Both the position numbers and the translations under genes were made by a program. From Phreatobacter stygius (GTDB lineage Bacteria > Pseudomonadota > Alphaproteobacteria > Rhizobiales > Phreatobacteraceae), in assembly GCF_005144885.1 (NCBI RefSeq), contig NZ_CP039690.1:806001-870000 (forward strand): a DNA stretch of 64,000 nt. The letters run 5' to 3'. Of this stretch, positions 1 to 64,000 are shown piece after piece (within the stretch, counting starts at the first letter, position 1; each line of letters starts with the position of its first letter). Below the pieces are notes generated by a model, which had not been told where the DNA came from, did no database searches, and worked only from the letters and a program-made list of their open reading frames with translations.

Positions 1-2
1 AC

Positions 3-1106
3 CAGGTCGCCACCGGGGCGGCGGTCGAGACGCTGCCCGACACCTCTTCCGTCTGGCGCGCCGTCGCGCTGTCGACCAGCCCCGATATCGCGCGCCGGAG
101 TTTCGATGCGCTTTCCGGCGAGGTCCATGCCTCGGCCAAGAGCGCGCTGATCGAGGACAGCCGCTTCGTCCGCGCCGCCGCGATCGACCGGCTGCGCGCG
201 GCCTTCGGCGCTGTCGGCGCGTCGCCGACGCCGGTGATGGCCTATGCGGCCGGCGGACCTGAGCTCGCCCCCGCGACCACCGACCGCTTCGCCGCCTGGG
301 GCACCGCCTTCGGCGCGTGGGGCCGCTTCAACGGCGACGGCAATGCCGCAAGGTTCACCCGCTCCACCGGCGGCTTCCTGATCGGCGCCGACGGCCTGGT
401 TGCGGACAACTGGCGTCTCGGCCTCCTGGCCGGCTACAGCCGTTCGACCTTCAACACGCGGGATCGCGCCGCCTCGGGCGCGAGCGACAACTATCACCTG
501 GGCCTCTATGCCGGCACCGAGTGGGGCAATCTGGCCTTCAGGTCCGGCCTTGCCTACACATGGCACGATGTCGCGGCCGGCCGCTCGGTCGCGCTCCCCG
601 GCTTCGCCGACAGCCTCAAGAGCAAGAGCGGCGCGGGCACCGTCCAGGTCTTCGGCGAGCTCGGCTATCGTCTCGGGGCCGGATCGTTCCGGCTCGAGCC
701 CTTCGCCAATCTCGCCTATGTCAGCCTGCGCACCGACGGCTTCGCCGAACAGGGCGGCATGGCGGCGCTCTCTATCCGCGCCGGCTCGACCGGCGCCACC
801 TTCACCACGCTTGGCCTGCGCGCCGAGACCGGCTTTGCCTTCGGCGCGATCGAGGCGACGGCCCGCGCCACGCTCGGCTGGCGTCACGCCTTCGGGAATA
901 CCATCCCGCTCTCCACCCAGGCCTTTGCCGGCAGCAGCGCCTTTACCATTGCCGGCGTGCCGATCGCCCGAGACAGCGCCGTCGTCGACGCCGGGCTCGA
1001 CCTCAAGCTCACCGGCGCCGCCACGGTCGGCCTGTCCTACGCCGGCCAGATTGCCCGTGGCGCCCAGGATCACGGCGTCAAGGCCAATCTGGCGGTCAGG
1101 TTCTGA
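3..1106 (+). CDS. Autotransporter outer-membrane beta-barrel domain, 5'-truncated
   Basis: C-terminal part of an autotransporter; the reading frame is open from the left edge, so the passenger and start lie outside the window. The visible N-terminal part has the linker typical of the family (ALSGEVHASAKSALIEDSRF, then an AAIDRLR helix) that precedes a 12-stranded translocator barrel. The rest alternates aromatic and small residues (GLLAGYSRS, NYHLGLYAGTEWG, GLRAETGFAFG), and the chain ends in AVRF, with the terminal aromatic residue recognised by the Bam complex. The barrel inserts in the outer membrane and exports or anchors the missing passenger. Passenger function cannot be judged. An ATG at 234 is internal, not the start. 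The next gene is convergent. Confidence 0.88.
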   Translation, partial: QVATGAAVETLPDTSSVWRAVALSTSPDIARRSFDALSGEVHASAKSALIEDSRFVRAAAIDRLRAAFGAVGASPTPVMAYAAGGPELAPATTDRFAAWGTAFGAWGRFNGDGNAARFTRSTGGFLIGADGLVADNWRLGLLAGYSRSTFNTRDRAASGASDNYHLGLYAGTEWGNLAFRSGLAYTWHDVAAGRSVALPGFADSLKSKSGAGTVQVFGELGYRLGAGSFRLEPFANLAYVSLRTDGFAEQGGMAALSIRAGSTGATFTTLGLRAETGFAFGAIEATARATLGWRHAFGNTIPLSTQAFAGSSAFTIAGVPIARDSAVVDAGLDLKLTGAATVGLSYAGQIARGAQDHGVKANLAVRF

Positions 1107-1146
1107 ACCGGCGCACGAAGCGTCGCGGCGCCGGCCTCGTCCGCGC

Positions 1147-1851
1147 TCAGGCCGCCGCGCGCTTGCCCGCGGCATAGGCTTCCGCGGCGTGCTCGACCTC
1201 ACCGCGCCGCCGCTTGTTGTTGGCGCCGCTGATCGATGAGACCATGGTGTAGATCTCGACCGGCGCGGTGTCCGGGTGGCCGGCATTGAACGGCGGCGCC
1301 GGGGCATATTCGAGGCCGAGCTGGATCGCCTGCGCGACATTGGCATCGGCCAGTTCGGCGGCGAGCGTAATGGCAAAATCGATGCCCGCGGTGACCCCGC
1401 CGCCGGTGATCAGATTGCCGTCGCGCACGACCCGGCCCGGATCCGGAATGGCGCCGAACAGCGGCAGGAATTCCCGCCAGGCCCAGTGGCAGGCGGCGCG
1501 ACGTCCTTCCAGCAGGCCGGCGGCACCGAGGATCAGCGAGCCGGTGCAGACCGAGGTGACATAACGCGCGCCGGCCGCCAGCCGCCGGACCGCCGCCATG
1601 AAGACCGGGTCCTGCATGGCGTTGGTGCAACTGGCGCCACCCGGCACGCAGAGCACGTCGCAATGCTCAATCTCCTCGAGCTTGGCGAGATCGGCAAAGG
1701 TCAGCCCATCGGCCTTGACCGCTACGCCGCCGACCGAGGCGACCGTCAACTGAGCGCCCGGCAGGCGCGACAGGAACTGGTGCGGTCCGGTGAAATCGAG
1801 ATGGGTCATGCCGGCATAGAGCGGGAAGACGATCGAGAAGGGCGTGGTCAT
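1147..1851 (-). CDS. DJ-1/PfpI family protein, isonitrile hydratase-like
   Basis: A 234-residue DJ-1/PfpI (ThiJ) superfamily enzyme. The nucleophile elbow is VTSVCTGS with Cys102, and Asp19 in the HLDFTGP motif matches the acid residue used by Pseudomonas InhA (cyclohexyl-isocyanide hydratase, which converts isonitriles to N-formamides). The start is set by GGAGG about 8 nt before the ATG at 1851. It is transcribed away from the GlxA-type regulator, which carries the same fold, so joint control is plausible. The InhA-like chemistry is inferred from motifs; other DJ-1 enzymes share them, so the substrate is open. The lysine/arginine-rich C-terminal tail (about residues 212-234) is not part of the fold. 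Confidence 0.82.
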   Translation of the reverse strand: MTTPFSIVFPLYAGMTHLDFTGPHQFLSRLPGAQLTVASVGGVAVKADGLTFADLAKLEEIEHCDVLCVPGGASCTNAMQDPVFMAAVRRLAAGARYVTSVCTGSLILGAAGLLEGRRAACHWAWREFLPLFGAIPDPGRVVRDGNLITGGGVTAGIDFAITLAAELADANVAQAIQLGLEYAPAPPFNAGHPDTAPVEIYTMVSSISGANNKRRRGEVEHAAEAYAAGKRAAA

Positions 1852-1947
1852 CGGGAGCCTCCAAGGCGTTGACAGGGCAAAGCTCGCAGATCAAGGTCGC
1901 GACTTGAATGACATTGATCCCTCATTTCAGGCCATGACCAAAACAGC

Positions 1948-2931
1948 ATGACCAAAACAATCGGATTTCTCGTCTTCCCGTCGTTCCAGATCCTCGATCT
2001 CTCCGGCCCCTTGGCGGTGTTCGACGCGCCGACCCGTGCGCTGTCGATGGCGCCCTACCGGCTGGTCGTGCTGTCCGAGCAGGGCGGCCCGGTCACCAGT
2101 TCGTCCGGCTTGGAGGTGATGACCCAGGCCTTGGGCAAGAATCCCTTGGACGGCCAGCCGCTCGACACGCTGATCGTTGCCGGCGGCGCCGGTACGCGCG
2201 AGGCGGCGAAGGCCCCTGCCCTGCTGGCCTTTCTCGGCCAGGCGCCGGAGCGTTGCCGGCGCGTCGCCAGCGTCTGCACCGGCGCCTTCGTGATGGCCGC
2301 AGCCGGCCTGCTCGACGGGCGGCGGGCGACCACCCACTGGCATTATGCGGCGTCGCTGCAGCGGCACAATCCGCGCATCCGGGTCGAGGCTGACCGGATC
2401 TTCACCAAGGACGGCCCGATCTGGACCTCGGCCGGCGTCAGCTCCGGCATCGACCTGGCCCTGGCCCTGGTCGAGGACGATCTCGGCCTCGACATCGCCC
2501 GCGCCATCGCCCGCCATCTCGTGGTCTATCACCGGCGCCCGGGCGGACAATCGCAATTCTCGACGCTGCTCGAGCTCGACCCGCCGTCGAGCCGGATCCG
2601 CGAAGCACTCACCTATGCCCGCGATCACCTGCACGAAACCCTGAGTGTCGAGCGCCTCGCCGACGTCGCCTGCCTCAGCCCGCGCCAGTTCGGCCGCGCC
2701 TTCCTGGCCGAGACCGGACAGACGCCCGCCAAGGCCGTCGAGCGGCTGCGCGCCGAGGCTGCCCGCGCCCGCATCGAAGCCGGACGCGAACCGATCGAAG
2801 CGATCGCCCGCGGCGTCGGCTTTACCGATCCCGAACGCATGCGCCGGGCCTTTGTGCGCGCTTTCGGCCAGCCGCCCCAGGCGATCAGGCGGGTGGCGCG
2901 CGCGGCGAGCGCCGCGGGCAGCCCGGGATAG
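1948..2931 (+). CDS. GlxA family transcriptional regulator (DJ-1 domain + AraC HTH)
   Basis: A 327-residue regulator. Residues 3-180 form a DJ-1/PfpI domain (ILDLSGP near the N-terminus, VASVCTGAF with Cys110). Residues 220-318 form a double helix-turn-helix of the AraC type (SVERLADVACLSPRQFGRAF, then IEAIARGVGFTDPERMRRAF). In this family the DJ-1 part normally senses a small molecule rather than acting as an enzyme. It is divergent from the isonitrile hydratase-like gene with a 96-bp gap, so that gene is the likely target. The start codon lies in a short direct repeat (CATGACCAAAACA at 1933-1945 and again at 1947-1959); the first copy gives only a five-codon reading frame. Confidence 0.88.
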   Translation: MTKTIGFLVFPSFQILDLSGPLAVFDAPTRALSMAPYRLVVLSEQGGPVTSSSGLEVMTQALGKNPLDGQPLDTLIVAGGAGTREAAKAPALLAFLGQAPERCRRVASVCTGAFVMAAAGLLDGRRATTHWHYAASLQRHNPRIRVEADRIFTKDGPIWTSAGVSSGIDLALALVEDDLGLDIARAIARHLVVYHRRPGGQSQFSTLLELDPPSSRIREALTYARDHLHETLSVERLADVACLSPRQFGRAFLAETGQTPAKAVERLRAEAARARIEAGREPIEAIARGVGFTDPERMRRAFVRAFGQPPQAIRRVARAASAAGSPG

Positions 2932-2940
2932 CTTTCATTA

Positions 2941-2985
2941 TTTTACCTTGGTATTATTGCCATACATATTTTATCCTGGTAATTA
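2941..2985. promoter_or_regulatory. AT-rich twin repeat upstream of the TetR gene
   Basis: Two related AT-rich half-elements, TTTTACCTTGGTATTA at 2941-2956 and TTTTATCCTGGTAATTA at 2969-2985, start 28 bp apart in an otherwise GC-rich stretch. The first has a TACC-TT-GGTA dyad. It lies just past the GlxA-type gene and about 190 bp before the TetR gene. A palindrome GGCAA-GAAT-TTGCC follows at 3000-3013. It may be a promoter or operator region; which protein binds is unknown. Confidence 0.35.
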
Positions 2986-3120
2986 TCTGATCGTCGGATG
3001 GCAAGAATTTGCCATGACGACGATGCACCCGCCGGTGCGACCCTGGAAGCCATGTGACGCGTGGCATCGGGCCGAGGGCGCGGTCGTGGTGGCTTGCCTC
3101 TGGTGAGGCCAAGACGATTG

Positions 3121-3138
3121 ATATAGACCAGTCTATAT
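3121..3138. promoter_or_regulatory. TetR operator (inverted repeat)
   Basis: Perfect inverted repeat ATATAGAC-CA-GTCTATAT, with 8-bp arms and a 2-bp spacer, 32 bp before the TetR start codon. The core TAGACCAGTCTA closely resembles the box bound by Bacillus LmrA/YxaF, TetR regulators of the same subfamily as the gene downstream. It most likely serves autoregulation of the TetR gene and the isomerase gene after it. Confidence 0.7.
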
Positions 3139-3170
3139 ATTGAGGACCTGTCATCTCGACCGGAGACGCC

Positions 3171-3764
3171 ATGCCAACGGCACCGAAACACCGCGACAAG
3201 ATCATCCGGGCCGCCGCCGATCTGTTCCGCCGGGCCGGTTACGCCGCAACCGGCACCAATGAGATCGTCGCCCGGTCCGGCGCGCCGAAGGGCTCGCTCT
3301 ATCACTACTTTCCCGGCGGCAAGGCCGAAATCGGCGCCGCGGCCATTGGTTATGCCGGGAGCAAGGTCACCGCGACGCTGGCCGACCTCCTCGCGCGGCA
3401 TGACGGCAACCCGGCCGCCGCGATCCTCGCCTATGGCGCGTTGCTGATCGTCTGGCTGGAGCAATCGGGATATCGCGACGGCTGTCCGATCGCCACGGTT
3501 CTTCTGGAAATCGCACCCGCCGAAACCACGGTGACGGCGGCTGGCCGGGCGGTGTTTGCCGACTGGGCCGGCCTGTTCGCCAAGGCGCTGATGGATTCCC
3601 ATGTCGCCGCCGAAAGGGCCGAGACTTTGGGAACGCTCGCCGTAACCCTCCTGGAAGGCAGCCTCATCCAGGCCCGCGTCGAGGCGGACGGGCGAGCCAT
3701 TACCCTGGCGGTGCGCGAAGCCGCCGGGATGTTCGAGGCCGCCATGAGCCAGGCCCGCCAATAG
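3171..3764 (+). CDS. TetR/AcrR family regulator, LmrA/YxaF-like
   Basis: A 197-residue repressor. The N-terminal helix-turn-helix (about residues 8-54) reads IIRAAADLFRRAGYAATGTNEIVARSGAPKGSLYHYFPGG in two adjoining blocks, with the SLYHYF recognition helix typical of TetR proteins. The C-terminal ligand domain resembles the LmrA/YxaF branch (GCPIATVLLEIAP, VTLLEGSLIQARV). That agrees with the LmrA-like operator found 32 bp upstream. A gap of 39 bp separates it from the isomerase gene, so the two are probably co-transcribed and derepressed together, perhaps by an aromatic or xenobiotic compound (inference). Confidence 0.9.
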   Translation: MPTAPKHRDKIIRAAADLFRRAGYAATGTNEIVARSGAPKGSLYHYFPGGKAEIGAAAIGYAGSKVTATLADLLARHDGNPAAAILAYGALLIVWLEQSGYRDGCPIATVLLEIAPAETTVTAAGRAVFADWAGLFAKALMDSHVAAERAETLGTLAVTLLEGSLIQARVEADGRAITLAVREAAGMFEAAMSQARQ

Positions 3765-3803
3765 GCCGATATCCCGGCGACCGACCCGACACGGGGAAAC
3801 GAA

Positions 3804-4424
3804 ATGGCTGAGATCCAATTCTTTTTCGAGTTCGCATCGCCTTACAGCTATATCGCCTCGCTCGACATCGAGGACATTGCCGCGGCCGCGGGGCGAACCG
3901 TGGCGTGGCGCCCCGTCGAAATCGACGCGGTCTGGGAAGCCCAGGGCGTCTTGGACGCCTATCGGACCATACGCCGGCTGAAGGGCCCCTATATCAGGCG
4001 CGACGCCATGCGCTGTGCGGCACGGCGCGGCGCGTCACTTCGCTCCCCCTCGGCCTCGGCCCGCGACACATCCCTCGCGAAATCCGCCTATTGGGGGCTT
4101 CGCGACGAAAACACCCAGCTCGCCAAGCGCTTCCTCCAGGTGACCTGGCATCGCTATTTCAGCGAGGGCAAACCGATCGGCAGCCTCGAGGACATAGTCG
4201 AGGCAACCGACAGCCTTGGCCTCGGGGCGCAACGGATCCTGACCGCCGCGGCCTGGGCCGGGGCGCGGCGCGACCAGGATGCGAGCAATGCCGACGCGAT
4301 TGCCGGCGGCTGCTTTGGAATTCCCTGGTTCATCGCCGATGGCGAAGCCTTCTTCGGCCAGGACCGGCTCAGCCATCTCGCCGCCCATATCAATCCCAAG
4401 CCCGGGCGCCAGGTCGTGTCCTAG
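3804..4424 (+). CDS. 2-hydroxychromene-2-carboxylate isomerase / DsbA-like thioredoxin-fold protein
   Basis: A 206-residue protein of the kappa-class GST / HCCA isomerase family (NahD-like). The N-terminus FFFEFASPYSYIAS carries the conserved serine (Ser12) used in place of the CxxC of DsbA, and the C-terminal block GGCFGIPWFIADGEAFFGQD is the family signature with a cis-proline. NahD uses glutathione to isomerise 2-hydroxychromene-2-carboxylate in naphthalene breakdown. No other aromatic catabolism genes lie nearby, so the natural substrate may differ. The start follows GGGGAAACGAA. Probably in one operon with the upstream TetR gene. Confidence 0.85.
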   Translation: MAEIQFFFEFASPYSYIASLDIEDIAAAAGRTVAWRPVEIDAVWEAQGVLDAYRTIRRLKGPYIRRDAMRCAARRGASLRSPSASARDTSLAKSAYWGLRDENTQLAKRFLQVTWHRYFSEGKPIGSLEDIVEATDSLGLGAQRILTAAAWAGARRDQDASNADAIAGGCFGIPWFIADGEAFFGQDRLSHLAAHINPKPGRQVVS

Positions 4425-4450
4425 GTCGCTGCGGTTCGCCCGGCCGGCTC

Positions 4451-5752
4451 TCACCCGGCGGGCAGGGCCACCGGGCGACCGGCCGCGCGCCAGACATTGG
4501 CGATGGCCGCAACCATGCCGATGACAGTTGCGCCGGCGACGTAATGGGCCGGGCCGAGCGTATCCGAGGTCAGCAGCACCTGCACCGCGACAGGCGTCAG
4601 GCCGCCGAACACCGCATAAGCGACATTGTAGGAGAACGACACGCCGGAGAAGCGCACGGCGCCCGGAAAGGCGCGCACCATGATGACCGGCACGATGGTG
4701 ATCATGCCGGCGGCGAGCCCCGCCAAGGCATAGAGCGGCACCAGCCTGGCCGGATCGGCGGCGGTGCCGATGAACAGCGCATAGGTCGCGGCGATCATCA
4801 GGGGACCGCCGACCAGGCTCACCGCCAGCACGCCGAAGCGGTCGATCAGCGCGCCGACCGCGATGGCCGACACCGTGATGGCAAGCGTCGCGGCGACACT
4901 GCCGATCAGCGTGGTCAAGGGCGCGATGCCGTGCAGGCGCTGCATCAGGGTTGGCGTGGTCAGGATCACCACCACGACGATGGCGGTGAGCATCCAGGTC
5001 GCCAGCATGCAGACGATGACCGCCGGCCCGTGGCCTGACAGCACCTGTTTCATCGGCATGTCCTGAACCGTCGCCTTGCGGGCGCGCATGGCTTCGAAAA
5101 CCGGCGTTTCCGACAGCCAGCGGCGCAGATACATCGCGACGAAGCCGAACACCCCGCCGACCAGGAAAGGAATGCGCCAGACCCAGTCGTGAATGGCCGC
5201 GGGCGAATAGACATAATTGATGGCGGTCGCCATCAGCGACCCCAGCAGAATGCCGCCGGTCAGGCCGCCGGTCAGAAGCCCGCAGGCCAGCCCGACACGA
5301 TTCTCGGCCACGTGCTCGGAAACGAACACCCAGGCGCCCGGCGCTTCGCCGCCGATCGCCGCGCCCTGGAAGATGCGCATGACCAGGAGCAGGACCGGCG
5401 CGGCATAACCGATCGAGGCATAGGTCGGCATCAGGCCGATCAGCAGCGTCGGCACGGCCATCATGAAGATCGACAGGGTGAACATGCGCTTGCGGCCGGT
5501 CTTGTCGCCGAAATGCGCCATGATGATGCCGCCGAGCGGCCGCGCCAGATATCCAGCCGCGAAGATTCCGAAGGTCTGGATCTGCTCCAGCCATTCCGGC
5601 ATGTCCGGCGGGAAGAACAGCTTGCCGATGACGGCAGCAAAAAACACGTAGATGATGAAGTCGTAGAACTCCAGCGCGCCGCCCAGCGAGGCAAGAGCGA
5701 GCGTTTTCGCGTCACCCTTGGTCAGGGGACGGTTCGTGGCAATGTCGGTCAT
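4451..5752 (-). CDS. MFS transporter, metabolite:H+ symporter (MHS) family
   Basis: A 433-residue inner-membrane protein with 12 predicted membrane segments. The N-terminal block GGALEFYDFIIYVFFAAVIG, the loop GDKTGRKRMF (the MFS motif between helices 2 and 3) and FVSEHVAENRVG point to the MHS group (relatives of ProP, ShiA, KgtP), which import organic acids or zwitterions with protons. The start used is the ATG at 5752; an in-frame TTG at 5773 is possible but has a poorer ribosome site. It converges with the isomerase gene (26-bp gap). Substrate cannot be assigned. Confidence 0.87.
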   Translation of the reverse strand: MTDIATNRPLTKGDAKTLALASLGGALEFYDFIIYVFFAAVIGKLFFPPDMPEWLEQIQTFGIFAAGYLARPLGGIIMAHFGDKTGRKRMFTLSIFMMAVPTLLIGLMPTYASIGYAAPVLLLVMRIFQGAAIGGEAPGAWVFVSEHVAENRVGLACGLLTGGLTGGILLGSLMATAINYVYSPAAIHDWVWRIPFLVGGVFGFVAMYLRRWLSETPVFEAMRARKATVQDMPMKQVLSGHGPAVIVCMLATWMLTAIVVVVILTTPTLMQRLHGIAPLTTLIGSVAATLAITVSAIAVGALIDRFGVLAVSLVGGPLMIAATYALFIGTAADPARLVPLYALAGLAAGMITIVPVIMVRAFPGAVRFSGVSFSYNVAYAVFGGLTPVAVQVLLTSDTLGPAHYVAGATVIGMVAAIANVWRAAGRPVALPAG

Positions 5753-6132
5753 CAAAGTAACGATCCCAGGCAATAACGCGTCGTCAACGCAATTTGCTGC
5801 CGTCTACCGCATGCTGCGGCGCGACACCATTACCGGAAACCATGACAGCCATTGGCTCACCGCATGGGTATGGCCGTTTGCTGCCGTGAACCCGGCCATA
5901 TCTGATTGGCACGCCGCCGCGAGGCATGCACTGGGGACATATGTCACGACAAAGTGTCCGGCACGGCGCGACGGCGCCGGCTGCAATGCCTTGCTTGGTT
6001 GCCCCTGGCGCGGCCATTGCGCTTGACCGTTGCTCCGCGCCGCCATTTCGGCTATAGCCCGCCCGTCCCGTGGCATATCTCCGCACCCCTGGAGGCATTG
6101 GCCGCGGGTCTTTTCATTTGGAGACTAAGACC
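5753..6132. other. Intergenic region before rplY
   Basis: A 380-bp stretch between the divergent MHS transporter and rplY. It must hold both promoters. I see no credible gene, tRNA or riboswitch-like structure; short reading frames here have low third-position G/C. A TTGACC at about 6023 is a possible -35 element, but no convincing -10 follows at normal spacing. Confidence 0.4.
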
Positions 6133-6771
6133 ATGGCTGCCATCAACCAGATGTCGGCGACGGTCCGCGCGAACGGCGGCAAGGGGGCCGCACGCGCCGA
6201 ACGTCGTCTGGGCCGCGTGCCCGGCGTCATCTACGGGGACAAGAAGTCCCCCGTGCTGATTTCGCTCGACTACAAGACCCTGCACCAGCGCATCTACGCC
6301 GGTCACTTCCTCTCGACCGTGTTCGAGCTCGAGGTCGACGGTCAGAAGCACCGCGTCATTCCGCGCGACTACCAGCTAGACCCGGTGAAGGATTTCCCGA
6401 TCCATGTCGACTTCCTGCGTCTGGGCGTCGGCGCCGAGATCACGGTCGACATCCCGATCCACGTCAAGGGCGCGGACGTCTCGCCCGGCGTCAAGCGCGG
6501 CGGCGCGATCAACCTGGTCGAGCACTCGATCACGCTGCTGTGCAAGGCCGACAGCATTCCGGAAGCCGTCGACATCGACGTCTCCGAGCTGAACCTCGGC
6601 TCGTCGATCCACCTGAACGACATCGTCCTGCCGGCCGGCGCCCGCGCCACCGCCAAGGACAACCCGACGCTGCTGTCGATCGTCGCGCCGTCCGGCTTCG
6701 CCGAGCCCGAGGAAACTCCGGCCGCCGACGCTCCGGCTGCCGCGGCCGCCGCTCCGGCTGCCAAGAAGTGA
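6133..6771 (+). CDS. rplY: 50S ribosomal protein L25/general stress protein Ctc
   Basis: A 212-residue long-form L25 (Ctc type) that binds 5S rRNA. The N-terminal domain (residues 1-90) contains [12 protein letters not shown] and [22 protein letters not shown]; a second beta domain runs to about residue 185 (VPIHVKG-like block, [19 protein letters not shown]). The C-terminus is an Ala/Pro-rich tail ending in KK, common in alphaproteobacteria. The start at 6133 is chosen over an upstream in-frame one at 6070 because the family begins with this short N-terminus and GGAG lies 9 nt before it. It is followed by a terminator, then pth, the usual order in this group. Confidence 0.96.
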
Positions 6772-6775
6772 GCCT

Positions 6776-6837
6776 GCGGGGCTTTCAGCCCCGCAAGGTC
6801 CATCGATCGGGGCCCTCTCTCGCGAGAGGGCCTTTTT
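6776..6837 (+). terminator. rplY terminator (two hairpins)
   Basis: Two hairpins after rplY. GCGGGGCT/AGCCCCGC (6776-6794) is followed by a strong one, GGCCCTCTC-TCGC-GAGAGGGCC at 6811-6832, which runs into TTTTT. The second is a typical intrinsic terminator. Confidence 0.85.
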
Positions 6838-6910
6838 CGTTTCAAGGCGATCAGACACAGTGGCGGCGGCTGGCCGGTCCTGGACCGGCCGTCGCGCGAA
6901 GGGGCATGCG

Positions 6911-7516
6911 ATGATCCTCGTGGCCGGCCTCGGCAATCCCGGGGCCAAATATGCCGGCAACCGGCACAATATCGGCTTCATGGCGGCGGAGGCGATCCAC
7001 CGCCGGCACCGCTTTGCGCCCTGGCGCCAGCGTTTCCAGGGCCTCGCCGCCGAGGGCATGATCGGCGCCGAGAAGGTGCTGCTGGTCATGCCCGGCACCT
7101 ATATGAACGAGAGCGGCCGCTCGGTCGGCGAAGCCATGCGCTTCTTCAAGATCGAGCTTGGCGACGTCATCGTCTTCCATGACGAGCTCGACCTGCCGCC
7201 GGCCAAGCTCAGGGTCAAGACCGGCGGCGGCAATGCCGGCCATAACGGGCTGCGCTCGATCACCGCGCAATGCGGCAACGACTATCGCCGGGTGCGCTTG
7301 GGGATCGGCCATCCCGGCGACAAGGCGCTGGTCCATGCCTATGTGCTGAACGACTTCGCCAAGAGCGAGCAGCCCTGGGTGGAAGACCTGGTGACCGCCT
7401 CGGCAGAGGCCGCCGACCTCCTGGCCGCCGGCGACGATGCCTTGTTCCAGAACCGCGTTCATCTGGCCATGGACGGCCGCGGCTGGGGCGAGGTGAAGCG
7501 GATCGGCGAAGCCTAG
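6911..7516 (+). CDS. pth: Peptidyl-tRNA hydrolase
   Basis: A 201-residue bacterial Pth, which releases peptides from peptidyl-tRNA that drops off ribosomes. Signature blocks are [19 protein letters not shown] (with the catalytic histidine of NRHN at about residue 20), [12 protein letters not shown], and [20 protein letters not shown] followed by GHNGLRSI. The start at 6911 gives the family N-terminus [11 protein letters not shown]; the longer in-frame version from 6860 adds 17 residues not seen in the family. Located between rplY and ychF, the usual alphaproteobacterial order. Confidence 0.97.
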
Positions 7517-7613
7517 GCTTCGACCGCCCTCACCCCCTGGATTAGACGCGAGGGTTGACACCCCGCATCAGGCGCTCGACAAGGCGCGCAACCAACCAAC
7601 GGATCTGATCGCC

Positions 7614-8711
7614 ATGGGCTTCAAATGCGGCATCGTCGGCCTGCCGAACGTCGGCAAGTCGACCCTCTTCAACGCCCTGACGCAGACCGCTGCAGCGCAG
7701 GCCGCCAATTATCCGTTCTGCACGATCGAGCCGAATGTCGGCGACGTCGCGGTGCCGGATCCGCGCCTCGACAAGCTCGCCAGCATCGGCAAGTCGCAGC
7801 AGATCATCCCGACCCGCATCACCTTTGTCGACATTGCCGGGATCGTCCGCGGCGCCTCCAAGGGCGAGGGCCTGGGTAACCAGTTCCTCGCCAATATCCG
7901 CGAGGTCGATGCCATCGCCCATGTCGTGCGCTGCTTCGAAGACAGCGACATCACCCATGTCGAGGGCAAGATCGACCCGATCGCCGACATCGAGACGATC
8001 GAAACGGAACTGATGCTCGCCGATCTCGACAGCCTGGAGAAACGCGTCGTCGGCCTGGAGAAGAAGGCGAAAGCCGGCGACAAGGAAGCCAAGGAAGCGG
8101 TCGACCTGATCAATCGCGCGCTGGTGCACCTGCGCGACGGCCGGCCGGCCCGGGTCACCGAGGTGAAGCCGGAGGAGCGCAAGGCCTTCGAGATGCTCAA
8201 CCTCTTGACCAGCAAGCCGGTACTTTATGTCTGCAATGTCGAGGAGGCCTCGGCCGACCAGGGCAATGCCTTTTCGGCCAAGGTGTTCGAGCGTGCCAAG
8301 GCCGAGGGCGCCAAGGCCGTGGTGGTCTCGGCGCAGATCGAAAGCGAGATCGCCGTCATGTCGCCCGACGAGCAGAAGGATTTCCTCGACGCGGTCGGCC
8401 TTGCCGAACCCGGCCTCAACCGGGTGATCCGCGCCGGTTACGAATTGCTGGCGCTGGTCACCTATTTCACCGTCGGGCCGAAGGAGGCACGCGCCTGGAC
8501 CATCACCAAGGGCACCAAGGCGCCCCAGGCGGCCGGCGTCATCCATACCGATTTCGAGAAGGGCTTCATCCGCGCCGAGACCATTGCCTTCGCTGACTAT
8601 ACCGCGCTGAACGGCGAGGCCGGTGCGCGTGACGCCGGCAGGCTGCGCCTGGAAGGCAAGGACTATGTCGTCGCCGATGGCGACGTGCTGCATTTCCGCT
8701 TCGCCAACTGA
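7614..8711 (+). CDS. ychF: Redox-regulated ATPase YchF (OLA1 family)
   Basis: A 365-residue Obg-family P-loop protein. The P-loop GLPNVGKST is at residues 9-17, the switch region reads VDIAGIVRGASKGEGLGNQFL, and the nucleotide-specificity motif is the altered NVEE that makes this family favour ATP over GTP. A coiled-coil insert (about 130-165) and a C-terminal TGS domain (ARAWTITKGTKAPQAAGVIH) follow. It binds ribosomes and is involved in translation and oxidative stress responses in E. coli. Downstream maoC genes follow after 8 bp and may be co-transcribed. Confidence 0.96.
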   Translation: MGFKCGIVGLPNVGKSTLFNALTQTAAAQAANYPFCTIEPNVGDVAVPDPRLDKLASIGKSQQIIPTRITFVDIAGIVRGASKGEGLGNQFLANIREVDAIAHVVRCFEDSDITHVEGKIDPIADIETIETELMLADLDSLEKRVVGLEKKAKAGDKEAKEAVDLINRALVHLRDGRPARVTEVKPEERKAFEMLNLLTSKPVLYVCNVEEASADQGNAFSAKVFERAKAEGAKAVVVSAQIESEIAVMSPDEQKDFLDAVGLAEPGLNRVIRAGYELLALVTYFTVGPKEARAWTITKGTKAPQAAGVIHTDFEKGFIRAETIAFADYTALNGEAGARDAGRLRLEGKDYVVADGDVLHFRFAN

Positions 8712-8719
8712 GGCTCGCC

Positions 8720-9199
8720 ATGGCGCCGCGCATTGCCTTCGAGGATTTCGTCGCCGGCCAGGTCGAAACCTATGGCGCCTATCCGGTCACCCGCCAGGAG
8801 GTGATCGACTATGCCAGCGAATTCGATCCGCAGCCGTTCCATCTCGACGACGAGGCCGGCCGGGCGTCGCTGCTCGGCGGGCTCGCCGCCTCCGGCTGGC
8901 ATTCCTGCGCCATCCTGATGCGGCTGAACTGCGATCACTTCATTACCGATTCCACCTCCATGGGCGGGCCCGGCATCGATGAGATGAAGTGGCTGAAACC
9001 GGTCTTTCCCGGCGACATCCTGTCGGTGCGCCGCGAGATCCTGGACGCTCGCCCGTCCGCCTCCAAGCCGGATCGCGGCATCGTCCGGTTCCGCTTCGAG
9101 CTGATCAACCAGACGGGCGAGGTGGTGCTGGTCCAGATCAACCCGATCCTGTTCGGCCGGCGCGCGGCGGGCGCAACCCAGGGAGCCGCTCATGTATGA
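8720..9199 (+). CDS. MaoC family dehydratase
   Basis: A 159-residue single hot-dog-fold protein of the MaoC/R-hydratase group. The hydratase-2 loop is FDPQPFHLDDEAG (catalytic Asp and His), followed by GGLAASGWH in the central helix. Such enzymes hydrate enoyl-CoA or related thioesters. Its 3' end overlaps the next MaoC gene by 8 bp, so the two are translationally coupled and may work as a heterodimer (inference). The exact acyl substrate is unknown. Confidence 0.9.
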   Translation: MAPRIAFEDFVAGQVETYGAYPVTRQEVIDYASEFDPQPFHLDDEAGRASLLGGLAASGWHSCAILMRLNCDHFITDSTSMGGPGIDEMKWLKPVFPGDILSVRREILDARPSASKPDRGIVRFRFELINQTGEVVLVQINPILFGRRAAGATQGAAHV

Positions 9200-9653
9200 C
9201 GACATCGTCATCGGCGAGCGCGAAGAGCTCGGCGCGCACACCTTCACGGCTGAAGCCATCATCGCCTTCGCCCGCAAATACGATCCGCAGCCGTTTCACA
9301 TCGACGAAGAAGCCGCCAAGCGGAGCCATTTCGGCGGGCTCATCGCATCGGGCTGGCATACCGGCGGGGTCTGGATGCGGCTGCGCGTCGAGCGTTGGAA
9401 GGCGATCGCCGCCGAACGGGCGGCCGAGGGCCTGCCGCCGCCGCGGAACGGCCCGTCCGGCGGCTTCAGCAATCTCGCCTGGTCGAAGCCGGTCTATGCT
9501 GGCGACACCGTCACCTATGCCGCCGAATTCACCACCAAGCGCCTGCTCGCCTCGCGGCCCGGCTGGGGCGTCGTGCTGAGCCGCAATACCGGCGTCAACC
9601 AGCGTGGCGACCTGGTGTTTTCCTTCGACGGTTCGGTCTTCCTGCCGCGCTGA
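9192..9653 (+). CDS. MaoC family dehydratase (second, adjacent copy)
   Basis: A 153-residue hot-dog-fold hydratase paralogous to the preceding gene. It keeps the catalytic loop (YDPQPFHIDEEAAKR) and GGLIASGWHTGG. The ATG lies inside the end of the first gene and follows GGGAG, so translation is coupled. The similar order of motifs suggests an old tandem duplication; different surface residues suggest different partners or substrates. No CoA ligase or thiolase is nearby to fix the pathway. Confidence 0.9.
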   Translation: MYDDIVIGEREELGAHTFTAEAIIAFARKYDPQPFHIDEEAAKRSHFGGLIASGWHTGGVWMRLRVERWKAIAAERAAEGLPPPRNGPSGGFSNLAWSKPVYAGDTVTYAAEFTTKRLLASRPGWGVVLSRNTGVNQRGDLVFSFDGSVFLPR

Positions 9654-9729
9654 CCGCCACCCGGCGGCCGGTCGATCGCGCCTTCGCGGGCCATGCGAGA
9701 ACTGTCCGTCGGGCCGGGCGCGAGACTGC

Positions 9730-10641
9730 CTAGGGGCCGGCGATGACCTTGTAGCTGTGCGCGCCGAGCGATCCCGCTGGCGAGCCGATGCCAAGCTCCA
9801 GGCGCACCGGGTCGAATTCGAGTTCGCCCATGAAGGCGTTTCTGGTCTTCGCATACATGCCGCCCTGATAGTCCAGTTCGGAACCGCCCGGCCAAGGGTC
9901 CAGGCAGAGGAACTTGGTCGCCGAATAACCGACGATGGTCAGGAAATGGGTTCGCGTATCGCCCTGGATGATCGGCTTGAAGCCGTCATGATGGATCAGC
10001 CAGACCCGAACCGGCGTCCCCTTGTCGAGCATTGTCTTGATCTTCGCGATGCCGAGTTTCAGGCGGTTCGCATTGAAGCGGAGGTCCGCCATCTTGTCGC
10101 TCTGCGGCGGCAGGTAGTAGGTGAAATAGGCGGTATGGGTCGGCTTGGTGAATATCTTGGTGCCATAGCCTGCGGCAACATCGCCGCAATTATACTGCCC
10201 GGCCGTCGTGTTCTGCGACAGAATATGGGTTGAATCGGACGGGTCGCTCAAAATGCGCGAGTACAAATAGACCTGCTTCGCGCTGCCGTTGGCCGCCAAT
10301 TGCGCGATGAGGTCGACGGTGTAGCCGAGCTGGTTGACCGGCTCGCCGCAGACCCGCATTTTCAGGTCCTTGCTGTACCGTTGCGTGGTTCCCGGCAGAT
10401 AGGCCGCGACGCCGAACGTCGTGCCGATGGCGGTCCCCTTCACCTCGAACAAGGTCGAAGCCGCCGGCTGCTTGGCGCTCAGCGCCGTCAAGGTGACGCC
10501 CGCCACGCTTCGATCGAGCGCGACATCAAGGCGATTGCCCTGGGGATCGCCGCCCCATTGCAGCAGCCGGATGGTGCGATCGAGCGGCAGATCAAAAGAC
10601 GAGATGTCACGTCCGTTCTCGGGGATCTTGAAATTTGCCAC
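9730..10641 (-). CDS. Putative papain-like cysteine protease-fold protein, unknown function
   Basis: A 303-residue protein that I do not recognise as a named family. The N-terminal part (about 1-95) looks beta-rich. The C-terminal part carries a possible Cys-His-Asp triad in papain order: Cys152 in GQYNCGDVAAGYG, His232 in THFLTIVGYS, and Asp248 in CLDPWPGGS. No signal peptide or membrane helix is visible. GTG start at 10641 with AGGA 7-8 nt before it. It stands alone, convergent with the maoC pair and preceded by a repeat-containing region. Peptidase activity is inference only. A secreted effector or toxin is another possibility, but no immunity-like partner is obvious. Confidence 0.6.
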   Translation of the reverse strand: MANFKIPENGRDISSFDLPLDRTIRLLQWGGDPQGNRLDVALDRSVAGVTLTALSAKQPAASTLFEVKGTAIGTTFGVAAYLPGTTQRYSKDLKMRVCGEPVNQLGYTVDLIAQLAANGSAKQVYLYSRILSDPSDSTHILSQNTTAGQYNCGDVAAGYGTKIFTKPTHTAYFTYYLPPQSDKMADLRFNANRLKLGIAKIKTMLDKGTPVRVWLIHHDGFKPIIQGDTRTHFLTIVGYSATKFLCLDPWPGGSELDYQGGMYAKTRNAFMGELEFDPVRLELGIGSPAGSLGAHSYKVIAGP

Positions 10642-11114
10642 AGCGGTCCTCCGCCTCGACAGCGTGAAATCGGCAGTCTTGAGCTGAAAAATAGGCTCGA
10701 CCTGAAAAACAGGACGCCATCATCCGCCGCTGGTGTTGACGGGAGATGGCATGAAAAGCTCGATTCCGAGATGAGCTGAAACATCGCGGCCGACCGCCTG
10801 TCGCGGGTCAGCGCGGCGGCACCCGTTCGCCGCGAACGCCATGGTCTTCCCGAACTTGACCGCGAGCCCCGACGCCCAGCCAGCCCGCGACCATCAGGCG
10901 AAGACCCCGGCCGATCCGCCTGACCACGACCGCACGCTCGCGAGCAGCCAGCTGGCGCGCCTCGGCATAGGAGTAGTGATGACGCCGATCGATCCACTTG
11001 GTCATCGCAACCCCCATCACGCCGACCTGGCTCGGCCAATTGCCCGAGACTACCTCTTTCCTTTGGTTCAAAAATCAGGCTACCATTCATCACTTCAATG
11101 ACCGGTGAGCATAA
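10642..11114. other. Intergenic region with direct repeats and a possible small ORF
   Basis: A 473-bp gap between the papain-like gene and a LysR gene. On the minus strand it holds two 13-bp dyads (plus-strand GCTGAAAAATAGG at 10683-10695 and CCTGAAAAACAGG at 10701-10713), 42-72 bp before the GTG start, a possible operator. A possible small minus-strand gene is listed separately. Otherwise no feature is evident. Confidence 0.45.
10808..11005 (-). CDS. Possible small basic protein, divergent from LysR gene
   Basis: A 65-residue candidate starting with MTKWIDRRHHYSYAEARQLA, with a GGGGG stretch 5 nt before its ATG. The sequence is basic, with a central segment (VVVRRIGRGLRLMVAGWLGVG) that could be an amphipathic or membrane-facing helix, somewhat like DUF1127-type small proteins. 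It lies head to head with the LysR gene, the classic position for a LysR target. The C-terminal half is low-complexity in composition. A longer start at 11017 is possible. Evidence is weak. Confidence 0.35.
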   Translation of the reverse strand: MTKWIDRRHHYSYAEARQLAARERAVVVRRIGRGLRLMVAGWLGVGARGQVREDHGVRGERVPPR

Positions 11115-12017
11115 ATGGACCGGGCTGCGGAAATGGAGATCCTGGTCGCCTGTGTCGATCACGGCGGGCTGACGGCGGCGGCGGAACGCTTGAATCTCAC
11201 ACCCTCCGCCATCTCCAAGGCGGTCACCCGGCTTGAGGAGCGGCTCGGCGTCAAGCTGCTCGAGCGCACCACCCGGCGGATCGCGCTGACGACCGAAGGC
11301 CGCGCCTTCTACGATTCCGCCCGAAGGATCATTGGCGAAATCAACGATGCCGAGGCTGGCGTCATGGAGAACCGCGGCAGGCCGCGCGGCACGCTGCGCA
11401 TCACATCCGGCGTTGCCTTCGCCACCAACCTGCTGGCACCGGTCCTCGGCGATTTCACCGAGGCCTATCCGGAGGTCACGATCGAGCTCGGCATTACCGA
11501 CCGCATGGTCGATATCGTCGCCGCCAACCTCGATATCGGCATCCGCACCGGCCCGGTCGGCGACGACCGGCTGGTCGGCCGTCGTTTCGCCGACGTCCAT
11601 CGCGTCATTGTCGCCTCGCCGGCCTATCTCGCGCGGCGCGGCAGGCCGCTGCATCCGGACGATCTCGCCCGGCACACCTGCATCACCCCGTCGAATGCAC
11701 CGGGCCTGTCGCTCTGGCCGTTTCGGCACGGCGGCCAGATCCGCCGGGTCGAGGTTCGCGGCACCGTAACCGTCGACGACGCCGCCAGCCTGCACGCGCT
11801 GGCGCTCGGCGGGCTCGGCATCACCCGGGTCGCCGACACCATCGTCGCCCCGTCGATCCGCACCGGACAGCTCGTGCCACTATTGGAAGCCCAGCACGTC
11901 GCCGAGCCCGTGCCCATGCATCTGGTCTTTCCGCCCGGCCGGCAGAGGTTGCCGAAGCTGCGGGTCTTCCTGGACTTCATCCAGGAGCGCTTCGGCACGC
12001 ATCGCTCGACACTGTAA
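11115..12017 (+). CDS. LysR family transcriptional regulator
   Basis: A 300-residue LysR protein. The winged helix-turn-helix is in residues 1-60 (LTAAAERLNLTPSAISKAVTRLEERLGVKLLERTTR), followed by the linker helix and a periplasmic-binding-protein-like effector domain from about residue 90 (GTLRITSGVAFATNLLAP). It belongs to the broad group that includes DsdC/AaeR-like and quinone/aromatic efflux regulators. The only divergent neighbour is the small ORF at 10808-11005, so the target is uncertain; it may act on its own promoter or elsewhere. Confidence 0.92.
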   Translation: MDRAAEMEILVACVDHGGLTAAAERLNLTPSAISKAVTRLEERLGVKLLERTTRRIALTTEGRAFYDSARRIIGEINDAEAGVMENRGRPRGTLRITSGVAFATNLLAPVLGDFTEAYPEVTIELGITDRMVDIVAANLDIGIRTGPVGDDRLVGRRFADVHRVIVASPAYLARRGRPLHPDDLARHTCITPSNAPGLSLWPFRHGGQIRRVEVRGTVTVDDAASLHALALGGLGITRVADTIVAPSIRTGQLVPLLEAQHVAEPVPMHLVFPPGRQRLPKLRVFLDFIQERFGTHRSTL

Positions 12018-12370
12018 CAAGCGCCCGGCGAGGGCGAAGCAGCCGAGGTGAACGGCCGGCACAGGACTGAAACAACGCCGAACCACAGTCCGCCCCATCG
12101 AACGGGAGATGACGCGATGAGCTTCGCACTTTCGCTGCTGCCGGCTGGCAAACCGGCCGTCACCTGCCGCTGACGCCGACATCCCGAGGTTTCACACACA
12201 GGCTTCACAAACGAGTTTCACAGTAGTGGCGCGCTGAACCCCACGCCCCCCCCGACGGCGCGCCAACCGGGTCTTGGAGCTTCGGCTCTGAACCCGTCGA
12301 GGGCCATGAGCTTGCGCAAGCGGGTTCATGGCCTTCAACCTTTTGGGGGTCTTCCACGCCAGTTTGTCCC
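12018..12370. other. Intergenic region between convergent LysR and apt genes
   Basis: A 353-bp gap without a credible gene. It contains a C-run (about 12242-12253), a small hairpin GAGC-TTCG-GCTC, and the overlapping palindromes listed separately. Short frames here show no coding bias. Confidence 0.5.
12289..12333. repeat. Overlapping alternative hairpins
   Basis: Two mutually exclusive palindromes share sequence. One pairs TGAACCCG (12289-12296) with CGGGTTCA (12321-12328); the other pairs GGCCATGA (12302-12309) with TCATGGCC (12326-12333). An inner GCTTGCGCAAGC (12310-12321) forms the core. It lies 38 bp beyond the stop of apt, between convergent genes. It could be a bidirectional terminator or a REP-type palindrome; no T-run follows. 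Confidence 0.5.
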
Positions 12371-12916
12371 TCAGTGTCCTTCGAAGGCCACCAGCGTGCG
12401 CACCGCGACATTCATCGCCCGGAGCTTGTCCGCCCCGCCGAGCTCCGGCAGGTCGACGATGAAACAGGCGGCCTCGATCACAGCGCCGACCTGCTGCAAA
12501 AGCTTGACCGCACCTTCCGCCGTGCCACCCGTGGCGATGAGGTCGTCGACCAGAATGACCCGCTCGCCCGGTTTCACCGCATCGACATGGATCTCCATCT
12601 CGTCGGTGCCATATTCCAGCTCATAGGCCATGCTGACGGTCTTATAGGGCAGCTTGCCCTTCTTGCGGATCGGCACGAAGCCGGCGGACAGCTGGTGGGC
12701 CACCGCGCCGCCGAGAATGAAGCCGCGCGCTTCCATGCCGGCGACCTTGTCGATCTTGCCGCCCGCCCAGGGCTGGACCAGCGCATCGACGGCACGGCGG
12801 AAGGCGCGCGCGTCACCGAGCAGCGTGGTGATGTCGCGGAACAGGATGCCCGGCTTCGGGTAGTCGGGAATGGTGCGGATCGCACGCTTCAGTTCGTCTT
12901 CCAGTCCGCTCGCCAT
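12371..12916 (-). CDS. apt: Adenine phosphoribosyltransferase
   Basis: A 181-residue purine salvage enzyme converting adenine and PRPP to AMP and pyrophosphate. The PRPP-binding motif [13 protein letters not shown] is at residues 121-133, and the family start [18 protein letters not shown] and the block [16 protein letters not shown] are present. Length is normal for bacterial Apt. It is near mtnP, whose product releases adenine from methylthioadenosine, so the two enzymes act in sequence. ATG start at 12916. Confidence 0.97.
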
Positions 12917-13016
12917 GCTGGTCTCCGCGACATCCCGCCGGCTCCCCGGATGAGGATGCGGTCTGCGCTTTCATAGGCCGTCCGCACACCGCAAGGAAAG
13001 GCGGGTGACGGAACCG

Positions 13017-13922
13017 TCACAAGCGAACCGTTTCGACGAGATAGTCGAGGAAGGCGCGCACGCGCGCCGGCAGATGCCCGCCCTGGCCGACGAAGATGGC
13101 GCTGATGTCTTCGGTATCGCCGGGATTGTAGGGCTCCAGCACCGGCACCAGCCGGCCGGCGGCGATATCGTCGCGGGTCTGCATGACCGACAGACGGGCC
13201 AGGCCGAGGCCGGCCAGGACCAGCTCGAGCATGGTCTCGCCATCGCTCGCCAGCGCATTGCCGACCGGCGACACGGTGACGATGCCGCCGGTCTCGTCGC
13301 GAAACGGCCAGCCCTCGACCAGCCGCGTGAAGCTGAAGCCCAGCAGATTGTGCTTCACCAGATCCGCCGGCGTCTCCGGCATGCCGTGGCGGGCGAGATA
13401 GCCGGGAGACGCCACCACCGCGACCCGGCTGATGCCGAGCTTTCGGGCCACCAGACGCGATTCGCGCAAGGGGCCGACCCGGATCGCCACATCGGCGCGC
13501 TGTTCCAGGAGATCGACCACGGTATCGGTCAGCACCAGGTCGAGCGAAACCTGCGGATAGCGGGCGAGGAAGTCCGGGATGAGCGGCACCAGGTAGCGCC
13601 GGCCGAAAGCGACATTGGCATTGACCCGAAGCCGGCCGCGCGGGCTGGCGCCGGCCGCCGCCTCGCGTTCGGCGGTATCGAGATCGCCGAGGATCTGCAC
13701 CGCCCGCTCGTAGAACACCGCGCCTTCGGCGGTCAGTTGCAGGCTGCGGGTGGAGCGGTTGATCAGCCGCACGCCAAGCCGGGTTTCGAGCCTCGCGATC
13801 AGCTTGCTCACCGCCGAGGGCGTCATCCGGCAGGCCCGCGCGGCAGCCGAGAAGCCGCCGAGTTCGATGACCCGGACGAACACGTCCATCTCGCCCGAGC
13901 GATTGATGTCCTGTCGGCTCAT
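13017..13922 (-). CDS. LysR family transcriptional regulator
   Basis: A 301-residue LysR protein of the widespread group with a short DNA-binding domain of the form MDVFVRVIELGGFSAAARAC followed by RMTPSAVSKLIARLETRLGVRL. The effector domain starts at about residue 90 (GRLRVNANVAFGRRYLVPLI). It is divergent from an MFS efflux-type gene (123-bp gap), the usual arrangement for a LysR regulator of a drug or metabolite exporter. Confidence 0.93.
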   Translation of the reverse strand: MSRQDINRSGEMDVFVRVIELGGFSAAARACRMTPSAVSKLIARLETRLGVRLINRSTRSLQLTAEGAVFYERAVQILGDLDTAEREAAAGASPRGRLRVNANVAFGRRYLVPLIPDFLARYPQVSLDLVLTDTVVDLLEQRADVAIRVGPLRESRLVARKLGISRVAVVASPGYLARHGMPETPADLVKHNLLGFSFTRLVEGWPFRDETGGIVTVSPVGNALASDGETMLELVLAGLGLARLSVMQTRDDIAAGRLVPVLEPYNPGDTEDISAIFVGQGGHLPARVRAFLDYLVETVRL

Positions 13923-14045
13923 GGTGAGTTCAATTCACAGGCGCTATTCCTTCAGGCAGTCTAGTTCATCAATGGCTGCGGGTCCACTTGGCAAGGTGAC
14001 GCCGGCATTCCGCCGGCCGCCCTCACCTTGGCCGGACACCTTCCC

Positions 14046-15224
14046 ATGCCCCTTGCCCTCTATGCGCTCACCGCCGGCGCCTTCGGTATCGGCGTCACCG
14101 AATTCGTCATCATGGGTCTCCTGATCCAGGTCGGCGCCGATCTCGGCGTCTCGATCTCCGCTGCCGGCCTGTTGATCTCGGGTTATGCGCTGGGCGTCGT
14201 CGGCGGCGCCCCCTTGATGACCGGCCTCACCGCCCGCTGGCGGCGCAAGACCGTGCTGGTCAGCCTGATGATCGTCTTCACCCTCGGCAATCTCGCCTGC
14301 GCGCTTGCACCCGACTACTGGTCGCTGATGGCCGCTCGCGTGCTGACCGCCTTTGCTCATGGCACCTTTTTCGGCGTCGGCTCGGTGGTCGCCACCGGCC
14401 TGGTCGCGCCGAACAAGAAGGCGTCCGCCATTGCCATCATGTTCACCGGCCTGACGGTTGCCAATATCCTCGGCGTGCCCTTCGGCACCTGGCTTGGCCA
14501 GGCGCTCGGCTGGCGCTCGACCTTCTGGGCCGTCACCCTGATCGGCCTCGTCGCGGTCGCGGTCATCACACTTGCCGTGCCGCGCGACGACAAGCCGGAA
14601 GCTTCCGGCAGCCTCAAGGACGACCTTGCGGTGTTCGCGCGCCCGCAGGTGCTGCTCGGTCTTGCCATGACGGTGTTCGGCTGGATCGGCGTCTTCGCGG
14701 TGTTCACCTATATCGCGCCGATCCTGACCGGCATCACCGGCTTCCCGGATGGCGCGGTGTCGCCGATCCTGCTGGTCTTCGGCGTCGGCCTGGTCGCCGG
14801 CAATCTCGGCGGCGGCAAGCTCGCCGACCGCTGGCTGATGCCTTCGGTGCTCGGCACGCTCGCCGCACTCGCCGTCGTGCTGGTGCTGATGACCTTCGCC
14901 ATCCATGACAAGATTGCCGGTGTCCTGTTTGTCGGGCTGCTCGGGGTTGCCGCCTTTGCCACCGTGCCGCCGCTGCAGATGTGGCTTCTGGAAAAGGCCG
15001 AAGGCGCCGGCCAGGGCCTGGCGTCGAGCCTCAATATTGCAGCCTTCAACCTCGGTAACGCCATTGGCGCCTGGCTCGGCGGCGCGGTGATCGACCACGG
15101 CCCCGGCCTCGGCGCGATCACCTGGGTGGCGGCGCTGGCGCCATTGGCCGCCCTTGCCATCGCGCTGGTCAGCCGGCGCCTGGAAGCGCCGCGCCGGCTG
15201 GTCGCCTCGACCGAATGCCCCTGA
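14046..15224 (+). CDS. MFS transporter, DHA1 (AraJ-like) efflux family
   Basis: A 392-residue, 12-helix permease. It shows the family N-terminus ALTAGAFGIGVTEFVIMGLL, the A-loop GGAPLMTGLTARWRRKTVL, and motif C-like glycine-rich helices (VANILGVPFGTWLGQALGWR), as in arabinose/chloramphenicol-type exporters. The start at 14046 (ATG) is preferred to the in-frame TTG at 14028, since the family begins a few residues before the first helix. It is divergent from the LysR gene and followed by an esterase gene after 45 bp, probably in one operon. The exported compound is unknown. Confidence 0.9.
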   Translation: MPLALYALTAGAFGIGVTEFVIMGLLIQVGADLGVSISAAGLLISGYALGVVGGAPLMTGLTARWRRKTVLVSLMIVFTLGNLACALAPDYWSLMAARVLTAFAHGTFFGVGSVVATGLVAPNKKASAIAIMFTGLTVANILGVPFGTWLGQALGWRSTFWAVTLIGLVAVAVITLAVPRDDKPEASGSLKDDLAVFARPQVLLGLAMTVFGWIGVFAVFTYIAPILTGITGFPDGAVSPILLVFGVGLVAGNLGGGKLADRWLMPSVLGTLAALAVVLVLMTFAIHDKIAGVLFVGLLGVAAFATVPPLQMWLLEKAEGAGQGLASSLNIAAFNLGNAIGAWLGGAVIDHGPGLGAITWVAALAPLAALAIALVSRRLEAPRRLVASTECP

Positions 15225-15269
15225 CATCGCGCCGTCCCGACCGCCCTGTCCGACCTGCAAGGACCAGCC

Positions 15270-16208
15270 ATGCCCCTCAACGCCCAAATCCAGGCGATCA
15301 TCGATGCCGCCGGCGCGGCGCGCCCGGCCGATGTCGCGCCGATTGATTTTACCACCATCTCCGGCGCCGATTTCCGCGCCACCTTCGTGCCGCCGGCGCC
15401 GTCGGCCGCGCCGGTCGTCCTGCCCAGGGTCGAGGACCTGATGATCGCGGGCAGCCGTGGGCCGATGGCGGTCAGGCTCTATTACCCCTGGGGTGACGGC
15501 CCCTTCCCGATCACCCTCTATTTCCATGGCAGCGCCTTCGTCGTCGGCAGCCCCGACCTGACCGACGGCATCACCCGGACACTCGCCCGCGACGCCGGCA
15601 CGCTGGTCGTCTCGGTCGACTACAGCCTTGCCCCGGAAGCGCCGTTTCCGGCGGCGGTCGACGATGCCCATGCCGCACTCGCCTGGGTCCATGACCAGGC
15701 CGGCGAGATCGGCGGCATCGCGACCAGGATCGCTGTGGCCGGCGACAGTGCCGGCGGTACTATCGCCGCGGTGCTCGCCCAGGAATCCCGCCACGGCGGC
15801 CCGCCCGTCCGGCACCAGCTCTTGTTCTATCCGGTGCTCGACTGCGCCTTCGACACGCCGTCCTACCAGGCCAATGCCGAAGACCCTTTCCTCAGCCGCA
15901 ACATGATGCGTTGGGCCTGGCGGCAATACTTGCCGGACCCCGGCCTGGCGGCGCAGGTGCGCGCTTCACCGTTGCGCCAGACCGACCTGGCGGGCGTGCC
16001 GCCGGCAACCATCTTCACCGCCGAATATGACGTGCTGCGCGACGAGGGCGAGGCCTATGCGGCCGCCCTCGAAAAGGCCGGTGTGGCGGTGACGCTGAAG
16101 CGCTGGCCAGGCCAGGTTCACGCCTTCCTGCTGATGCAGGGTGCGGTCGACGACGCCGACATCGCGCTTGGCGAGGCCGCCGCCGCACTGCGCCGGGCCT
16201 TGGCTTGA
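15270..16208 (+). CDS. Alpha/beta hydrolase, hormone-sensitive lipase (HSL) family
   Basis: A 312-residue esterase. The nucleophile elbow GDSAGG has Ser160, the oxyanion-hole motif reads HGSAF (residues 86-90, where the family usually has HGGGF), and the acid and base are in TAEYDVLRDEGEAYA and GQVHAFL. HSL enzymes hydrolyse short to medium acyl esters. The changed HGGG loop may alter substrate choice. It lies 45 bp after the exporter gene, so it may act on the same compound, for example in detoxification (inference). Confidence 0.9.
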   Translation: MPLNAQIQAIIDAAGAARPADVAPIDFTTISGADFRATFVPPAPSAAPVVLPRVEDLMIAGSRGPMAVRLYYPWGDGPFPITLYFHGSAFVVGSPDLTDGITRTLARDAGTLVVSVDYSLAPEAPFPAAVDDAHAALAWVHDQAGEIGGIATRIAVAGDSAGGTIAAVLAQESRHGGPPVRHQLLFYPVLDCAFDTPSYQANAEDPFLSRNMMRWAWRQYLPDPGLAAQVRASPLRQTDLAGVPPATIFTAEYDVLRDEGEAYAAALEKAGVAVTLKRWPGQVHAFLLMQGAVDDADIALGEAAAALRRALA

Positions 16209-16223
16209 GGCGGGCTTCGAAGT

Positions 16224-16458
16224 GGCGAATGGCGAGTAGCGACTAGGCCGTGGCTGACGGCGAAGAGATTGTTCCGCCCCGGGCCTGGCCTCACAAGCCT
16301 CGCACCTCGTCTTGGCCGGGCTTGTCCCGGCCAAGACGATGAGCCTACGAAAACGAGGGCGGCACCGGGGCGGAGAGGCGAAGGCGGTGCCTCACGGAAC
16401 ACGAGCTTCAAGAGCGGCTCGCCATTCCCGATTCGCTACTCGTTATTCGCCATTCGCC
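16224..16458. repeat. MITE-like intergenic element with terminal inverted repeats
   Basis: The gap between the esterase gene and mtnP is almost filled by a 235-bp unit with imperfect terminal inverted repeats: GGCGAATGGCGAGTAGCGA at 16224-16242 and its inverse at 16433-16458, which has a 7-bp insertion. Inside is a perfect palindrome, GTCTTGGCCGGG-CTTGT-CCCGGCCAAGAC (16309-16337). No coding sequence is apparent. It resembles REP/MITE-type elements known in this bacterial order and may also end transcription from both sides. Confidence 0.5.
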
Positions 16459-16460
16459 CG

Positions 16461-17330
16461 CTACAGCACCCGCCCCGCCACCGCGTCGAGCTTGGCGAGC
16501 AAGGCCGGATCGCGCTGCTCCTTGGCGGTGACGATGGCGAATTCGAGCGCCCGGTCGGACCCGACGGGGCACGGTTCATGCTCCGCCGGAAAGTCGCGCG
16601 CCAGCCGCGCGACCAGGCGGCGGCCCTTGTCGGCATTGGCGTTGAGGTGGTGCATGACCAGCGCCACGTCGACCGGACCAGCTTCTTCATGCCAGGCATC
16701 GAAATCGGTGACCATGCCGACAAAGCAATAGGCGATCTCGGCTTCGCGGGCGAGCTTGGCCTCCGGCATGGAGGTCATGCCGATCAGGTCCCAGCCCTGC
16801 GCCTTGTGGAACAGGCTTTCGGCCAGCGTCGAGAAGGCCGGGCCTTCCATGCAGACCGACGTGCCGCCAACCGCATGGCCGATGCCCGCGGCGGCGGCGG
16901 CCGCCGCCACGCGCTTCTGCAGGAGCGGCGCGACCGGATGGGAAAAGGCTACATGGGCGACGCAGCCGGCGCCAAAGAAGCTCGGCTCGCGCTTGAAGGT
17001 CCGATCGATGAACTGGTCGGCCAACACGAAAGTGCCGGGCGGCAGGTCGCCCTTGAACGAGCCGACCGCGGAGAGCGACACCAGGTCGGTCACCCCCATC
17101 CGCTTCAGCACGTCGATATTGGCGCGGTAGTTGATGTCGGACGGACCGAGGACATGACCGCGGCCATGGCGCGGCAGGAAGACGATGTCGGTCGCGCCGA
17201 GCCGGCCACGGCGGACCAGATCGGAGGGCTCGCCCCAGGGCGAGGCGACCTTGATCTCCTCGACCGCCTCCAGCCCCGGCAGATCATAGATCCCGGAGCC
17301 GCCGATGATGCCGAGCACCGCCTTGGTCAT
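16461..17330 (-). CDS. mtnP: S-methyl-5'-thioadenosine phosphorylase
   Basis: A 289-residue trimeric PNP-family enzyme that splits methylthioadenosine into adenine and methylthioribose-1-phosphate in methionine salvage. Signatures are GIIGGSGIYDL at the N-terminus, FLPRHGRGH, SAVGSFKGDLPPG and GTSVCMEGPAFST. The start at 17330 follows GGGGGACGAC; the longer frame from 17399 reads through the petC terminator and is rejected. The C-terminal half keeps the SMPEAKLAREAEIAY and MVTDFDAWHEE blocks. The released adenine can feed apt, 3.5 kb away. Confidence 0.96.
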   Translation of the reverse strand: MTKAVLGIIGGSGIYDLPGLEAVEEIKVASPWGEPSDLVRRGRLGATDIVFLPRHGRGHVLGPSDINYRANIDVLKRMGVTDLVSLSAVGSFKGDLPPGTFVLADQFIDRTFKREPSFFGAGCVAHVAFSHPVAPLLQKRVAAAAAAAGIGHAVGGTSVCMEGPAFSTLAESLFHKAQGWDLIGMTSMPEAKLAREAEIAYCFVGMVTDFDAWHEEAGPVDVALVMHHLNANADKGRRLVARLARDFPAEHEPCPVGSDRALEFAIVTAKEQRDPALLAKLDAVAGRVL

Positions 17331-17353
17331 GTCGTCCCCCGATCGCTGACATG

Positions 17354-17377
17354 AAAAGGGCCGCTCGCGCGGCCCTT
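17354..17377 (-). terminator. petABC operon terminator
   Basis: Read on the minus strand, AAGGGCCGC-GCGA-GCGGCCCTT followed by TT gives a strong GC hairpin ending in a T-run (TTTT across 17357-17354). It stands 30 bp after the petC stop and before the mtnP start. Confidence 0.8.
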
Positions 17378-17406
17378 CGTCAAGCTGTCGTTTCGGCATC
17401 AGCCGG

Positions 17407-18252
17407 TCAGGCGTGGCCTTCGAGCGAGGACCAGACCCGCTTCTTGGTGAAATAGAGCAGGATCGACATGACCAGCAGGAACAGCAGGACCTGGAAGCCG
17501 ATGCGCTTGCGCTGCTCCAGATGCGGTTCCGCCGTCCACATCAGGAAGGCCGTGACGTCGGCGGCATATTGCCGGGCGGTCGCCGGCGAGCCGTCCGAAT
17601 AGGTCACCAGGCCATCCTGCAGGATGTTCGGCATGGCGACGGCATTGCCCGGGAAATATTTGTTGTAGTGCAGCCCGGCCATCACCTCGTGGTTGGCTTC
17701 ATAGCCGGTCAGGAAGGCCTTCAGATAGTCGGTCCCGTGCTCCTGATACATCGTGAAGATGTCGACCAGGAACCAGGGGAAGCCGCGCTCGTAGGAACGC
17801 GCCTTCGCCATCAAGGACAGGTCCGGCGGCGCCTTGCCGTTATGCGCGGCTTCCGCGGCCTTGACGTTGGCGAAGGGGCCGGGAATGCGGTCGGCGGGGC
17901 GCGGCGCGCGCTCGGCCGGCTGGCCGTCATCGCCGATCTCGCGCACCTTGTGGATCCAGTCGGCGGCGATCTGCGCCACCTGGTCGGCCGGGAATTCCGG
18001 GCCACCGGGCTGCGACAGGTTGCGGAACGACATCTGGTTGAGCCCGTGGCAGGCGGCGCAGACGTCCTTGTAGACCTGGAAGCCGCGCTGCAGCTGGGCG
18101 CGGTCGAACATGCCGAACGGCCCGGAAAACGACCAGACGGCGCGCGGCGGATTTTCCTGCTCGGCCGCGAGTACCGGCGCGGCCAGGCCGAGGCCAAGGC
18201 CGATCAGGCCGGCGGCCGCGGCAAGACGCAGAGAGGTGAATTTCATCGTCAT
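17407..18252 (-). CDS. petC: Cytochrome c1 (cytochrome bc1 complex)
   Basis: A 281-residue membrane-anchored c-type cytochrome that passes electrons from the Rieske protein to soluble cytochrome c. There is a signal peptide (residues 1-29, ending PVLAA), the haem site CAACH at residues 65-69, the YFPGNAVAMPNIL region near the C-terminus that holds the axial methionine, and one C-terminal anchor (VLLFLLVMSILLYF). ATG at 18252 follows AAGGGA; ATG at 18246 is also possible. It is the last gene of petABC, 28 bp after petB. It is separate from cytochrome b, unlike the fused fbcH protein of Bradyrhizobium. Confidence 0.96.
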   Translation of the reverse strand: MTMKFTSLRLAAAAGLIGLGLGLAAPVLAAEQENPPRAVWSFSGPFGMFDRAQLQRGFQVYKDVCAACHGLNQMSFRNLSQPGGPEFPADQVAQIAADWIHKVREIGDDGQPAERAPRPADRIPGPFANVKAAEAAHNGKAPPDLSLMAKARSYERGFPWFLVDIFTMYQEHGTDYLKAFLTGYEANHEVMAGLHYNKYFPGNAVAMPNILQDGLVTYSDGSPATARQYAADVTAFLMWTAEPHLEQRKRIGFQVLLFLLVMSILLYFTKKRVWSSLEGHA

Positions 18253-18280
18253 CGATCCCTTGTTCTCTCTCAGCGTCCGC

Positions 18281-19594
18281 TCAGCCCTTGACCTCGGGCG
18301 CGGCATTGGCGCCGACCACCACCGGGGCGCCGCCCTTGGCCTTGCCGAGCACGGAATCGGCGATCGAGGCCGGCAGCGGCTTCGGCGTCTCGAACAGGCC
18401 GAGAAGCGGCAGCGCCACCAGGAAATAGGCGAAATAGAGCCCGGTGAAGATCAATGACAGCATCGGGAAAATGCCCTCGGGCGGCTTCGAGCCGAGCCAG
18501 CCGAGCATGACGCAGACGATGACGAAGGCCCAGAAGAACTGCTTGTGCAGCGGCCGATAGGCGGTCGACTTCACCTTCGAGGTGTCGAGCCAGGGCAGGA
18601 AGGCCAGCACCGCGATCGCCGCGAACATGGCCAGCACGCCGCCGAGCTTGGACGGGATGGTGAGCACCACCAGGTTGATGTCGAAGGTGATGGCGCGCAG
18701 GATCGCGTAGAACGGCAGGAAGTACCATTCAGGCACGATATGGGCCGGCGTCACCAGCGGGTCGGCGGGCACATAGTTGACCGCGTGGCCGAGATAGTTC
18801 GGCTGGAAGAAGGTGAAATACATGAACATGATGAAGAACACGGCCATGCCGAAGGCGTCCTTGATGGTCGCATAGGGCGTGAACGGCACGGTGTCCTTCT
18901 TGACGTCCTTCACCTCGACGCCGGTCGGATTGTTCTGGCCGGTGACATGCAGCGCCCAGACGTGCAGCACGACGACGCCGGCGATCATGAAGGGCAGGAG
19001 ATAGTGCAGCGAGAAGAAGCGGTTCAGCGTCGGGTTGTCGACCGAATAGCCACCCCACAAATATTCCACCACCGTCGGGCCGACCAGCGGAATGGCCGAG
19101 AACAGGTTGGTGATGACCACCGCGCCCCACATCGACATCTGGCCCCAGGGCAGCACATAGCCCATGAAGGCGGTCGCCATCATCAACAGGTAGATGATCA
19201 CGCCGAGGATCCACAGCACCTCGCGCGGGTCCTTGTACGAGCCGTAATAGAGGCCGCGCAGCATGTGGACATAGACCGCGATGAAGAACATCGAGGCGCC
19301 GGTGGCATGCAGGTAGCGCAGCAGCCAGCCGTAATTGACGTCGCGCATGATGTGTTCAACCGAGTTGAACGCCATGTCGACATGGGCGGTGTAATGCATC
19401 GCCAGCACGATGCCGGTGACGATCTGGCACACCAGCATGATCGAAAGGATGCCGCCGAAGGTCCAGAAATAGTTCAGGTTCTTCGGCACCGGATAGGCGA
19501 TGAACGAGTCATAGACGAGCCGCGGCAGCGGAAGGCGCGCGTCGATCCATTTCCCGAAGCCCGATGTGGGAACGTATTGCGAATGACCCTGCAT
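18281..19594 (-). CDS. petB: Cytochrome b (cytochrome bc1 complex)
   Basis: A 437-residue integral membrane subunit with about eight helices, the site of quinol oxidation and quinone reduction. Haem histidines lie in the paired helices around [19 protein letters not shown] and [20 protein letters not shown]. The Qo-site signature [15 protein letters not shown] is intact, as is [15 protein letters not shown] at 19594 with GAGG before it is preferred to the TTG at 19603. It is second in petABC, 23 bp after petA. Confidence 0.97.
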
Positions 19595-19617
19595 GGTCTT
19601 CAACCTCTATTGGATCG

Positions 19618-20172
19618 TCAGGCGGTCGGTGCGGCGCCGGTGATGCGGATGCGGGTATCCGACACGAAATTATACTGCGGCACCGGCAGGTTGGTCGGCG
19701 CTGGGCCTTTGCGGATGCGGCCTGAAGTATCGAAATGCGAGCCATGGCAGGGGCACAGCCAGCCGCCGAAGTCGCCCTGGTTGCCGAGCGGCACGCAGCC
19801 GAGATGGGTGCAATTGGCGGCGGTGATCAGCCACTTCTCGTGGCCTTGCTTGACCCGGCGCTGATCGGTCTCGGGATCACGCAGCGTCGCGACGTCGACG
19901 TCGCGGGCGGCCTTGATTTCGGCATCGGTGCGGTTGCGGACGAAATAGGGTTTGCCGCGCCACAAGATCTTGATCTGGGCGCCCGAGGCGATCGACGACA
20001 GGTCGAGCTCGATCGGCGCGCCGGCGGAGACCGTGCTGGCATCGGGCGCAAGCTGGCTGATGAACGGCCACACGGTTGCAGCACCACCCACCGCGGCCGC
20101 GGCACCGGTCGCAAGAAACAGGAAGTCGCGGCGGTTGCCCTCTGCGGCGTGATCAACACTGGCCACTATCAT
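19618..20172 (-). CDS. petA: Ubiquinol-cytochrome c reductase iron-sulfur (Rieske) subunit
   Basis: A 184-residue Rieske protein. The N-terminus has a twin-arginine-type signal anchor (NRRDFLFLATGAAAAVGG), and the 2Fe-2S ligands are in CTHLGC (residues 121-126) and CPCHGSH (140-146). It carries electrons from quinol at cytochrome b to cytochrome c1 in the inner membrane and periplasm. ATG at 20172 follows AAAGGACG; the longer frame from 20406 adds arginine-rich sequence with no family support. First gene of petABC, divergent from trmL. Confidence 0.97.
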   Translation of the reverse strand: MIVASVDHAAEGNRRDFLFLATGAAAAVGGAATVWPFISQLAPDASTVSAGAPIELDLSSIASGAQIKILWRGKPYFVRNRTDAEIKAARDVDVATLRDPETDQRRVKQGHEKWLITAANCTHLGCVPLGNQGDFGGWLCPCHGSHFDTSGRIRKGPAPTNLPVPQYNFVSDTRIRITGAAPTA

Positions 20173-20521
20173 CGTCCTTTCGTCCTGGGTCCGTCGCGGA
20201 CCTCGATCGCGCCGGAGAGCCCAAGAGCCCTTTGGAGAGAACCCGCTGCGATGGCGTCGCGCCTGGCGCGGGGCCGCCCGGGCGGTCCACTCGCGCCGGC
20301 AGGGCCTCGAAACCCAGGCCCTCGAAACCAAGAGCCAAGGAATCCGCGCGGGAACCTTTGTCGGCGTTGGCTTATTCGCATCGTTGCTTCGGGATGTCCA
20401 GTGCACCGTTTAGAACGTGTCCATGGAACGCATGGCACCTTCGTCGCATGGGAATATCGCCATGGTTTCCAAGCTTCGACCGGCTTGACGACATGCCGTG
20501 ACGGCAGCCAACAGGGCCCTC
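20173..20521. other. Divergent promoter region of petABC and trmL
   Basis: A 349-bp gap that must hold both promoters. It contains an imperfect direct repeat (GCCTCGAAACCCAGG / GCCCTCGAAACCAAG near 20306-20335). I see no gene, riboswitch or clear operator. Confidence 0.4.
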
Positions 20522-20989
20522 ATGATCCGCATCGCGCTCTATCAGCCTGACATCGCCCAGAACACCGGCACCATCATGCGGCTCGCCGCCTGTCTCGGCC
20601 TCGGCATCGACATTGTCGAACCCTCCGGTTTTCCGGTCTCCGACCGGGCCTTCCGCCGCGCCGGCATGGACTATCTCGACCATGTCGACTGGCGCCGCCA
20701 CAACGACTTCCAGGCCTTCGAAGCGGCCCGGCGGGCAGACGGGCATCGCCTGGTCCTGATGACCACCAGGGCCGCGGTCCCCTATGCCCAATTTGTCTAT
20801 CAGGCCGGTGACATCCTGATGGCCGGACGCGAATCGGCCGGGGTTCCGGACGAGGTGCACGACGCCGCCGACGCTCGCATCGTCATTCCGATGGCGCCGG
20901 GCCTGCGCTCGCTCAATGTCGCGGTCGCCGTGGCCATGGTCGCCGGCGAAGCGCTCAGGCAGACCGGGACTTTCCCCGGGACCTCCTGA
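20522..20989 (+). CDS. trmL: tRNA (cytidine(34)-2'-O)-methyltransferase
   Basis: A 155-residue SPOUT methyltransferase that modifies the wobble base of leucine tRNAs. The family N-terminus IALYQPDIAQNTGTIMRLAA, the block MAGRESAGVPDEVHD and the knot motif IPMAPGLRSLNVAVAVAMV are present, and length matches E. coli TrmL. ATG at 20522 is preferred to the in-frame GTG at 20498. The group II intron ends 6 bp beyond its stop codon on the opposite strand. Confidence 0.94.
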   Translation: MIRIALYQPDIAQNTGTIMRLAACLGLGIDIVEPSGFPVSDRAFRRAGMDYLDHVDWRRHNDFQAFEAARRADGHRLVLMTTRAAVPYAQFVYQAGDILMAGRESAGVPDEVHDAADARIVIPMAPGLRSLNVAVAVAMVAGEALRQTGTFPGTS

Positions 20990-20995
20990 ATCGGC

Positions 20996-21063
20996 ATAGG
21001 GGGCGGTCGTTTGACCGCACCCCTGCCACACCACCCGGCATGCGGGTCCGCACCGGGCGGTTC
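20996..21063 (-). ncRNA. Group II intron domains V and VI
   Basis: On the minus strand GAACCGCCCGG...CCGGGTGGT forms domain V (about 21063-21030), with inner stem GCGG/CCGC around GGACC and a C-G-C stretch where the catalytic triad is expected in class C. Domain VI follows as GGGGTGCGGTC-AAAC-GACCGCCCCC (21023-20999), then the 3' dinucleotide AT. Confidence 0.75.
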
Positions 21064-21075
21064 GAGAGATTGAGG

Positions 21076-22437
21076 TCAGGCGAGCCTGGGCATTCCCAGT
21101 TGGTCGGCCCATTTGATCGTGAGGACTGAGTTGAGGAGCATCCCGCTGTTGCGCCACCAGCAGCGGGAGTTTCCCGCTACCTTCTGAGCGACGTTGGGTT
21201 TGGCTCCCATCGCTATCAGCTCCCGAAGGATTGTCCTGCCCCGCTTCCAGTGCTTGAGCTGGATGGCCCGCAAGCGATGACGCATCCACTCGTCCAGCTC
21301 GCGCCAGACCTTGGGTGTTTGCGCCAGTCGGAAGTAGGCTTTCCACCCCAGCACGAAGGAGCACAACCGCGCCGTCACCGCTGTTAACGATCGCCCGGTC
21401 ACCCGGGGTGTCAGTTCACGGATCCGGGTCTTGAACGCCTTGATCGCCTTGTCGGCGACCCGCCGTTTGACCACCCGACCCGGCGCCACCCAGAAGGCGT
21501 AGCCGAGAAAGCGGCGGCCGAAGACGGAAGCCACGGCACTCTTGGTCTCGTTCACCGTCAGATGAAGCCGGCCGTAGAGTCGTCGCAGCAGAGCCATGAC
21601 CCGCTCGCCCGCCCGCCTGGACCGCACATAGACGTTGCTGTCGTCGGCATAGCGGCAGAAGGCATGGCCGCGTCGTTCAAGCTCCTTGTCCACCTCGTCG
21701 AGCAGCACGTTGGCCAGCAGCGGTGACAGCGGGCCACCTTGCGGCGTGCCCCTGGTCCGCTTGATGACCGCATCCCCATCAACAATGTCAGCGTTCAGGA
21801 AGGCACGGACCAGACGGATAACGCCGGGATCCGGGACCTTCCGGCGCAGACGATCGATCAGGATGTCGTGGTCCACCCGGTCGAAGAATTTCTCCAGGTC
21901 GACATCCACCACAACCCGCCGCCCGGACTGCACGAACGATTGCGCCGCCAAAACGGCATCGTGTGCGCGTCTGCCCGGGCGGAAGCCGTAGCTGTGCTCG
22001 CTGAAGGTCGGATCAAGGATCGGCTGCAGGACTTGCAGGAGCGCCTGTTGGATCAGGCGATCCAGCACCGTCGGGATGCCGAGCTCGCGCTCGCCTCCCC
22101 CCGGCTTCGGGATCATCACGCGACGCACCGGCTGCGGCTGGTACGTCCCCTTCAGCAGACTGTCGCGGATCACGGACCAGTCGGTTCGCAGCATGCTGGC
22201 CGTCTGGTCGATATCCAGACCATCCACGCCTGCCGCACCCTTGTTGGCGCGCACCTGCTTCAAGGCCCGCAGAAGGTTCTCTCGCGCCAGAACCGCTTCG
22301 AGCAGTCCCGGCCCCGTGTCGTTCCTGGTCCGGGGCGGGGGCGCGGCTTCGTCGAGACAGGAGCCCGAGCGGGCTTCACCCGTTCGCCTCTCCCGCTTCC
22401 CGGGCGTACCCGGCATCTGACGCATGGCCTTGCTCAT
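21076..22437 (-). CDS. ltrA: Group II intron reverse transcriptase/maturase
   Basis: A 453-residue intron-encoded protein from the ATG at 22437; the frame is open back to 22596, so the start is not certain. Reverse transcriptase motifs are intact: IPKPGGGERELGIPTVLDR, HSYGFRPGRRAHDA, DVDLEKFFDRVDHDIL, GTPQGGPLSPLLANVLLDE and the active-site YADD. The maturase domain (about 330-450) follows, and the chain ends soon after WWRNSGMLLNSVLTIKWADQ with no HNH endonuclease, as is usual for class C. It assists splicing and reverse transcription of the intron. Nothing suggests inactivation. Confidence 0.93.
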   Translation of the reverse strand: MSKAMRQMPGTPGKRERRTGEARSGSCLDEAAPPPRTRNDTGPGLLEAVLARENLLRALKQVRANKGAAGVDGLDIDQTASMLRTDWSVIRDSLLKGTYQPQPVRRVMIPKPGGGERELGIPTVLDRLIQQALLQVLQPILDPTFSEHSYGFRPGRRAHDAVLAAQSFVQSGRRVVVDVDLEKFFDRVDHDILIDRLRRKVPDPGVIRLVRAFLNADIVDGDAVIKRTRGTPQGGPLSPLLANVLLDEVDKELERRGHAFCRYADDSNVYVRSRRAGERVMALLRRLYGRLHLTVNETKSAVASVFGRRFLGYAFWVAPGRVVKRRVADKAIKAFKTRIRELTPRVTGRSLTAVTARLCSFVLGWKAYFRLAQTPKVWRELDEWMRHRLRAIQLKHWKRGRTILRELIAMGAKPNVAQKVAGNSRCWWRNSGMLLNSVLTIKWADQLGMPRLA

Positions 22438-22833
22438 CCTTGGGGGAACTTCACTCTCTCTCGTTCGGTCCTTCGCCGACGGTGGCCCGCCGGCTACTAC
22501 GACCTCGGCTGACTTCTCGCTCCGGTTCGACACCGTCGCCCTTTCAGGCACGAGGCGAGATCTCCCCAGGTAAGAACGCAATCCTTCCCCGCACAAACGC
22601 CGGATTTACGTCATCGAGCCTTGACCACAAGGGCTTTGCGGTTCGTTGCCCGCTCGCCCTGCTCGACACCGCCTTCTATCCGGTTCTTGTCCATCGTCTC
22701 GCGGGTTACGCTCCACGCTTCCTCCCCACGGTCGGTCGCCCTTCCGCAGTTGCGCTTCGCTTCGTTCGCTGTGGCCAGCTTACGGGAGGACTTCCACCTC
22801 CAAGATTGCGCCCATGCTGGGCGCACAACGCAG

Positions 22834-22855
22834 CAGGCCGCCCGAAGGCGGCCTG
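22834..22855 (-). terminator. Terminator of first OMP gene, intron insertion point
   Basis: Minus strand CAGGCCGCC-TTCG-GGCGGCCTG, 9-bp stem with a UUCG-type tetraloop, 28 bp after the OMP stop. The intron begins 7 nt later (CTGCGTT then GTGCG). The same stem follows both other OMP genes, where it continues as TTGCGC. Confidence 0.85.
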
Positions 22856-22882
22856 TGACAAGCACGATAATGGCTGATCGGA

Positions 22883-23596
22883 TCAGTAGCGCGCGACGAT
22901 CGCGCCCGGACCGGTCGAGAACAGATAGTTCACGCCGAGGCGGAACTTGTGGGTCTCGAGGCGAACGTTCGCGCCGCCGACGAAGATGTCCTTGTTGCCG
23001 TAGTTCGAATAGAGATATTCGCCGCGCACCGTCCAATTCGGCGTGAAGGCATATTCGGCGCCGCCACCGACGGTCCAGCCGACACGCGTCTGGCTGGCGG
23101 AGTTCACGACCACGGCGGCGCCGCCGAGGGTCACGCCGGCCCCGAAGTCGGCGAAGGCCACGCCGCCGGTGACATAGAGCAGCAGCCGGTCGATGGCGAT
23201 GCCGGCGCGCGCCCGGATCGAGGCGTCCCAGCTGGTCTTCCAATAGGCCGAGATGATACCGAAGCCCAGGGCCGAGTTGAAGTTGCGGCGAACCCCGAAA
23301 TAGCCGAAGTCGCCTTCGACGCCGAGGACGAAATTGTTGATCTGGTAGTTGTAGCCGATCTGGGCGCCGCCGACGAAGCCGGTGCCGCTGCCGGACAGGG
23401 CACCGCCCGTCAGGGTGCCCAAATTGGTGTTGGCGATGCCGATACCGGCATTGAGGCCGACATAGAAGCCGGTCCAGTTGAACGCGGGCGCGAGGATCGC
23501 CGCGGGAACGGCGACGCGCTGCACGCCGAGATCGGCCGCCTGCGCGCCCGAGGCAAGACCCGCCATGGCAGCGGCTGCGATGATGAGCTTCTTCAT
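22883..23596 (-). CDS. Outer membrane beta-barrel protein, Omp25/Omp31-like (single barrel)
   Basis: A 237-residue surface protein. A signal peptide (MKKLIIAAAAMAGLASGAQA) precedes an eight-stranded barrel starting at NWTGFYVGLNAGIGIANT and ending in the terminal aromatic (IVARY). Internal blocks such as GGAQIGYNYQINNFVLGVEG and EYAFTPNWTVRGEYLYSNYG are typical of the Omp25/31 (Rhizobiales porin-like, OmpA-like barrel) family. ATG at 23596 follows GGGGGAAG. It is the first of three such genes in a row; its terminator is followed at once by the intron. Confidence 0.9.
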   Translation of the reverse strand: MKKLIIAAAAMAGLASGAQAADLGVQRVAVPAAILAPAFNWTGFYVGLNAGIGIANTNLGTLTGGALSGSGTGFVGGAQIGYNYQINNFVLGVEGDFGYFGVRRNFNSALGFGIISAYWKTSWDASIRARAGIAIDRLLLYVTGGVAFADFGAGVTLGGAAVVVNSASQTRVGWTVGGGAEYAFTPNWTVRGEYLYSNYGNKDIFVGGANVRLETHKFRLGVNYLFSTGPGAIVARY

Positions 23597-23960
23597 GACG
23601 CTTCCCCCGTTTGATGCCGGAGGGCCAACGACCGTCGACTGGCCCCGGATCGCTGCCCTGCCGGCGACGGCACTCCACGTGCCGGATGCCCCTGGAAGGC
23701 GCTGAACGTATCGGTTGCATGGTACCGATGACCGATCAACCGCCAACACCCCAGGAAATCGCGGCGGCACGGTGACACATGTGGTTTTGCGACCGGATGT
23801 GACGCAACGGCAACAGTCGTGGCGGACGGCCCCCCCGCGGGGCGCGATGCAACAAGCGACCGATCGTGGGAGGGTGTGGCTCTCAGGCCTCCTCACGTCC
23901 CTGAAGCGCAACAGGCCGCCCGAAGGCGGCCTGTGCTGATCCGCAAAGCGTGAGCCGCGA
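23597..23960. other. Spacer between first and second OMP genes
   Basis: A 364-bp gap on the minus strand: promoter region of the single-barrel gene plus the terminator of the next gene (listed separately). No further gene is visible. Confidence 0.45.
23912..23933 (-). terminator. Terminator of second OMP gene
   Basis: Minus strand CAGGCCGCC-TTCG-GGCGGCCTG then TTGCGCTTC, 28 bp after the stop codon. Stem identical to that behind the first OMP gene; only a weak T-run. Confidence 0.75.
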
Positions 23961-25301
23961 TCAGTAACGCGCGACGACCGCGCCCGGACCGGTGGTGAAC
24001 AGGTAGTTCACGCCGACCGTGACCGAGTGGACATCTTCCTTCGCGCGCAGGCCGAACGCGATAGGGCCGGAGGACACCAGCCAATTGCCGGCCGAGAAGT
24101 TGTGGTAGCTATATTCGACCTTGGCCGACCAATTGGGCGCGAAAGCATATTCCGCGCCGCCGCCGACAAACCAGCCGATGCGGGCGTTGGAGGTCGAGCC
24201 GGAGGTCGGGCCGAGGAGCTCCCCGTCGGTGTTGAACCCGGCGAAGGCGACGCCGCCCTTGGCGTAGATCAGGGCACGGTCGAGGACGGTGAAGCCGACC
24301 CTCGGGCCCATGGTCGCGAGCCAGTTCACCCGCGTCCGGAACGTACCGACAACCGACGTGGCCGAACCCGACAAGCCGGCCCACGCGGCGGTCGCTTCCA
24401 GGCCGAGCACGGCCCGGTTGATCTGATAGTTCCAGCCGAACTGGCCGCCCAGCAGAACGCCGTTATGGCCGTGATTCGGGGCCAGTCCCCCCAAGGCGGC
24501 ATCAAACGTCGTCGAACCCCAGCCATAACCGGCATGGGCGCCGAGATAGAAGCCGGTCCAGTTGAAGCCGCCGGCCGCATCCAGGGACGCCGCCCTGGCG
24601 GCGGCCTGGCGGCTCACCGGAAACAGGTAGTTGAAGCCGAGCGTGATGGTGTGAATGTCGCGGCTGGACCGCAGGCCCTGCGAACCCGGAGCAATGTCGA
24701 ACTGCGCGAAGCCGCTGCCGAGGTTGATGTAGTTATATTCGACCTTGGCGCTCCAGTTCGGCGTCAACGCATATTCGACGCCACCACCGACGAACCAGCC
24801 GGCCTGCGCATGCGACCCGGAGGCCGCCAGGCCGCCGCCGTTGTCGATGCGCGACTGGAAACCGGCGATCGCGAAGCCTCCCTTGGCGTAGATCAAGGCG
24901 CGGTCGAAAGCGAAACCAAGCCTTGGACCAAGGGTAGCGATCCAGTTCGTCTTGGAGTGAATGGTGGCGCCGAAACCCAGGGCATCCGAGACCGACCCCG
25001 ACAGGGAGGCCCAGGCCAGCGTTCCCTCGAGGCCGAGCACGAACTGGCCGACCTGGTAGTTCCAGCCGAACTGGCCGCCGATCAGGGCGCCCGACGTCCG
25101 CGTGTTGGGAATGCCCATAAGCGGATCGAAACTGGTATTGCCCCAGCCGTAGCCGGCGTGCAGGCCGGCATAGAAGCCGGTCCAGTCGTGGCCGGTGGCG
25201 AGAATGGCCGAGGGAACGGCGATCCTCTGCCCACCGAGATCGGCGGCCTGGACGCCGGTGGCTGAAACGGCAAGAACCGCGGCCAGAATGGATCGCTTCA
25301 A
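23961..25301 (-). CDS. Double-barrel outer membrane protein, copy A
   Basis: A 446-residue protein holding two complete Omp25/31-type barrels. After a signal peptide (about residues 1-20, ending GVQAA), barrel 1 runs from HDWTGFYAGLHAGYGWG (about 39) to LGFNYLF (about 227), then an 18-residue linker rich in Ala/Arg, then barrel 2 from FNWTGFYLGAHAGYGWG (about 246) to the terminal VARY. Each half has its own GGQFGWNYQ and LGLE strands. The start is a TTG at 25301, at the same distance from GGGAGA as the GTG of copy B. Copy A and copy B are the same length and largely identical, a tandem duplication that includes promoter and terminator. Confidence 0.88.
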   Translation of the reverse strand: MKRSILAAVLAVSATGVQAADLGGQRIAVPSAILATGHDWTGFYAGLHAGYGWGNTSFDPLMGIPNTRTSGALIGGQFGWNYQVGQFVLGLEGTLAWASLSGSVSDALGFGATIHSKTNWIATLGPRLGFAFDRALIYAKGGFAIAGFQSRIDNGGGLAASGSHAQAGWFVGGGVEYALTPNWSAKVEYNYINLGSGFAQFDIAPGSQGLRSSRDIHTITLGFNYLFPVSRQAAARAASLDAAGGFNWTGFYLGAHAGYGWGSTTFDAALGGLAPNHGHNGVLLGGQFGWNYQINRAVLGLEATAAWAGLSGSATSVVGTFRTRVNWLATMGPRVGFTVLDRALIYAKGGVAFAGFNTDGELLGPTSGSTSNARIGWFVGGGAEYAFAPNWSAKVEYSYHNFSAGNWLVSSGPIAFGLRAKEDVHSVTVGVNYLFTTGPGAVVARY

Positions 25302-25666
25302 GACACTCTCCCTTGAACGTTTTTGCTTGCCGCCGACCCGCGCTGAATGTCGGGTTGCCATGCCGGCCGGTTGCAATGTTCCGTTGCGACAATCGCTGTC
25401 ATGATGCGGCCAGGCTCGCAAGCCATACCTGCCCTATCGGAAGCTCGCACGGTTGAATCGTACCGCTTTTTGTCAGCCTGTGGCCGACACGTCACACGTC
25501 CCCGGTTTGCACCGACGGCGATGAGGCACCGGTGCCACGGTGGACGAACACCATGCGGCGCTCGGCACGGCAACCGCACGTGTGGCTTTCAGGTCGCCTG
25601 CGCCCCTGACGCGCAACAGGCCGCCCAAGGGCGGCCTGTGCAGATCAAACGAAGCAAGAGCCGCGA
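25302..25666. other. Spacer between double-barrel OMP copies
   Basis: A 365-bp gap with the upstream region of copy A and the terminator of copy B. AATCGCTGTCATGATGCGGCC lies about 90 bp before the start codon and recurs in the same place before copy B, so the promoter was duplicated with the gene. Confidence 0.5.
25617..25638 (-). terminator. Terminator of third OMP gene
   Basis: Minus strand CAGGCCGCC-CTTG-GGCGGCCTG then TTGCGCG, 28 bp after the stop of copy B. Same stem as the other two OMP terminators with a different loop. Confidence 0.75.
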
Positions 25667-27007
25667 TCAGTAACGCGCGACGACCGCACCCGGACCGGTG
25701 GTGAACAGGTAGTTCACGCCGACCGTGACCGAGTGGACATCTTCCTTCGTGCGCAAGCCGACCACGAAGGGCCCCGCGCTGGCCAGCCAGCTGCCGGATG
25801 AGAAGTTGTGGTAGTTATACTCGACCTTGGCCGACCAATTGGGGGCAAAGGCATATTCCGCGCCGCCGCCGACGAACCAGCCGATGCGGGCGCTGGACAG
25901 CCGATCGCCGCTGCCCGCGATTTCCGCGCCGGTCTCGAACCCGGCGAAGGCGACGCCGCCCTTGCCGTAGATCAAGGCGCGATCGAACACGGTGAAGCCG
26001 ACCCTCGGGCCCATGGTTGCCAGCCAGTTCACCCGCGTCCGGAACGTGTTGCCGAGCGCCGTCGTCGAGCCCGACAGGCCAGCCCAGGTGGCGGTCGCTT
26101 CCAGGCCCAGCACGACCCGATTGATCTGATAGTTCCAACCGAACTGGCCGCCGAGCAGGACGCCGTCATGGCTATGATTCGGCCCCAGCGGACCCAAGGC
26201 GGCATCGAATGTCGTCGAACCCCAGCCATAACCGGCATGGGCGCCCAGATAGAAGCCGGTCCAGTTGAAGCCGCCCGCGGCGTCCAGGGACGCCGACCTG
26301 ATGGCGGCCTGGCGGCTCACCGGAAACAGGTAGTTGAAGCCAAGCGTGATGGTGTGAATGTTCCGGTTGGTACGGAACCCCTGTGCAAACCCGCCGCCCG
26401 CGTCGAGCAGGGCGACGCCGGTGCCGAGATTGATATAGTTATATTCAGCCTTGACGCTCCAGTTCGGCGTCAGCGCATATTCGACACCGCCGCCGACAAA
26501 CCAGCCGCCCTGCGCATGCGACCCTGAGGCCGAGCCGGCGAGCGGATTGACGATGCGGGTCTCGAGACCGGCGATCGCCAAGCCGCCCTTGGCATAGATC
26601 AAGGCGCGGTCGAAGGCGAAGCCAAGCCTTGGGCCAAGCGTGGCGATCCAGTTCACCTTGGAGTGCAGGACGGAGCCCGAGCCGGAGGGATCCGAGACCG
26701 AACCCGACAGCGAAGCCCAGGCCAGCGTGCCTTCCAGGCCGAGAACGAACTGGCCGACCTGATAGTTCCAGCCGAACTGGCCGCCGATCAGGGCGCCCTG
26801 CGAGCGCGTGTCGGGAACGTTGGCGAGCGGGTCGAAACGGGTGTTGCCCCAGCCATAACCGGCGTGCAGGCCGGCATAGAAGCCGGTCCAGTCGTGGCCG
26901 GTGGCGAGAATGGCCGAGGGGACGGCGATCCTCTGCGCTCCGAGATCGGCGGCCTGGACGCCGGTGGCGGAGACGGCAAGAACCGCGGCCAGAACGGATC
27001 GTTTCAC
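25667..27007 (-). CDS. Double-barrel outer membrane protein, copy B
   Basis: A 446-residue paralogue of copy A with the same plan: signal peptide ending GVQAA, first barrel from HDWTGFYAGLHAGYGWG to LGFNYLF, a short linker (PVSRQAAIRSASLDAAGG), second barrel ending VARY. GTG start at 27007 with GGGAGA before it; an ATG two bases off is out of frame. Differences from copy A cluster in the stretches predicted to be surface loops (for example after GNTRFDP and near GAEIAGSGDR), which suggests diversification of exposed parts. Likely an outer membrane structural or immune-exposed protein; no pore function is shown. Confidence 0.88.
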   Translation of the reverse strand: MKRSVLAAVLAVSATGVQAADLGAQRIAVPSAILATGHDWTGFYAGLHAGYGWGNTRFDPLANVPDTRSQGALIGGQFGWNYQVGQFVLGLEGTLAWASLSGSVSDPSGSGSVLHSKVNWIATLGPRLGFAFDRALIYAKGGLAIAGLETRIVNPLAGSASGSHAQGGWFVGGGVEYALTPNWSVKAEYNYINLGTGVALLDAGGGFAQGFRTNRNIHTITLGFNYLFPVSRQAAIRSASLDAAGGFNWTGFYLGAHAGYGWGSTTFDAALGPLGPNHSHDGVLLGGQFGWNYQINRVVLGLEATATWAGLSGSTTALGNTFRTRVNWLATMGPRVGFTVFDRALIYGKGGVAFAGFETGAEIAGSGDRLSSARIGWFVGGGAEYAFAPNWSAKVEYNYHNFSSGSWLASAGPFVVGLRTKEDVHSVTVGVNYLFTTGPGAVVARY

Positions 27008-27346
27008 GACATTCTCCCTTGAACCGTTTCTCTGCCTTGAGCTGCCCGCCTATCGGACGGCCATGCCGGCACGGTTGTAATGTTTCGTCACGGCAATCGC
27101 TGTCATGATGCGGCCGAACCCACAAGCGCATGGCTGTCCTACCGAAGGCCCACCGGTTAAACCGTCCGGCTTTCTGTGGAACTGTGGCCGTCACGTCACA
27201 TTGGCCCCGTTCGCGCCGCCGGCGGCGGCGGCGCAGCGGTGGACGGCTGCGACGCGGCGCTTGGGAAGACGGCCGTCCGTGATTAAATGTCTTTCGGGGA
27301 CGCGGGGTCCGGTCCCCCGCGGGTCTGCGGTTGCCGAGGACGGGTC
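27008..27346. other. Intergenic region before the tail-anchored protein gene
   Basis: A 339-bp gap with the promoter of OMP copy B (minus strand) and of the next gene (plus strand). It shares AATCGCTGTCATGATGCGGCC with the region before copy A. No gene seen. Confidence 0.45.
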
Positions 27347-28147
27347 ATGGACGAGAAGCAGGCAGGCGCTGCCGCCGGCGCGCTCTACGAACGATCGCTG
27401 AAGGACGCCATGCGCCGCATGCGCATCCAGGAAGCCGAACGCACCGGCGTGATCGTCGCCCTGCGCGACGCCGAGCTCGCCCGGCTGGAAATCCTGCGCG
27501 ACAAGCTGACGCCGGTCTTCGCCCAGGTGCCCGCTCATATTGATCTGTTCGACACCGGGCTGGTCCCCGGCGATCCGCCACGCCTGTGGATCGACATGAT
27601 TTCTTTTGTCGAGATGGCCCGCGACAAGCGCCAGTTCCGCTTCCTGCAGGACAGCCGTCTCGGCCGCTCGATCATCCTCGAAAGCGATAATGCCGATACC
27701 ATTGCCGACAGTGTCACGGCTTATGTCGCCCAGCGCCTGATCGAGCGCGAGCGCATGCTCGGCGCACCGCGGGCGAGCACCGACGCGGCGGCCGTTCAGC
27801 TGGCGGAACCACAGCCGACAGGTCTGCCGCGTGCCGGGCTGCCGGCCGTGCTGGCGAGCCCTGCCGAAACCGGACAAGCGGTCCAGGCGAGAGCCGATGC
27901 GCTCCCGGCCCAGTCGTTCGCGGCGCAGTCCTTCGCGGCACCTGCCGAGGCGTCGGCCCCGGTCCGGCCCGAAGCGCCGCCCGCCAGGTCCGAAACAGCC
28001 GCGGCCCGGTCCGAGGTGCCGATGGCGGCACCGGCACGCGAAGGTGTGCGCTTCAGCGGCCTCGGCGCCTTCGTGGTGTTCCTGATCGGTATCGGCCTCG
28101 GCGTCGGCGCGATCCTGGCGGCCGCCCAGATCGCCGCGCGCGGCTGA
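27347..28147 (+). CDS. Conserved hypothetical tail-anchored membrane protein
   Basis: A 266-residue protein of no family I can name. Residues 10-125 form a charged alpha/beta domain (SLKDAMRRMRIQEAERTGVI, then a block with IDLFDTGLVPGDPPRLWIDM and the FRFLQDSRLGRSIILES strand). Residues 140-230 are an Ala/Pro/Glu-rich, probably disordered linker with short repeats (AQSFAAQSFAAPAE). The C-terminus is one membrane helix (GAFVVFLIGIGLGVGAILAA), so the soluble domain most likely faces the cytoplasm. Start at 27347; an upstream in-frame start at 27287 adds a cysteine-rich segment without a ribosome site. Two GC hairpins follow (28161-28180 and 28188-28209). Confidence 0.7.
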   Translation: MDEKQAGAAAGALYERSLKDAMRRMRIQEAERTGVIVALRDAELARLEILRDKLTPVFAQVPAHIDLFDTGLVPGDPPRLWIDMISFVEMARDKRQFRFLQDSRLGRSIILESDNADTIADSVTAYVAQRLIERERMLGAPRASTDAAAVQLAEPQPTGLPRAGLPAVLASPAETGQAVQARADALPAQSFAAQSFAAPAEASAPVRPEAPPARSETAAARSEVPMAAPAREGVRFSGLGAFVVFLIGIGLGVGAILAAAQIAARG

Positions 28148-28299
28148 GGCGGTCCGGACGGCGGCCGATCCTCCGGCCGCTTCCAGATGCCGCACTTGTG
28201 CATGCGGCACCCATGCGCAGGCCCCTTTCAGTGATATCCGCGCGCGGCTAGGTTCCGTCCAACCCCGCCGGAGCCCGGCCGCCTTCCAAGGAGATCGCC

Positions 28300-29790
28300 A
28301 TGACCATCGCCGAACCTGCCGCCGGGAACCGCGAACCCGCCGCCAAGATCCGTAAGGTCTTCAACATTGTCGACGGTGCGTCGAGCGAGGCCGCCGACGG
28401 CCGCACCATCGACGCTGTCGGTCCGTCCGACGGCAAGGTCATCGCCATCATGCCGCGCTCCAGCGCCGGCGATGTCGACCGTGCCGTGGCCGCCGCCCGC
28501 CGCGCCTTCGAGGACGGCCCCTGGGGCCGGATGACGGCCACCGAGCGCGGCCGCCTGCTGGTCAGGCTCGGCGAAGCCATCCTCGCCCATCACGAGGAGC
28601 TGTCGATCCTCGAGAGCATGGACACCGGCAAGCCGTTCAAGCAGGGCAAGGCCGACATCACCGCCACCGCCCGCTATTTCGAATTCTACGGCACCGCCGC
28701 CGACAAGGTTCACGGCGAGACCATCCCCTTCCTCAACGGCTATACCGTCGCCGTGGTGCGTGACCCCCATGGCGTCACCGGCCATATCGTGCCCTGGAAC
28801 TATCCGGCCCAGATCTTCGGCCGCTCGGTCGCGGCCTCGCTCGCCTGCGGCAATACCTGCGTGGTCAAGCCCGCCGAGGACGCCTGCCTGTCGCTCATCC
28901 GCATCTGCGAGCTGGCGCTGGAGGTCGGCTTCCCGCCTGGCGTCATCAACCTCCTGACCGGGCTCGGCGAAGAGGCCGGCGCGGCGCTGTCCAACCACCG
29001 CGGCATCGACTTCATTTCGTTCACCGGTTCGCCCGAGGTCGGCACGCTGATCCAGACGGCGGCCGCCAAGAACCATATCGGCTGCACCCTCGAACTCGGC
29101 GGCAAGAGCCCGCAGGTGCTGTTCGCCGATGCCGATTTCGACGCGGCCGTGCCGGTGCTGGTCAATGCCATCGTCCAGAACGGTGGCCAGACCTGTTCGG
29201 CGGGTTCGCGCATGCTGATCGAGCGCAAGGCCTATGACGAGTTGGTCGGCCGGGTCGCGGAGCGCTTCAAGACCGTGCGCGTCGGCAGTTGGGACATGGA
29301 TTTCGACTGTGGCCCGATGATCAATGCCGGCCAGAAGCGGCGCGTCGAGGGCTTTGTCGAGCGCGCCCGCGCCGACGGCATCCCGGTGCTGGCCGAAGGA
29401 TCGGTCGCCGGCGACGTGCCGGCCGGCGGCTACTACGTCGCGCCGACCCTGTTCGGCCCGGTGCCGCGCTCCAACCGGCTGGCTTGCGACGAGGTTTTCG
29501 GACCGGTGCTCTCGGCCATCCCCTTCGACGACGAGGCCGATGCGATCCGGCTCGCCAACGGCACCGATTTCGGCCTGGTTGCCGGTGTCTGGAGCCGCGA
29601 GGCCAAGCGCTCCATGCGGGTCGCCCGCGCCATGCGCTGCGGCCAGGTCTTCGTCAACGGCTACGGCGCCGGCGGCGGCATCGAGCTGCCGTTCGGCGGG
29701 GTCAAGAAATCAGGCCATGGCCGCGAGAAGGGGTTCGAGGCGCTCTACGAATTCTCGGCCTCGAAAACCGTCGTCATCAATCACGGCTGA
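28300..29790 (+). CDS. Aldehyde dehydrogenase family protein
   Basis: A 496-residue NAD(P)-dependent ALDH. The cofactor region VPWNYPAQIFG, the glutamate motif LELGGKSPQ and the catalytic cysteine in NGGQTCSAGSR are all intact, and the C-terminal ELPFGGVKKSGHGREKG block is present. It resembles betaine-aldehyde and alpha-ketoglutarate-semialdehyde dehydrogenases. The next two genes (SDR, XylX-like) suggest sugar-acid breakdown, in which an ALDH makes 2-oxoglutarate (inference). AAGGAGATCGCC before the ATG is a strong ribosome site. Its stop codon lies in a 19-bp tandem repeat. Confidence 0.9.
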   Translation: MTIAEPAAGNREPAAKIRKVFNIVDGASSEAADGRTIDAVGPSDGKVIAIMPRSSAGDVDRAVAAARRAFEDGPWGRMTATERGRLLVRLGEAILAHHEELSILESMDTGKPFKQGKADITATARYFEFYGTAADKVHGETIPFLNGYTVAVVRDPHGVTGHIVPWNYPAQIFGRSVAASLACGNTCVVKPAEDACLSLIRICELALEVGFPPGVINLLTGLGEEAGAALSNHRGIDFISFTGSPEVGTLIQTAAAKNHIGCTLELGGKSPQVLFADADFDAAVPVLVNAIVQNGGQTCSAGSRMLIERKAYDELVGRVAERFKTVRVGSWDMDFDCGPMINAGQKRRVEGFVERARADGIPVLAEGSVAGDVPAGGYYVAPTLFGPVPRSNRLACDEVFGPVLSAIPFDDEADAIRLANGTDFGLVAGVWSREAKRSMRVARAMRCGQVFVNGYGAGGGIELPFGGVKKSGHGREKGFEALYEFSASKTVVINHG

Positions 29791-29872
29791 TCACCATCGG
29801 CCCGGCTGATCACAATCGGCCCGGCTGATCACCATCAGCCCGGCTGGCCACCATCGGCCCGGCTGATCGCGA
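29784..29872. repeat. 19-bp tandem repeat overlapping the ALDH stop codon
   Basis: Nearly five units of CGGCCCGGCTGATCACCAT (variants in one to four positions) run from the last codons of the ALDH gene into the gap before the SDR gene; a further TGATCACCAT sits at 29884-29893. Each full unit has a TGATCA palindrome (some decayed). The repeat lies inside the putative operon and may affect coupling or termination. Confidence 0.8.
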
Positions 29873-29940
29873 TCATCAGGGGGTGATCACCATCGGTCGG
29901 ACCGACAACACGCATCATTGCTTTCAAGGGAGTGGGGACC

Positions 29941-30687
29941 ATGCGTCTCAAGGATAAGGTCGCCATCGTCACCGGCGGCGCTCAGGGCTTCGGCAAGGGC
30001 ATCGCGGAGACCTTCGCGCGCGAGGGTTGCAAGGTGGCGGTGTTCGACCTCAACGAGGACGGCGCGAAGGAGGTTGCCAAGGGCATCGGCCGCAAGGCCA
30101 TGGGCGTGAAATGCGACGTGTCCAAGGCCAAGGACGTGCAGCGCGCGGTGGCCAAGGTGGTCGCCCGCTTCGGCAAGGTCGACATCCTCATCAACAATGC
30201 CGGCACGTCGCATCGCAACCAGCCGATGCTGGATGTCGACGAGGCGACCTTCGACCGCGTCTTCGACGTCAATGTGAAGTCGATCTTCCACTTCGCCCAT
30301 GCCGTCGTGCCCCTGATGCGCGGCAATGGCGGCGGCTGCATCATCAATGTCGGCTCGACCGCGGGCCTCAGGCCGCGCCCCGGCCTGACCTGGTACAACG
30401 CCTCGAAGGGCGCGGTGAACCTGATGTCGAAATCGATGGCGGTGGAACTCGCCCCGGACAAGATCCGCGTCTGCGCGCTGGCGCCGGTCGCCGGCGACAC
30501 GCCGCTGCTCGGCACTTTCATGGGCGAGGACACCCCGGAAATGCGGGCGAAGTTCATTGCCTCGATCCCCATGGGCCGGCTGTCGACCCCGAAGGACATT
30601 GCCGATGCCGCGCTGTTCCTGGCCGCCGACCCGGGGAATTTCCTCACCGGCGTGGTGCTGGAAGTCGACGGCGGCCGGTGCATCTGA
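29941..30687 (+). CDS. SDR family oxidoreductase
   Basis: A 248-residue classical short-chain dehydrogenase. NAD(P) binding is by VTGGAQGFGKG, the structural motif is NNAG, and catalytic Ser, Tyr and Lys are in VGSTAG and WYNASKG. Length matches Caulobacter XylB (xylose dehydrogenase), which shares an operon with XylX and an ALDH, but sugar specificity cannot be read from the sequence. ATG at 29941 follows GGGAGTGGGG. The stop overlaps the next start by one base (TGATG). Confidence 0.9.
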   Translation: MRLKDKVAIVTGGAQGFGKGIAETFAREGCKVAVFDLNEDGAKEVAKGIGRKAMGVKCDVSKAKDVQRAVAKVVARFGKVDILINNAGTSHRNQPMLDVDEATFDRVFDVNVKSIFHFAHAVVPLMRGNGGGCIINVGSTAGLRPRPGLTWYNASKGAVNLMSKSMAVELAPDKIRVCALAPVAGDTPLLGTFMGEDTPEMRAKFIASIPMGRLSTPKDIADAALFLAADPGNFLTGVVLEVDGGRCI

Positions 30688-31862
30688 TGGCCCGCCCGGC
30701 GCTTGACCCAGCCTCGACCTTGCCGAAGGACGGCACGGCCGGAACGCTCGTCGGCCGCGTCCATCGCCCGGGCCTCGGCGCCTCCGTGGTGGCGATCCGC
30801 GACGGCGGCCTGTTCGATGTCACCGCGCACTTCCCGACCACCGCCGACCTGTTCGACCAACCCGATCCGGCGGCGGCGCTCAAGGCGGTTGCCGGCGAGC
30901 GCTTCGGCGAGCTCGCCGAGATCCTGGCCAATACCGCATCCGAGGCGCAGGGCGCGGGCAAACCGGTCCTGCTCTCGCCGATCGACGTCCAGGCGGTGAA
31001 GGCCGCCGGCGTCACCTTCGCCCTCTCCATGGTCGAACGGGTGATCGAGGAACAGGCCAAGGGCGTGCCGGAACGGGCCAGCGCCATCCGCACCGAGATC
31101 GGCGAGATCATCGGCGGCGAACTGAAAGGCCTGAAGCCCGGCTCGCCGGCGGCCGAGGCGCTCAAGGCCCACCTGATCCAGCGCGGGCTCTGGTCGCAAT
31201 ATCTCGAGGTCGGCATCGGGCCGGACGCCGAGATCTTCACCAAGGCGCCGGTCCTGTCCTCGGTCGGCACCGGCGCCGATGTCGGCCTGCACCCGATCTC
31301 GACCTGGAACAATCCCGAACCGGAGGTCGTGCTGGTCATTTCCTCGGCCGGCCGGATCGTCGGTGCGACGCTCGGCAACGACGTCAACCTGAGGGATGTC
31401 GAAGGCCGCTCGGCCCTGCTGCTCGGCAAGGCCAAGGACAACAATGCCTCGGCTTCGCTCGGTCCCTTCGTGCGCCTGTTCGATGCGACCTTCGGCGTCG
31501 ACCAGGTCCGCGCCATGAAGGTGTCGCTCACCGTGTCGGGCGAGGACGGCTTCGTCATGCAGGGCGCCAGCGACATGGCGGCGATATCAAGGGATGTCGA
31601 GGACCTGGCGCGCCAGGCGATCGGCCCGCACCACCAGTACCCGGACGGGCTGGTGCTCTATTGTGGCACGCTGTTCGCGCCGATCCAGGATCGCGAGGCG
31701 CCGGGCAAGGGCTTCACCCACAAGCTCGACGACGTCGTGACCATCGCCAGCGCCGAACTCGGCAGCCTGACCAACCGGGTCCGGCTCTCCACCGAGTGCC
31801 CGCCCTGGACCTATGGTCTGCGCAATCTGATGGCCGACCTAGCGGCCCGGCGCGGCCGCTGA
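30687..31862 (+). CDS. Fumarylacetoacetate hydrolase family protein, XylX-like
   Basis: A 391-residue FAH-superfamily protein. A distinct N-terminal domain (to about residue 90) leads to SPIDVQAVKAAGVTFALSMVE, then the metal-binding blocks WNNPEPEVVLVIS and GNDVNLRDVEGRSALLLGKA. This architecture and length fit the 2-keto-3-deoxy-pentonate dehydratase XylX of the Weimberg pathway, which yields alpha-ketoglutarate semialdehyde, the substrate of the neighbouring ALDH type. The start overlaps the SDR stop, so translation is coupled. The lactonase and aldonate dehydratase are not in this window. Confidence 0.82.
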   Translation: MARPALDPASTLPKDGTAGTLVGRVHRPGLGASVVAIRDGGLFDVTAHFPTTADLFDQPDPAAALKAVAGERFGELAEILANTASEAQGAGKPVLLSPIDVQAVKAAGVTFALSMVERVIEEQAKGVPERASAIRTEIGEIIGGELKGLKPGSPAAEALKAHLIQRGLWSQYLEVGIGPDAEIFTKAPVLSSVGTGADVGLHPISTWNNPEPEVVLVISSAGRIVGATLGNDVNLRDVEGRSALLLGKAKDNNASASLGPFVRLFDATFGVDQVRAMKVSLTVSGEDGFVMQGASDMAAISRDVEDLARQAIGPHHQYPDGLVLYCGTLFAPIQDREAPGKGFTHKLDDVVTIASAELGSLTNRVRLSTECPPWTYGLRNLMADLAARRGR

Positions 31863-31885
31863 CCGGGCACCCTGCGCCGATCACG

Positions 31886-31914
31886 GCGAACGGACCGCCA
31901 GCCGGCCCGTTCGC
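31886..31914 (+). terminator. Possible operon terminator after the XylX-like gene
   Basis: GCGAACGG (31886-31893) pairs with CCGTTCGC (31907-31914) across a 13-nt loop, 23 bp after the stop. There is no T-run, so termination is uncertain. Confidence 0.35.
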
Positions 31915-31971
31915 GCCAATGGTGTCCCGGCAAAACCCGACATGCCGCTGATGACCCGAAAGGGTGGAGCC

Positions 31972-32262
31972 GTGACGAAACGTGCGACCGTCATCATCGA
32001 TATCAGGGACGAAGATCTCGTCGCCACGGCGGAAGCCTGGCTGGCGGAGAACAAGCCGTCGCTCACCGCCTTCGTCGACAAGGGTTGCTATTGCTGCGTC
32101 ATCAGTTGGGATGTCGAGGGCCCGGCCACGGTGATCGACAGCCTGCCGCGGGAGCTGCGCTCCTACAGCCAGTGGGACGACAACGACTTCGCCATGGACA
32201 AGCTGATCCCGCAAAACCCGATCCGCCGCTGGCTGCACCGGCTGCGTCCGGCCAGACGATGA
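31972..32262 (+). CDS. Small hypothetical protein
   Basis: A 96-residue protein with an alpha/beta pattern: a first strand VTKRATVIIDI, a helix EDLVATAEAWLAENKP, then GCYCCVISWDVEGPA with three closely spaced cysteines, and a basic C-terminus (RRWLHRLRPARR). GTG at 31972 with GGTGGAG just before it is preferred to the ATG at 31942. The function is not recognised. The cysteine cluster could bind a metal, but no histidine partners stand out. Confidence 0.6.
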   Translation: MTKRATVIIDIRDEDLVATAEAWLAENKPSLTAFVDKGCYCCVISWDVEGPATVIDSLPRELRSYSQWDDNDFAMDKLIPQNPIRRWLHRLRPARR

Positions 32263-32357
32263 GGCAAAAGGGTATCGCCGCGGCTCCGCCAGACTGCGTG
32301 GCGACTTCGCTGGCCGTATTGTGACGACATGTGTGACACAAACCGAAAGGGCCTCGG

Positions 32358-32744
32358 GTGGAAACCAAACACTATCTCGGTGGGTGCCTTTGCGGGGCCA
32401 TCCGGTTCAGGGCGACGGGCGTGCCAGGCAATCCCCACACCTGCTCCTGCACGCTCTGCCAAAGTCATTCGGGCGCACCGACGCTGTGCTGGGTGGAGTT
32501 TCCGAAGGAGGCCGTCGAATGGATTGGCGAAGGCGGAATGCCGACGCTCTATCGATCGTCAAACGGCTCCAGCCGCTCTTTTTGCCCGCGTTGCGGCAGC
32601 ACACTGGGGGCCATTGACGATCATCCGACCGTCGCGCTGGTCACCGGCAGTTTCGATGCAAAGGACATATCGGAGTTCCGTCCGGTGTTTCACGCGTTTG
32701 AAGACTCATGCCCGAACTGGTGGAAAATCGACATCGCACGGTGA
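32358..32744 (+). CDS. GFA / CENP-V domain protein (glutathione-dependent formaldehyde-activating-like)
   Basis: A 128-residue zinc-binding protein of the GFA family. Two zinc sites are visible: GCLCGAIRF with CSCTLC, and CPRCGSTLG. The family is named for the Paracoccus enzyme once thought to join formaldehyde and glutathione; that role is disputed, so the function here is open. GTG start after AAAGGG. Stands alone between a small gene and a convergent SUMF1-like gene. Confidence 0.85.
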   Translation: METKHYLGGCLCGAIRFRATGVPGNPHTCSCTLCQSHSGAPTLCWVEFPKEAVEWIGEGGMPTLYRSSNGSSRSFCPRCGSTLGAIDDHPTVALVTGSFDAKDISEFRPVFHAFEDSCPNWWKIDIAR

Positions 32745-32860
32745 GGGAAACCATGCCCAAACGCATCGCGGCGTGGTTTCACCAAACTCTTGCGGGCAGC
32801 GCGCTGTCCGCGTGAGCCTCTCAGCCTCTACGCCAATGACATCACGTGGCTGACAGCGCG

Positions 32861-33673
32861 TCAGGCCGACCTTGCGATGCGAAACCCCAGATCGTCGATC
32901 CGAAAGGTCGGATGGCTTCGGCGGCGATTTGTCGCCAGGCACCCTCGCTCCGCGTCGGCCCAGCCACCACCCCGAAAAACCCGGTATGGCCCATAGACCG
33001 CCGGGTCGTACTGGTCCCAGCACCATTCCCAGACATTGCCCAGCATGTCGTGCAATCCCCAGGCATTGGGCTGCTTCTGTCCGACGGCCTGAACCTGGTT
33101 GCCTGAATTGCCCCGGTACCAGGCAATGTCGTCGAGCTCGCCATATCGGACCTTGCCGGTCCCGGCGCGGCAGGCATATTCCCACTCCGCTTCGGATGGC
33201 AGCCGATAGCCGTCGCCATCGGGACGCAAGCTGACGTCTTCGCCATCACTGCCGATCCGGTAGCTTTCCCGGAGCCCGGCCTCCCCGGACAGCCGGTTGC
33301 AGAAGCGGATCGCGTCAAACCACGACACGTTCTCGACCGGATAGTGGTCGCCCTTGAAAACCGCAGGCGATTGCGCCGTGACGGCACGATAGAACGCCTG
33401 TGTCACGGGATATCTGGCCAGCATGAACGGCTGGATCGCGACATTCCATTGGCGCTTTGTCCTGTCGTCCCTCAGGCCGACATCGCCGCCTGGGATTTCC
33501 AGCATGTCCTGACAGGTCACGTCACCACCGGGTCGATACATCCTGGTCATTCCATCGGCATCCGCGAGCGTCCGAGCCACGACGACGTCGCCGACCTGCA
33601 TCAACTCTGCCGCCGGTCCAAACGTCAAACGGCCACGCGGGTGCTTTGGCGACGATCGTCGGCGCCAAACCAT
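32861..33673 (-). CDS. SUMF1/EgtB/PvdO-fold protein, catalytic cysteines not conserved
   Basis: A protein of about 270 residues with the formylglycine-generating-enzyme fold: MLARYPVTQAFY, PVENVSWFDAIRFCNRLS, RLPSEAEWEYACRAG, WGLHDMLGNVWEWCWD and the terminal DDLGFRIA. By alignment to the LGFR end, the two active-site cysteines of true FGE (C-x4-C) are absent; the single cysteine in RGCLATNRRR is at another position. It is therefore unlikely to activate sulfatases, and no sulfatase gene is near. The start is uncertain: ATG at 33673 and 33601 and TTG at 33700 are all possible, none with a clear ribosome site. Confidence 0.78.
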   Translation of the reverse strand: MVWRRRSSPKHPRGRLTFGPAAELMQVGDVVVARTLADADGMTRMYRPGGDVTCQDMLEIPGGDVGLRDDRTKRQWNVAIQPFMLARYPVTQAFYRAVTAQSPAVFKGDHYPVENVSWFDAIRFCNRLSGEAGLRESYRIGSDGEDVSLRPDGDGYRLPSEAEWEYACRAGTGKVRYGELDDIAWYRGNSGNQVQAVGQKQPNAWGLHDMLGNVWEWCWDQYDPAVYGPYRVFRGGGWADAERGCLATNRRRSHPTFRIDDLGFRIARSA

Positions 33674-33796
33674 CGAGCCGTTCGTCTGCGGGCCTGCCAA
33701 TGCCCCCTTGGAACAGCTATCGTCCCGGCGCAGGCGGCAAGGCCCGGGTTCGCTTGACGCCGCCCGCGCGGCGCGCTGCCTGGCATTGTTTTAGAT

Positions 33797-33817
33797 TTTT
33801 GGTATCGCAAAATGCAT
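33797..33817. promoter_or_regulatory. Putative GntR operator (autoregulatory copy)
   Basis: TTTTGGTA-TCG-CAAAATGCAT just before the GntR coding region. It matches 19 of 21 positions of the site at 50738-50758 and resembles the TTGGTATACCAA-type boxes of FCD-class GntR regulators. It overlaps an in-frame ATG at 33812, so the true start is probably further downstream. Confidence 0.6.
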
Positions 33818-33838
33818 TCCGATGGCAAAATGACGGCC

Positions 33839-34810
33839 ATGACGAAGACGACATCCTCGGTCAGTCCGTTGCAGCGGGACCTGGCACGCGGCATTCTCGA
33901 TCTGTTGCGCGGCCGCGGCGCGGCAGCCGGCGACCGGCTGAGCCGGGTGGCGCTCGCCGAGGCGCTGGGCGTCTCGCGCACGCCGGTCAATGGTGCGGTG
34001 GCGCTGCTCGAAGAGATGGGCATCGTCGCGATCGAAGGGCGCTCGGTGCGCATTGTCGATCTCGACCGCGATGCGTCGCGCCTGGCCTCGTCAGGCGACG
34101 AAACCAGCATCGCCCGCCTGCTGGTCGGCATTTCCAGGGCGCGTCGCGACGGCACCTTGCCCGACGAGGTATCCGAGCGGCATCTGGCCCAGCATTTCAG
34201 CGCCGGCCGCACCACGGTTGCCCATGCGCTCAGGCAATTGGCCGAGGCCGGCGTCGTGACGCGCAATCGCGGCCATGGCTGGAGCTTCACGCAAGGCTTC
34301 GCTTCGGCCGAGGATCGTGCCGCGTCCTATCGTTTCCGCATGTTGCTGGAACCGGCAGCCCTGCTCGAACCAACCTTCGCCTTGCCGCCCGGCTTCGAAG
34401 CCCGGATGCGCGCCGACCACGCCCGTTTCCTCGATCGCCCCTGGACCGCCGATGACGCGGTCGCTTTCTTCGAAACCAATGCGGCCTTCCATGCCGGCCT
34501 GGCCGAAGCCTCGGGCAACCGCTTCTTCGCACCGGTCATCGCCCAGCAGAACCGCCTGCGGCTTCTGTCGAACTATGCCTGGCAGCGCGGGGCCGAACGC
34601 GTCGAGGTGTCGGTGCGCGAGCATCTCGCCATTCTCGATGCGCTTGTCGCCGGCGACCGCCAAAAGGCAGCCGAACTGATGCGCCAGCACCTGGCGGGCG
34701 CCGCGGCACTCACGTTTCAGATGCCCGGCAGCGGCACGTCGGCGCCGGATGGATCGGACATTGATCACGCGCCGCCGGGACGGCGCGCGCCAAAACATCG
34801 CGCCAAATAG
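33839..34810 (+). CDS. GntR family regulator, FCD subclass, with two winged-helix segments
   Basis: About 323 residues from the ATG at 33839 (33830 and 33812 are alternatives). Residues 9-74 form a GntR winged helix (GDRLSRVALAEALGVSRTPV). A second winged-helix-like segment follows at about 88-155 (SERHLAQHFSAGRTTVAHAL, then LAEAGVVTRNRGHGW). Residues 165-295 are an all-helical FCD ligand domain with the usual histidines (AAFHAGLAEASGN, VREHLAILDAL, MRQHL). Having two DNA-binding segments is unusual. A near-copy of the site at its own promoter lies before the C45 hydrolase/ABC operon at 50.7 kb, the best target candidate. Confidence 0.88.
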   Translation: MTKTTSSVSPLQRDLARGILDLLRGRGAAAGDRLSRVALAEALGVSRTPVNGAVALLEEMGIVAIEGRSVRIVDLDRDASRLASSGDETSIARLLVGISRARRDGTLPDEVSERHLAQHFSAGRTTVAHALRQLAEAGVVTRNRGHGWSFTQGFASAEDRAASYRFRMLLEPAALLEPTFALPPGFEARMRADHARFLDRPWTADDAVAFFETNAAFHAGLAEASGNRFFAPVIAQQNRLRLLSNYAWQRGAERVEVSVREHLAILDALVAGDRQKAAELMRQHLAGAAALTFQMPGSGTSAPDGSDIDHAPPGRRAPKHRAK

Positions 34811-34836
34811 CCACGGCGCCACGCTGGCCGGACAGT

Positions 34837-36015
34837 TCAGGCTGGACGGACGCCTGCCCCGATGACGATCTGGACGAACCTGTCGACGGCATGATCAAAC
34901 GACAGTAGCCGGACCGCACGGCAACGCGCCGCCTCGCGGCGAGCGGCGGCCTGGTCGGACGGCTCGGCCAAGAGTGCGAGGACATGCGCGCCAAGGTTTC
35001 GCGCATCGCCCAGCTTCGCCAACATGCCAACGTCTCCGAGAATCGCTTCGGCCTCGCCGGCATCCGTGCTGACACATGCGACCCCGCATGACATGGCCTC
35101 GGCGAGCACATTGGGAAAAGCTTCGCTCCGCGAGGTCAGAAGTAGGAGATCAAGCCCGGGCATCAGCGCCTGAATATCTCGCCGCTCGCCCAGCACGGCG
35201 GTCCGCTCGCGAATGCCCGCAAGCAAAAGCCGTTGACAGAATTCGGCCCGATCCGTGCCTGCGCCAATGAACATGAAACGGGCGTCCGGACGCGCCTCGG
35301 CGATGTGACGGAAGACCTTTATGGCCGTGGCATGGTCCTTCAGCGGATCCACGCGTGCAACATGGCCGATGATCGGTCCTTGGCCGGCAAAATATGGTGC
35401 TCGCTCGCGAAACAGAGCGCTCAAGCGGCTCGCCGCAGCCGCATCCGGCTTGAAGTTGTGAACATCAACCCCGTTGGGGATGACCTGGGTCACCCGGGCA
35501 CGGTATCCCAGCCGGCCATGCGCCTCGGCGGCCCGGGCCGAATTGAAAGTCAGGACATCCGGCGGACCGGCCATGAACGGAAGCGCGCGGATCGCCAGCC
35601 TGCGGGTCAAGGATTGCGCCGCGCCGACCTGCAGCCCGTGCCGAATGTTCCAGGTGACCTGCGGACGCGAGACCGAAGCCACCTGGCGCGCTGCAAGGCT
35701 CGCAGCCAACGAGCCATGATACATCCAGCCGAAGACCATCCTCGGGCGGCATTCCTCAATGATATGGGCCAGCCGCGTGATGGCCGCCGGGGCCTCGGCG
35801 AGGCGGTCCAGGCCCAGGGCGATCACGTCAACGCCTGCCGCGCCGTAAGCCGCGTCGAGATCATCGACCGTCCTCAGCCGGACGACCGGTTGGCGTCCAA
35901 GCAGCGACGACGTGGCCTTGATGAGCCGCAACAGGAAATTCTCGGCACCTGCATTTGCAAGCCCGGTAATGACGTGCAAGACGGTGGGCGAGTATTCCGG
36001 CATAGGCGTCGGCAT
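34837..36015 (-). CDS. Glycosyltransferase family 4
   Basis: A 392-residue GT-B glycosyltransferase. The N-terminal domain opens with VLHVITGLANAGAENFLLRL, where a GGAE-type acceptor motif usually stands. The C-terminal domain has GHVARVDPLKDHATAIKVF and the sugar-nucleotide-binding ExxxxxE loop, LTSRSEAFPNVLAEAMSCG. The start at 36015 gives the family N-terminus; the longer frame overlaps the divergent dehydrogenase gene. It joins a sugar from a nucleotide donor to a growing surface glycan at the cytoplasmic membrane face. Donor sugar not predictable. Confidence 0.9.
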   Translation of the reverse strand: MPTPMPEYSPTVLHVITGLANAGAENFLLRLIKATSSLLGRQPVVRLRTVDDLDAAYGAAGVDVIALGLDRLAEAPAAITRLAHIIEECRPRMVFGWMYHGSLAASLAARQVASVSRPQVTWNIRHGLQVGAAQSLTRRLAIRALPFMAGPPDVLTFNSARAAEAHGRLGYRARVTQVIPNGVDVHNFKPDAAAASRLSALFRERAPYFAGQGPIIGHVARVDPLKDHATAIKVFRHIAEARPDARFMFIGAGTDRAEFCQRLLLAGIRERTAVLGERRDIQALMPGLDLLLLTSRSEAFPNVLAEAMSCGVACVSTDAGEAEAILGDVGMLAKLGDARNLGAHVLALLAEPSDQAAARREAARCRAVRLLSFDHAVDRFVQIVIGAGVRPA

Positions 36016-36091
36016 CTGCCACTCTCTTACGTAATCGGCCGATGCGCAGCAATGGGTTGACATGCACGACGGCAACGGAGATCGCTCGGTG

Positions 36092-37408
36092 TCCCTGGGG
36101 AATGCGAGTACTTTTTCAAGCTTGGACATGTCGCACGGTCGCCGCATCGCCGTCGTTGGCCTTGGATATGTCGGCTTGCCCGTGGCGGTCGCGTTCGGCC
36201 GGACGGGACAGCCCGTCGTCGGCTTTGAAATAGCCCCGTCGCGCGTCGCAGAACTCAAAGCCGGCTTCGATCGCACCCTCGAGACAAACGCGGACGACCT
36301 GGCGCAGGCCAAGATCATGTTCACGACTGATCCGTCGGCGCTCGACGCCGCGGATTTCTTCATTGTCACCGTGCCCACGCCGATCGACGACGCCAACCGC
36401 CCCGACATGCGACTGGTCCTGGCAGCATCCCGCGCGGTCGCCAAGGCTCTCAAGAAAGGCGACATCGTCGTCTACGAGTCGACCTTTTACCCAGGCGCCA
36501 CCGAAGAGGACTGCATTCCCCTGCTGGAACGCGAGTCGGGCCTCACCTGCGGCCTGGATTTTACCGTGGGCTACAGCCCCGAGCGGATCAATCCCGGTGA
36601 TCGCGAACGCCGCCTGGAGACGATCGCCAAAGTGGTCGCCGGTCAGGACGACGCCACGCTGGAGATTATCGCCGAGGTCTACGGCTCGATTGTCGCCGCC
36701 GGCGTCTACAGAGCGCCCTCTATCAAGGTCGCCGAAGCCGCCAAGGTCATCGAGAATACCCAACGCGACCTCAACATCGCCCTGATGAACGAGCTGGCGA
36801 TCATTTTCAGCTTGCTGGACGTGGATACGGCCGATGTTCTTGCGACGGCCGGAACGAAGTGGAACTTTCTCCATTTCACACCGGGATTGGTCGGCGGACA
36901 TTGCATTGGAGTTGATCCCTATTACCTGACCCATCGCGCTGAACGTGCCGGCTATCATCCGCAGGTCATCCTGGCGGGGCGTCGCATCAATGACCAGATG
37001 GGGGCCTGGATTGCGCGCGAATGCATCAAGCGGCTGCTCCGCAATGGCGGCGGACGATCCGTCACGGTGCTGGGCCTCGGTTACAAGGAGAACGTTCCGG
37101 ACATCCGGAATTCGAAGGTCATCGACGTCATCAGGGAGCTGAACAGCTTTGGCGTCGCGGTGCAGGTCGCCGATCCCTTGGCCGACCCGGCAGACTGCAT
37201 GCGCGAATATGATGTCGCCTTGACGCCCTATGCCGAGCTGGAACCGGCCGATGCTGTCATCCTCGCGGTTGCCCATGCCGACTATGTCAAGGCCGCCTGG
37301 GGCGGTATCGCCAAGCTGTTGAAGCCAGGCGCCAACCTTGTCCTGGACGTCAAGGCTGTCCTCGACCGCGCGACCAAGCCGCCGCATGTCGAACTGTGGC
37401 GGGCTTGA
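36092..37408 (+). CDS. Nucleotide sugar dehydrogenase (UDP-HexNAc/UDP-Glc 6-dehydrogenase, TviB/WbpO-like)
   Basis: About 438 residues. The Rossmann motif AVVGLGYVGLPVA, TVPTPIDDANRPDM, TVGYSPERINPGD and the active-site cysteine in GGHCIGVDPYYL place it with TviB/WbpO, which oxidise C6 of UDP-N-acetylhexosamines to uronic acids. Simple UDP-glucose dehydrogenase activity is not excluded, and the nearby UDP-glucuronate epimerase would suit it. GTG at 36092 has GGAG 8 nt before it; ATG at 36062 and 36128 are alternatives. It is divergent from a GT4 gene and stands inside the polysaccharide cluster. Confidence 0.9.
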   Translation, partial: SLGNASTFSSLDMSHGRRIAVVGLGYVGLPVAVAFGRTGQPVVGFEIAPSRVAELKAGFDRTLETNADDLAQAKIMFTTDPSALDAADFFIVTVPTPIDDANRPDMRLVLAASRAVAKALKKGDIVVYESTFYPGATEEDCIPLLERESGLTCGLDFTVGYSPERINPGDRERRLETIAKVVAGQDDATLEIIAEVYGSIVAAGVYRAPSIKVAEAAKVIENTQRDLNIALMNELAIIFSLLDVDTADVLATAGTKWNFLHFTPGLVGGHCIGVDPYYLTHRAERAGYHPQVILAGRRINDQMGAWIARECIKRLLRNGGGRSVTVLGLGYKENVPDIRNSKVIDVIRELNSFGVAVQVADPLADPADCMREYDVALTPYAELEPADAVILAVAHADYVKAAWGGIAKLLKPGANLVLDVKAVLDRATKPPHVELWRA

Positions 37409-37412
37409 CGGG

Positions 37413-38597
37413 CTAACCCGACAGCGCCTTCGACAAGGCCGCTTCCAGGCTGTCGCAAGCCGATGCCACCCCGTAGCTGGCCTGGGCGCGTTGACGCGCG
37501 GCACCGGCAAGGCGCCGGCCCAGCGAAGCGTCGCGGATCAGGACGGCAAGGGCCTCGGCGAGTGCGACTGGATCGGCCGGCGGCACCAGCAGACCAGCCT
37601 CTCCTTGTCCGAGCAATTCGTTGGCTCCCCCGACCCAGGTTGCCACGATCGGCAGGCCTGCCGCCGCCATCTCCAGAAGCGCATTGGAGAAGCTCTCCGT
37701 AAGCGAAGCGTGGATGCCGATATCGGCGGCTTCGAGGAGGCCGGACACATCGGCGCGCTCGCCGAGGAACTGCACATGAGCCGCGATGCCGGCATCCGAA
37801 GCCAGGCGTTCCAGGACGGCGCGTCGCCCGATGCCTTCAGCCGGCACCGCGCGGCCCTTGTCATCGACGTCGCGACCAACCACCAGGAGCCGCCAAGAGC
37901 CTGCCATCGCCCCCGTTCGATTGAGCAGGCCCAGGGCCGCGATGATGTCGGCATGGCCCTTATAGGCGAAGAGATTGGCGACCGTGACGAGCACCAGTTC
38001 GTCGCCTCCCAGCCCGAGAGCGGCGCGCGTCGCCTCCCGTGCCCGGAGATCCGGCGGCGGCTTCGGCACCACCGCGTTCACGACACGAACGATCCGCGCT
38101 GGCTCGACTCCCTCGGCCAACAGGTCGGTCCTGACCGGTTCGCTATTGGCCAGCACCAGCCGCGCGGTGCGCGTTCCCCAGCGGTCCAGCATGCCGAACA
38201 CGGCACCGCGCTCGTGCTGATAGGCGTTCTGGCTGCGACGGGCGACAATGTGAAGGGTCCCCGTCAGTCGCGCCGCCATAGCGCCGACGATGCAGGCATG
38301 GGGCAAGACGGTCAGCAGGATTTCGCTGCGCCGGGCGCGAACCACCGCGGCGGCGCGGCCAACCGCCCGCAGGTTTCGGATAACCGCAGCCACGGCCCCG
38401 CGCCCCATTCGCTCGCCGTCCGCGGCCGTTCTGACCGGGATCCCCGCAGCCTCCAGTGTCGCGCACAGGGCCTCGCGCGGGGCGATGGTTATGCAGGCGA
38501 CGTCATGACCGCGCGCCCGAAGCACCGGCAGAACCAAAGCCATCTGCGCCTCGGCCCCGCCTATCGCCAGACTGTCGATCAGGACGGCAATGCGCAC
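37413..38597 (-). CDS. Glycosyltransferase family 4
   Basis: A 394-residue GT-B enzyme. The N-terminus RIAVLIDSLAIGGAEAQMAL has the GGAE acceptor-domain motif; the donor domain carries VTVANLFAYKGHADIIAAL and HASLTESFSNALLEMAAAG. GTG at 38597 follows AGGAACC; the longer frame to 38666 lacks family support. Last gene of a minus-strand series epimerase - asnB - GT4 - methyltransferase - GT4, and convergent with the dehydrogenase gene (4-bp gap). Confidence 0.9.
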   Translation of the reverse strand: MRIAVLIDSLAIGGAEAQMALVLPVLRARGHDVACITIAPREALCATLEAAGIPVRTAADGERMGRGAVAAVIRNLRAVGRAAAVVRARRSEILLTVLPHACIVGAMAARLTGTLHIVARRSQNAYQHERGAVFGMLDRWGTRTARLVLANSEPVRTDLLAEGVEPARIVRVVNAVVPKPPPDLRAREATRAALGLGGDELVLVTVANLFAYKGHADIIAALGLLNRTGAMAGSWRLLVVGRDVDDKGRAVPAEGIGRRAVLERLASDAGIAAHVQFLGERADVSGLLEAADIGIHASLTESFSNALLEMAAAGLPIVATWVGGANELLGQGEAGLLVPPADPVALAEALAVLIRDASLGRRLAGAARQRAQASYGVASACDSLEAALSKALSG

Positions 38598-38688
38598 GCA
38601 GCGGTTCCTGTCGCCTGAAAAGCCCTGCCCGCCAGCTTGCCTCCGGACGGCGATCGCCGCCGGCATGAAGCGCGAGCGCCTGACCCGG

Positions 38689-39582
38689 TCATGCCACGTT
38701 GACGGCGGCCGGGGAGCCGGCCGGCCCGGTCAGTCTGGCAACCATATCCTTCACCTTCGTCTTCTTGCCGTTGACGCCAGTGCGCCTGAAAAGAAATTCC
38801 GAGCAGGCATGACCGGTCGCCACGTTGATCAGCTCGAAGCCGTACTCGCCTTCCAGGAGGTCGACCGTCTCCTGGTCGCCGGCATATTCCATTGGCCAGC
38901 CGCCGAGCCAGTCCCGAACATCCGTGAAATAATTCATCCCGCGCTGGGTCCGGTAGGTCCAGATCTGCTTGAGCACGGCCGGCAGGTTTCTGATGTTCAT
39001 CGACATGCCAAAGCGCCAGACATACCACCAGACCATCAGCCATTTGGTCAGCGACGTAACCCGGTTGTACTCTTGCTTTATTTCCAGCCAGAACGCTTGG
39101 CTCGGCTGGAAATCGACATCCTTCGAATAGAGGGCAATGTAGAAGAGTCCGCCTTCGGCCACACAGGACTGGGCGTTGCGGAGCGCCCGCCAAACCTCGC
39201 CGGTATGGTGCAGGACACCCCATGAATAGACCAGCTTCCAGGTGCCGAGCGAGGCAACGTAGCTGTCGTCCAGCACGTCTCCCTGCTCGACCGACCAATG
39301 GTCCGGCTTGCCCGCCCGGTCCCGGAGAAATCGTGTCGCCGCTACGGAATTGGCGTCATAGTCGAAACTATGCAGCTTTTCGGCACCAAGTTTCAGAGCG
39401 GCGAGCGAGTGCAGCCCTGAGCCGGATCCGATGTCGAGAAAGTCGAGGCCTTTCAGGTCATCGCGCTTGAGGAAGCCTGTCAGCCGCGCGGCGGCGGCAT
39501 CAAGACGCTGCTGGCTGTGCTTCTGGCGAACAAATCTGTTCCAGTTGTCTCCAAAGCCGAACCGCATGCCCGTGTCGGCCAT
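38689..39582 (-). CDS. Class I SAM-dependent methyltransferase
   Basis: A 297-residue methyltransferase. The SAM motif I is FLDIGSGSGLHSLAAL, the acidic residue after strand 2 is in LHSFDYDANSV, and VYSWGVLHHTGEVWRAL is the post-II block found in glycan-modifying methyltransferases. The C-terminal half is an aromatic-rich insert of about 100 residues (WLMVWWYVWRFGMSM) that may rest on the membrane. Its start is 2 bp from the upstream GT4 stop, so it is co-translated with it. It probably caps or decorates the glycan with O-methyl groups (inference). Confidence 0.85.
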   Translation of the reverse strand: MADTGMRFGFGDNWNRFVRQKHSQQRLDAAAARLTGFLKRDDLKGLDFLDIGSGSGLHSLAALKLGAEKLHSFDYDANSVAATRFLRDRAGKPDHWSVEQGDVLDDSYVASLGTWKLVYSWGVLHHTGEVWRALRNAQSCVAEGGLFYIALYSKDVDFQPSQAFWLEIKQEYNRVTSLTKWLMVWWYVWRFGMSMNIRNLPAVLKQIWTYRTQRGMNYFTDVRDWLGGWPMEYAGDQETVDLLEGEYGFELINVATGHACSEFLFRRTGVNGKKTKVKDMVARLTGPAGSPAAVNVA

Positions 39583-39584
39583 TA

Positions 39585-41351
39585 TCAGCCTTCCGCACTT
39601 GTCGTGATCTGCGCCGGCGAAGATTGCGGCGAGCGCGCGCCATAAACGGCGAGCGTGGCCGCGGCCATGCTCGCCACATCGAAGGTGCCGCGTGCGTGCA
39701 CCGCCCCATGCTCGCCCATTTGCCGCCGGCGCGGCGCGTCACCGGCCAGGTCCAGGACCGCGGCCGCCAGGGCCTTGGCGGTCTGACGCTGCGTGAGGAT
39801 CCCGGTCGTTCCGTCGACCAGCGTTTCCGGAGCGCCGCCGACCGGCGGCGTGACGACCGGAAGCCCCACGCTCTGCGCTTCGATCAGCACATTGGGCAGC
39901 CCCTCCAGGCGGGACGTGAGCATGAAAATGTCAAAGCCGCGCATGCTCTCCCAGGCGTCCCTGGTGACGCCCGGCAAACGCACGCGCTCGGCCAGGCCGG
40001 CCCTGGCGACGGTCGCGATCATCGCCTCGCGCATCGGGCCGTCGCCGTAACAGACCGCCACGATGCGCCGATCGGCGGCGACCGCCTCCATCGCGGCGGC
40101 GATCCAGAGATCCGGCCGCTTTTCCTCGGAGAACCGTTGAACGCCGCCGAGCACGACGGTCTCGTTGGAGACCCCCAGCCTCGCGCGCGCCGCCTGCCGC
40201 TGCTCGCCGGTCGGCACCGGCGGGAATTCGAAACCATTCCGGATCACTGCGATGCGCGACAGGTCGATCGCAAGCCAACGCGCGTAGTCTCGGGCCCCCG
40301 CGGTGCTGTTGTTGATGATGACGGCATTGCCCCGCTCGAGAATTCTCAGATATCCGGGCCGCATGTAGGGCTGGTAGAGCAGGAAATTATCCGGCGCGAC
40401 CGACCGGCCGCTCATGATCAGGCGCGGCACGCCGACGATTTGTGCCGCGACGCCGCCGGCGATGTTGGCGGCATCCATCCAGGTGTGAAACAGCTGCGGC
40501 CTCAGGTCGCGCAGCGCGAGCGCATGAGCGATCACCGTATGGGCCAGTTGCTGGAAGCCGATATGGCTGTAGCGCTGGGTGAAATAGTCCAGCTGCTCCT
40601 GAATGGCGGGATCTGCGTAGGCTGGACCATGAAACGCGATCTGGTGGACGCCGACATGGGCCGCCTCCAGGCTCGGTTTGAAAAAATCGTTCAGTGGCGG
40701 GGTCAGATTTTGGCACAACACGCTCACGCGCCAGTCGCCCTGGCGCGCCAGGGCCGCGCCGGTATAGGCGAGCTGACGCTCGGCGCCACCAGGCCCCAGC
40801 GTGCCGGAGGTCAAGGCCGCGTGGCCTGGCCGAAAGCTGTCTGGTGGCATGCGCAGGAACGACAGCCGCTCGTAAAGGTCCTCGAAGGCCCGCGTGAAGT
40901 TGACTGGCGACGATACGCCGGACAACAGGCCGGCCGTTGCGATCCTGCGTTGGATCGCCGGCCTGATGCGCTTGCCCAGGGCTTCGAGGGTGGACGTGCG
41001 CAGGAATGTTCCGTTTGGTCGTATCGCCCAGATGCTCTTGACGCCCCACGAGCGCAGTTTCCAAAGCACCGGCAAGGCGAGTTCATCAAGAAGCCCGAGG
41101 AACAACATTTCGTCTGGAAGGCGCCGCCTGATTTCCAGGCGTGAGTGGTTGATGTCCTTCCACCAGCCGGCAACCGTCGGACGATCCTCGTCGCCGACCG
41201 GTTGGCTGTCGACGATCACGGCGCTCAAGCGATCGAAGCGAAGCACTTCGGACACGAGCAGCGGCGGCAGGCTGAACGGTACGGCCAGGCCAAGGCGATG
41301 GGCGCCGGAGGCAGCCAGGCCCTGCTCGACGAGATGTTTGATGTTCAACAT
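39585..41351 (-). CDS. Glycosyltransferase family 4 with N-terminal extra domain
   Basis: About 588 residues. The GT-B part starts at about residue 178 (SGTLGPGGAERQLAYTGAAL) and has the donor-domain blocks GGVQRFSEEKRPDLWIAAA and TSRLEGLPNVLIEAQSVG. The first 175 residues (AVIVDSQPVGDEDRPTVAGW, then LGLLDELALPVLWKLRSWG) are not a known domain to me; they could be a degenerate second catalytic or acceptor-binding domain. The start at 41351 is the best-supported ATG, but the frame is open to 41585. Follows asnB after 104 bp and is nearly joined to the methyltransferase gene. Confidence 0.85.
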   Translation of the reverse strand: MLNIKHLVEQGLAASGAHRLGLAVPFSLPPLLVSEVLRFDRLSAVIVDSQPVGDEDRPTVAGWWKDINHSRLEIRRRLPDEMLFLGLLDELALPVLWKLRSWGVKSIWAIRPNGTFLRTSTLEALGKRIRPAIQRRIATAGLLSGVSSPVNFTRAFEDLYERLSFLRMPPDSFRPGHAALTSGTLGPGGAERQLAYTGAALARQGDWRVSVLCQNLTPPLNDFFKPSLEAAHVGVHQIAFHGPAYADPAIQEQLDYFTQRYSHIGFQQLAHTVIAHALALRDLRPQLFHTWMDAANIAGGVAAQIVGVPRLIMSGRSVAPDNFLLYQPYMRPGYLRILERGNAVIINNSTAGARDYARWLAIDLSRIAVIRNGFEFPPVPTGEQRQAARARLGVSNETVVLGGVQRFSEEKRPDLWIAAAMEAVAADRRIVAVCYGDGPMREAMIATVARAGLAERVRLPGVTRDAWESMRGFDIFMLTSRLEGLPNVLIEAQSVGLPVVTPPVGGAPETLVDGTTGILTQRQTAKALAAAVLDLAGDAPRRRQMGEHGAVHARGTFDVASMAAATLAVYGARSPQSSPAQITTSAEG

Positions 41352-41455
41352 TCGGACGCCTGCCCCTTCAACACCATCGTCATGCGCCGACCGCCCGGGC
41401 GACCACCCGGCTGGAAGCAAGATACACGTGAGCTGGAGGATCCCATCAGGGCCTT

Positions 41456-43423
41456 CTACACCGCGAATGCCGCCTGCTCGACCGGGCCTCTCGAACCGCC
41501 GAGGCGCTGTGCGGTCGGGTGGGACAATGCCTCGACCGGGTCGATCCATACACGGTACCAGAGCTCCAGCATCAGCAAAGCCCAAATGCGGGTCGCCCAG
41601 TTCTCTCCGGCATTGTGACGGTCCAACAGGCGGCGCACCTGCGCCATGTCGAAAAGACCCCGCGCGGACGCCCGGCCTCCGGTCAACATGTCATAGGCAA
41701 AATCGCGCATCTCGGTGCGCAGCCAGGCATCGATAGGCACGCCGAAACCCATCTTCGGCCGGTACAGGACCTCTCGCGGCAAATAGGGCTCCATCGCCCC
41801 CTTCAAGAGCGATTTCGGTTCGCCGCCGGCGAAACGCTGCTGCTCGGGGATGGTACAGGCCCAGGCCAGGAAGTCATGGTCGAGAAACGGCGAGCGCGAC
41901 TCCAGCGAACTGGCCATGCTCGCTATGTCGACCTTCACCAAGAGATCATCGGGCAAATAGGTATGAAGATCCGCCCATTGCGCGCCCCAGCTCAGGGTTG
42001 GCGCGGCGTCGAAATATTCGTCGAGGCTGTCGACGCGGGACGCCGCCAGATGCGCCCGCATGGCGCCTGAATAGAGCGACTGCTTCGATTGATGCGTGAA
42101 GTAGGCGATGAAGGTCTCATACCGATGCGACGGACGCTGAAACCTGTTCGACAGAACCTGGCGCGCATGGCGAATGATTTTCAGGCCATCAAGGCCGCGC
42201 GGGGAAATGCGCGCCAGGCCGTACAGGCCGCGCGCCATCCACAAGGGCATCCTGTCGTCGATCGCCTGCAGCTGACGGCACAGCTTGTAGCGCGCATAAC
42301 CGAGAAATGCCTCGTCGCCTCCGTCGCCATTGAGCACCACCGTCACCTGCCGGCGCGCCGCTTGAGCGACGTAGAATGTTGGGATGGCTGAGGAATCCGC
42401 GAAGGGCTCGTTGTAATAATAAACCAGGTCGTCGAGCACATCCATGGCATGGGGCTCGACCACGAACTCCTCATGATCGGTTCCATAGCGTTCGGCGACC
42501 ATGCGCGCATAGGCACGCTCGTCATATTTCGCCTCGTTGAAACCGATCGTGAACGTCTTGATGGGCCTGGACGACTGCATCGCCATCATGGCGACCACGG
42601 CCGAACTATCGACACCACCGGACAGGAACGCCCCGATCGGCACGTCCGATATCATCCGCAACCGCGTTGCCTCGCGCAATCGATCGACCAATTCGTCCTG
42701 GAGCTCGGCTTCGGGCCGCGCCTGCGCGGATTCGGGCCGGGGCCAATCGAAGTAGCGGCGCTGGACCACCTCCTGACCGCGGCCAACCACGATCAAATGC
42801 CCCGGCGCGAGCTTCGCGATCCCCGTGAAGGCCGTCATGGGCGACGGGACATATTGGTAGGTCAGATAGGCGTCGATGGCCGCCAGATCCGCTTCACGCC
42901 TGGCGCCGGGCCAGGCAAGAATGGTCTTGATTTCGCTGCCGAAGACCAGGAGACCGTTGACGATCGCGTAGACCAGCGGTTTCTTGCCCACACGATCCCG
43001 GTAGAGAACCAGCTGATCCCGCCGTCGATCATACAGCGCGATGGCAAACATGCCGCGCAGCCTGTGGACGACCTCGACACCCCAAACCTGATAGCCGGCG
43101 ACCAGGACCTCGGTATCCGAGCGGGTTCGAAACAGCCACCCCTTTGCCTCCAGCTCCGAGCGCAGCTCGAGGAAGTTGTAGATCTCGCCGTTGAACGCCA
43201 CCGTGATCTGGCCGTCCGGAGAAGCCATTGGCTGGTTTGCATCGGAGCTGAGATCGATGATCGCGAGGCGCGCATGCGCCAAGCCGACACCCGGGCCGTT
43301 CCAGACCGCCTTCGCGTCCGGGCCGCGATAGCTGACCGTATGGATCTGGCGCGCGAGACAAACCGCGCCATCCGGTCGCTCGTCACGGCTTCCGAGATCG
43401 AAAAATCCAGCAATGCCGCACAT
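41456..43423 (-). CDS. asnB: Asparagine synthase (glutamine-hydrolysing) AsnB-type amidotransferase
   Basis: A 655-residue two-domain enzyme. The glutaminase domain opens with MCGIAGFFDLGS (Cys2 is the nucleophile), and the synthase domain has the ATP-binding PPi-loop FLSGGVDSSAVVAMM at about residue 268. Inside surface-glycan clusters such proteins (for example WbpS in Pseudomonas O-antigen) amidate uronic acids rather than aspartate. The neighbouring dehydrogenase and uronate epimerase support that role here; housekeeping asparagine synthesis is the alternative. It follows the epimerase gene after 49 bp. Confidence 0.92.
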   Translation of the reverse strand: MCGIAGFFDLGSRDERPDGAVCLARQIHTVSYRGPDAKAVWNGPGVGLAHARLAIIDLSSDANQPMASPDGQITVAFNGEIYNFLELRSELEAKGWLFRTRSDTEVLVAGYQVWGVEVVHRLRGMFAIALYDRRRDQLVLYRDRVGKKPLVYAIVNGLLVFGSEIKTILAWPGARREADLAAIDAYLTYQYVPSPMTAFTGIAKLAPGHLIVVGRGQEVVQRRYFDWPRPESAQARPEAELQDELVDRLREATRLRMISDVPIGAFLSGGVDSSAVVAMMAMQSSRPIKTFTIGFNEAKYDERAYARMVAERYGTDHEEFVVEPHAMDVLDDLVYYYNEPFADSSAIPTFYVAQAARRQVTVVLNGDGGDEAFLGYARYKLCRQLQAIDDRMPLWMARGLYGLARISPRGLDGLKIIRHARQVLSNRFQRPSHRYETFIAYFTHQSKQSLYSGAMRAHLAASRVDSLDEYFDAAPTLSWGAQWADLHTYLPDDLLVKVDIASMASSLESRSPFLDHDFLAWACTIPEQQRFAGGEPKSLLKGAMEPYLPREVLYRPKMGFGVPIDAWLRTEMRDFAYDMLTGGRASARGLFDMAQVRRLLDRHNAGENWATRIWALLMLELWYRVWIDPVEALSHPTAQRLGGSRGPVEQAAFAV

Positions 43424-43472
43424 GAAATCGTTCGCCTCGCGCTGGCGGGAGCTTGTCCGCCGAGACCGGTGA

Positions 43473-44498
43473 TCAGGCCACTTGGTGGTAGGAACGATAC
43501 CAGTCGACGAACCGGGCGACCCCGACCTCGAGCGGCGTCGCCGGCTGAAACCCCGTTTGCCGGGTCAAGTCGTCGACATCGGCGCAGGTTGCCGGCACAT
43601 CTCCCATCTGCATCGGCTTCATGATCGTCTTGGCCTTGCGGCCCAGCCTCTGCTCGAGCAATTCGACCACCCGCATGAGAGGCTCGGCCTTGTTGTTTCC
43701 AATATTGTAGAGCCGATAGGGCGCCTTGCTGGTGCCCGGCGTCGGAACATCGGAACGCCATTGTGGATCAGGCGTGGCGACGACATCGCAGGACCTGACG
43801 ACACCTTCGACGATATCATCGACATAGGTGAAGTCGCGCAGCATCTCGCCGTGATTGAAGAGCTCGATTTCTCGCCCGTCGAGAATGGCCTTGGTGAAGA
43901 TATACATCATCATGTCGGGCCGCCCCCAGGGCCCGTAGACCGTGAAGAACCGCAAGCCGGTCGTTGGCAGGCCGAACAGGTGGCTATAGCTGTGCGCCAT
44001 CAGTTCATTGGCCCGCTTCGAGGCCGCATAGAGCGTCAGCGGATGATCGGCGTTCTGGCGCACCGAAAACGGCATGTTGGTATTGGCGCCGTAGACCGAA
44101 CTGGTCGAGGCATAGACAAGGTGTTCAACGCCGTGATGGCGGCAGCATTCCAGAATATTGGCGAAACCGACCAGGTTGGCCTGGACGTAAGCATGCGGGT
44201 TGACCAGCGAATAGCGCACGCCCGCCTGGGCGGCCAGATGAATGACGCGCCGCGGCCTGGACTGGGTGAACACGGCGTTCAGCGCCGCGCCATCGGCAAT
44301 GTCGATACGATGAAACTGGTGACCCTGGCGTTCGCCGAGCCGCGCCAGCCGCGCTTCTTTCAGGTTCGGGTCGTAATAATCATTGACGTTGTCGACACCA
44401 ATGACCTCAAGGCCGCGGTCGAGCAATTTGACCGCCGTATGAAACCCGATGAACCCCGCCGTTCCGGTCACCAGGATTGGTCCAGCATCACTGGTCAT
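43473..44498 (-). CDS. UDP-glucuronate 4-epimerase (NAD-dependent epimerase/dehydratase)
   Basis: A 341-residue extended SDR. NAD binding is by VTGTAGFIGFHTA, with DNVNDYYDPNLKEARL and the catalytic YAASK. HLAAQAGVRYSL, STSSVYG and GPWGRPDMMMYIF are the marks of UDP-GlcA 4-epimerases (LspL/CapI type), which make UDP-galacturonate. First gene of the minus-strand polysaccharide series. Its product, a UDP-hexuronate, is a fitting donor for the nearby glycosyltransferases and a substrate for AsnB-type amidation. Confidence 0.93.
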   Translation of the reverse strand: MTSDAGPILVTGTAGFIGFHTAVKLLDRGLEVIGVDNVNDYYDPNLKEARLARLGERQGHQFHRIDIADGAALNAVFTQSRPRRVIHLAAQAGVRYSLVNPHAYVQANLVGFANILECCRHHGVEHLVYASTSSVYGANTNMPFSVRQNADHPLTLYAASKRANELMAHSYSHLFGLPTTGLRFFTVYGPWGRPDMMMYIFTKAILDGREIELFNHGEMLRDFTYVDDIVEGVVRSCDVVATPDPQWRSDVPTPGTSKAPYRLYNIGNNKAEPLMRVVELLEQRLGRKAKTIMKPMQMGDVPATCADVDDLTRQTGFQPATPLEVGVARFVDWYRSYHQVA

Positions 44499-44600
44499 GT
44501 CGATCTCGCTCCGTGGAGATGTACGCGCGAGGCGCTGAATCGCTTCGCGCCGGCAAGACCGCCCACCACGTGATCATCGTCCCACATACGGCCCCGGATG

Positions 44601-46220
44601 TCAGGCCCGCGCCGCCTCCGCCAGCACCACCTCGGTATCGATGCGCGGCGTCGCGTCGAGCAACGCCCGGGTATAGGGGTGGCGCGGATTGTCGAACACC
44701 TCGTCGCGCGAGCCCTGCTCGACGATCCGGCCCGCCTGCATCACCACCACCCGGTCGGCGACCTCGGCGACCGCGCCGAGATCGTGCGAGATGAACAGGC
44801 AGGCAAAGCCGCGCTCCTCCTGCAGCCGGCGGATCAGGTCGAGGATCTGCTTCTGCACGGTCATGTCGAGCGCGCTCACCGGCTCGTCGGCGACCACGAG
44901 GGCCGGCCGCCGGACGATGGCGCGGGCAATGGCGACGCGCTGGCGCTGGCCGCCGGAGAGCTGGTGCGGGAAACGGTCGGCCATGCCCGGCAAGCCGACG
45001 GCCTCGAAGGTTTCGGTGACACGCGCGGCCTTCGCCGGGGCATCGAGGCCGGGTTCGTGGCGCAGCGGCTCGGCCACGATGTCGCCAATGCGCATGCGCG
45101 GATCGAGCGACGAATAGGGATCCTGGAACACGATCTGGCAGGCCAGCCGGAAGTCCTTGAGCGGGGCGCCGCGGGCGGCGGTGACATCGCCGCCGCGGAA
45201 CATCAACTGGCCGCCGCTGGCGGTGATCAGCCTCAGCATGGCCCGGCCGAGCGTGGTCTTGCCGCAGCCGCTGCCGCCGACCAGCGCCACCGTCTCGCCA
45301 TGGGAAATCGTCAGGTCGACGCCGTCGACCGCGCGCTTGGCAAGCCCGTGCCGGAACAGGCCCCGGCTGCCGGGATAGTCGACCGTCAGGCCGCGCGCCT
45401 CCAGCAGCGGCTCGGGCGCGATCGCGCGCACCGGCCGCGGCGTCCGGCGCGGCATGGCCGCGACCAGGTCGCGGGTATAGGGGTGCTGAGGCTTGCGCAG
45501 GAGGTCGCCGGCCCTGCCCTCCTCGACCACCCGGCCGCGCTGCATCACCAGCGCGCGGTCAGCATAACGCGCCACCAGGCCGAGATTGTGGGTGACCAGC
45601 AGGATGGCGGTGCCGCGATCCTGGGCGAGCTCGACCATCAGGTTGAGGATCTCGGCCTGGACCAGATTGTCGAGGGCGGTGGTCGGCTCGTCGGCGATCA
45701 GGAGCTTTGGCGCCGGCAGCATGACCGCGGCCAGCATGATCCTTTGCCGCATGCCGCCGGAAAACTCGTGCGGATAGGCCTTGAGGCAACCTTCCGGGTC
45801 GGGGATCTGGATCCGCCTGAGCATGGCGAGGCAGGCCCGGCGCTGCTCGTCCGGGCTCATCGGGCTGTGCAGGGCGAGCGCCTCGCCGAGCTGGGCGCCA
45901 ATGCTGAGCGCCGGGTTCAACGAGACCATCGGCTCCTGGAACACCATGCCGATCGAACCGCCGCGCAATTCGCGCAGGCGCGCCGGCGTTACCGTGGTCA
46001 GGTCTTCGCCTAGGATGGCGATGCTGCCGGCGGTGCGTTTCAGTCCGGGCGGCAGCAGGCCGAGAATGGCGCGGCCGGTGGCGGTCTTGCCGCTGCCGGA
46101 CTCGCCGACCAGCGCCAGGATCTCGCCCGGCTGAATGTCGAAGGAGACCTTGTCGACGGCAACGAACGGACCGGCGCCGACGCTGAGGCCCCGGACCGAA
46201 AGCAAGGCTCCGGCGCTCAT
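44601..46220 (-). CDS. Dipeptide/oligopeptide-type ABC transporter, fused ATP-binding protein (DppD-DppF like)
   Basis: A 539-residue protein with two ABC ATPase domains. Walker A motifs are GESGSGKTATG and GGSGCGKTTLG; signature motifs are FSGGMRQRI and LSGGQRQRV; both Walker B segments (LLIADEPTTALD, LVVADEPVSALD) are complete, so both sites should hydrolyse ATP. It powers the permease pair encoded upstream. ATG at 46220 overlaps the permease stop (ATGA), so translation is coupled. Last gene of the five-gene operon starting at 50708. Confidence 0.95.
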   Translation of the reverse strand: MSAGALLSVRGLSVGAGPFVAVDKVSFDIQPGEILALVGESGSGKTATGRAILGLLPPGLKRTAGSIAILGEDLTTVTPARLRELRGGSIGMVFQEPMVSLNPALSIGAQLGEALALHSPMSPDEQRRACLAMLRRIQIPDPEGCLKAYPHEFSGGMRQRIMLAAVMLPAPKLLIADEPTTALDNLVQAEILNLMVELAQDRGTAILLVTHNLGLVARYADRALVMQRGRVVEEGRAGDLLRKPQHPYTRDLVAAMPRRTPRPVRAIAPEPLLEARGLTVDYPGSRGLFRHGLAKRAVDGVDLTISHGETVALVGGSGCGKTTLGRAMLRLITASGGQLMFRGGDVTAARGAPLKDFRLACQIVFQDPYSSLDPRMRIGDIVAEPLRHEPGLDAPAKAARVTETFEAVGLPGMADRFPHQLSGGQRQRVAIARAIVRRPALVVADEPVSALDMTVQKQILDLIRRLQEERGFACLFISHDLGAVAEVADRVVVMQAGRIVEQGSRDEVFDNPRHPYTRALLDATPRIDTEVVLAEAARA

Positions 46221-47041
46221 CGCTGCTCTCCGCGCGGGTCGAGGCGGTCGCGCAGCGCGTCGCCCATCAGGTTGATGCCGAGCAGCGTCACGGCGATGCA
46301 GAAACCGGGACAGAGGCTGAGCCAGGTGGCCGATTCCATATAGGGCCGGGCCGCCGACAGCATGTTGCCCCAGGTCGGCGCCGGCGGCGGCACGCCGAGG
46401 CCGAGAAAGCTCAACGCGCTCTCGGCCAGGATGGCCCAGCCGAACATGCCGGTGGCCAGCACGATGACCGGCGAGGCGGTGCTCGGCAGGACATGCCGCC
46501 ACAGGGTGTAGAACTCGGAATTGCCGATCGCCCGCGACGCCTCGATGAATTCCCGCTCACGGATCGACATGACCGAGCCACGCACGATGCGCGCCACCGT
46601 CGGGGCATAGGCAAGGCCGAGGGCTGCGACGATCCCCCATTTGCTGGCGCCGATGACCGCCATCAGGCCGAGCGCCAGCAGGATGCCGGGGAAGGCCAGC
46701 AGCGTATCGTTGATCAGCATCAAGGCCCGGTCGGTCCAGCCGCGGGCAAAACCGGCGATCAGGCCAATGACGCTGCCGAGCAGGACCGCGACCAGCACGG
46801 TCAAGGCGGCGACCAGGCAGGAGGTGCCGGCGCCCGCCATCAGCCGGCTCAGGACGTCGCGGCCGACCTCGTCGGTGCCGAGCCAGTGCAGCGCCGAGGG
46901 CGCCGCGAGCCGGGCGCGCAGATTGACGCCGAGCGGATTGTAGGGCGTCCAGACCGCCGACAGGCCGGCCATCAGCAGGACGACTGCGAGCAGCAGCCCG
47001 CCAAGGATCGCGTTGAGCCTGAGCCGCATCATGGCCTTCAC
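46217..47041 (-). CDS. ABC transporter permease (DppC/OppC type)
   Basis: A 274-residue inner-membrane subunit with about six helices. It has the N-terminal DppC pattern (TPYNPLGVNLRARLAAPSAL, HWLGTDEVGRDVLSRL) and the EAA loop EFIEASRAIGNSEFYTLWRH that contacts the ATPase. GTG start at 47041 overlaps the upstream stop by four bases; an ATG three codons in is an alternative. It works with the next permease as the channel of the importer. Confidence 0.94.
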   Translation of the reverse strand: MKAMMRLRLNAILGGLLLAVVLLMAGLSAVWTPYNPLGVNLRARLAAPSALHWLGTDEVGRDVLSRLMAGAGTSCLVAALTVLVAVLLGSVIGLIAGFARGWTDRALMLINDTLLAFPGILLALGLMAVIGASKWGIVAALGLAYAPTVARIVRGSVMSIREREFIEASRAIGNSEFYTLWRHVLPSTASPVIVLATGMFGWAILAESALSFLGLGVPPPAPTWGNMLSAARPYMESATWLSLCPGFCIAVTLLGINLMGDALRDRLDPRGEQR

Positions 47042-47985
47042 TCCGCCGCCACGCGTGGATCGAACAGGGGGTAGAGCAGGTCGACGAGCAGGTTCACCAG
47101 CACGTAGATGCAGGCAATGAACAGGATCGCCCCCTGCACCACCGGATAGTCGCGGGCGTAGATGCCGTCGACCAGCAGGCGACCGAGGCCCGGCAAGGTG
47201 AACACCGTCTCGATCACCGCGATGCCGCCGAGCAGATTGCCCAGCACGATGCCCATCAGTGTCAGTGTCGGCGCGAAAGCATTGGGCAGGACATGTTTGC
47301 CCAGCACGGTCGATTCACGCAGGCCCTTGGAGCGGGCATGGGCGACATATTCCAGCCGCAGCACGTCGATCGTGGCGCTGCGCGCCATGCGGGTCAGCAC
47401 ACCGGCCTCGATCAGGGTCAAGGTCGCGATCGGCAGCGCGATATAGCGCAGCGCCTGCCAGGCATCCTCGCCGAACGGGACATAACCGACGACCGGCACC
47501 CAGCCGAGCTTCAGCCCGAAGAACAGCAGCATCAGCAAGCCCAGCCAGAAGCTCGGGATCGACAGCAGCAGGGTCGCTCCCGCGACCACGGCGAGATCCA
47601 GCCCCTTGTCCTGCTTCCAGGCCGCGATCATGCCGAGCGGCACCGCCAGCAGTCCGGCCAGCGCCACCGCCGCCAGCACGATCGGCGCGGTGACCTGGAA
47701 ACGGTCGAGGATCAAGGGCAGCACCGGCTCGCCGTTGGAGATCGAACGGCCGAGATCGCCGCTGAGGCCATGGCCGAGCCAGGTCAGGAACTGCATCGGC
47801 AAGGGCTGGTTGAGGCCCATGCTGTCCCTGAGCGCGGCAAGCTGCTGGGCATCGGCCGCGTCGCCCAGCATCAGCTGCGCGGGGTCGCCCGGCACCAGCC
47901 GCATCAAGGTGAACACCGCGACCGAGACCAGCAGCAAGGTGGGCAGCGCCAGCAGCAGCCGCTTCAGCGCATAGGCGAATGTCAT
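47038..47985 (-). CDS. ABC transporter permease (DppB/OppB type)
   Basis: A 315-residue permease. The family start (AYALKRLLLALPTLLLVSVA, then LVPGDPAQLMLG) and the EAA-type loop YVAHARSKGLRESTVLGKHV are present, with about six helices. It pairs with the DppC-type subunit. Second of the transport genes, directly after the substrate-binding protein gene (24-bp gap). Confidence 0.94.
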   Translation of the reverse strand: MTFAYALKRLLLALPTLLLVSVAVFTLMRLVPGDPAQLMLGDAADAQQLAALRDSMGLNQPLPMQFLTWLGHGLSGDLGRSISNGEPVLPLILDRFQVTAPIVLAAVALAGLLAVPLGMIAAWKQDKGLDLAVVAGATLLLSIPSFWLGLLMLLFFGLKLGWVPVVGYVPFGEDAWQALRYIALPIATLTLIEAGVLTRMARSATIDVLRLEYVAHARSKGLRESTVLGKHVLPNAFAPTLTLMGIVLGNLLGGIAVIETVFTLPGLGRLLVDGIYARDYPVVQGAILFIACIYVLVNLLVDLLYPLFDPRVAAE

Positions 47986-48009
47986 GTCGGCGACCTCCCC
48001 GTCCCTGGT

Positions 48010-49596
48010 TCAGCGTCTGGATACGCCCCAAAGCCTGGTCTGCGCGGCGGCCCAGGAGGCAACGCCGTCGAGACCCTTGCGATGGGCGAGATAGTCCGGC
48101 TGGTTGAACAGGATGATGGCCGGGGTCTGGGCGATGAAGCGCTGAAAGAGATCGTCGAAGATCGCCTGGCGTTCGGCCGGGTCGGCCACCTCGAAGGAGC
48201 GGCGGATGAGCGCCAGCGCCTCGGGGTCCTCCCAGAGCTTGCGCGGCTGGCTGTCCTTCGGGCCCGACAACATCTCGTAGGACAGCGACGGATCGAGCCG
48301 GGGCGAATAGAGGAAGGACATCATCTGATAGTCGCCGCGGGTGTAGCGGTCGAGCTGGGTCGCCCAATCCAGCACCTCGAGTTCGATCTTGAGGCCAGCC
48401 TCGGCCGCCATCGACTGGGCGGCGACCGCCGCGTCATAGACATTCGGATAGCGCCGGTTGGTGATCATCCGGATCGTCTGGCCGCGATAGCCGGCTTCGG
48501 CCAGGAGCCGCTTCGCCGCGGCGATGTCATGGCGCGGCCGCACGCCCTGCACCGCCGTATGGAACGCGCTGGAACTCGGAATCGGCGATGGATTGTCCGG
48601 CGCGTCGGTGCCGACCAGGCTCGCCACGATCTGCGGCACGTCGATCGCCAACGCCATCGCCCGGCGAATGCGCGGATCCCTGAGCAGCGGGTCGCGGGTC
48701 TGGATCAGGAAGCCGGTCAGCCCCATGGTCGGCGCCGAGACGACGGTGATGTCATTGCGCCCGCGCATGTCGCTGAGCTCGGTCGAGGCGACATCCGACA
48801 TGAGGTCGATGGCGCCGGCGATCAGAGCGGCCTTCGCGGCCGAGGAATCCGGGATGACCATGAAGCGGATCTGCGCGGCCGAGGCGATCTTGGCGCCGGC
48901 CAGGCCGTCGCGCGGGCCGGCCAGCGGCACATAGCCGTCGAAGCGCAGGAGATCGACATATTGGCCACGGCGCCATTCGCCGAGCCGGTAGGGGCCGGTG
49001 CCGACCGGCTGACGCCAGACGCCGTCCGCCCCGACCGAGGCCGGATGAACGATGGCCGTGGAGCCGCAGTCGGGCCGCGCCATGGTGTTGAGGAACAAGG
49101 CCGTCGGCTTTTCCAGGGTGATCGTCACGGTGGCCGCGTCAGGCGCCCCGATATCCACCACCTTGGCAATGCCGTGGCCGTCGAAATCCGGCAGGCAGCG
49201 CCATTGCACGGCCGGATCGAGATAGCGCTTGAGGCTCCAGACCACCTCGGCCGAGGTCAGCGGCGCGCCGTTGTGGAAGGTCACGCCTTGGCGGAGCGTG
49301 AAGCGATAGGTGCGGCCATCGGCGGAAAGGTCGATGCGCTCGGCGAGCATGGGCGCGATCGCGGCGTTCTCGCGCAGCGCGACCAGCCCCTCGACCATGT
49401 GCAGCACCACGCTGTCGGTGTTGAAATCGCGGTTGACCCCGGGCTGGGTGCTGCGGATATCCGAATTCAGCGCCACCCGGAAACCATAGTCGCCGCGCTG
49501 TGGCGCCGGGCCGGCAGCAGACCCCGGTTGCGCCGATGCCGGGCCGGCAAAGGCCGTCAGCCAGGCGACGATGCCAAGAGCGATCGCTTGCCTCAT
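48010..49596 (-). CDS. ABC transporter substrate-binding protein, family 5 (peptide/nickel/acyl-compound)
   Basis: A 528-residue periplasmic binding protein with a signal peptide (MRQAIALGIVAWLTAFAGPASA). The SBP_bac_5 signatures VVLHMVEGLVALRENAAIAP and TFHNGAPLTSAEVVWSLKRY are present. No lipobox cysteine, so it is soluble in the periplasm. Its ATG overlaps the stop of the C45 hydrolase gene by four bases, so ligand capture and intracellular cleavage are made together. The ligand is probably an N-acylated or peptide-like compound (inference from the hydrolase). Confidence 0.94.
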   Translation of the reverse strand: MRQAIALGIVAWLTAFAGPASAQPGSAAGPAPQRGDYGFRVALNSDIRSTQPGVNRDFNTDSVVLHMVEGLVALRENAAIAPMLAERIDLSADGRTYRFTLRQGVTFHNGAPLTSAEVVWSLKRYLDPAVQWRCLPDFDGHGIAKVVDIGAPDAATVTITLEKPTALFLNTMARPDCGSTAIVHPASVGADGVWRQPVGTGPYRLGEWRRGQYVDLLRFDGYVPLAGPRDGLAGAKIASAAQIRFMVIPDSSAAKAALIAGAIDLMSDVASTELSDMRGRNDITVVSAPTMGLTGFLIQTRDPLLRDPRIRRAMALAIDVPQIVASLVGTDAPDNPSPIPSSSAFHTAVQGVRPRHDIAAAKRLLAEAGYRGQTIRMITNRRYPNVYDAAVAAQSMAAEAGLKIELEVLDWATQLDRYTRGDYQMMSFLYSPRLDPSLSYEMLSGPKDSQPRKLWEDPEALALIRRSFEVADPAERQAIFDDLFQRFIAQTPAIILFNQPDYLAHRKGLDGVASWAAAQTRLWGVSRR

Positions 49597-50708
49597 GCCG
49601 CCCTCGTCGCAGCGCCTGGCGTGAGTTCATAACGAGTGAAGACCCGGTTCAGCGCCGGCAAGGGCGCGACATCGAGCACCCCCCTGGCCGGCTGCATCAG
49701 CAGCATGGCAACCGTCGCCGAGAGATTGCCCCCGGAATTCACCCGCGGCGGGCGGCAGACCGACCAGGGCGACTGGTAGTCGTCGAACAGCGCATCACGC
49801 ACCGCCTCGACATCCAGCGCGCCGCGGCGCTTTTCGAGGAGCGCGCGCACCCTCAGGTCGCGGTACAGGCTATCGGGCGTGTTGGCGATGCCGGTATCCC
49901 TGAGCTTGGCCAGCGCCACCGGGCTTTGCCAGTGGTTGGCGTGGACGATCAGGCCATCGGTCGGCAGCACCTGGAAACTCTCGTCCGGAGCGCATTCGAA
50001 GTCGATGGCGATGCCGCCGGCGTGGCTGACGATGATGTTGTTCGAAGCCGATTTCCGCGTGGTGTAGGCGGCGTGGAAGGCCTGCGCGACATGCTCCTGT
50101 TCCAGCACCTTGCGCCGGATCAGCGCCAGGGGCACGCCGAGTTCGCGGTAGTCGCGGTCGCTTTCCAGGTAGTTGGCGGTGACCGCGATGCCGGCAGCAT
50201 TCAGGCCGGCGCGGGCGAGGCCCCCGGCCTCGACGAAGGTCAGGATGTCAGGAGCGTCGTCGCGGCGGATGCGCAGCACCACGCCGGTCTCGGCGCATTC
50301 GGATTTCCAGTCCCAGTTCTGGGCATGGATGAGTTCGCCGCTGCGTGACGCCGACGGCAGCACCACCACGCCGGTGCAGCCATCGTGATCTTCGGCGGCG
50401 AGCCGGGCGCGTTTGCCGAGCTGCAGCACCTCGGTGCGGGCATTGATCAGCACGATGTCTTCGAATTCGACATTGGCGCCGGCCGCGATGCCGCGCATCT
50501 CCGCGACATAAGCCGGATCGAAGGCTTCGATCCGCGGAACGAAGTCGCGGGCCCAGCCACGGATCGTCGCCGCACCATGGCCGCCGGCGGTCAATTGCGC
50601 CGAATAATGCTCGATGCTCCGCCGGATGCGCTGGCTTGCCTGCTGGCCGTAGTGGCGGCCGCGGGTTTGCGCGTCGCCGCGAAGCTCGATCAGGGGAAAG
50701 GGTTCCAT
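49593..50708 (-). CDS. C45 family autoproteolytic acyltransferase/hydrolase (penicillin acylase-like)
   Basis: A 371-residue Ntn-hydrolase of the acyl-CoA:6-aminopenicillanate acyltransferase family. The nucleophile is the cysteine in DHDGCTGVVV; the precursor normally cuts itself before this cysteine. The block HAQNWDWKSECAETGVVLRI is the family's NWD motif, and AGGLARAGLNAAGIAVTANYL is also typical. No signal peptide, so it acts in the cytoplasm on an amide such as an N-acyl amino acid or beta-lactam side chain. First gene of the operon with a peptide-type importer, and preceded by a GntR-type site. Confidence 0.92.
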   Translation of the reverse strand: MEPFPLIELRGDAQTRGRHYGQQASQRIRRSIEHYSAQLTAGGHGAATIRGWARDFVPRIEAFDPAYVAEMRGIAAGANVEFEDIVLINARTEVLQLGKRARLAAEDHDGCTGVVVLPSASRSGELIHAQNWDWKSECAETGVVLRIRRDDAPDILTFVEAGGLARAGLNAAGIAVTANYLESDRDYRELGVPLALIRRKVLEQEHVAQAFHAAYTTRKSASNNIIVSHAGGIAIDFECAPDESFQVLPTDGLIVHANHWQSPVALAKLRDTGIANTPDSLYRDLRVRALLEKRRGALDVEAVRDALFDDYQSPWSVCRPPRVNSGGNLSATVAMLLMQPARGVLDVAPLPALNRVFTRYELTPGAATRAA

Positions 50709-50737
50709 GCCGCGCGTCCCAAAATGCCTCGTTCGGA

Positions 50738-50758
50738 TTTTGGTACCCCAAAATGCAT
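50738..50758. promoter_or_regulatory. Putative GntR operator before the C45/ABC operon
   Basis: TTTTGGTA-CCC-CAAAATGCAT, 30 to 50 bp before the C45 gene start. TTTTGG/CCAAAA form a dyad. A half-copy, CCCAAAATGC, lies nearer the start at 50719-50728. Nearly identical to the site at the GntR gene (33797-33817). Confidence 0.65.
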
Positions 50759-50944
50759 CTCTTGAGCAAGGGGCAGTTCACGTTGCGGCCGGCATCTTTT
50801 CGACAAGTGGCGGCGGACCCGGCGCGGTGCGACGGGACGTGACCGCTCAAATCCACCCACGGCTTCGCAGCCGGCAGACGCAGAGCGCGGAAAAAGCGGC
50901 AGAAATCCGCGGCGGCGCGCCAGCACAGCCGTTGCGGGATCGCG

Positions 50945-51238
50945 TCAGGCGAGCAGCATCAAGGGCATCAGCTCGCCCGGTTCCTGGGCCTGGCGCTGCA
51001 GCAGGGAGAGCACTGCGAGATAGAGAGCGGCCGAGGCCGTGATGCCGGCCGAGACCGCCTGCCTGGTCTGGCGGGCGCCGTGATCGGCGATCAGCCGTGC
51101 GATCGAGCCGGCATCGAGACCATATTCGCGCGCCAGAAAGGCGGCGATCTCGTTCCTGCGCCGGCCGGCGCGCACGCATTCATCGACGACCTCCAGAAGC
51201 AGGTCCGGCGTCTGATCCAGATCGTGTTCCAACGTCAC
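50945..51238 (-). CDS. Small hypothetical protein with C-terminal hydrophobic helix
   Basis: About 97 residues from a GTG at 51238; a TTG at 51232 has AGGGG at better spacing. The first half is helical and charged (LLLEVVDECVRAGRRRNEIA, then AAFLAREYGLDAGSIARLIADHG), possibly a small HTH-like bundle. The second half has a hydrophobic helix (ITASAALYLAVLSLLQ) and ends MPLMLLA. No family recognised. Stands between the C45 operon and the YodC-like gene. Confidence 0.55.
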   Translation of the reverse strand: MTLEHDLDQTPDLLLEVVDECVRAGRRRNEIAAFLAREYGLDAGSIARLIADHGARQTRQAVSAGITASAALYLAVLSLLQRQAQEPGELMPLMLLA

Positions 51239-51438
51239 CCCTGACGGCCATCGCGCAATTGTCAGCGAAATGTAAGCTTTGCCGCCCGACGCGTCATTGG
51301 GCCGATTACGTAGTGTGCTGGACGAAACGTCGCAGGCGCCATGCCGACCTGATCCGGCACGACGAAAACCCACCTCTGTGATCGTCCCGTCACCAGCCTC
51401 GGCTAGACCCAAGGCGTTTCCCAACCCAGGAGGATGCC

Positions 51439-51714
51439 ATGACCTACAATGCCGGTGACGTGGTGATGTTGAAATCGGGCGGCCAGGCACTCACCGTGGC
51501 CTCCGTGGAGGCCGACGAAGTGACCTGCATCTGGATCGGTGAAGAAGGCGACCTGTTCCGCGAGAAGATCCCGGTGGCCGCGCTTTCGCCGCTCGACCTC
51601 GAAGAGGAAGAGAACCAGGAAGACGATCAGGACGAGACCGAGGACGGTGACGACGAAGAAGACGAGGAAGACACCGAAGGTCACACCGAAAAGCGCGAAA
51701 AGCTGCGCGCCTGA
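51439..51714 (+). CDS. YodC-like (DUF2158) small protein with acidic tail
   Basis: A 91-residue protein. The first 50 residues match the small beta domain of the YodC/DUF2158 family (YNAGDVVMLKSGGQALTVAS, then TCIWIGEEGDLF). The rest is a very acidic tail of Glu and Asp from about residue 55 to 83, ending in a basic KREKLRA. AGGAGG before the ATG is a near-perfect ribosome site, so it is probably well expressed. The function of the family is unknown; the tail could mimic nucleic acid or bind basic proteins. Confidence 0.8.
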   Translation: MTYNAGDVVMLKSGGQALTVASVEADEVTCIWIGEEGDLFREKIPVAALSPLDLEEEENQEDDQDETEDGDDEEDEEDTEGHTEKREKLRA

Positions 51715-51717
51715 GGC

Positions 51718-51963
51718 TCAATCGGCAGTCGGCAGACGGCGCATCGTGAACTCGATGCGACCGTCATCCAGCTCTCGCCAAGCCTCGACTTCGGTCATAT
51801 AGGCGGCCTTGGGGAAGCGCGTGAGGATTTCGCGCGCTTTCGCCCGCGCCGCCTCGCGCGGCAAGGTGAAGGTCTCGCGCTTGAACCCATCGGTCGGCCG
51901 CGGCGACGTCGGCTGCGGCCCGCGCCGGACGGCATCGAATGGCTTGCGGCTGTCGGATCGCAT
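51718..51963 (-). CDS. Small conserved hypothetical protein
   Basis: An 81-residue protein with a disordered Pro/Arg/Ser-rich start and a folded C-terminal half (RETFTLPREAARAKAREILT, then YMTEVEAWRELDDGRIEFTMRRL) that alternates helix and strand. ATG at 51963 follows AGAGG at good spacing. Convergent with the YodC-like gene (3 bp apart). The family is not named, but coding bias and ribosome site support a real gene. Confidence 0.65.
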   Translation of the reverse strand: MRSDSRKPFDAVRRGPQPTSPRPTDGFKRETFTLPREAARAKAREILTRFPKAAYMTEVEAWRELDDGRIEFTMRRLPTAD

Positions 51964-52019
51964 GGACGGCCTCTGTATCCGCGCCGCTGGAGATAGCAGC
52001 GTTCTGTTATATCATCATA

Positions 52020-52079
52020 TTGAAGCGGCCGGTTACGCTTCAAGACCCAGTCGTTACCATCGGGACGAGACAGGTAACG
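52020..52079. promoter_or_regulatory. Inverted repeats before the P-type ATPase gene
   Basis: Two dyads in the region before the metal ATPase: TTGAAGCG (52020-52027) with CGCTTCAA (52036-52043), and CGTTACC (52052-52058) with GGTAACG (52073-52079). Either could be an operator for a metal sensor encoded elsewhere. The adjacent AT-rich stretch (about 52001-52020) could hold the promoter of the divergent or forward gene. Confidence 0.4.
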
Positions 52080-52169
52080 TTATAGCTCTTGCCCTATTTG
52101 AGGGTTCCGGTCTTGCCGGCCTGTGATTGCGATATTTAATGACGGTCGCATACAGGCAGGAATATCGTC

Positions 52170-54494
52170 ATGACCGGAGCCGTCCGCCAGAGCCGCTTTC
52201 GCATCGAAGGCATGGATTGCGCCTCCTGCGCAGCCAAGATCGACACGGCGGTGCGCCGCCTGCCCGGCATCGCCGATGTCAATGTCTCGGTCGCGACCGG
52301 CCGCATGACCGTCACTCACGGCTCCGACGACGACCTCGCCGCGGTCCAGCGCCGGGTCACCGGTCTTGGTTATGCGGTCGCCGCCATCGGTGCCGATGCC
52401 CCGGCAAGCACCGCCGCCGGCGCGCTTGGCCAAGGCCGGGACCATCACGACCAGCATGACCACCATCACGGGTCCTGCACCGGATCGCATCACGACCACC
52501 ACCACGCTCACGACCATGATGATCACGGCGACCAGCGCCGCTCCGGCCACGCCGGTGCCGCCGGCGGGCCGGCGCCCAGCCTCGGGAGCCTTGGTCTTCC
52601 AAGGCGAGATCAACACCACGACCATGGCCCGGCGACCGGCCCCTGGTGGCGAGGCCGCAAGGGCCTGACGACGATTGCCTGCGGCGCGGCGCTCGCCGCC
52701 GCCTATGGCCTCGGCAAGCTGGTTCCGGCGATCGACCACTGGGTCTTCCTCCTGGCGCTCGCCGTCGGCCTGGTACCGATCGCCCGGCGCGCTTTCGCGG
52801 CGGCGCGCGTCGGCACGCCGTTTTCGATCGAGATGCTGATGACCATCGCCGCGGTCGGCGCGGTGATCATCGGCGCCACCGAAGAAGCCGCCGCCGTCGT
52901 GTTCCTGTTCCTGGTCGGCGAATTGCTCGAAGGCGTTGCCGCCACCAAGGCACGGGCCAGCATCCAGGGCCTCGCCGACCTGGTGCCGAAGACGGCCCTG
53001 GTCGAGACCGAGGGCAGGACCCGCGAAATTGCCGCCGACAGCCTTGTTGTCGGAGCCGTCATCCTGGTCCGGCCGGGCGACCGCGTGCCGGCGGACGGCG
53101 TCATCATCTCAGGCGACAGCGCCATTGACGAAGCCCCGGTCACCGGCGAGAGCACGCCGAAACGCAAGACCGTCGGCGACACCGCCTTTGCCGGCACGGT
53201 CAATGGCGAGGCCGCGCTCCGGCTGCGCGTCACCGCGGCGGCCGCCGACAACACCATCGCGCGGGTCGTCAAACTGGTCGAGGAAGCCCAGGAATCGAAG
53301 GCGCCGACCGAGCGCTTCATCGACAGTTTTTCGCGCTATTACACGCCGGCCGTGCTGGCCGCCGGCGCCCTGGTCGCCATCGTGCCGCCGCTCGCGCTCG
53401 GCGGCGCCTGGGCCGAATGGATCTACAAGGGCCTCGCCATCCTGCTGATCGGCTGCCCTTGCGCCCTGGTGATCTCGACGCCGGCGGCGATCGCCGCCAG
53501 CCTGTCGGCCGGTGCCCGGCGCGGCCTCCTGATGAAGGGCGGCGCCGTGCTCGAGAGCCTCGGATCCCTGACGGTTGTCGCCTTCGACAAGACCGGCACC
53601 CTGACCGGCGGCAAGCCCGAGGTCACCGACGTGGTCGCCTTCGGCCGCGGCGAGGCCGAGGTCGTCGCCCTGGCTGCCGCGCTCGAGACCGGTTCGAACC
53701 ACCCGCTGGCCAAGGCGATCCTGGCGCGCGCCGAGGCGGCCGGCCTCACCGTGACGCCGGCAACCGACATCGGCGCACGCGCCGGCAAGGGCGTGACCGG
53801 CAAGATCGATGGCCTTGCCCTGTTCCTGGGCTCGGCCGCGGCGGTCGCCGAACACGTGCCGCTCGCCGACGACATCGCTGCACGCATCCAGGCGTTCAAC
53901 GACGACGGCAAGACCGTCTCGGTGCTGGCCGCCGGCGATCAGGTCGCCGGCCTCATCGCCATGCGCGACCAGCCGAGAGCCGATGCGAAGCAGGGCCTGG
54001 AGGCGCTGCGCGCCGCCGGCATCCGCACGCTGATGCTGACTGGCGACAACCGCCGCACGGCCGAGGCCATCGGCCGGATCGTCGGCATCGAGCCGCGTGG
54101 CGAATTGCTGCCGGAAGACAAGATGCGCATCGTCAACGACCTGAAGGCGGCCGGCGAGCGCGTCGGCAAGGTCGGCGACGGCATCAATGACGCGCCGGCG
54201 CTTGCCGCCGCAGATGTCGGCATCGCCATGGGGGGAGCTGCCGACGTGGCGCTGGAAACCGCCGATGCGGCGGTGCTGCACGGACGCATCGGCGATGTCG
54301 CGGCGATGATCGCGCTGTCGCGCCGGACCATGGCCAATATCCGTCAGAACATCACCGTGGCGCTCGGCCTGAAGGCGGTGTTCCTGGTCACCACCATGAT
54401 CGGTTTGACCGGGCTCTGGCCGGCCATCCTCGCCGATACCGGCGCCACGGTTCTGGTGACCGCCAATGCCATGCGGCTGTTACGGCCGGCCTGA
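52170..54494 (+). CDS. Heavy-metal P1B-type ATPase (Zn/Cd/Pb export, ZntA/CadA type)
   Basis: A 774-residue metal pump. The N-terminal HMA domain has GMDCASC (Cys17, Cys20). A His/Asp-rich stretch (about residues 91-126) follows, likely a zinc-binding buffer. Next come eight helices with the CPC motif in IGCPCALVIS (about residue 428), the phosphorylation site DKTGTLTGG (about 472), the HP motif SNHPLAKA (about 508) and GDGINDAPAL (about 668). CPC with a His-rich loop points to Zn2+/Cd2+/Pb2+ export rather than copper. No MerR- or ArsR-type regulator lies beside it. Confidence 0.95.
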   Translation: MTGAVRQSRFRIEGMDCASCAAKIDTAVRRLPGIADVNVSVATGRMTVTHGSDDDLAAVQRRVTGLGYAVAAIGADAPASTAAGALGQGRDHHDQHDHHHGSCTGSHHDHHHAHDHDDHGDQRRSGHAGAAGGPAPSLGSLGLPRRDQHHDHGPATGPWWRGRKGLTTIACGAALAAAYGLGKLVPAIDHWVFLLALAVGLVPIARRAFAAARVGTPFSIEMLMTIAAVGAVIIGATEEAAAVVFLFLVGELLEGVAATKARASIQGLADLVPKTALVETEGRTREIAADSLVVGAVILVRPGDRVPADGVIISGDSAIDEAPVTGESTPKRKTVGDTAFAGTVNGEAALRLRVTAAAADNTIARVVKLVEEAQESKAPTERFIDSFSRYYTPAVLAAGALVAIVPPLALGGAWAEWIYKGLAILLIGCPCALVISTPAAIAASLSAGARRGLLMKGGAVLESLGSLTVVAFDKTGTLTGGKPEVTDVVAFGRGEAEVVALAAALETGSNHPLAKAILARAEAAGLTVTPATDIGARAGKGVTGKIDGLALFLGSAAAVAEHVPLADDIAARIQAFNDDGKTVSVLAAGDQVAGLIAMRDQPRADAKQGLEALRAAGIRTLMLTGDNRRTAEAIGRIVGIEPRGELLPEDKMRIVNDLKAAGERVGKVGDGINDAPALAAADVGIAMGGAADVALETADAAVLHGRIGDVAAMIALSRRTMANIRQNITVALGLKAVFLVTTMIGLTGLWPAILADTGATVLVTANAMRLLRPA

Positions 54495-54595
54495 CCGACA
54501 TGACCTAAACCCGACGCGCCGGCGGCGGGCGTTCAAACCCATGGGACGGTGGAACGAGGGTTTCCGGCCAAGGAGCATTCCGCCGGAACCAATGG

Positions 54596-55327
54596 TCAGG
54601 CTGCCGCGGCCTGTCCGCCGACCGCCGGTTCGATGCGGGCCGGCAGGGCGTGGGCCGGTTGACTGCGTCCGAACAGGAAATTCCGCTCGATGGCGCTGGA
54701 TGCCATGAAGGGATAGCGGCTGACGATGCGTTGGTGCACCGAAGGATAATGGATGCCCATCAGGTTGATCGGCTTCTTCAGCCCGGGATAGTGGCGCCGC
54801 TCGCCCATGGCTTCCATGAAGAACAGCCGCTTGTAGAACGCCCGGTGCTCGGTCCTGACCGTTGCGAGGCCGAGGTCCGCCCGGAAGAACTCCGACGCCA
54901 TGAAGCCGAGCCGGACGGTCGCATAGGCAAGCCCGGGACTGATGCGCGACTGCTCGTGATCCACGACGAGCCGGGTCGGATCGATGATGGTCTCGCCGGC
55001 CTGCACCCGCGGGCCCAAGAGATCCTCGAACACCGACATTCCCGGCGAGATCGGATGGGTCCTGGTGGCGGCGTGAATCCGGATCGAACTGGCCAGCTTG
55101 CCGCCGAGGAAGACCCCAAAAATCCAGACATTGGGTGAGTTGTCGTAGCCGTCCTTGAAGATGCCGTGCTTGTTCGGCCGGATCGCACCCTCGCGCAGGT
55201 AGCAATTGTAGCGCAGCCGATAGATCGCCTGCTTGTCTTCTTTCGTCTCCGCCAGCCGATATTCGACCCGACCGAGCAGCTCCATAACGTGATTAGCGAA
55301 TGATCCTGGCGGATTAACCGTATTCAT
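54596..55327 (-). CDS. FeeM-like N-acyl amino acid synthase / GNAT-fold autoinducer-synthase-like protein
   Basis: A 243-residue protein of the N-acyl amino acid synthase (FeeM) group, related in fold to LuxI-type acyl-homoserine-lactone synthases. VEYRLAETKEDKQAIYRLRY opens the fold; IIDPTRLVVDHEQSRISPGL and AYATVRLGFMASEFFRADLG are typical, and the Pro/His-rich end (RHYPGLKKPINLMGIHYPSV) closes it. Such enzymes join an acyl group from ACP to an amino acid. ATG at 55327 follows GAGG. Two canonical CtrA boxes lie 55-100 bp upstream. Acceptor amino acid unknown. Confidence 0.78.
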   Translation of the reverse strand: MNTVNPPGSFANHVMELLGRVEYRLAETKEDKQAIYRLRYNCYLREGAIRPNKHGIFKDGYDNSPNVWIFGVFLGGKLASSIRIHAATRTHPISPGMSVFEDLLGPRVQAGETIIDPTRLVVDHEQSRISPGLAYATVRLGFMASEFFRADLGLATVRTEHRAFYKRLFFMEAMGERRHYPGLKKPINLMGIHYPSVHQRIVSRYPFMASSAIERNFLFGRSQPAHALPARIEPAVGGQAAAA

Positions 55328-55380
55328 CAGGCATGCCTCACATCAAACGCCAGTCTTCGCGGCCAGGAGTGAGGACAATG

Positions 55381-55396
55381 TTAATCAAATTTTAAC
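55381..55396. promoter_or_regulatory. CtrA box 1 upstream of the FeeM-like gene
   Basis: TTAA-TCAAATT-TTAAC, an exact match to the TTAA-N7-TTAAC site of the cell-cycle regulator CtrA. It is 54 bp from the ATG. Confidence 0.75.
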
Positions 55397-55413
55397 GAAT
55401 GGAAAGCGGTTGG

Positions 55414-55429
55414 TTAAAATAGCGTTAAC
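55414..55429. promoter_or_regulatory. CtrA box 2 upstream of the FeeM-like gene
   Basis: TTAA-AATAGCG-TTAAC, a second exact CtrA consensus, 33 bp after box 1 (about three helical turns, so on the same face of the DNA). Confidence 0.75.
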
Positions 55430-55807
55430 GCCGGCGCGCAAGCCGCGCTGACAACATGGATTTTGCTTGAACGCGCCGATGAGAATGTGGTTTTTCTGCG
55501 GAGGCGGTCACGCGCGCCGGTTGCAGAGTACGACACAGGGCCCGGTTGGATCAGCTGCCGTGGCCAAGGCGGGCTGGCCACGCTCTTCGCTCCGCTGGTT
55601 CATTCCGGGAGCTGCCGCAACCATGGCGCGCAACGCCTCACGCGCAGCGTACCGATTGCGCGCATGGCTGTCCGCACTGCCCGACGGTCGTCGGCCGATC
55701 CCCCGTCAAGGCCGGACGGCGATGAGCGCGCCGCATCGCGGCGCGCTTTCACAGGCGCAGTGGGGAGGCAGATCGGGAAACGAAAGCGCGGCGCGCCGGT
55801 GCGCCGG

Positions 55808-58117
55808 TCAGGCGACTTTTTTCAGCAGGCCCGCGCCGGAACGGCTGAGCAGGATGCGCAACTGGTCGTCCGGGATGGCCGGGCTCAGGAGGAAGCCTTG
55901 GATCTCGGTGACCACGCCGGGTTCGTCGATCAGCTTCATCTGGGCGTAGGTCTCGACACCCTCGACCACCACGGCCAGGCCGAGATCGGCGCCGAGCCGG
56001 GTGACGCCTTGCAGCAGCTTGACCGAACGCAGGTCGGTTTCCAGATTGCGCACGAAGGAGCGGTCGATCTTGACCTTTTGCAGCGGGAATTTCTGGAGAT
56101 AGCTGAGGCTGGAATAGCCGGTGCCGAAATCGTCCAGCGCGATCCTGACGCCCATCTCGCGCAGCGTCTCGAGCGTCGCAAGGATCGAAGCCGAGTCCTG
56201 CAGCAGCAATGTCTCGGTGATCTCCAGCTCGAGCCGGTCGGCGGCAAGCCCGGTGGCCTGCAGGGTGTCGCGGACCAGCGCCACGACATCGTCGCGGTCG
56301 AACTGCACCGACGACAGGTTGACCGCGACGCGGACCTCGTTCGGCCAGGCGGCACAAGCCGCGCAGGCCTTTCTCAGCACCTGCCGGCCAAGCTCCACCA
56401 CCAGGCCGGTTTCTTCCGCAATCGGAATGAACTCGGCCGGCGACACCATGCCGCGGGTCGGATGCGGCCAGCGCACCAGTGCTTCGCAGGTGGTGATCCT
56501 GAGCGTCTTCAGGTTCAGCAGCGGCTGGAAGTAGACCGCCAGCTGTTCGTTGTGGATCGCCTTGCGCAGGTCCAGCTCGGTGGCCCGGCGCGCCTGCGCC
56601 TGCCGGTCCATTTCTTCTTCGTAGAAATGCAGGATGCCCTTGCCGCCGGCCTTGGCGCGGGCCAGCGCCATGTCGGCGGATTTCAGCAATTGATCCGGAT
56701 CGGTGCCGTCGCGTGGCGCCAGCGCAATGCCGACCGATGCTCCGCAAACCACCGTCGAGCCTTCGATCTGAAACATGTCGGACAGGTTTTCGATGATCCG
56801 GCCGGCGAGCTTGGCGACCTCGTTGACGGTTCGAACGCCACTTTGCAGCACGACGAATTCGTCGGCGCCGAAACGCGCGACGACATTGGTCTCGCCAACG
56901 ACGAAGCGCAGCCGGTCGGCAACCTCGATCAGCAAGGTGTCGCCGATCGGGTGGCCGAGCGTGTCATTGACCTGCTTGAAATTGTCGAGATCGACGAACA
57001 GCACCGCCAGCACGTCGCTGTCGGAGCGCATGGTCAGCGCCAATTCGAGGCGCTCCTGAAACTGGATGCGGTTCGGCAGGCCGGTCAGGGCGTCGTGACG
57101 CGCCATATGCGTCATGCGCGCCTCGGTCCGGCGCTTCTCGGTAATGTCCTCGATGACGACGACCAGCCCGCCGTTCTCCATCGGCTGGAACGCCACGTCG
57201 ATATGACGTTCGCTGGTCTCGACTTCGAGCCGGTTCATCAGCCGGTCGCCGGCGCGCCGCCTGATCATCTCCATGATGCGGCTGGCATCGTGGGGGTTGA
57301 TCACGCCGCTTTCGGCATAGCTGGCCACGATGGCTTCGATGCGCGCCCCGGACCGAATGCTCTCCGGATCGCAGTGCAACATCTCGCCCCAGCGCGCATT
57401 GACCACAACCAGCCGGCCGGTGGCGTCGAACATGGCGAGCCCGTGCGGCATGTTGTTCAGCGCGGTATCGAAGCGGGCCGCCAGCAGCTCCACATCACGC
57501 TTGGCGATGACCGCATCGAGCAGGATGTTTCTCAGCCGTGCCGCCACGCTGCGCGTGCTGACGAAAAACGGCGCGAAGAAGAGCGCCAGAACGATATGGT
57601 CGATATTGCCGGCGACGACCAGGCCGGCAATGACCGGAATGGCCAGCAAGACGATCTGCGTATCGACGAAACGGCCATTGGCGAAATTGCGCCCGGTGAC
57701 GCCGACCATGTGCGCGAGCACCAGCGACATGCTGAACAGCTGCGCGACCACGCTGGTGGTCAGGGCGAAGCTGGCAAAGCACCAGAGCCCCAGCAGGAAG
57801 ACATAGGCATTGGCGCCGACCGTATAGGCGCGTTCCCAGCGGTGGGCGGCCTCGTAGGTCACGACATCGGCGCGCGCCCGCCGGTAGGACATGATGTGGA
57901 TCGTCCGCCCGAGACTGACCAGGCCGAGCGCGACGGCGAAAACATCGAGGACGACGTCCGACGTGAGATAGGCAGCGTAGAGCGCCGCCACCCACGCCGT
58001 CAGGGCGCCGAACAGAAATGTCCGGACGTCAGCGTAAAGCGCATCGACCATCGCGATATAGATCTCGACGGGGAAATCGCGCTTCGTCTCGTTCGTCGTC
58101 TCAGCACGAATGTTCAT
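55808..58117 (-). CDS. Membrane-bound PAS-GGDEF-EAL protein (c-di-GMP turnover)
   Basis: About 769 residues. Five or six N-terminal helices (about 30-200) are followed by a PAS segment (about 225-330; LNNMPHGLAMFDATGRLVVV). The GGDEF domain (about 340-500) has the active-site loop changed to GADEF in ARFGADEFVVLQ. The EAL domain (about 515-760) is intact: CEALVRWPHPTRG, VNLSSVQF, LELEITETLL and DDFGTGYSSLSYL. So hydrolysis of c-di-GMP is likely and synthesis doubtful. ATG at 58117 lacks a clear ribosome site; GTG at 58168 is possible. Solitary gene, after which a long non-coding gap begins. Confidence 0.92.
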   Translation of the reverse strand: MNIRAETTNETKRDFPVEIYIAMVDALYADVRTFLFGALTAWVAALYAAYLTSDVVLDVFAVALGLVSLGRTIHIMSYRRARADVVTYEAAHRWERAYTVGANAYVFLLGLWCFASFALTTSVVAQLFSMSLVLAHMVGVTGRNFANGRFVDTQIVLLAIPVIAGLVVAGNIDHIVLALFFAPFFVSTRSVAARLRNILLDAVIAKRDVELLAARFDTALNNMPHGLAMFDATGRLVVVNARWGEMLHCDPESIRSGARIEAIVASYAESGVINPHDASRIMEMIRRRAGDRLMNRLEVETSERHIDVAFQPMENGGLVVVIEDITEKRRTEARMTHMARHDALTGLPNRIQFQERLELALTMRSDSDVLAVLFVDLDNFKQVNDTLGHPIGDTLLIEVADRLRFVVGETNVVARFGADEFVVLQSGVRTVNEVAKLAGRIIENLSDMFQIEGSTVVCGASVGIALAPRDGTDPDQLLKSADMALARAKAGGKGILHFYEEEMDRQAQARRATELDLRKAIHNEQLAVYFQPLLNLKTLRITTCEALVRWPHPTRGMVSPAEFIPIAEETGLVVELGRQVLRKACAACAAWPNEVRVAVNLSSVQFDRDDVVALVRDTLQATGLAADRLELEITETLLLQDSASILATLETLREMGVRIALDDFGTGYSSLSYLQKFPLQKVKIDRSFVRNLETDLRSVKLLQGVTRLGADLGLAVVVEGVETYAQMKLIDEPGVVTEIQGFLLSPAIPDDQLRILLSRSGAGLLKKVA

Positions 58118-58267
58118 GATACAGTCGTTGCAAACACCAGCGGGCGAACCTCGCACGAGGGCCACCAAGCGTAATCAAGCAAAAAAACCTTGCGCATCAA
58201 TTAATTGACGTAAGCACTGGCCTGCCGCGGCGGGTCAACGACCCCAGCGCGCAATAGATTTTTATTT

Positions 58268-59521
58268 TCAACGCCCAGTAGTCAACTGCGAAATCAGGCC
58301 CGAGATCACGCTGTTCGAAGTCGGAAAATCCGCGGCGATCCAGGCCGCCCTGAGCGCTGCAAGCGCCGCGCCAAGCTCCGGACCGGCTGTAAAGCCGCGC
58401 GCCACCAGGTCATTTCCGGAAATCGGAAAGGCCGGCGCCTTCCAGCGCTCGGCCAAAGTGGCCAGTTGCCGCCAGGCGGTATCATCAGGTGGCGCGCCGG
58501 AGCGGGCAAAGGCGACCAGCGCACGGTCGCGGTAGCCGCGCGGGCCGGCGGCGAACAGCACCGCCTTGGCGGCCAGTTCGCCATGGGCCGGATCGAGCCC
58601 GTGCCAGCCATGGCCGATGCCGTCGAGCCGGCGGTACTCCTCATTGGAGAGCGACAGCCTGTCGCGCAATCTATCCGCGTCTTCGCGGACCAGCACGGCC
58701 AGCGCCGCAAGCCGCCGCGGCGCTTCGGCCGGCAGTTCCATCAGGCGCTCGATCTCGGCCAAACGGCTGAGATCGCGGCAAAACGGTACGCCGCCGATGA
58801 GCGGCCCGAGCAGCCCGGCATCGGCCATGACCTGCAGGGTTTCGCCTGCCCGCCCGGCAATGACCAGCTTCATGATCTCCATGCGCAGCCGCTCACGCGA
58901 CAGTTCGGCGAGCCCTTGCCGCTCGGCGATACAGGCGGCCAGCGCCGCCGCATCGGGCTCGCCGGCGGCATAGGTCGCATGAAAGCGGAAAAACCGCAGG
59001 ATCCTCAGCCGGTCCTCGCGGATGCGCTGGATGGGATCGCCGATGAACCGGATCCGCCCGGCCCGCAGGTCGGCCTCCCCGCCGAAATAGTCGTGCAGGA
59101 CCCCGTCGCGCGTCAGGCTCATGGCATTGACCGTGAAATCGCGCCGGCTGGCATCGGCCTTCCAGTCGTGGCCGAAACGGACCACCGCGCGGCGCCCGTC
59201 GGTCTCGATGTCTTCGCGCAGCGTGGTGACCTCGAAGCCCCTGCCCTCGACGACCACGGTCACCGTGCCATGGGTTATGCCTGTCGGCACGGATTTGAAC
59301 CCCGCGGCCTTGACGGCGCTGACCACCGCCTCCGGCACGGCCGACGTCGCGATGTCGATATCGCCAGGCGCCATCCCGATCAGGGCGTTGCGCACGGCGC
59401 CGCCCACCGGGCGCGCCTCGCCGGGCCCGGCGTTCAGGACGGCCAGCAGCCGCGCCGCCGGCCCCCGGCTCAGCCAGTCCGGAACCGGAATGCGCCGGAC
59501 CTCGTCCTCGCCGCCGCTCAC
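58268..59521 (-). CDS. cca: CCA tRNA nucleotidyltransferase / poly(A) polymerase family
   Basis: A 417-residue nucleotidyltransferase that completes the 3' CCA of tRNAs. The head domain has RPVGGAVRNALIGMAPGDIDIATS with the catalytic DxD (DID), followed by VVRFGHDWKADASRRDFTVNAMS and the RRD/template block DPIQRIREDRLRILRFFRF. GTG at 59521 overlaps the stop of the DUF6111 gene (GTGA). Last gene of the operon DUF1285-NUDIX-DUF6111-cca, a known alphaproteobacterial order. Confidence 0.95.
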   Translation of the reverse strand: MSGGEDEVRRIPVPDWLSRGPAARLLAVLNAGPGEARPVGGAVRNALIGMAPGDIDIATSAVPEAVVSAVKAAGFKSVPTGITHGTVTVVVEGRGFEVTTLREDIETDGRRAVVRFGHDWKADASRRDFTVNAMSLTRDGVLHDYFGGEADLRAGRIRFIGDPIQRIREDRLRILRFFRFHATYAAGEPDAAALAACIAERQGLAELSRERLRMEIMKLVIAGRAGETLQVMADAGLLGPLIGGVPFCRDLSRLAEIERLMELPAEAPRRLAALAVLVREDADRLRDRLSLSNEEYRRLDGIGHGWHGLDPAHGELAAKAVLFAAGPRGYRDRALVAFARSGAPPDDTAWRQLATLAERWKAPAFPISGNDLVARGFTAGPELGAALAALRAAWIAADFPTSNSVISGLISQLTTGR

Positions 59522-59799
59522 CGCCGCGGCTCCGGCGCGCGCGGCGCGAGATGGGCCGGGTGGAACACGCCGTTTTCCACCCGCGCCGGCACATAGACGG
59601 CGGTCGGATCGCGGCTCTGGCCCGCCAGGTGATAGAGGAAATAGCCGCCGGCCAGAAGGACGCCGCAGAGCCCGATCCAGATCACCGGCTGCCTGTCCCA
59701 ATGCTGCTTCAGCCAGGGATTCTGCTCTTTCAGGTGCAGCCAGCCGATATAAAAGAGAAAGGGCAGCGCAAACAGCGCCAGATTGACCAAGGCACGCAT
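59518..59799 (-). CDS. DUF6111 family small membrane protein
   Basis: A 93-residue protein with two membrane helices (LVNLALFALPFLFYIGWL and IWIGLCGVLLAGGYFLYHLA) joined by a charged loop (KEQNPWLKQHWDRQ), ending in a Pro/Arg-rich tail. It matches the small DUF6111 family found between NUDIX and cca genes in this order of bacteria. Function unknown. Its start shares one base with the upstream stop, and its stop overlaps the cca start. Confidence 0.85.
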   Translation of the reverse strand: MRALVNLALFALPFLFYIGWLHLKEQNPWLKQHWDRQPVIWIGLCGVLLAGGYFLYHLAGQSRDPTAVYVPARVENGVFHPAHLAPRAPEPRR

Positions 59800-60461
59800 C
59801 AGGCCCTCTCGCTCACCGCCTCGATCGGATCGGACAGTCGCTCCCAGAGGTTGCGCAGAATGCCGGCGGTGATGCCCCAGATATATCGCTCGCCAAAGGG
59901 CATGGCATAGAAATAGCGCCGCTGGCCGTTCAATTCACGCGACTGGCGCTGGTGGTTCTTCGGATCCATCAGGAAGGCCAGCGGCACCTCGAAGGCGTCC
60001 GTCACCTCGCTCGGATTGAGGGTCAGTTCGAAACCCGGCTCGACCAGGCCGACCACCGGGGTGATCAGGTAGCCGGTGCGCGACAGGAACGGCGCGAGAT
60101 AGCCGAGCGGCCGGACGTAACGGCGGTCGAGGCCGATCTCCTCCTCGGCCTCGCGCAGCGCCGCCGCCAGCGGGCTTGCGTCATCAGGATCGATCTTGCC
60201 GCCGGGAAAGGCGATCTGGCCCGAATGGTTGGACAGATCCGACGAGCGCTGGGTCAAGAGCACCGTTGCCTCGGGCCGGGCGACCACCGGGATCAGCACC
60301 GCCGCCGGGCGCGCCGGCGGTCCCTCGTTGATGGTCGGGTCACCCGGATCGGCCGGGCGGTCGCCGACGCCCGCGAAGGGATCATGGACGAAGGATGGAA
60401 CGTCGAGCGTCAAGCGCCCGGTCACCGCGGCGGTGAACTGGTCTGGCGAAACGGGAATCAC
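59799..60461 (-). CDS. CoA pyrophosphatase (NUDIX hydrolase, NudL/YeaB-like)
   Basis: A 220-residue NUDIX enzyme. The Nudix box is complete: GGKIDPDDASPLAAALREAE followed by EEIGL (G-x5-E-x7-REUXEEXGU, with one extra residue in the loop). QRSSDLSNHSGQIAFPGG upstream of the box is the mark of CoA diphosphatases, which cut CoA and its esters to 4'-phosphopantetheine and 3',5'-ADP. GTG at 60461 overlaps the DUF1285 stop by four bases; the longer frame to 60698 lies antisense to nothing but reads through that gene and is rejected. Confidence 0.92.
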   Translation of the reverse strand: MIPVSPDQFTAAVTGRLTLDVPSFVHDPFAGVGDRPADPGDPTINEGPPARPAAVLIPVVARPEATVLLTQRSSDLSNHSGQIAFPGGKIDPDDASPLAAALREAEEEIGLDRRYVRPLGYLAPFLSRTGYLITPVVGLVEPGFELTLNPSEVTDAFEVPLAFLMDPKNHQRQSRELNGQRRYFYAMPFGERYIWGITAGILRNLWERLSDPIEAVSERA

Positions 60462-61048
60462 ATTAGCCCCTCGATCTCGGCGGCCGGCACCATGGGGTAG
60501 AAGGTGCCCGCGGCATAGAGGCCGAACCAGGCCGCCCCGTCGACCGGGCGGACCTCGCCGAGATTGGCAAGGTCGTGGAACAGCGCGCGCGAAACCCGGG
60601 CCCAGAGCTCGCGGCGGACATGGACATAGGGCTTCAGCCCGTCGGTGCCAGCCTCCTTCTCGAAGCGCAGGGGATGGTCCGGACCGACCTCCACCCACTC
60701 CTCGGTCTGGGTGCGCAAGGCGATCGCGCGCGTCGTCCCGCTGCCCGAAACACGCATCTCGACGGCGGCGAAGGGCGCGTCGTCGACGGTGATACCGACC
60801 TTTTCGACCGGGGTCACAAGGTAATATTTGTCATCCTCGCGCTTCAGAACGGAAGAAAACAGCTTGACCAGCGCCGGCCGGCCGATCGGCGTCTTCATGT
60901 AGAACCAGGTGCCGTCGGCGGCGATGCGCATATCCAGGTCGCCGCAGAACGGCGGGTTCCACAAATGCACCGGCGGCGGGCCTTTGACAGCCTTGACCTG
61001 GGTCGCGATGCCCTCCAGGCCGCCTGGCGACGGTGATCCGCTGGTCAC
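60458..61048 (-). CDS. DUF1285 domain-containing protein
   Basis: A 196-residue protein matching DUF1285 (PF06938), whose solved members show a two-domain beta fold. Typical blocks are VHLWNPPFCGDLDMRIAADG, WFYMKTPIGRPALVKLFSSV and RFEKEAGTDGLKPYVHVRRE. Function unknown, conserved in proteobacteria. GTG start at 61048 with GAGG 9 nt before it. First gene of the operon with the NUDIX, DUF6111 and cca genes. Confidence 0.9.
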   Translation of the reverse strand: MTSGSPSPGGLEGIATQVKAVKGPPPVHLWNPPFCGDLDMRIAADGTWFYMKTPIGRPALVKLFSSVLKREDDKYYLVTPVEKVGITVDDAPFAAVEMRVSGSGTTRAIALRTQTEEWVEVGPDHPLRFEKEAGTDGLKPYVHVRRELWARVSRALFHDLANLGEVRPVDGAAWFGLYAAGTFYPMVPAAEIEGLM

Positions 61049-61200
61049 GCGATAAGCCTCACGTTTGAGTGAAATCCCTGATCATTTGGCCCCAGGCGAT
61101 TGGCCGGAGCCTCAACCGAACGTAAGACTCGGCTATCGTGATCGCAACGCATGCTTCATGATGCACTGCGAAGGATAGCTGCGCCTCGAAGGGAGCCATC

Positions 61201-62202
<1,002 letters not shown>

Positions 62203-62210
62203 CCGAACTG

Positions 62211-63155
62211 ATGTTCGGCCTCGCCGAGACGCTGCGCCAGAACCACGACAATGACACCCCGGGCCGCCGGCTTTCGCGCGACGCCGCGATCCTGGCCGCC
62301 AGCCTGCCGCGCCTGGTGCTGGAGGCGCGCCGCGTCGCCATGACTGTCGCCCATGGCCTGCATGGCCGGCGCCGCGCCGGCACCGGCGAGAACTTCTGGC
62401 AATTCCGCCGGTTCACCGATGGCGAACCGGCGAACCGGGTCGACTGGCGCCGCTCGGCCCGCGACCAGCATCTTTATGTCCGCGAGCAGGAATGGGAGGC
62501 CGCCCACACCGTGTGGATCTGGCCGGACCGCTCGGCCTCGATGGAGTTCGTCTCCAACCTTGCCCGCGAGACCAAACGCGACCGCGGCCTGGTGCTCGCT
62601 TTCGCGCTGGCCGAGATCATGGTGCGCGGCGGCGAGCGGGTCGGCATTCCCGGCGTGATGCGGCCGAGCGCCAGCCGCGCCATCATCGAGCGCATGGCCG
62701 ACGCGATCCTCGCCGACACCATTGGCAAGACCTCCGACCTGCCGCCCAAGGCGCCGGTGTCCAGGCTCTCCGAAGTGGTCATCCTGTCCGACTGCCTGGT
62801 GCCGATCGAAACCTTCCGCGACGAGGTCAAGAGCCTGGCGGTCAGCGGATCGCGCGGCCATGTGCTGCAGATCAATGATCCGATCGAGGAGACCTTCCCT
62901 TATCGCGGGCGGGTGGAGTTCGAGGAGCTGGAAGAGGGCCTGACGATCACCGCCGGCCGCGCCGAGACCTGGCGCGACGACTATGTCGCAAGGCTTGCCG
63001 CACATCGCGCGGCCTTGCGCCAGGAATGCGACGTGCGCGGCTGGAGCTTCGGCCTGCACCGTACCGACCAGCCGCTCGCCGGCGCGATTCTGGCATTGCA
63101 TCAGCGCATGGGGCCGGGATCGCGCGACCTGGCGCGCGAGACGGTGAGGCGATGA
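62211..63155 (+). CDS. DUF58 domain-containing protein
   Basis: A 314-residue protein with the DUF58 signature RRFTDGEPANRVDWRRSARD and a degenerate VWA-like domain (VWIWPDRSASMEF). It lies 8 bp after the MoxR gene and its stop overlaps the next start (ATGATG/TGA), the usual MoxR-DUF58-BatA order. Likely a partner of the MoxR ATPase in an envelope-linked chaperone system; the client is not known. Confidence 0.93.
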   Translation: MFGLAETLRQNHDNDTPGRRLSRDAAILAASLPRLVLEARRVAMTVAHGLHGRRRAGTGENFWQFRRFTDGEPANRVDWRRSARDQHLYVREQEWEAAHTVWIWPDRSASMEFVSNLARETKRDRGLVLAFALAEIMVRGGERVGIPGVMRPSASRAIIERMADAILADTIGKTSDLPPKAPVSRLSEVVILSDCLVPIETFRDEVKSLAVSGSRGHVLQINDPIEETFPYRGRVEFEELEEGLTITAGRAETWRDDYVARLAAHRAALRQECDVRGWSFGLHRTDQPLAGAILALHQRMGPGSRDLARETVRR

Positions 63156-64000
63156 TGCTCGGCTTGCCACTCGCCTTCGCCTCACCCCTGGTCCTGTTCG
63201 CGCTGGCGGCCCTGCCGGCGCTCTGGTGGCTGTTGCGGCTGGTGCCGCCGCGGCCGCGCCGGGTGAAGTTCCCGCCGACCAAGATCCTGATCGACATCGC
63301 GCCGAAGGAAGAGACGCCGTCACGCAGCCCCTGGTGGCTGACCGCGCTCAGGCTCTTGCTCGCCACCCTCATCATCCTGGCCATGGCCGGGCCGATGTGG
63401 AATCCGCCGGCGACCACCAGCGGGGCGCGCGGCCCCGTGCTGCTCCTGATCGACGACGGCTGGCCTTCGGCCGCCGCCTTCGAGCAGCGCCTGCGTGTCG
63501 CCAACCAGATCATCGCCTCGGCTGAAAGCGCCGGCCGGCCGGTGGCCTTCGCCTCGACCGCCAAGCCGGTCATCACCATCGGCATCGAAACGCCGTCCTC
63601 GGTGCGTGAACGGCTGCGCTCGCTCGAGCCGTCGCCGCATACGCCGGATCGCAGCGGCGTGCTGCCGCCGCTCGGCCGCTTCCTCGCCGCCCAGCCGCAG
63701 GCCGAAATCGTCTGGCTGACCGACGGCATCGACACCGGCCGGTCCCAGGCTTTCCTGGCCCAGCTCAAGGAGACCGTCGGCAGCCACACGCTCACCGTCT
63801 ATGATGGCGGCACGCCACCGGTGCTGGCCCTCACCGGCGCCACCAATACCAGCGGCGGCTTCAACGCCCTGATCATCCGGGCCGAACCCGGCCCGGCCCA
63901 GGTCGGCCGGGTGCGTGCCCTCGACACCCGGGGCCTGCCGATCGGCGAGAGCACCTATGCCTTCGAGCCGGGCAAGACCGAAGCCGAGGTGCGTTTCGAC
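63152..64000 (+). CDS. BatA-like / DUF4159-type membrane protein, 3'-truncated
   Basis: Open to the right edge (283 codons seen). ATG at 63152 overlaps the DUF58 stop. Residues 1-85 have two membrane helices (SPLVLFALAALPALWWLL and WWLTALRLLLATLIILAMAG) around a basic loop, the BatA N-terminal pattern. The following domain is VWA-like (GPVLLLIDDGWPSA, VWLTDGID). In this order such genes usually encode proteins of about 900 residues with a DUF4159 domain at the C-terminus; that part is outside the window. Confidence 0.85.
   Translation, partial: MMLGLPLAFASPLVLFALAALPALWWLLRLVPPRPRRVKFPPTKILIDIAPKEETPSRSPWWLTALRLLLATLIILAMAGPMWNPPATTSGARGPVLLLIDDGWPSAAAFEQRLRVANQIIASAESAGRPVAFASTAKPVITIGIETPSSVRERLRSLEPSPHTPDRSGVLPPLGRFLAAQPQAEIVWLTDGIDTGRSQAFLAQLKETVGSHTLTVYDGGTPPVLALTGATNTSGGFNALIIRAEPGPAQVGRVRALDTRGLPIGESTYAFEPGKTEAEVRFD

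What the first reader, a model, noticed from the sequence alone, without database searches (positions are those of the whole stretch)
33797..50758. Shared 21-bp site links a GntR regulator to a C45 hydrolase/ABC importer operon 17 kb away
TTTTGGTA-N3-CAAAATGCAT occurs at the start of the GntR/FCD gene (33797-33817) and 30-50 bp before the C45 acylase-importer operon (50738-50758); 19 of 21 positions match. A half-site repeats at 50719-50728. FCD-type GntR regulators bind TTGGTATACCAA-like boxes, so the sites fit this protein. It suggests a regulon split by an unrelated polysaccharide cluster, and a ligand that is also the importer's substrate. The regulator carries two winged-helix segments, which may read the extended site with its extra ATGCAT.
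Basis: partly seen in the sequence, partly recalled or inferred. Interest (0 to 1): 0.72.

Follow-up and report, generated by a model that had tools for sequence, protein, structure and literature searches.

The report
Split regulon of double-headed GntR regulator
A GntR-type regulator with two DNA-binding heads and a hydrolase/importer operon 17 kb away share one inverted-repeat DNA site; in Roseomonas-type bacteria the same genes form one operon with a matching site, so they are best read as one regulon that was pulled apart.

Summary
The two sites are real: they are the only matches with up to 3 mismatches in the 7.35-Mb genome. In congener G003 only the same two promoters carry the site. 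A palindrome taken from the window alone finds the C45 promoter as the single best place in 8 of 8 gntR1-clade loci of other bacteria, 17-21 kb each. In 7 of those 8, gntR1 directly follows the operon's ATPase gene. So a once-contiguous module is now split, with an operator before each piece. The 9.7-kb glycosyltransferase block between them is absent from G003.

The operator is ATTTTGG-N4-CCAAAAT (ACTTTGG-N4-CCAAAGT in Roseomonas). The ATGCAT tail and a GT...AC core are not conserved.

The regulator belongs to an FCD family with two winged helices; I found no solved structure or paper on it in the searches made. Congeners G001 and G008 have the homologous operon near a paralogue, gntR2, and lack the site. 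Regulator type and operator type change together, with two residues of the first winged helix. DNA binding, repression and an omega-amino-acid-type ligand are inferred.

The parts
33796..33813 (+).
   Evidence: in G003 the same place has ATTTTGG-TATC-TCAAAAT
33839..34810 (+). gntR1: FCD-type GntR regulator with two winged helices (residues 10-72 and 88-150) and a six-helix FCD domain (157-293)
   Evidence: Pfam FCD and GntR above cut-off, two GntR stretches; AlphaFold2 model, mean pLDDT 80.7
34837..44498 (-). Inserted block: glycosyltransferases, methyltransferase, asparagine-synthase-like protein, epimerase. Not part of the regulon; it separates its halves
   Evidence: query 34850-44560 has only short matches (56-671 bp, 68-80%) in G003
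44601..46220 (-). Fused ABC-importer ATPase, last gene of the target operon
46217..47041 (-). Importer permease (permC)
47038..47985 (-). Importer permease (permB)
48010..49596 (-). SBP_bac_5 solute-binding protein
49593..50708 (-). C45-family autoproteolytic acyltransferase/hydrolase, first gene of the target operon; conserved C111
   Evidence: NF040521, 281 bits against a cut-off of 85; alignment of 6
50719..50728 (+). Extra half-site CCAAAATGCC between operator 2 and the C45 start
   Evidence: kept in G003; not seen in the Roseomonas promoters
50737..50754 (+).
   Evidence: in G003 ATTTTGG-TATC-TCAAAAT

Best explanation
The two sites are operators of the window's own double-winged-helix FCD regulator, gntR1. 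The palindrome ATTTTGG-N4-CCAAAAT lies at the promoter of gntR1 and at the promoter of the C45-hydrolase/ABC-importer operon. Most likely gntR1 is a repressor released by a compound from the imported substrate, so regulator and operon are induced together. The older arrangement was one operon under one operator, C45-SBP-permB-permC-ATPase-gntR1, as in Roseomonas-group bacteria. In the window's lineage the regulator part was separated and inverted and has its own operator copy; in this strain a 9.7-kb glycosyltransferase block now lies in the gap. Shown by computation: the sites, their conservation, gene orders, and absence of the block from G003. Inferred: that gntR1 binds the sites, repression, induction by ligand, and the order of evolutionary steps.
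For: Only 2 genome-wide matches, both in the expected promoters. G003 (gntR1 89%, C45 91%) has only the same two; DNA similarity to G003 starts at 33790 before gntR1 and ends at 50784 beyond C45, so both conserved blocks include the operator. The window-derived palindrome's single best place is the C45 promoter in 8 of 8 gntR1-core loci of other bacteria. gntR1 follows the ATPase on the same strand in 7 of those 8 and is convergent with it in 1, L094. With a motif fitted to the group, 9 of 9 gntR1-core loci (L088, which is G003, included) have 0-2 mismatches, against 0 of 45 loci with other double-wHTH regulators and 5 of 3,888 random stretches. A double-wHTH FCD gene occurs in 62 of 80 C45 loci.
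Against: No binding data. In L094, the closest relative by tree, the match at C45 is weak (4 of 14 mismatches, though best in its locus) and no full palindrome lies before gntR1. The fitted motif is missing at C45 in 3 of 3 gntR1b and 6 of 6 gntR1c loci, so the operator drifts within the wider clade. 18 of 80 C45 loci (7 of 61 with wide flanks) have no such regulator in reach. No sigma-70 box was found at three promoters, so repression is not shown by geometry. The G003 join between contigs C14 and C75 is not assembled.
Confidence: 0.85

Rival explanations
1. gntR1 binds both sites but activates the operon (activator with ligand) instead of repressing it.
For: FCD activators exist: CitO with citrate binds upstream of the cit promoters and induces them (PMC4746285, start of abstract in the listing). 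No promoter box was found that would fix the geometry.
Against: The operators lie 22-50 bp before the start codons, and in the Roseomonas alignment a TTGAGC...CAGGAT pair, read by eye, lies just upstream of the operator, which suits a repressor. Weak argument.
Confidence: 0.2
2. Both sites belong to another regulator, for example the paralogue gntR2 at G000:C1:1521160 or another FCD protein.
For: The genome has at least one paralogue with 43-46% identity, and in congeners gntR2 lies within 2 kb of the C45 orthologue.
Against: The site is absent from G001, G008 and G009, which have gntR2 or its like; the gntR2 promoters of G000, G003, G001 and G008 carry a different element; the palindrome follows the gntR1 core clade across genera.
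Confidence: 0.07
3. The two copies are direct repeats (attachment or target-site duplications) flanking a 17-kb mobile element, without regulatory meaning.
For: They are in the same orientation and flank a block that includes strain-specific genes.
Against: G003 lacks the strain-specific block but keeps both copies; the sites are palindromic, differ at 2 of 21 positions, and a matching palindrome lies at the C45 promoter in 8 of 8 related loci. No tRNA in the window and no integrase or transposase among the 7 ORFs of the block that were scanned with Pfam. The insertion lies inside the repeats (34.8-44.6 kb), not at them.
Confidence: 0.02

Closest known systems
FCD (FadR/VanR-type) GntR regulators with one winged helix, e.g. 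VanR Atu1419 (6z74, 6za7), Lmo0651 (6ep3), TM0439 (3sxy)
   Same: FCD ligand domain and GntR winged helix by sequence and by fold; palindromic operator near the promoter
   Different: gntR1 has two winged helices in front of the FCD domain. The longest chain is 265 aa among the 21 sequence hits and 278 aa among the 50 fold hits listed, each aligned to one winged helix and/or the FCD part; I saw no double-headed one
FadR-subfamily operator consensus NyGTM-N0-1-KACNy (PMC4494728, section 5)
   Same: Palindrome with A/T-rich arms; weaker extra half-sites near the palindrome are known in the family (section 17)
   Different: Here the conserved part is TTTGG-N4-CCAAA and the bases inside GG...CC vary, so GT...AC is not conserved. 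The extra half-site is about 22 nt from the centre, not 7-12
C45/ABC-importer clusters with gntR2 in Bradyrhizobium, Microvirga and Acidovorax, described here only
   Same: Homologous C45 hydrolase, importer and double-wHTH FCD regulator, often with AptA
   Different: There the regulator is usually divergent from and next to C45 (46 of 63 regulator-locus pairs; 3 of these 46 are gntR1b) with another operator; in the window it is 9.8 kb beyond the operon end with its own operator copy

Membership tests
GntR superfamily, FCD group | GntR-type winged helix plus FCD domain above curated cut-offs | tested here: met
   PF00392 63.5 bits (cut-off 27), PF07729 69.6 bits (cut-off 24.3)
GntR superfamily, FCD group | One winged helix in front of the ligand domain | tested here: not met
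   Two winged helices in the model and two GntR stretches; hence a variant, not a standard member
GntR superfamily, FCD group | Operator with conserved GT...AC core (NyGTM-N0-1-KACNy) | tested here: not met
   Positions inside GG...CC vary among the 8 related loci; consensus from PMC4494728 section 5
GntR superfamily, FCD group | Binding of the regulator to the predicted operator, released by a ligand | not testable with these tools
   Needs EMSA or footprinting
NCBIfam equivalogs among GntR regulators (PhnR_burk, NanR and others) | Score at or above the model's cut-off | tested here: not met
   Best is TIGR03338 at 70.5 bits (cut-off 271.5); none of the 21 models listed reaches its cut-off
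C45 autoproteolytic acyltransferase/hydrolase | NF040521 above cut-off and conserved Cys at the putative cleavage site | tested here: met
   281 bits, cut-off 85; C111-T112 invariant in 6 of 6. That C111 is the nucleophile is recalled family knowledge

The most novel reading that the evidence does not exclude
Double-winged-helix FCD proteins are an unstudied class of GntR regulators with four heads per dimer that control import and hydrolysis of amide-linked omega-amino compounds. Within the class a paired change in the first winged helix (E36/R51 to R36/N51) retargeted one branch to TTGG-N4-CCAA palindromes, so that two paralogues run orthogonal halves of one catabolic pathway in the same cell: gntR1 the C45 hydrolase and importer, gntR2 AptA, an amidase and a second binding protein.
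Probability: 0.35. Interest if true: 0.66.

Novelty: new variant of a known kind. Interest (0 to 1): 0.5.

Why it matters
It predicts an operator and a two-promoter regulon for an FCD architecture with two winged helices that the searches made here did not find described, although a profile of it matches 40 of 297 genomes searched in the order. gntR1 and gntR2 beside homologous C45 operons are natural regulator-operator pairs, so the DNA code of this architecture can be tested directly. The case also shows a regulator separated from its operon yet linked to it by a second operator copy. The neighbourhood (C45 hydrolase, importer, AptA-type aminotransferase) points to a catabolic route that can be tested with defined substrates.

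Tried and rejected
Direct repeats of a mobile element: rejected, see rivals. A wider gntR1 regulon: the relaxed palindrome (up to 3 mismatches of 14) gave 41 places in G000 and 43 in G003, against 26 and 24 for the reversed control. With 2 or fewer mismatches there are 3 places in G000 (the two sites and 2251448) and 6 in G003 (the two sites and 4 others), so no further member is claimed. The 21-bp pattern over 61 genomes hit 28, but the reversed control hit 27, so outside G000 and G003 its 2-3-mismatch hits are at chance level. ATGCAT as part of the operator: not conserved. Sigma-70 boxes at three promoters: none. PDA1 and the third binding protein of G003 surviving elsewhere in G000: best matches only 34% and 42%, the latter the operon's own SBP. 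Literature on a double-wHTH GntR/FCD protein: four searches, listings only, none described it as far as titles and abstract starts show; C45/GntR/omega-aminotransferase: 0 papers; the library holds open-licence PMC papers only. The gntR2 element was read by eye, not modelled. Of my two fold jobs one was used; the tree is of regulators only, no C45 tree was made.

Full report
CHECK OF THE OBSERVATION. TTTTGGTA-N3-CAAAATGCAT is at 33797-33817 and 50738-50758, both on the + strand; 18 of 18 fixed positions match in both copies and 19 of 21 positions agree. None of 100 shuffles of the window gave a match with up to 3 mismatches. The genome (7,354,671 bases, 1 contig, unnamed handle G000) has only these 2, and the reversed control has 0. 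The element is best read as an inverted repeat: ATTTTGG-TACC-CCAAAAT at 50737-50754 is perfect and TTTTTGG-TATC-GCAAAAT at 33796-33813 departs at 2 of 14 positions. The half-site at 50719-50728 is present. The regulator most likely starts at ATG 33839.

THE GENES. gntR1 (33839-34810, +) has FCD and GntR domains above the cut-offs, with two GntR stretches. The AlphaFold2 model (13-row alignment, mean pLDDT 80.7, pTM 0.62) shows two winged helices, 10-72 and 88-150, and a six-helix FCD domain, 157-293. The target operon (50708 down to 44601, -) codes for a C45-family hydrolase, an SBP_bac_5 protein, two permeases and a fused ATPase.

FOOTPRINT IN THE CONGENER. Of 61 genomes searched (own and 60 relatives), G003 (same genus, 8.4 Mb) has a gntR1 orthologue (89%) and a C45 orthologue (91%). 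Its contig C75 has the length of JAFKKV010000010.1, a Hyphomicrobiales MAG contig. G003 has only two sites with up to 3 mismatches, both with 1, and they lie before exactly these genes: C14:89371-89391 and C75:6427-6447. Over all 61 genomes the pattern hit 28 and the reversed control 27, so hits elsewhere are at chance level. DNA similarity between window and G003 begins at 33790 on the gntR1 side and ends at 50784 on the C45 side, so each conserved block includes its operator. The FGE-sulfatase-like gene divergent from gntR1 (32861-33700) had no window-to-G003 DNA match over its length.

INDEPENDENT TEST IN OTHER BACTERIA. The palindrome of the window alone, ATTTTGG-N4-CCAAAAT, was scored along the 8 loci (L089-L096) whose regulator falls in the gntR1 core clade outside the window's genus. 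In 8 of 8 the single best place in 17-21 kb is 42-61 bp before the C45 match start: 2 mismatches in 5, 3 in 2 and 4 in 1. The Roseomonas form is ACTTTGG-N4-CCAAAGT. In 7 of the 8 gntR1 follows the ATPase on the same strand; in L089 and L093 two deacetylase-like genes (PDA1, PDA2) and another SBP follow. In L094 (Acetobacteraceae bacterium H6797) gntR1 is convergent with the operon, as in the window. With the motif AYTTTGG-N4-CCAAART, fitted to this group and so partly circular, 9 of 9 core loci (L088, which is G003, included) have 0-2 mismatches within 250 bp of C45, against 0 of 45 loci with other double-wHTH regulators (44 gntR2-clade loci and L145), 0 of 3 gntR1b, 0 of 6 gntR1c, 0 of 17 without a regulator, and 5 of 3,888 random stretches. 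Against the reading: L094 has no full palindrome before its own gntR1, and gntR1b and gntR1c lack the fitted motif at C45.

REGULATOR AND OPERATOR CHANGE TOGETHER. In G001 and G008 (same genus) the C45 orthologue (62% and 61%), with permease and ATPase genes beside it, lies within 2 kb of another double-wHTH regulator, gntR2, which is 73-74% identical to the paralogue at G000:C1:1521160 and 44-45% to gntR1. G009 has the same pair of genes (C45 61%, regulator 42% to gntR1), but I did not compare its regulator with gntR2 one to one. None of the three has the gntR1 site. In G000, G003, G001 and G008 the gntR2 promoters carry TGTATTTTGTCAA-N2-CATGA-N-ACA (by eye), and gntR2-C45 spacers of Bradyrhizobium and Microvirga carry other long elements (by eye). 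The tree of 81 regulators holds the gntR1 core (10 rows) together at 100/98 and puts H6797 next to the window's genus at 100/91. In the first winged helix, position 36 is R in 10 of 10 core rows and E in 49 of 49 gntR2 rows; position 51 is N in 9 of 10 (H in L095) and R in 49 of 49; gntR1b has R36 and A51 in 3 of 3. By my alignment, with FadR recalled, these match FadR Glu34 and Arg49, which Table 1 of PMC4494728 lists as electrostatically linked (section 5). R47 and R124, one in each head, are invariant in 13 of 13 rows, so both heads may bind DNA; that is inference.

HOW THE REGULON CAME APART. The window is largely co-linear with G003 from 20.1 kb to the end of gntR1 (34.7 kb, contig C14) and from the ATPase end to 62.3 kb (44.6-62.3 kb, contig C75). 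The block between (34.85-44.56 kb queried) has only short matches in G003, 56-671 bp at 68-80%. G003 instead has PDA1, PDA2 and an SBP after gntR1, the order of L089 and L093, and then its contig ends; Pfam was run on its PDA1 and SBP only. Orthologues of that PDA1 and SBP were not found in G000 (best 34% and 42%). Simplest history: one operon with one operator; separation and inversion of the regulator part, with a second operator; replacement of the PDA/SBP part by the glycosyltransferase block in this strain. The G003 join is unassembled, so the order of steps is inferred.

LIKELY FUNCTION. Of 80 loci, 62 hold a double-wHTH FCD gene, 54 an AptA-like aminotransferase (50% identity or more), 53 both, and 10 an aldehyde dehydrogenase (50% or more). 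Of 61 loci with at least 6 kb before and 7.5 kb after the C45 start, 54 hold the regulator. Three AptA proteins (L113, L115 and the gntR2 locus of G000) were scored and pass the NF052567 cut-off. In G000 AptA is next to gntR2, on the same strand, with an amidase and a second SBP nearby. This suggests import of an amide-linked compound, its hydrolysis by the C45 enzyme, and transamination of an omega-amino product; the ligand would be one of these. This is inference.

VERDICT. A conserved two-operator regulon of a double-headed FCD regulator that has been displaced from its operon. Binding, sign of regulation and ligand are untested. Papers: PMC4494728 was seen as abstract and sections 5 and 17; all other papers only as listings with abstract starts. 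Scores: interest 0.5, novelty a new variant of a known kind.

Noticed in passing
G000:C1:1519694-1526054 (L064:7694-14055): Paralogue gntR2 with AptA omega-aminotransferase on its strand, a divergent amidase and a second SBP without own permeases in the genes read; it may share the importer of the window's operon.
   Followed up: partly
window 32861-33700: FGE-sulfatase-like gene divergent from gntR1, so operator 1 might also touch its promoter; no DNA match over it in G003.
   Followed up: partly
window 28300-29790: Aldehyde dehydrogenase upstream of gntR1, 95.7% identical in G003; a possible pathway enzyme, not linked by any site.
   Followed up: no
L103:7366-9002, L089, L093, L062:10939-12578: A pair of polysaccharide-deacetylase-family genes (PDA1, PDA2) next to double-wHTH regulators in several genera; in 15 (PDA1) and 14 (PDA2) of 80 loci. 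Perhaps amide or imide hydrolases.
   Followed up: no
L100, L102, L109, L110 near 14.5 kb: gntR1c promoters carry ...GAAATACCAAAAYGG or a near form, reminiscent of one half of the window operator.
   Followed up: no
L097, L098: Clusters with gntR2, AptA, amidase and two SBPs beside one C45/importer set: possibly the undivided form of the two G000 loci.
   Followed up: no
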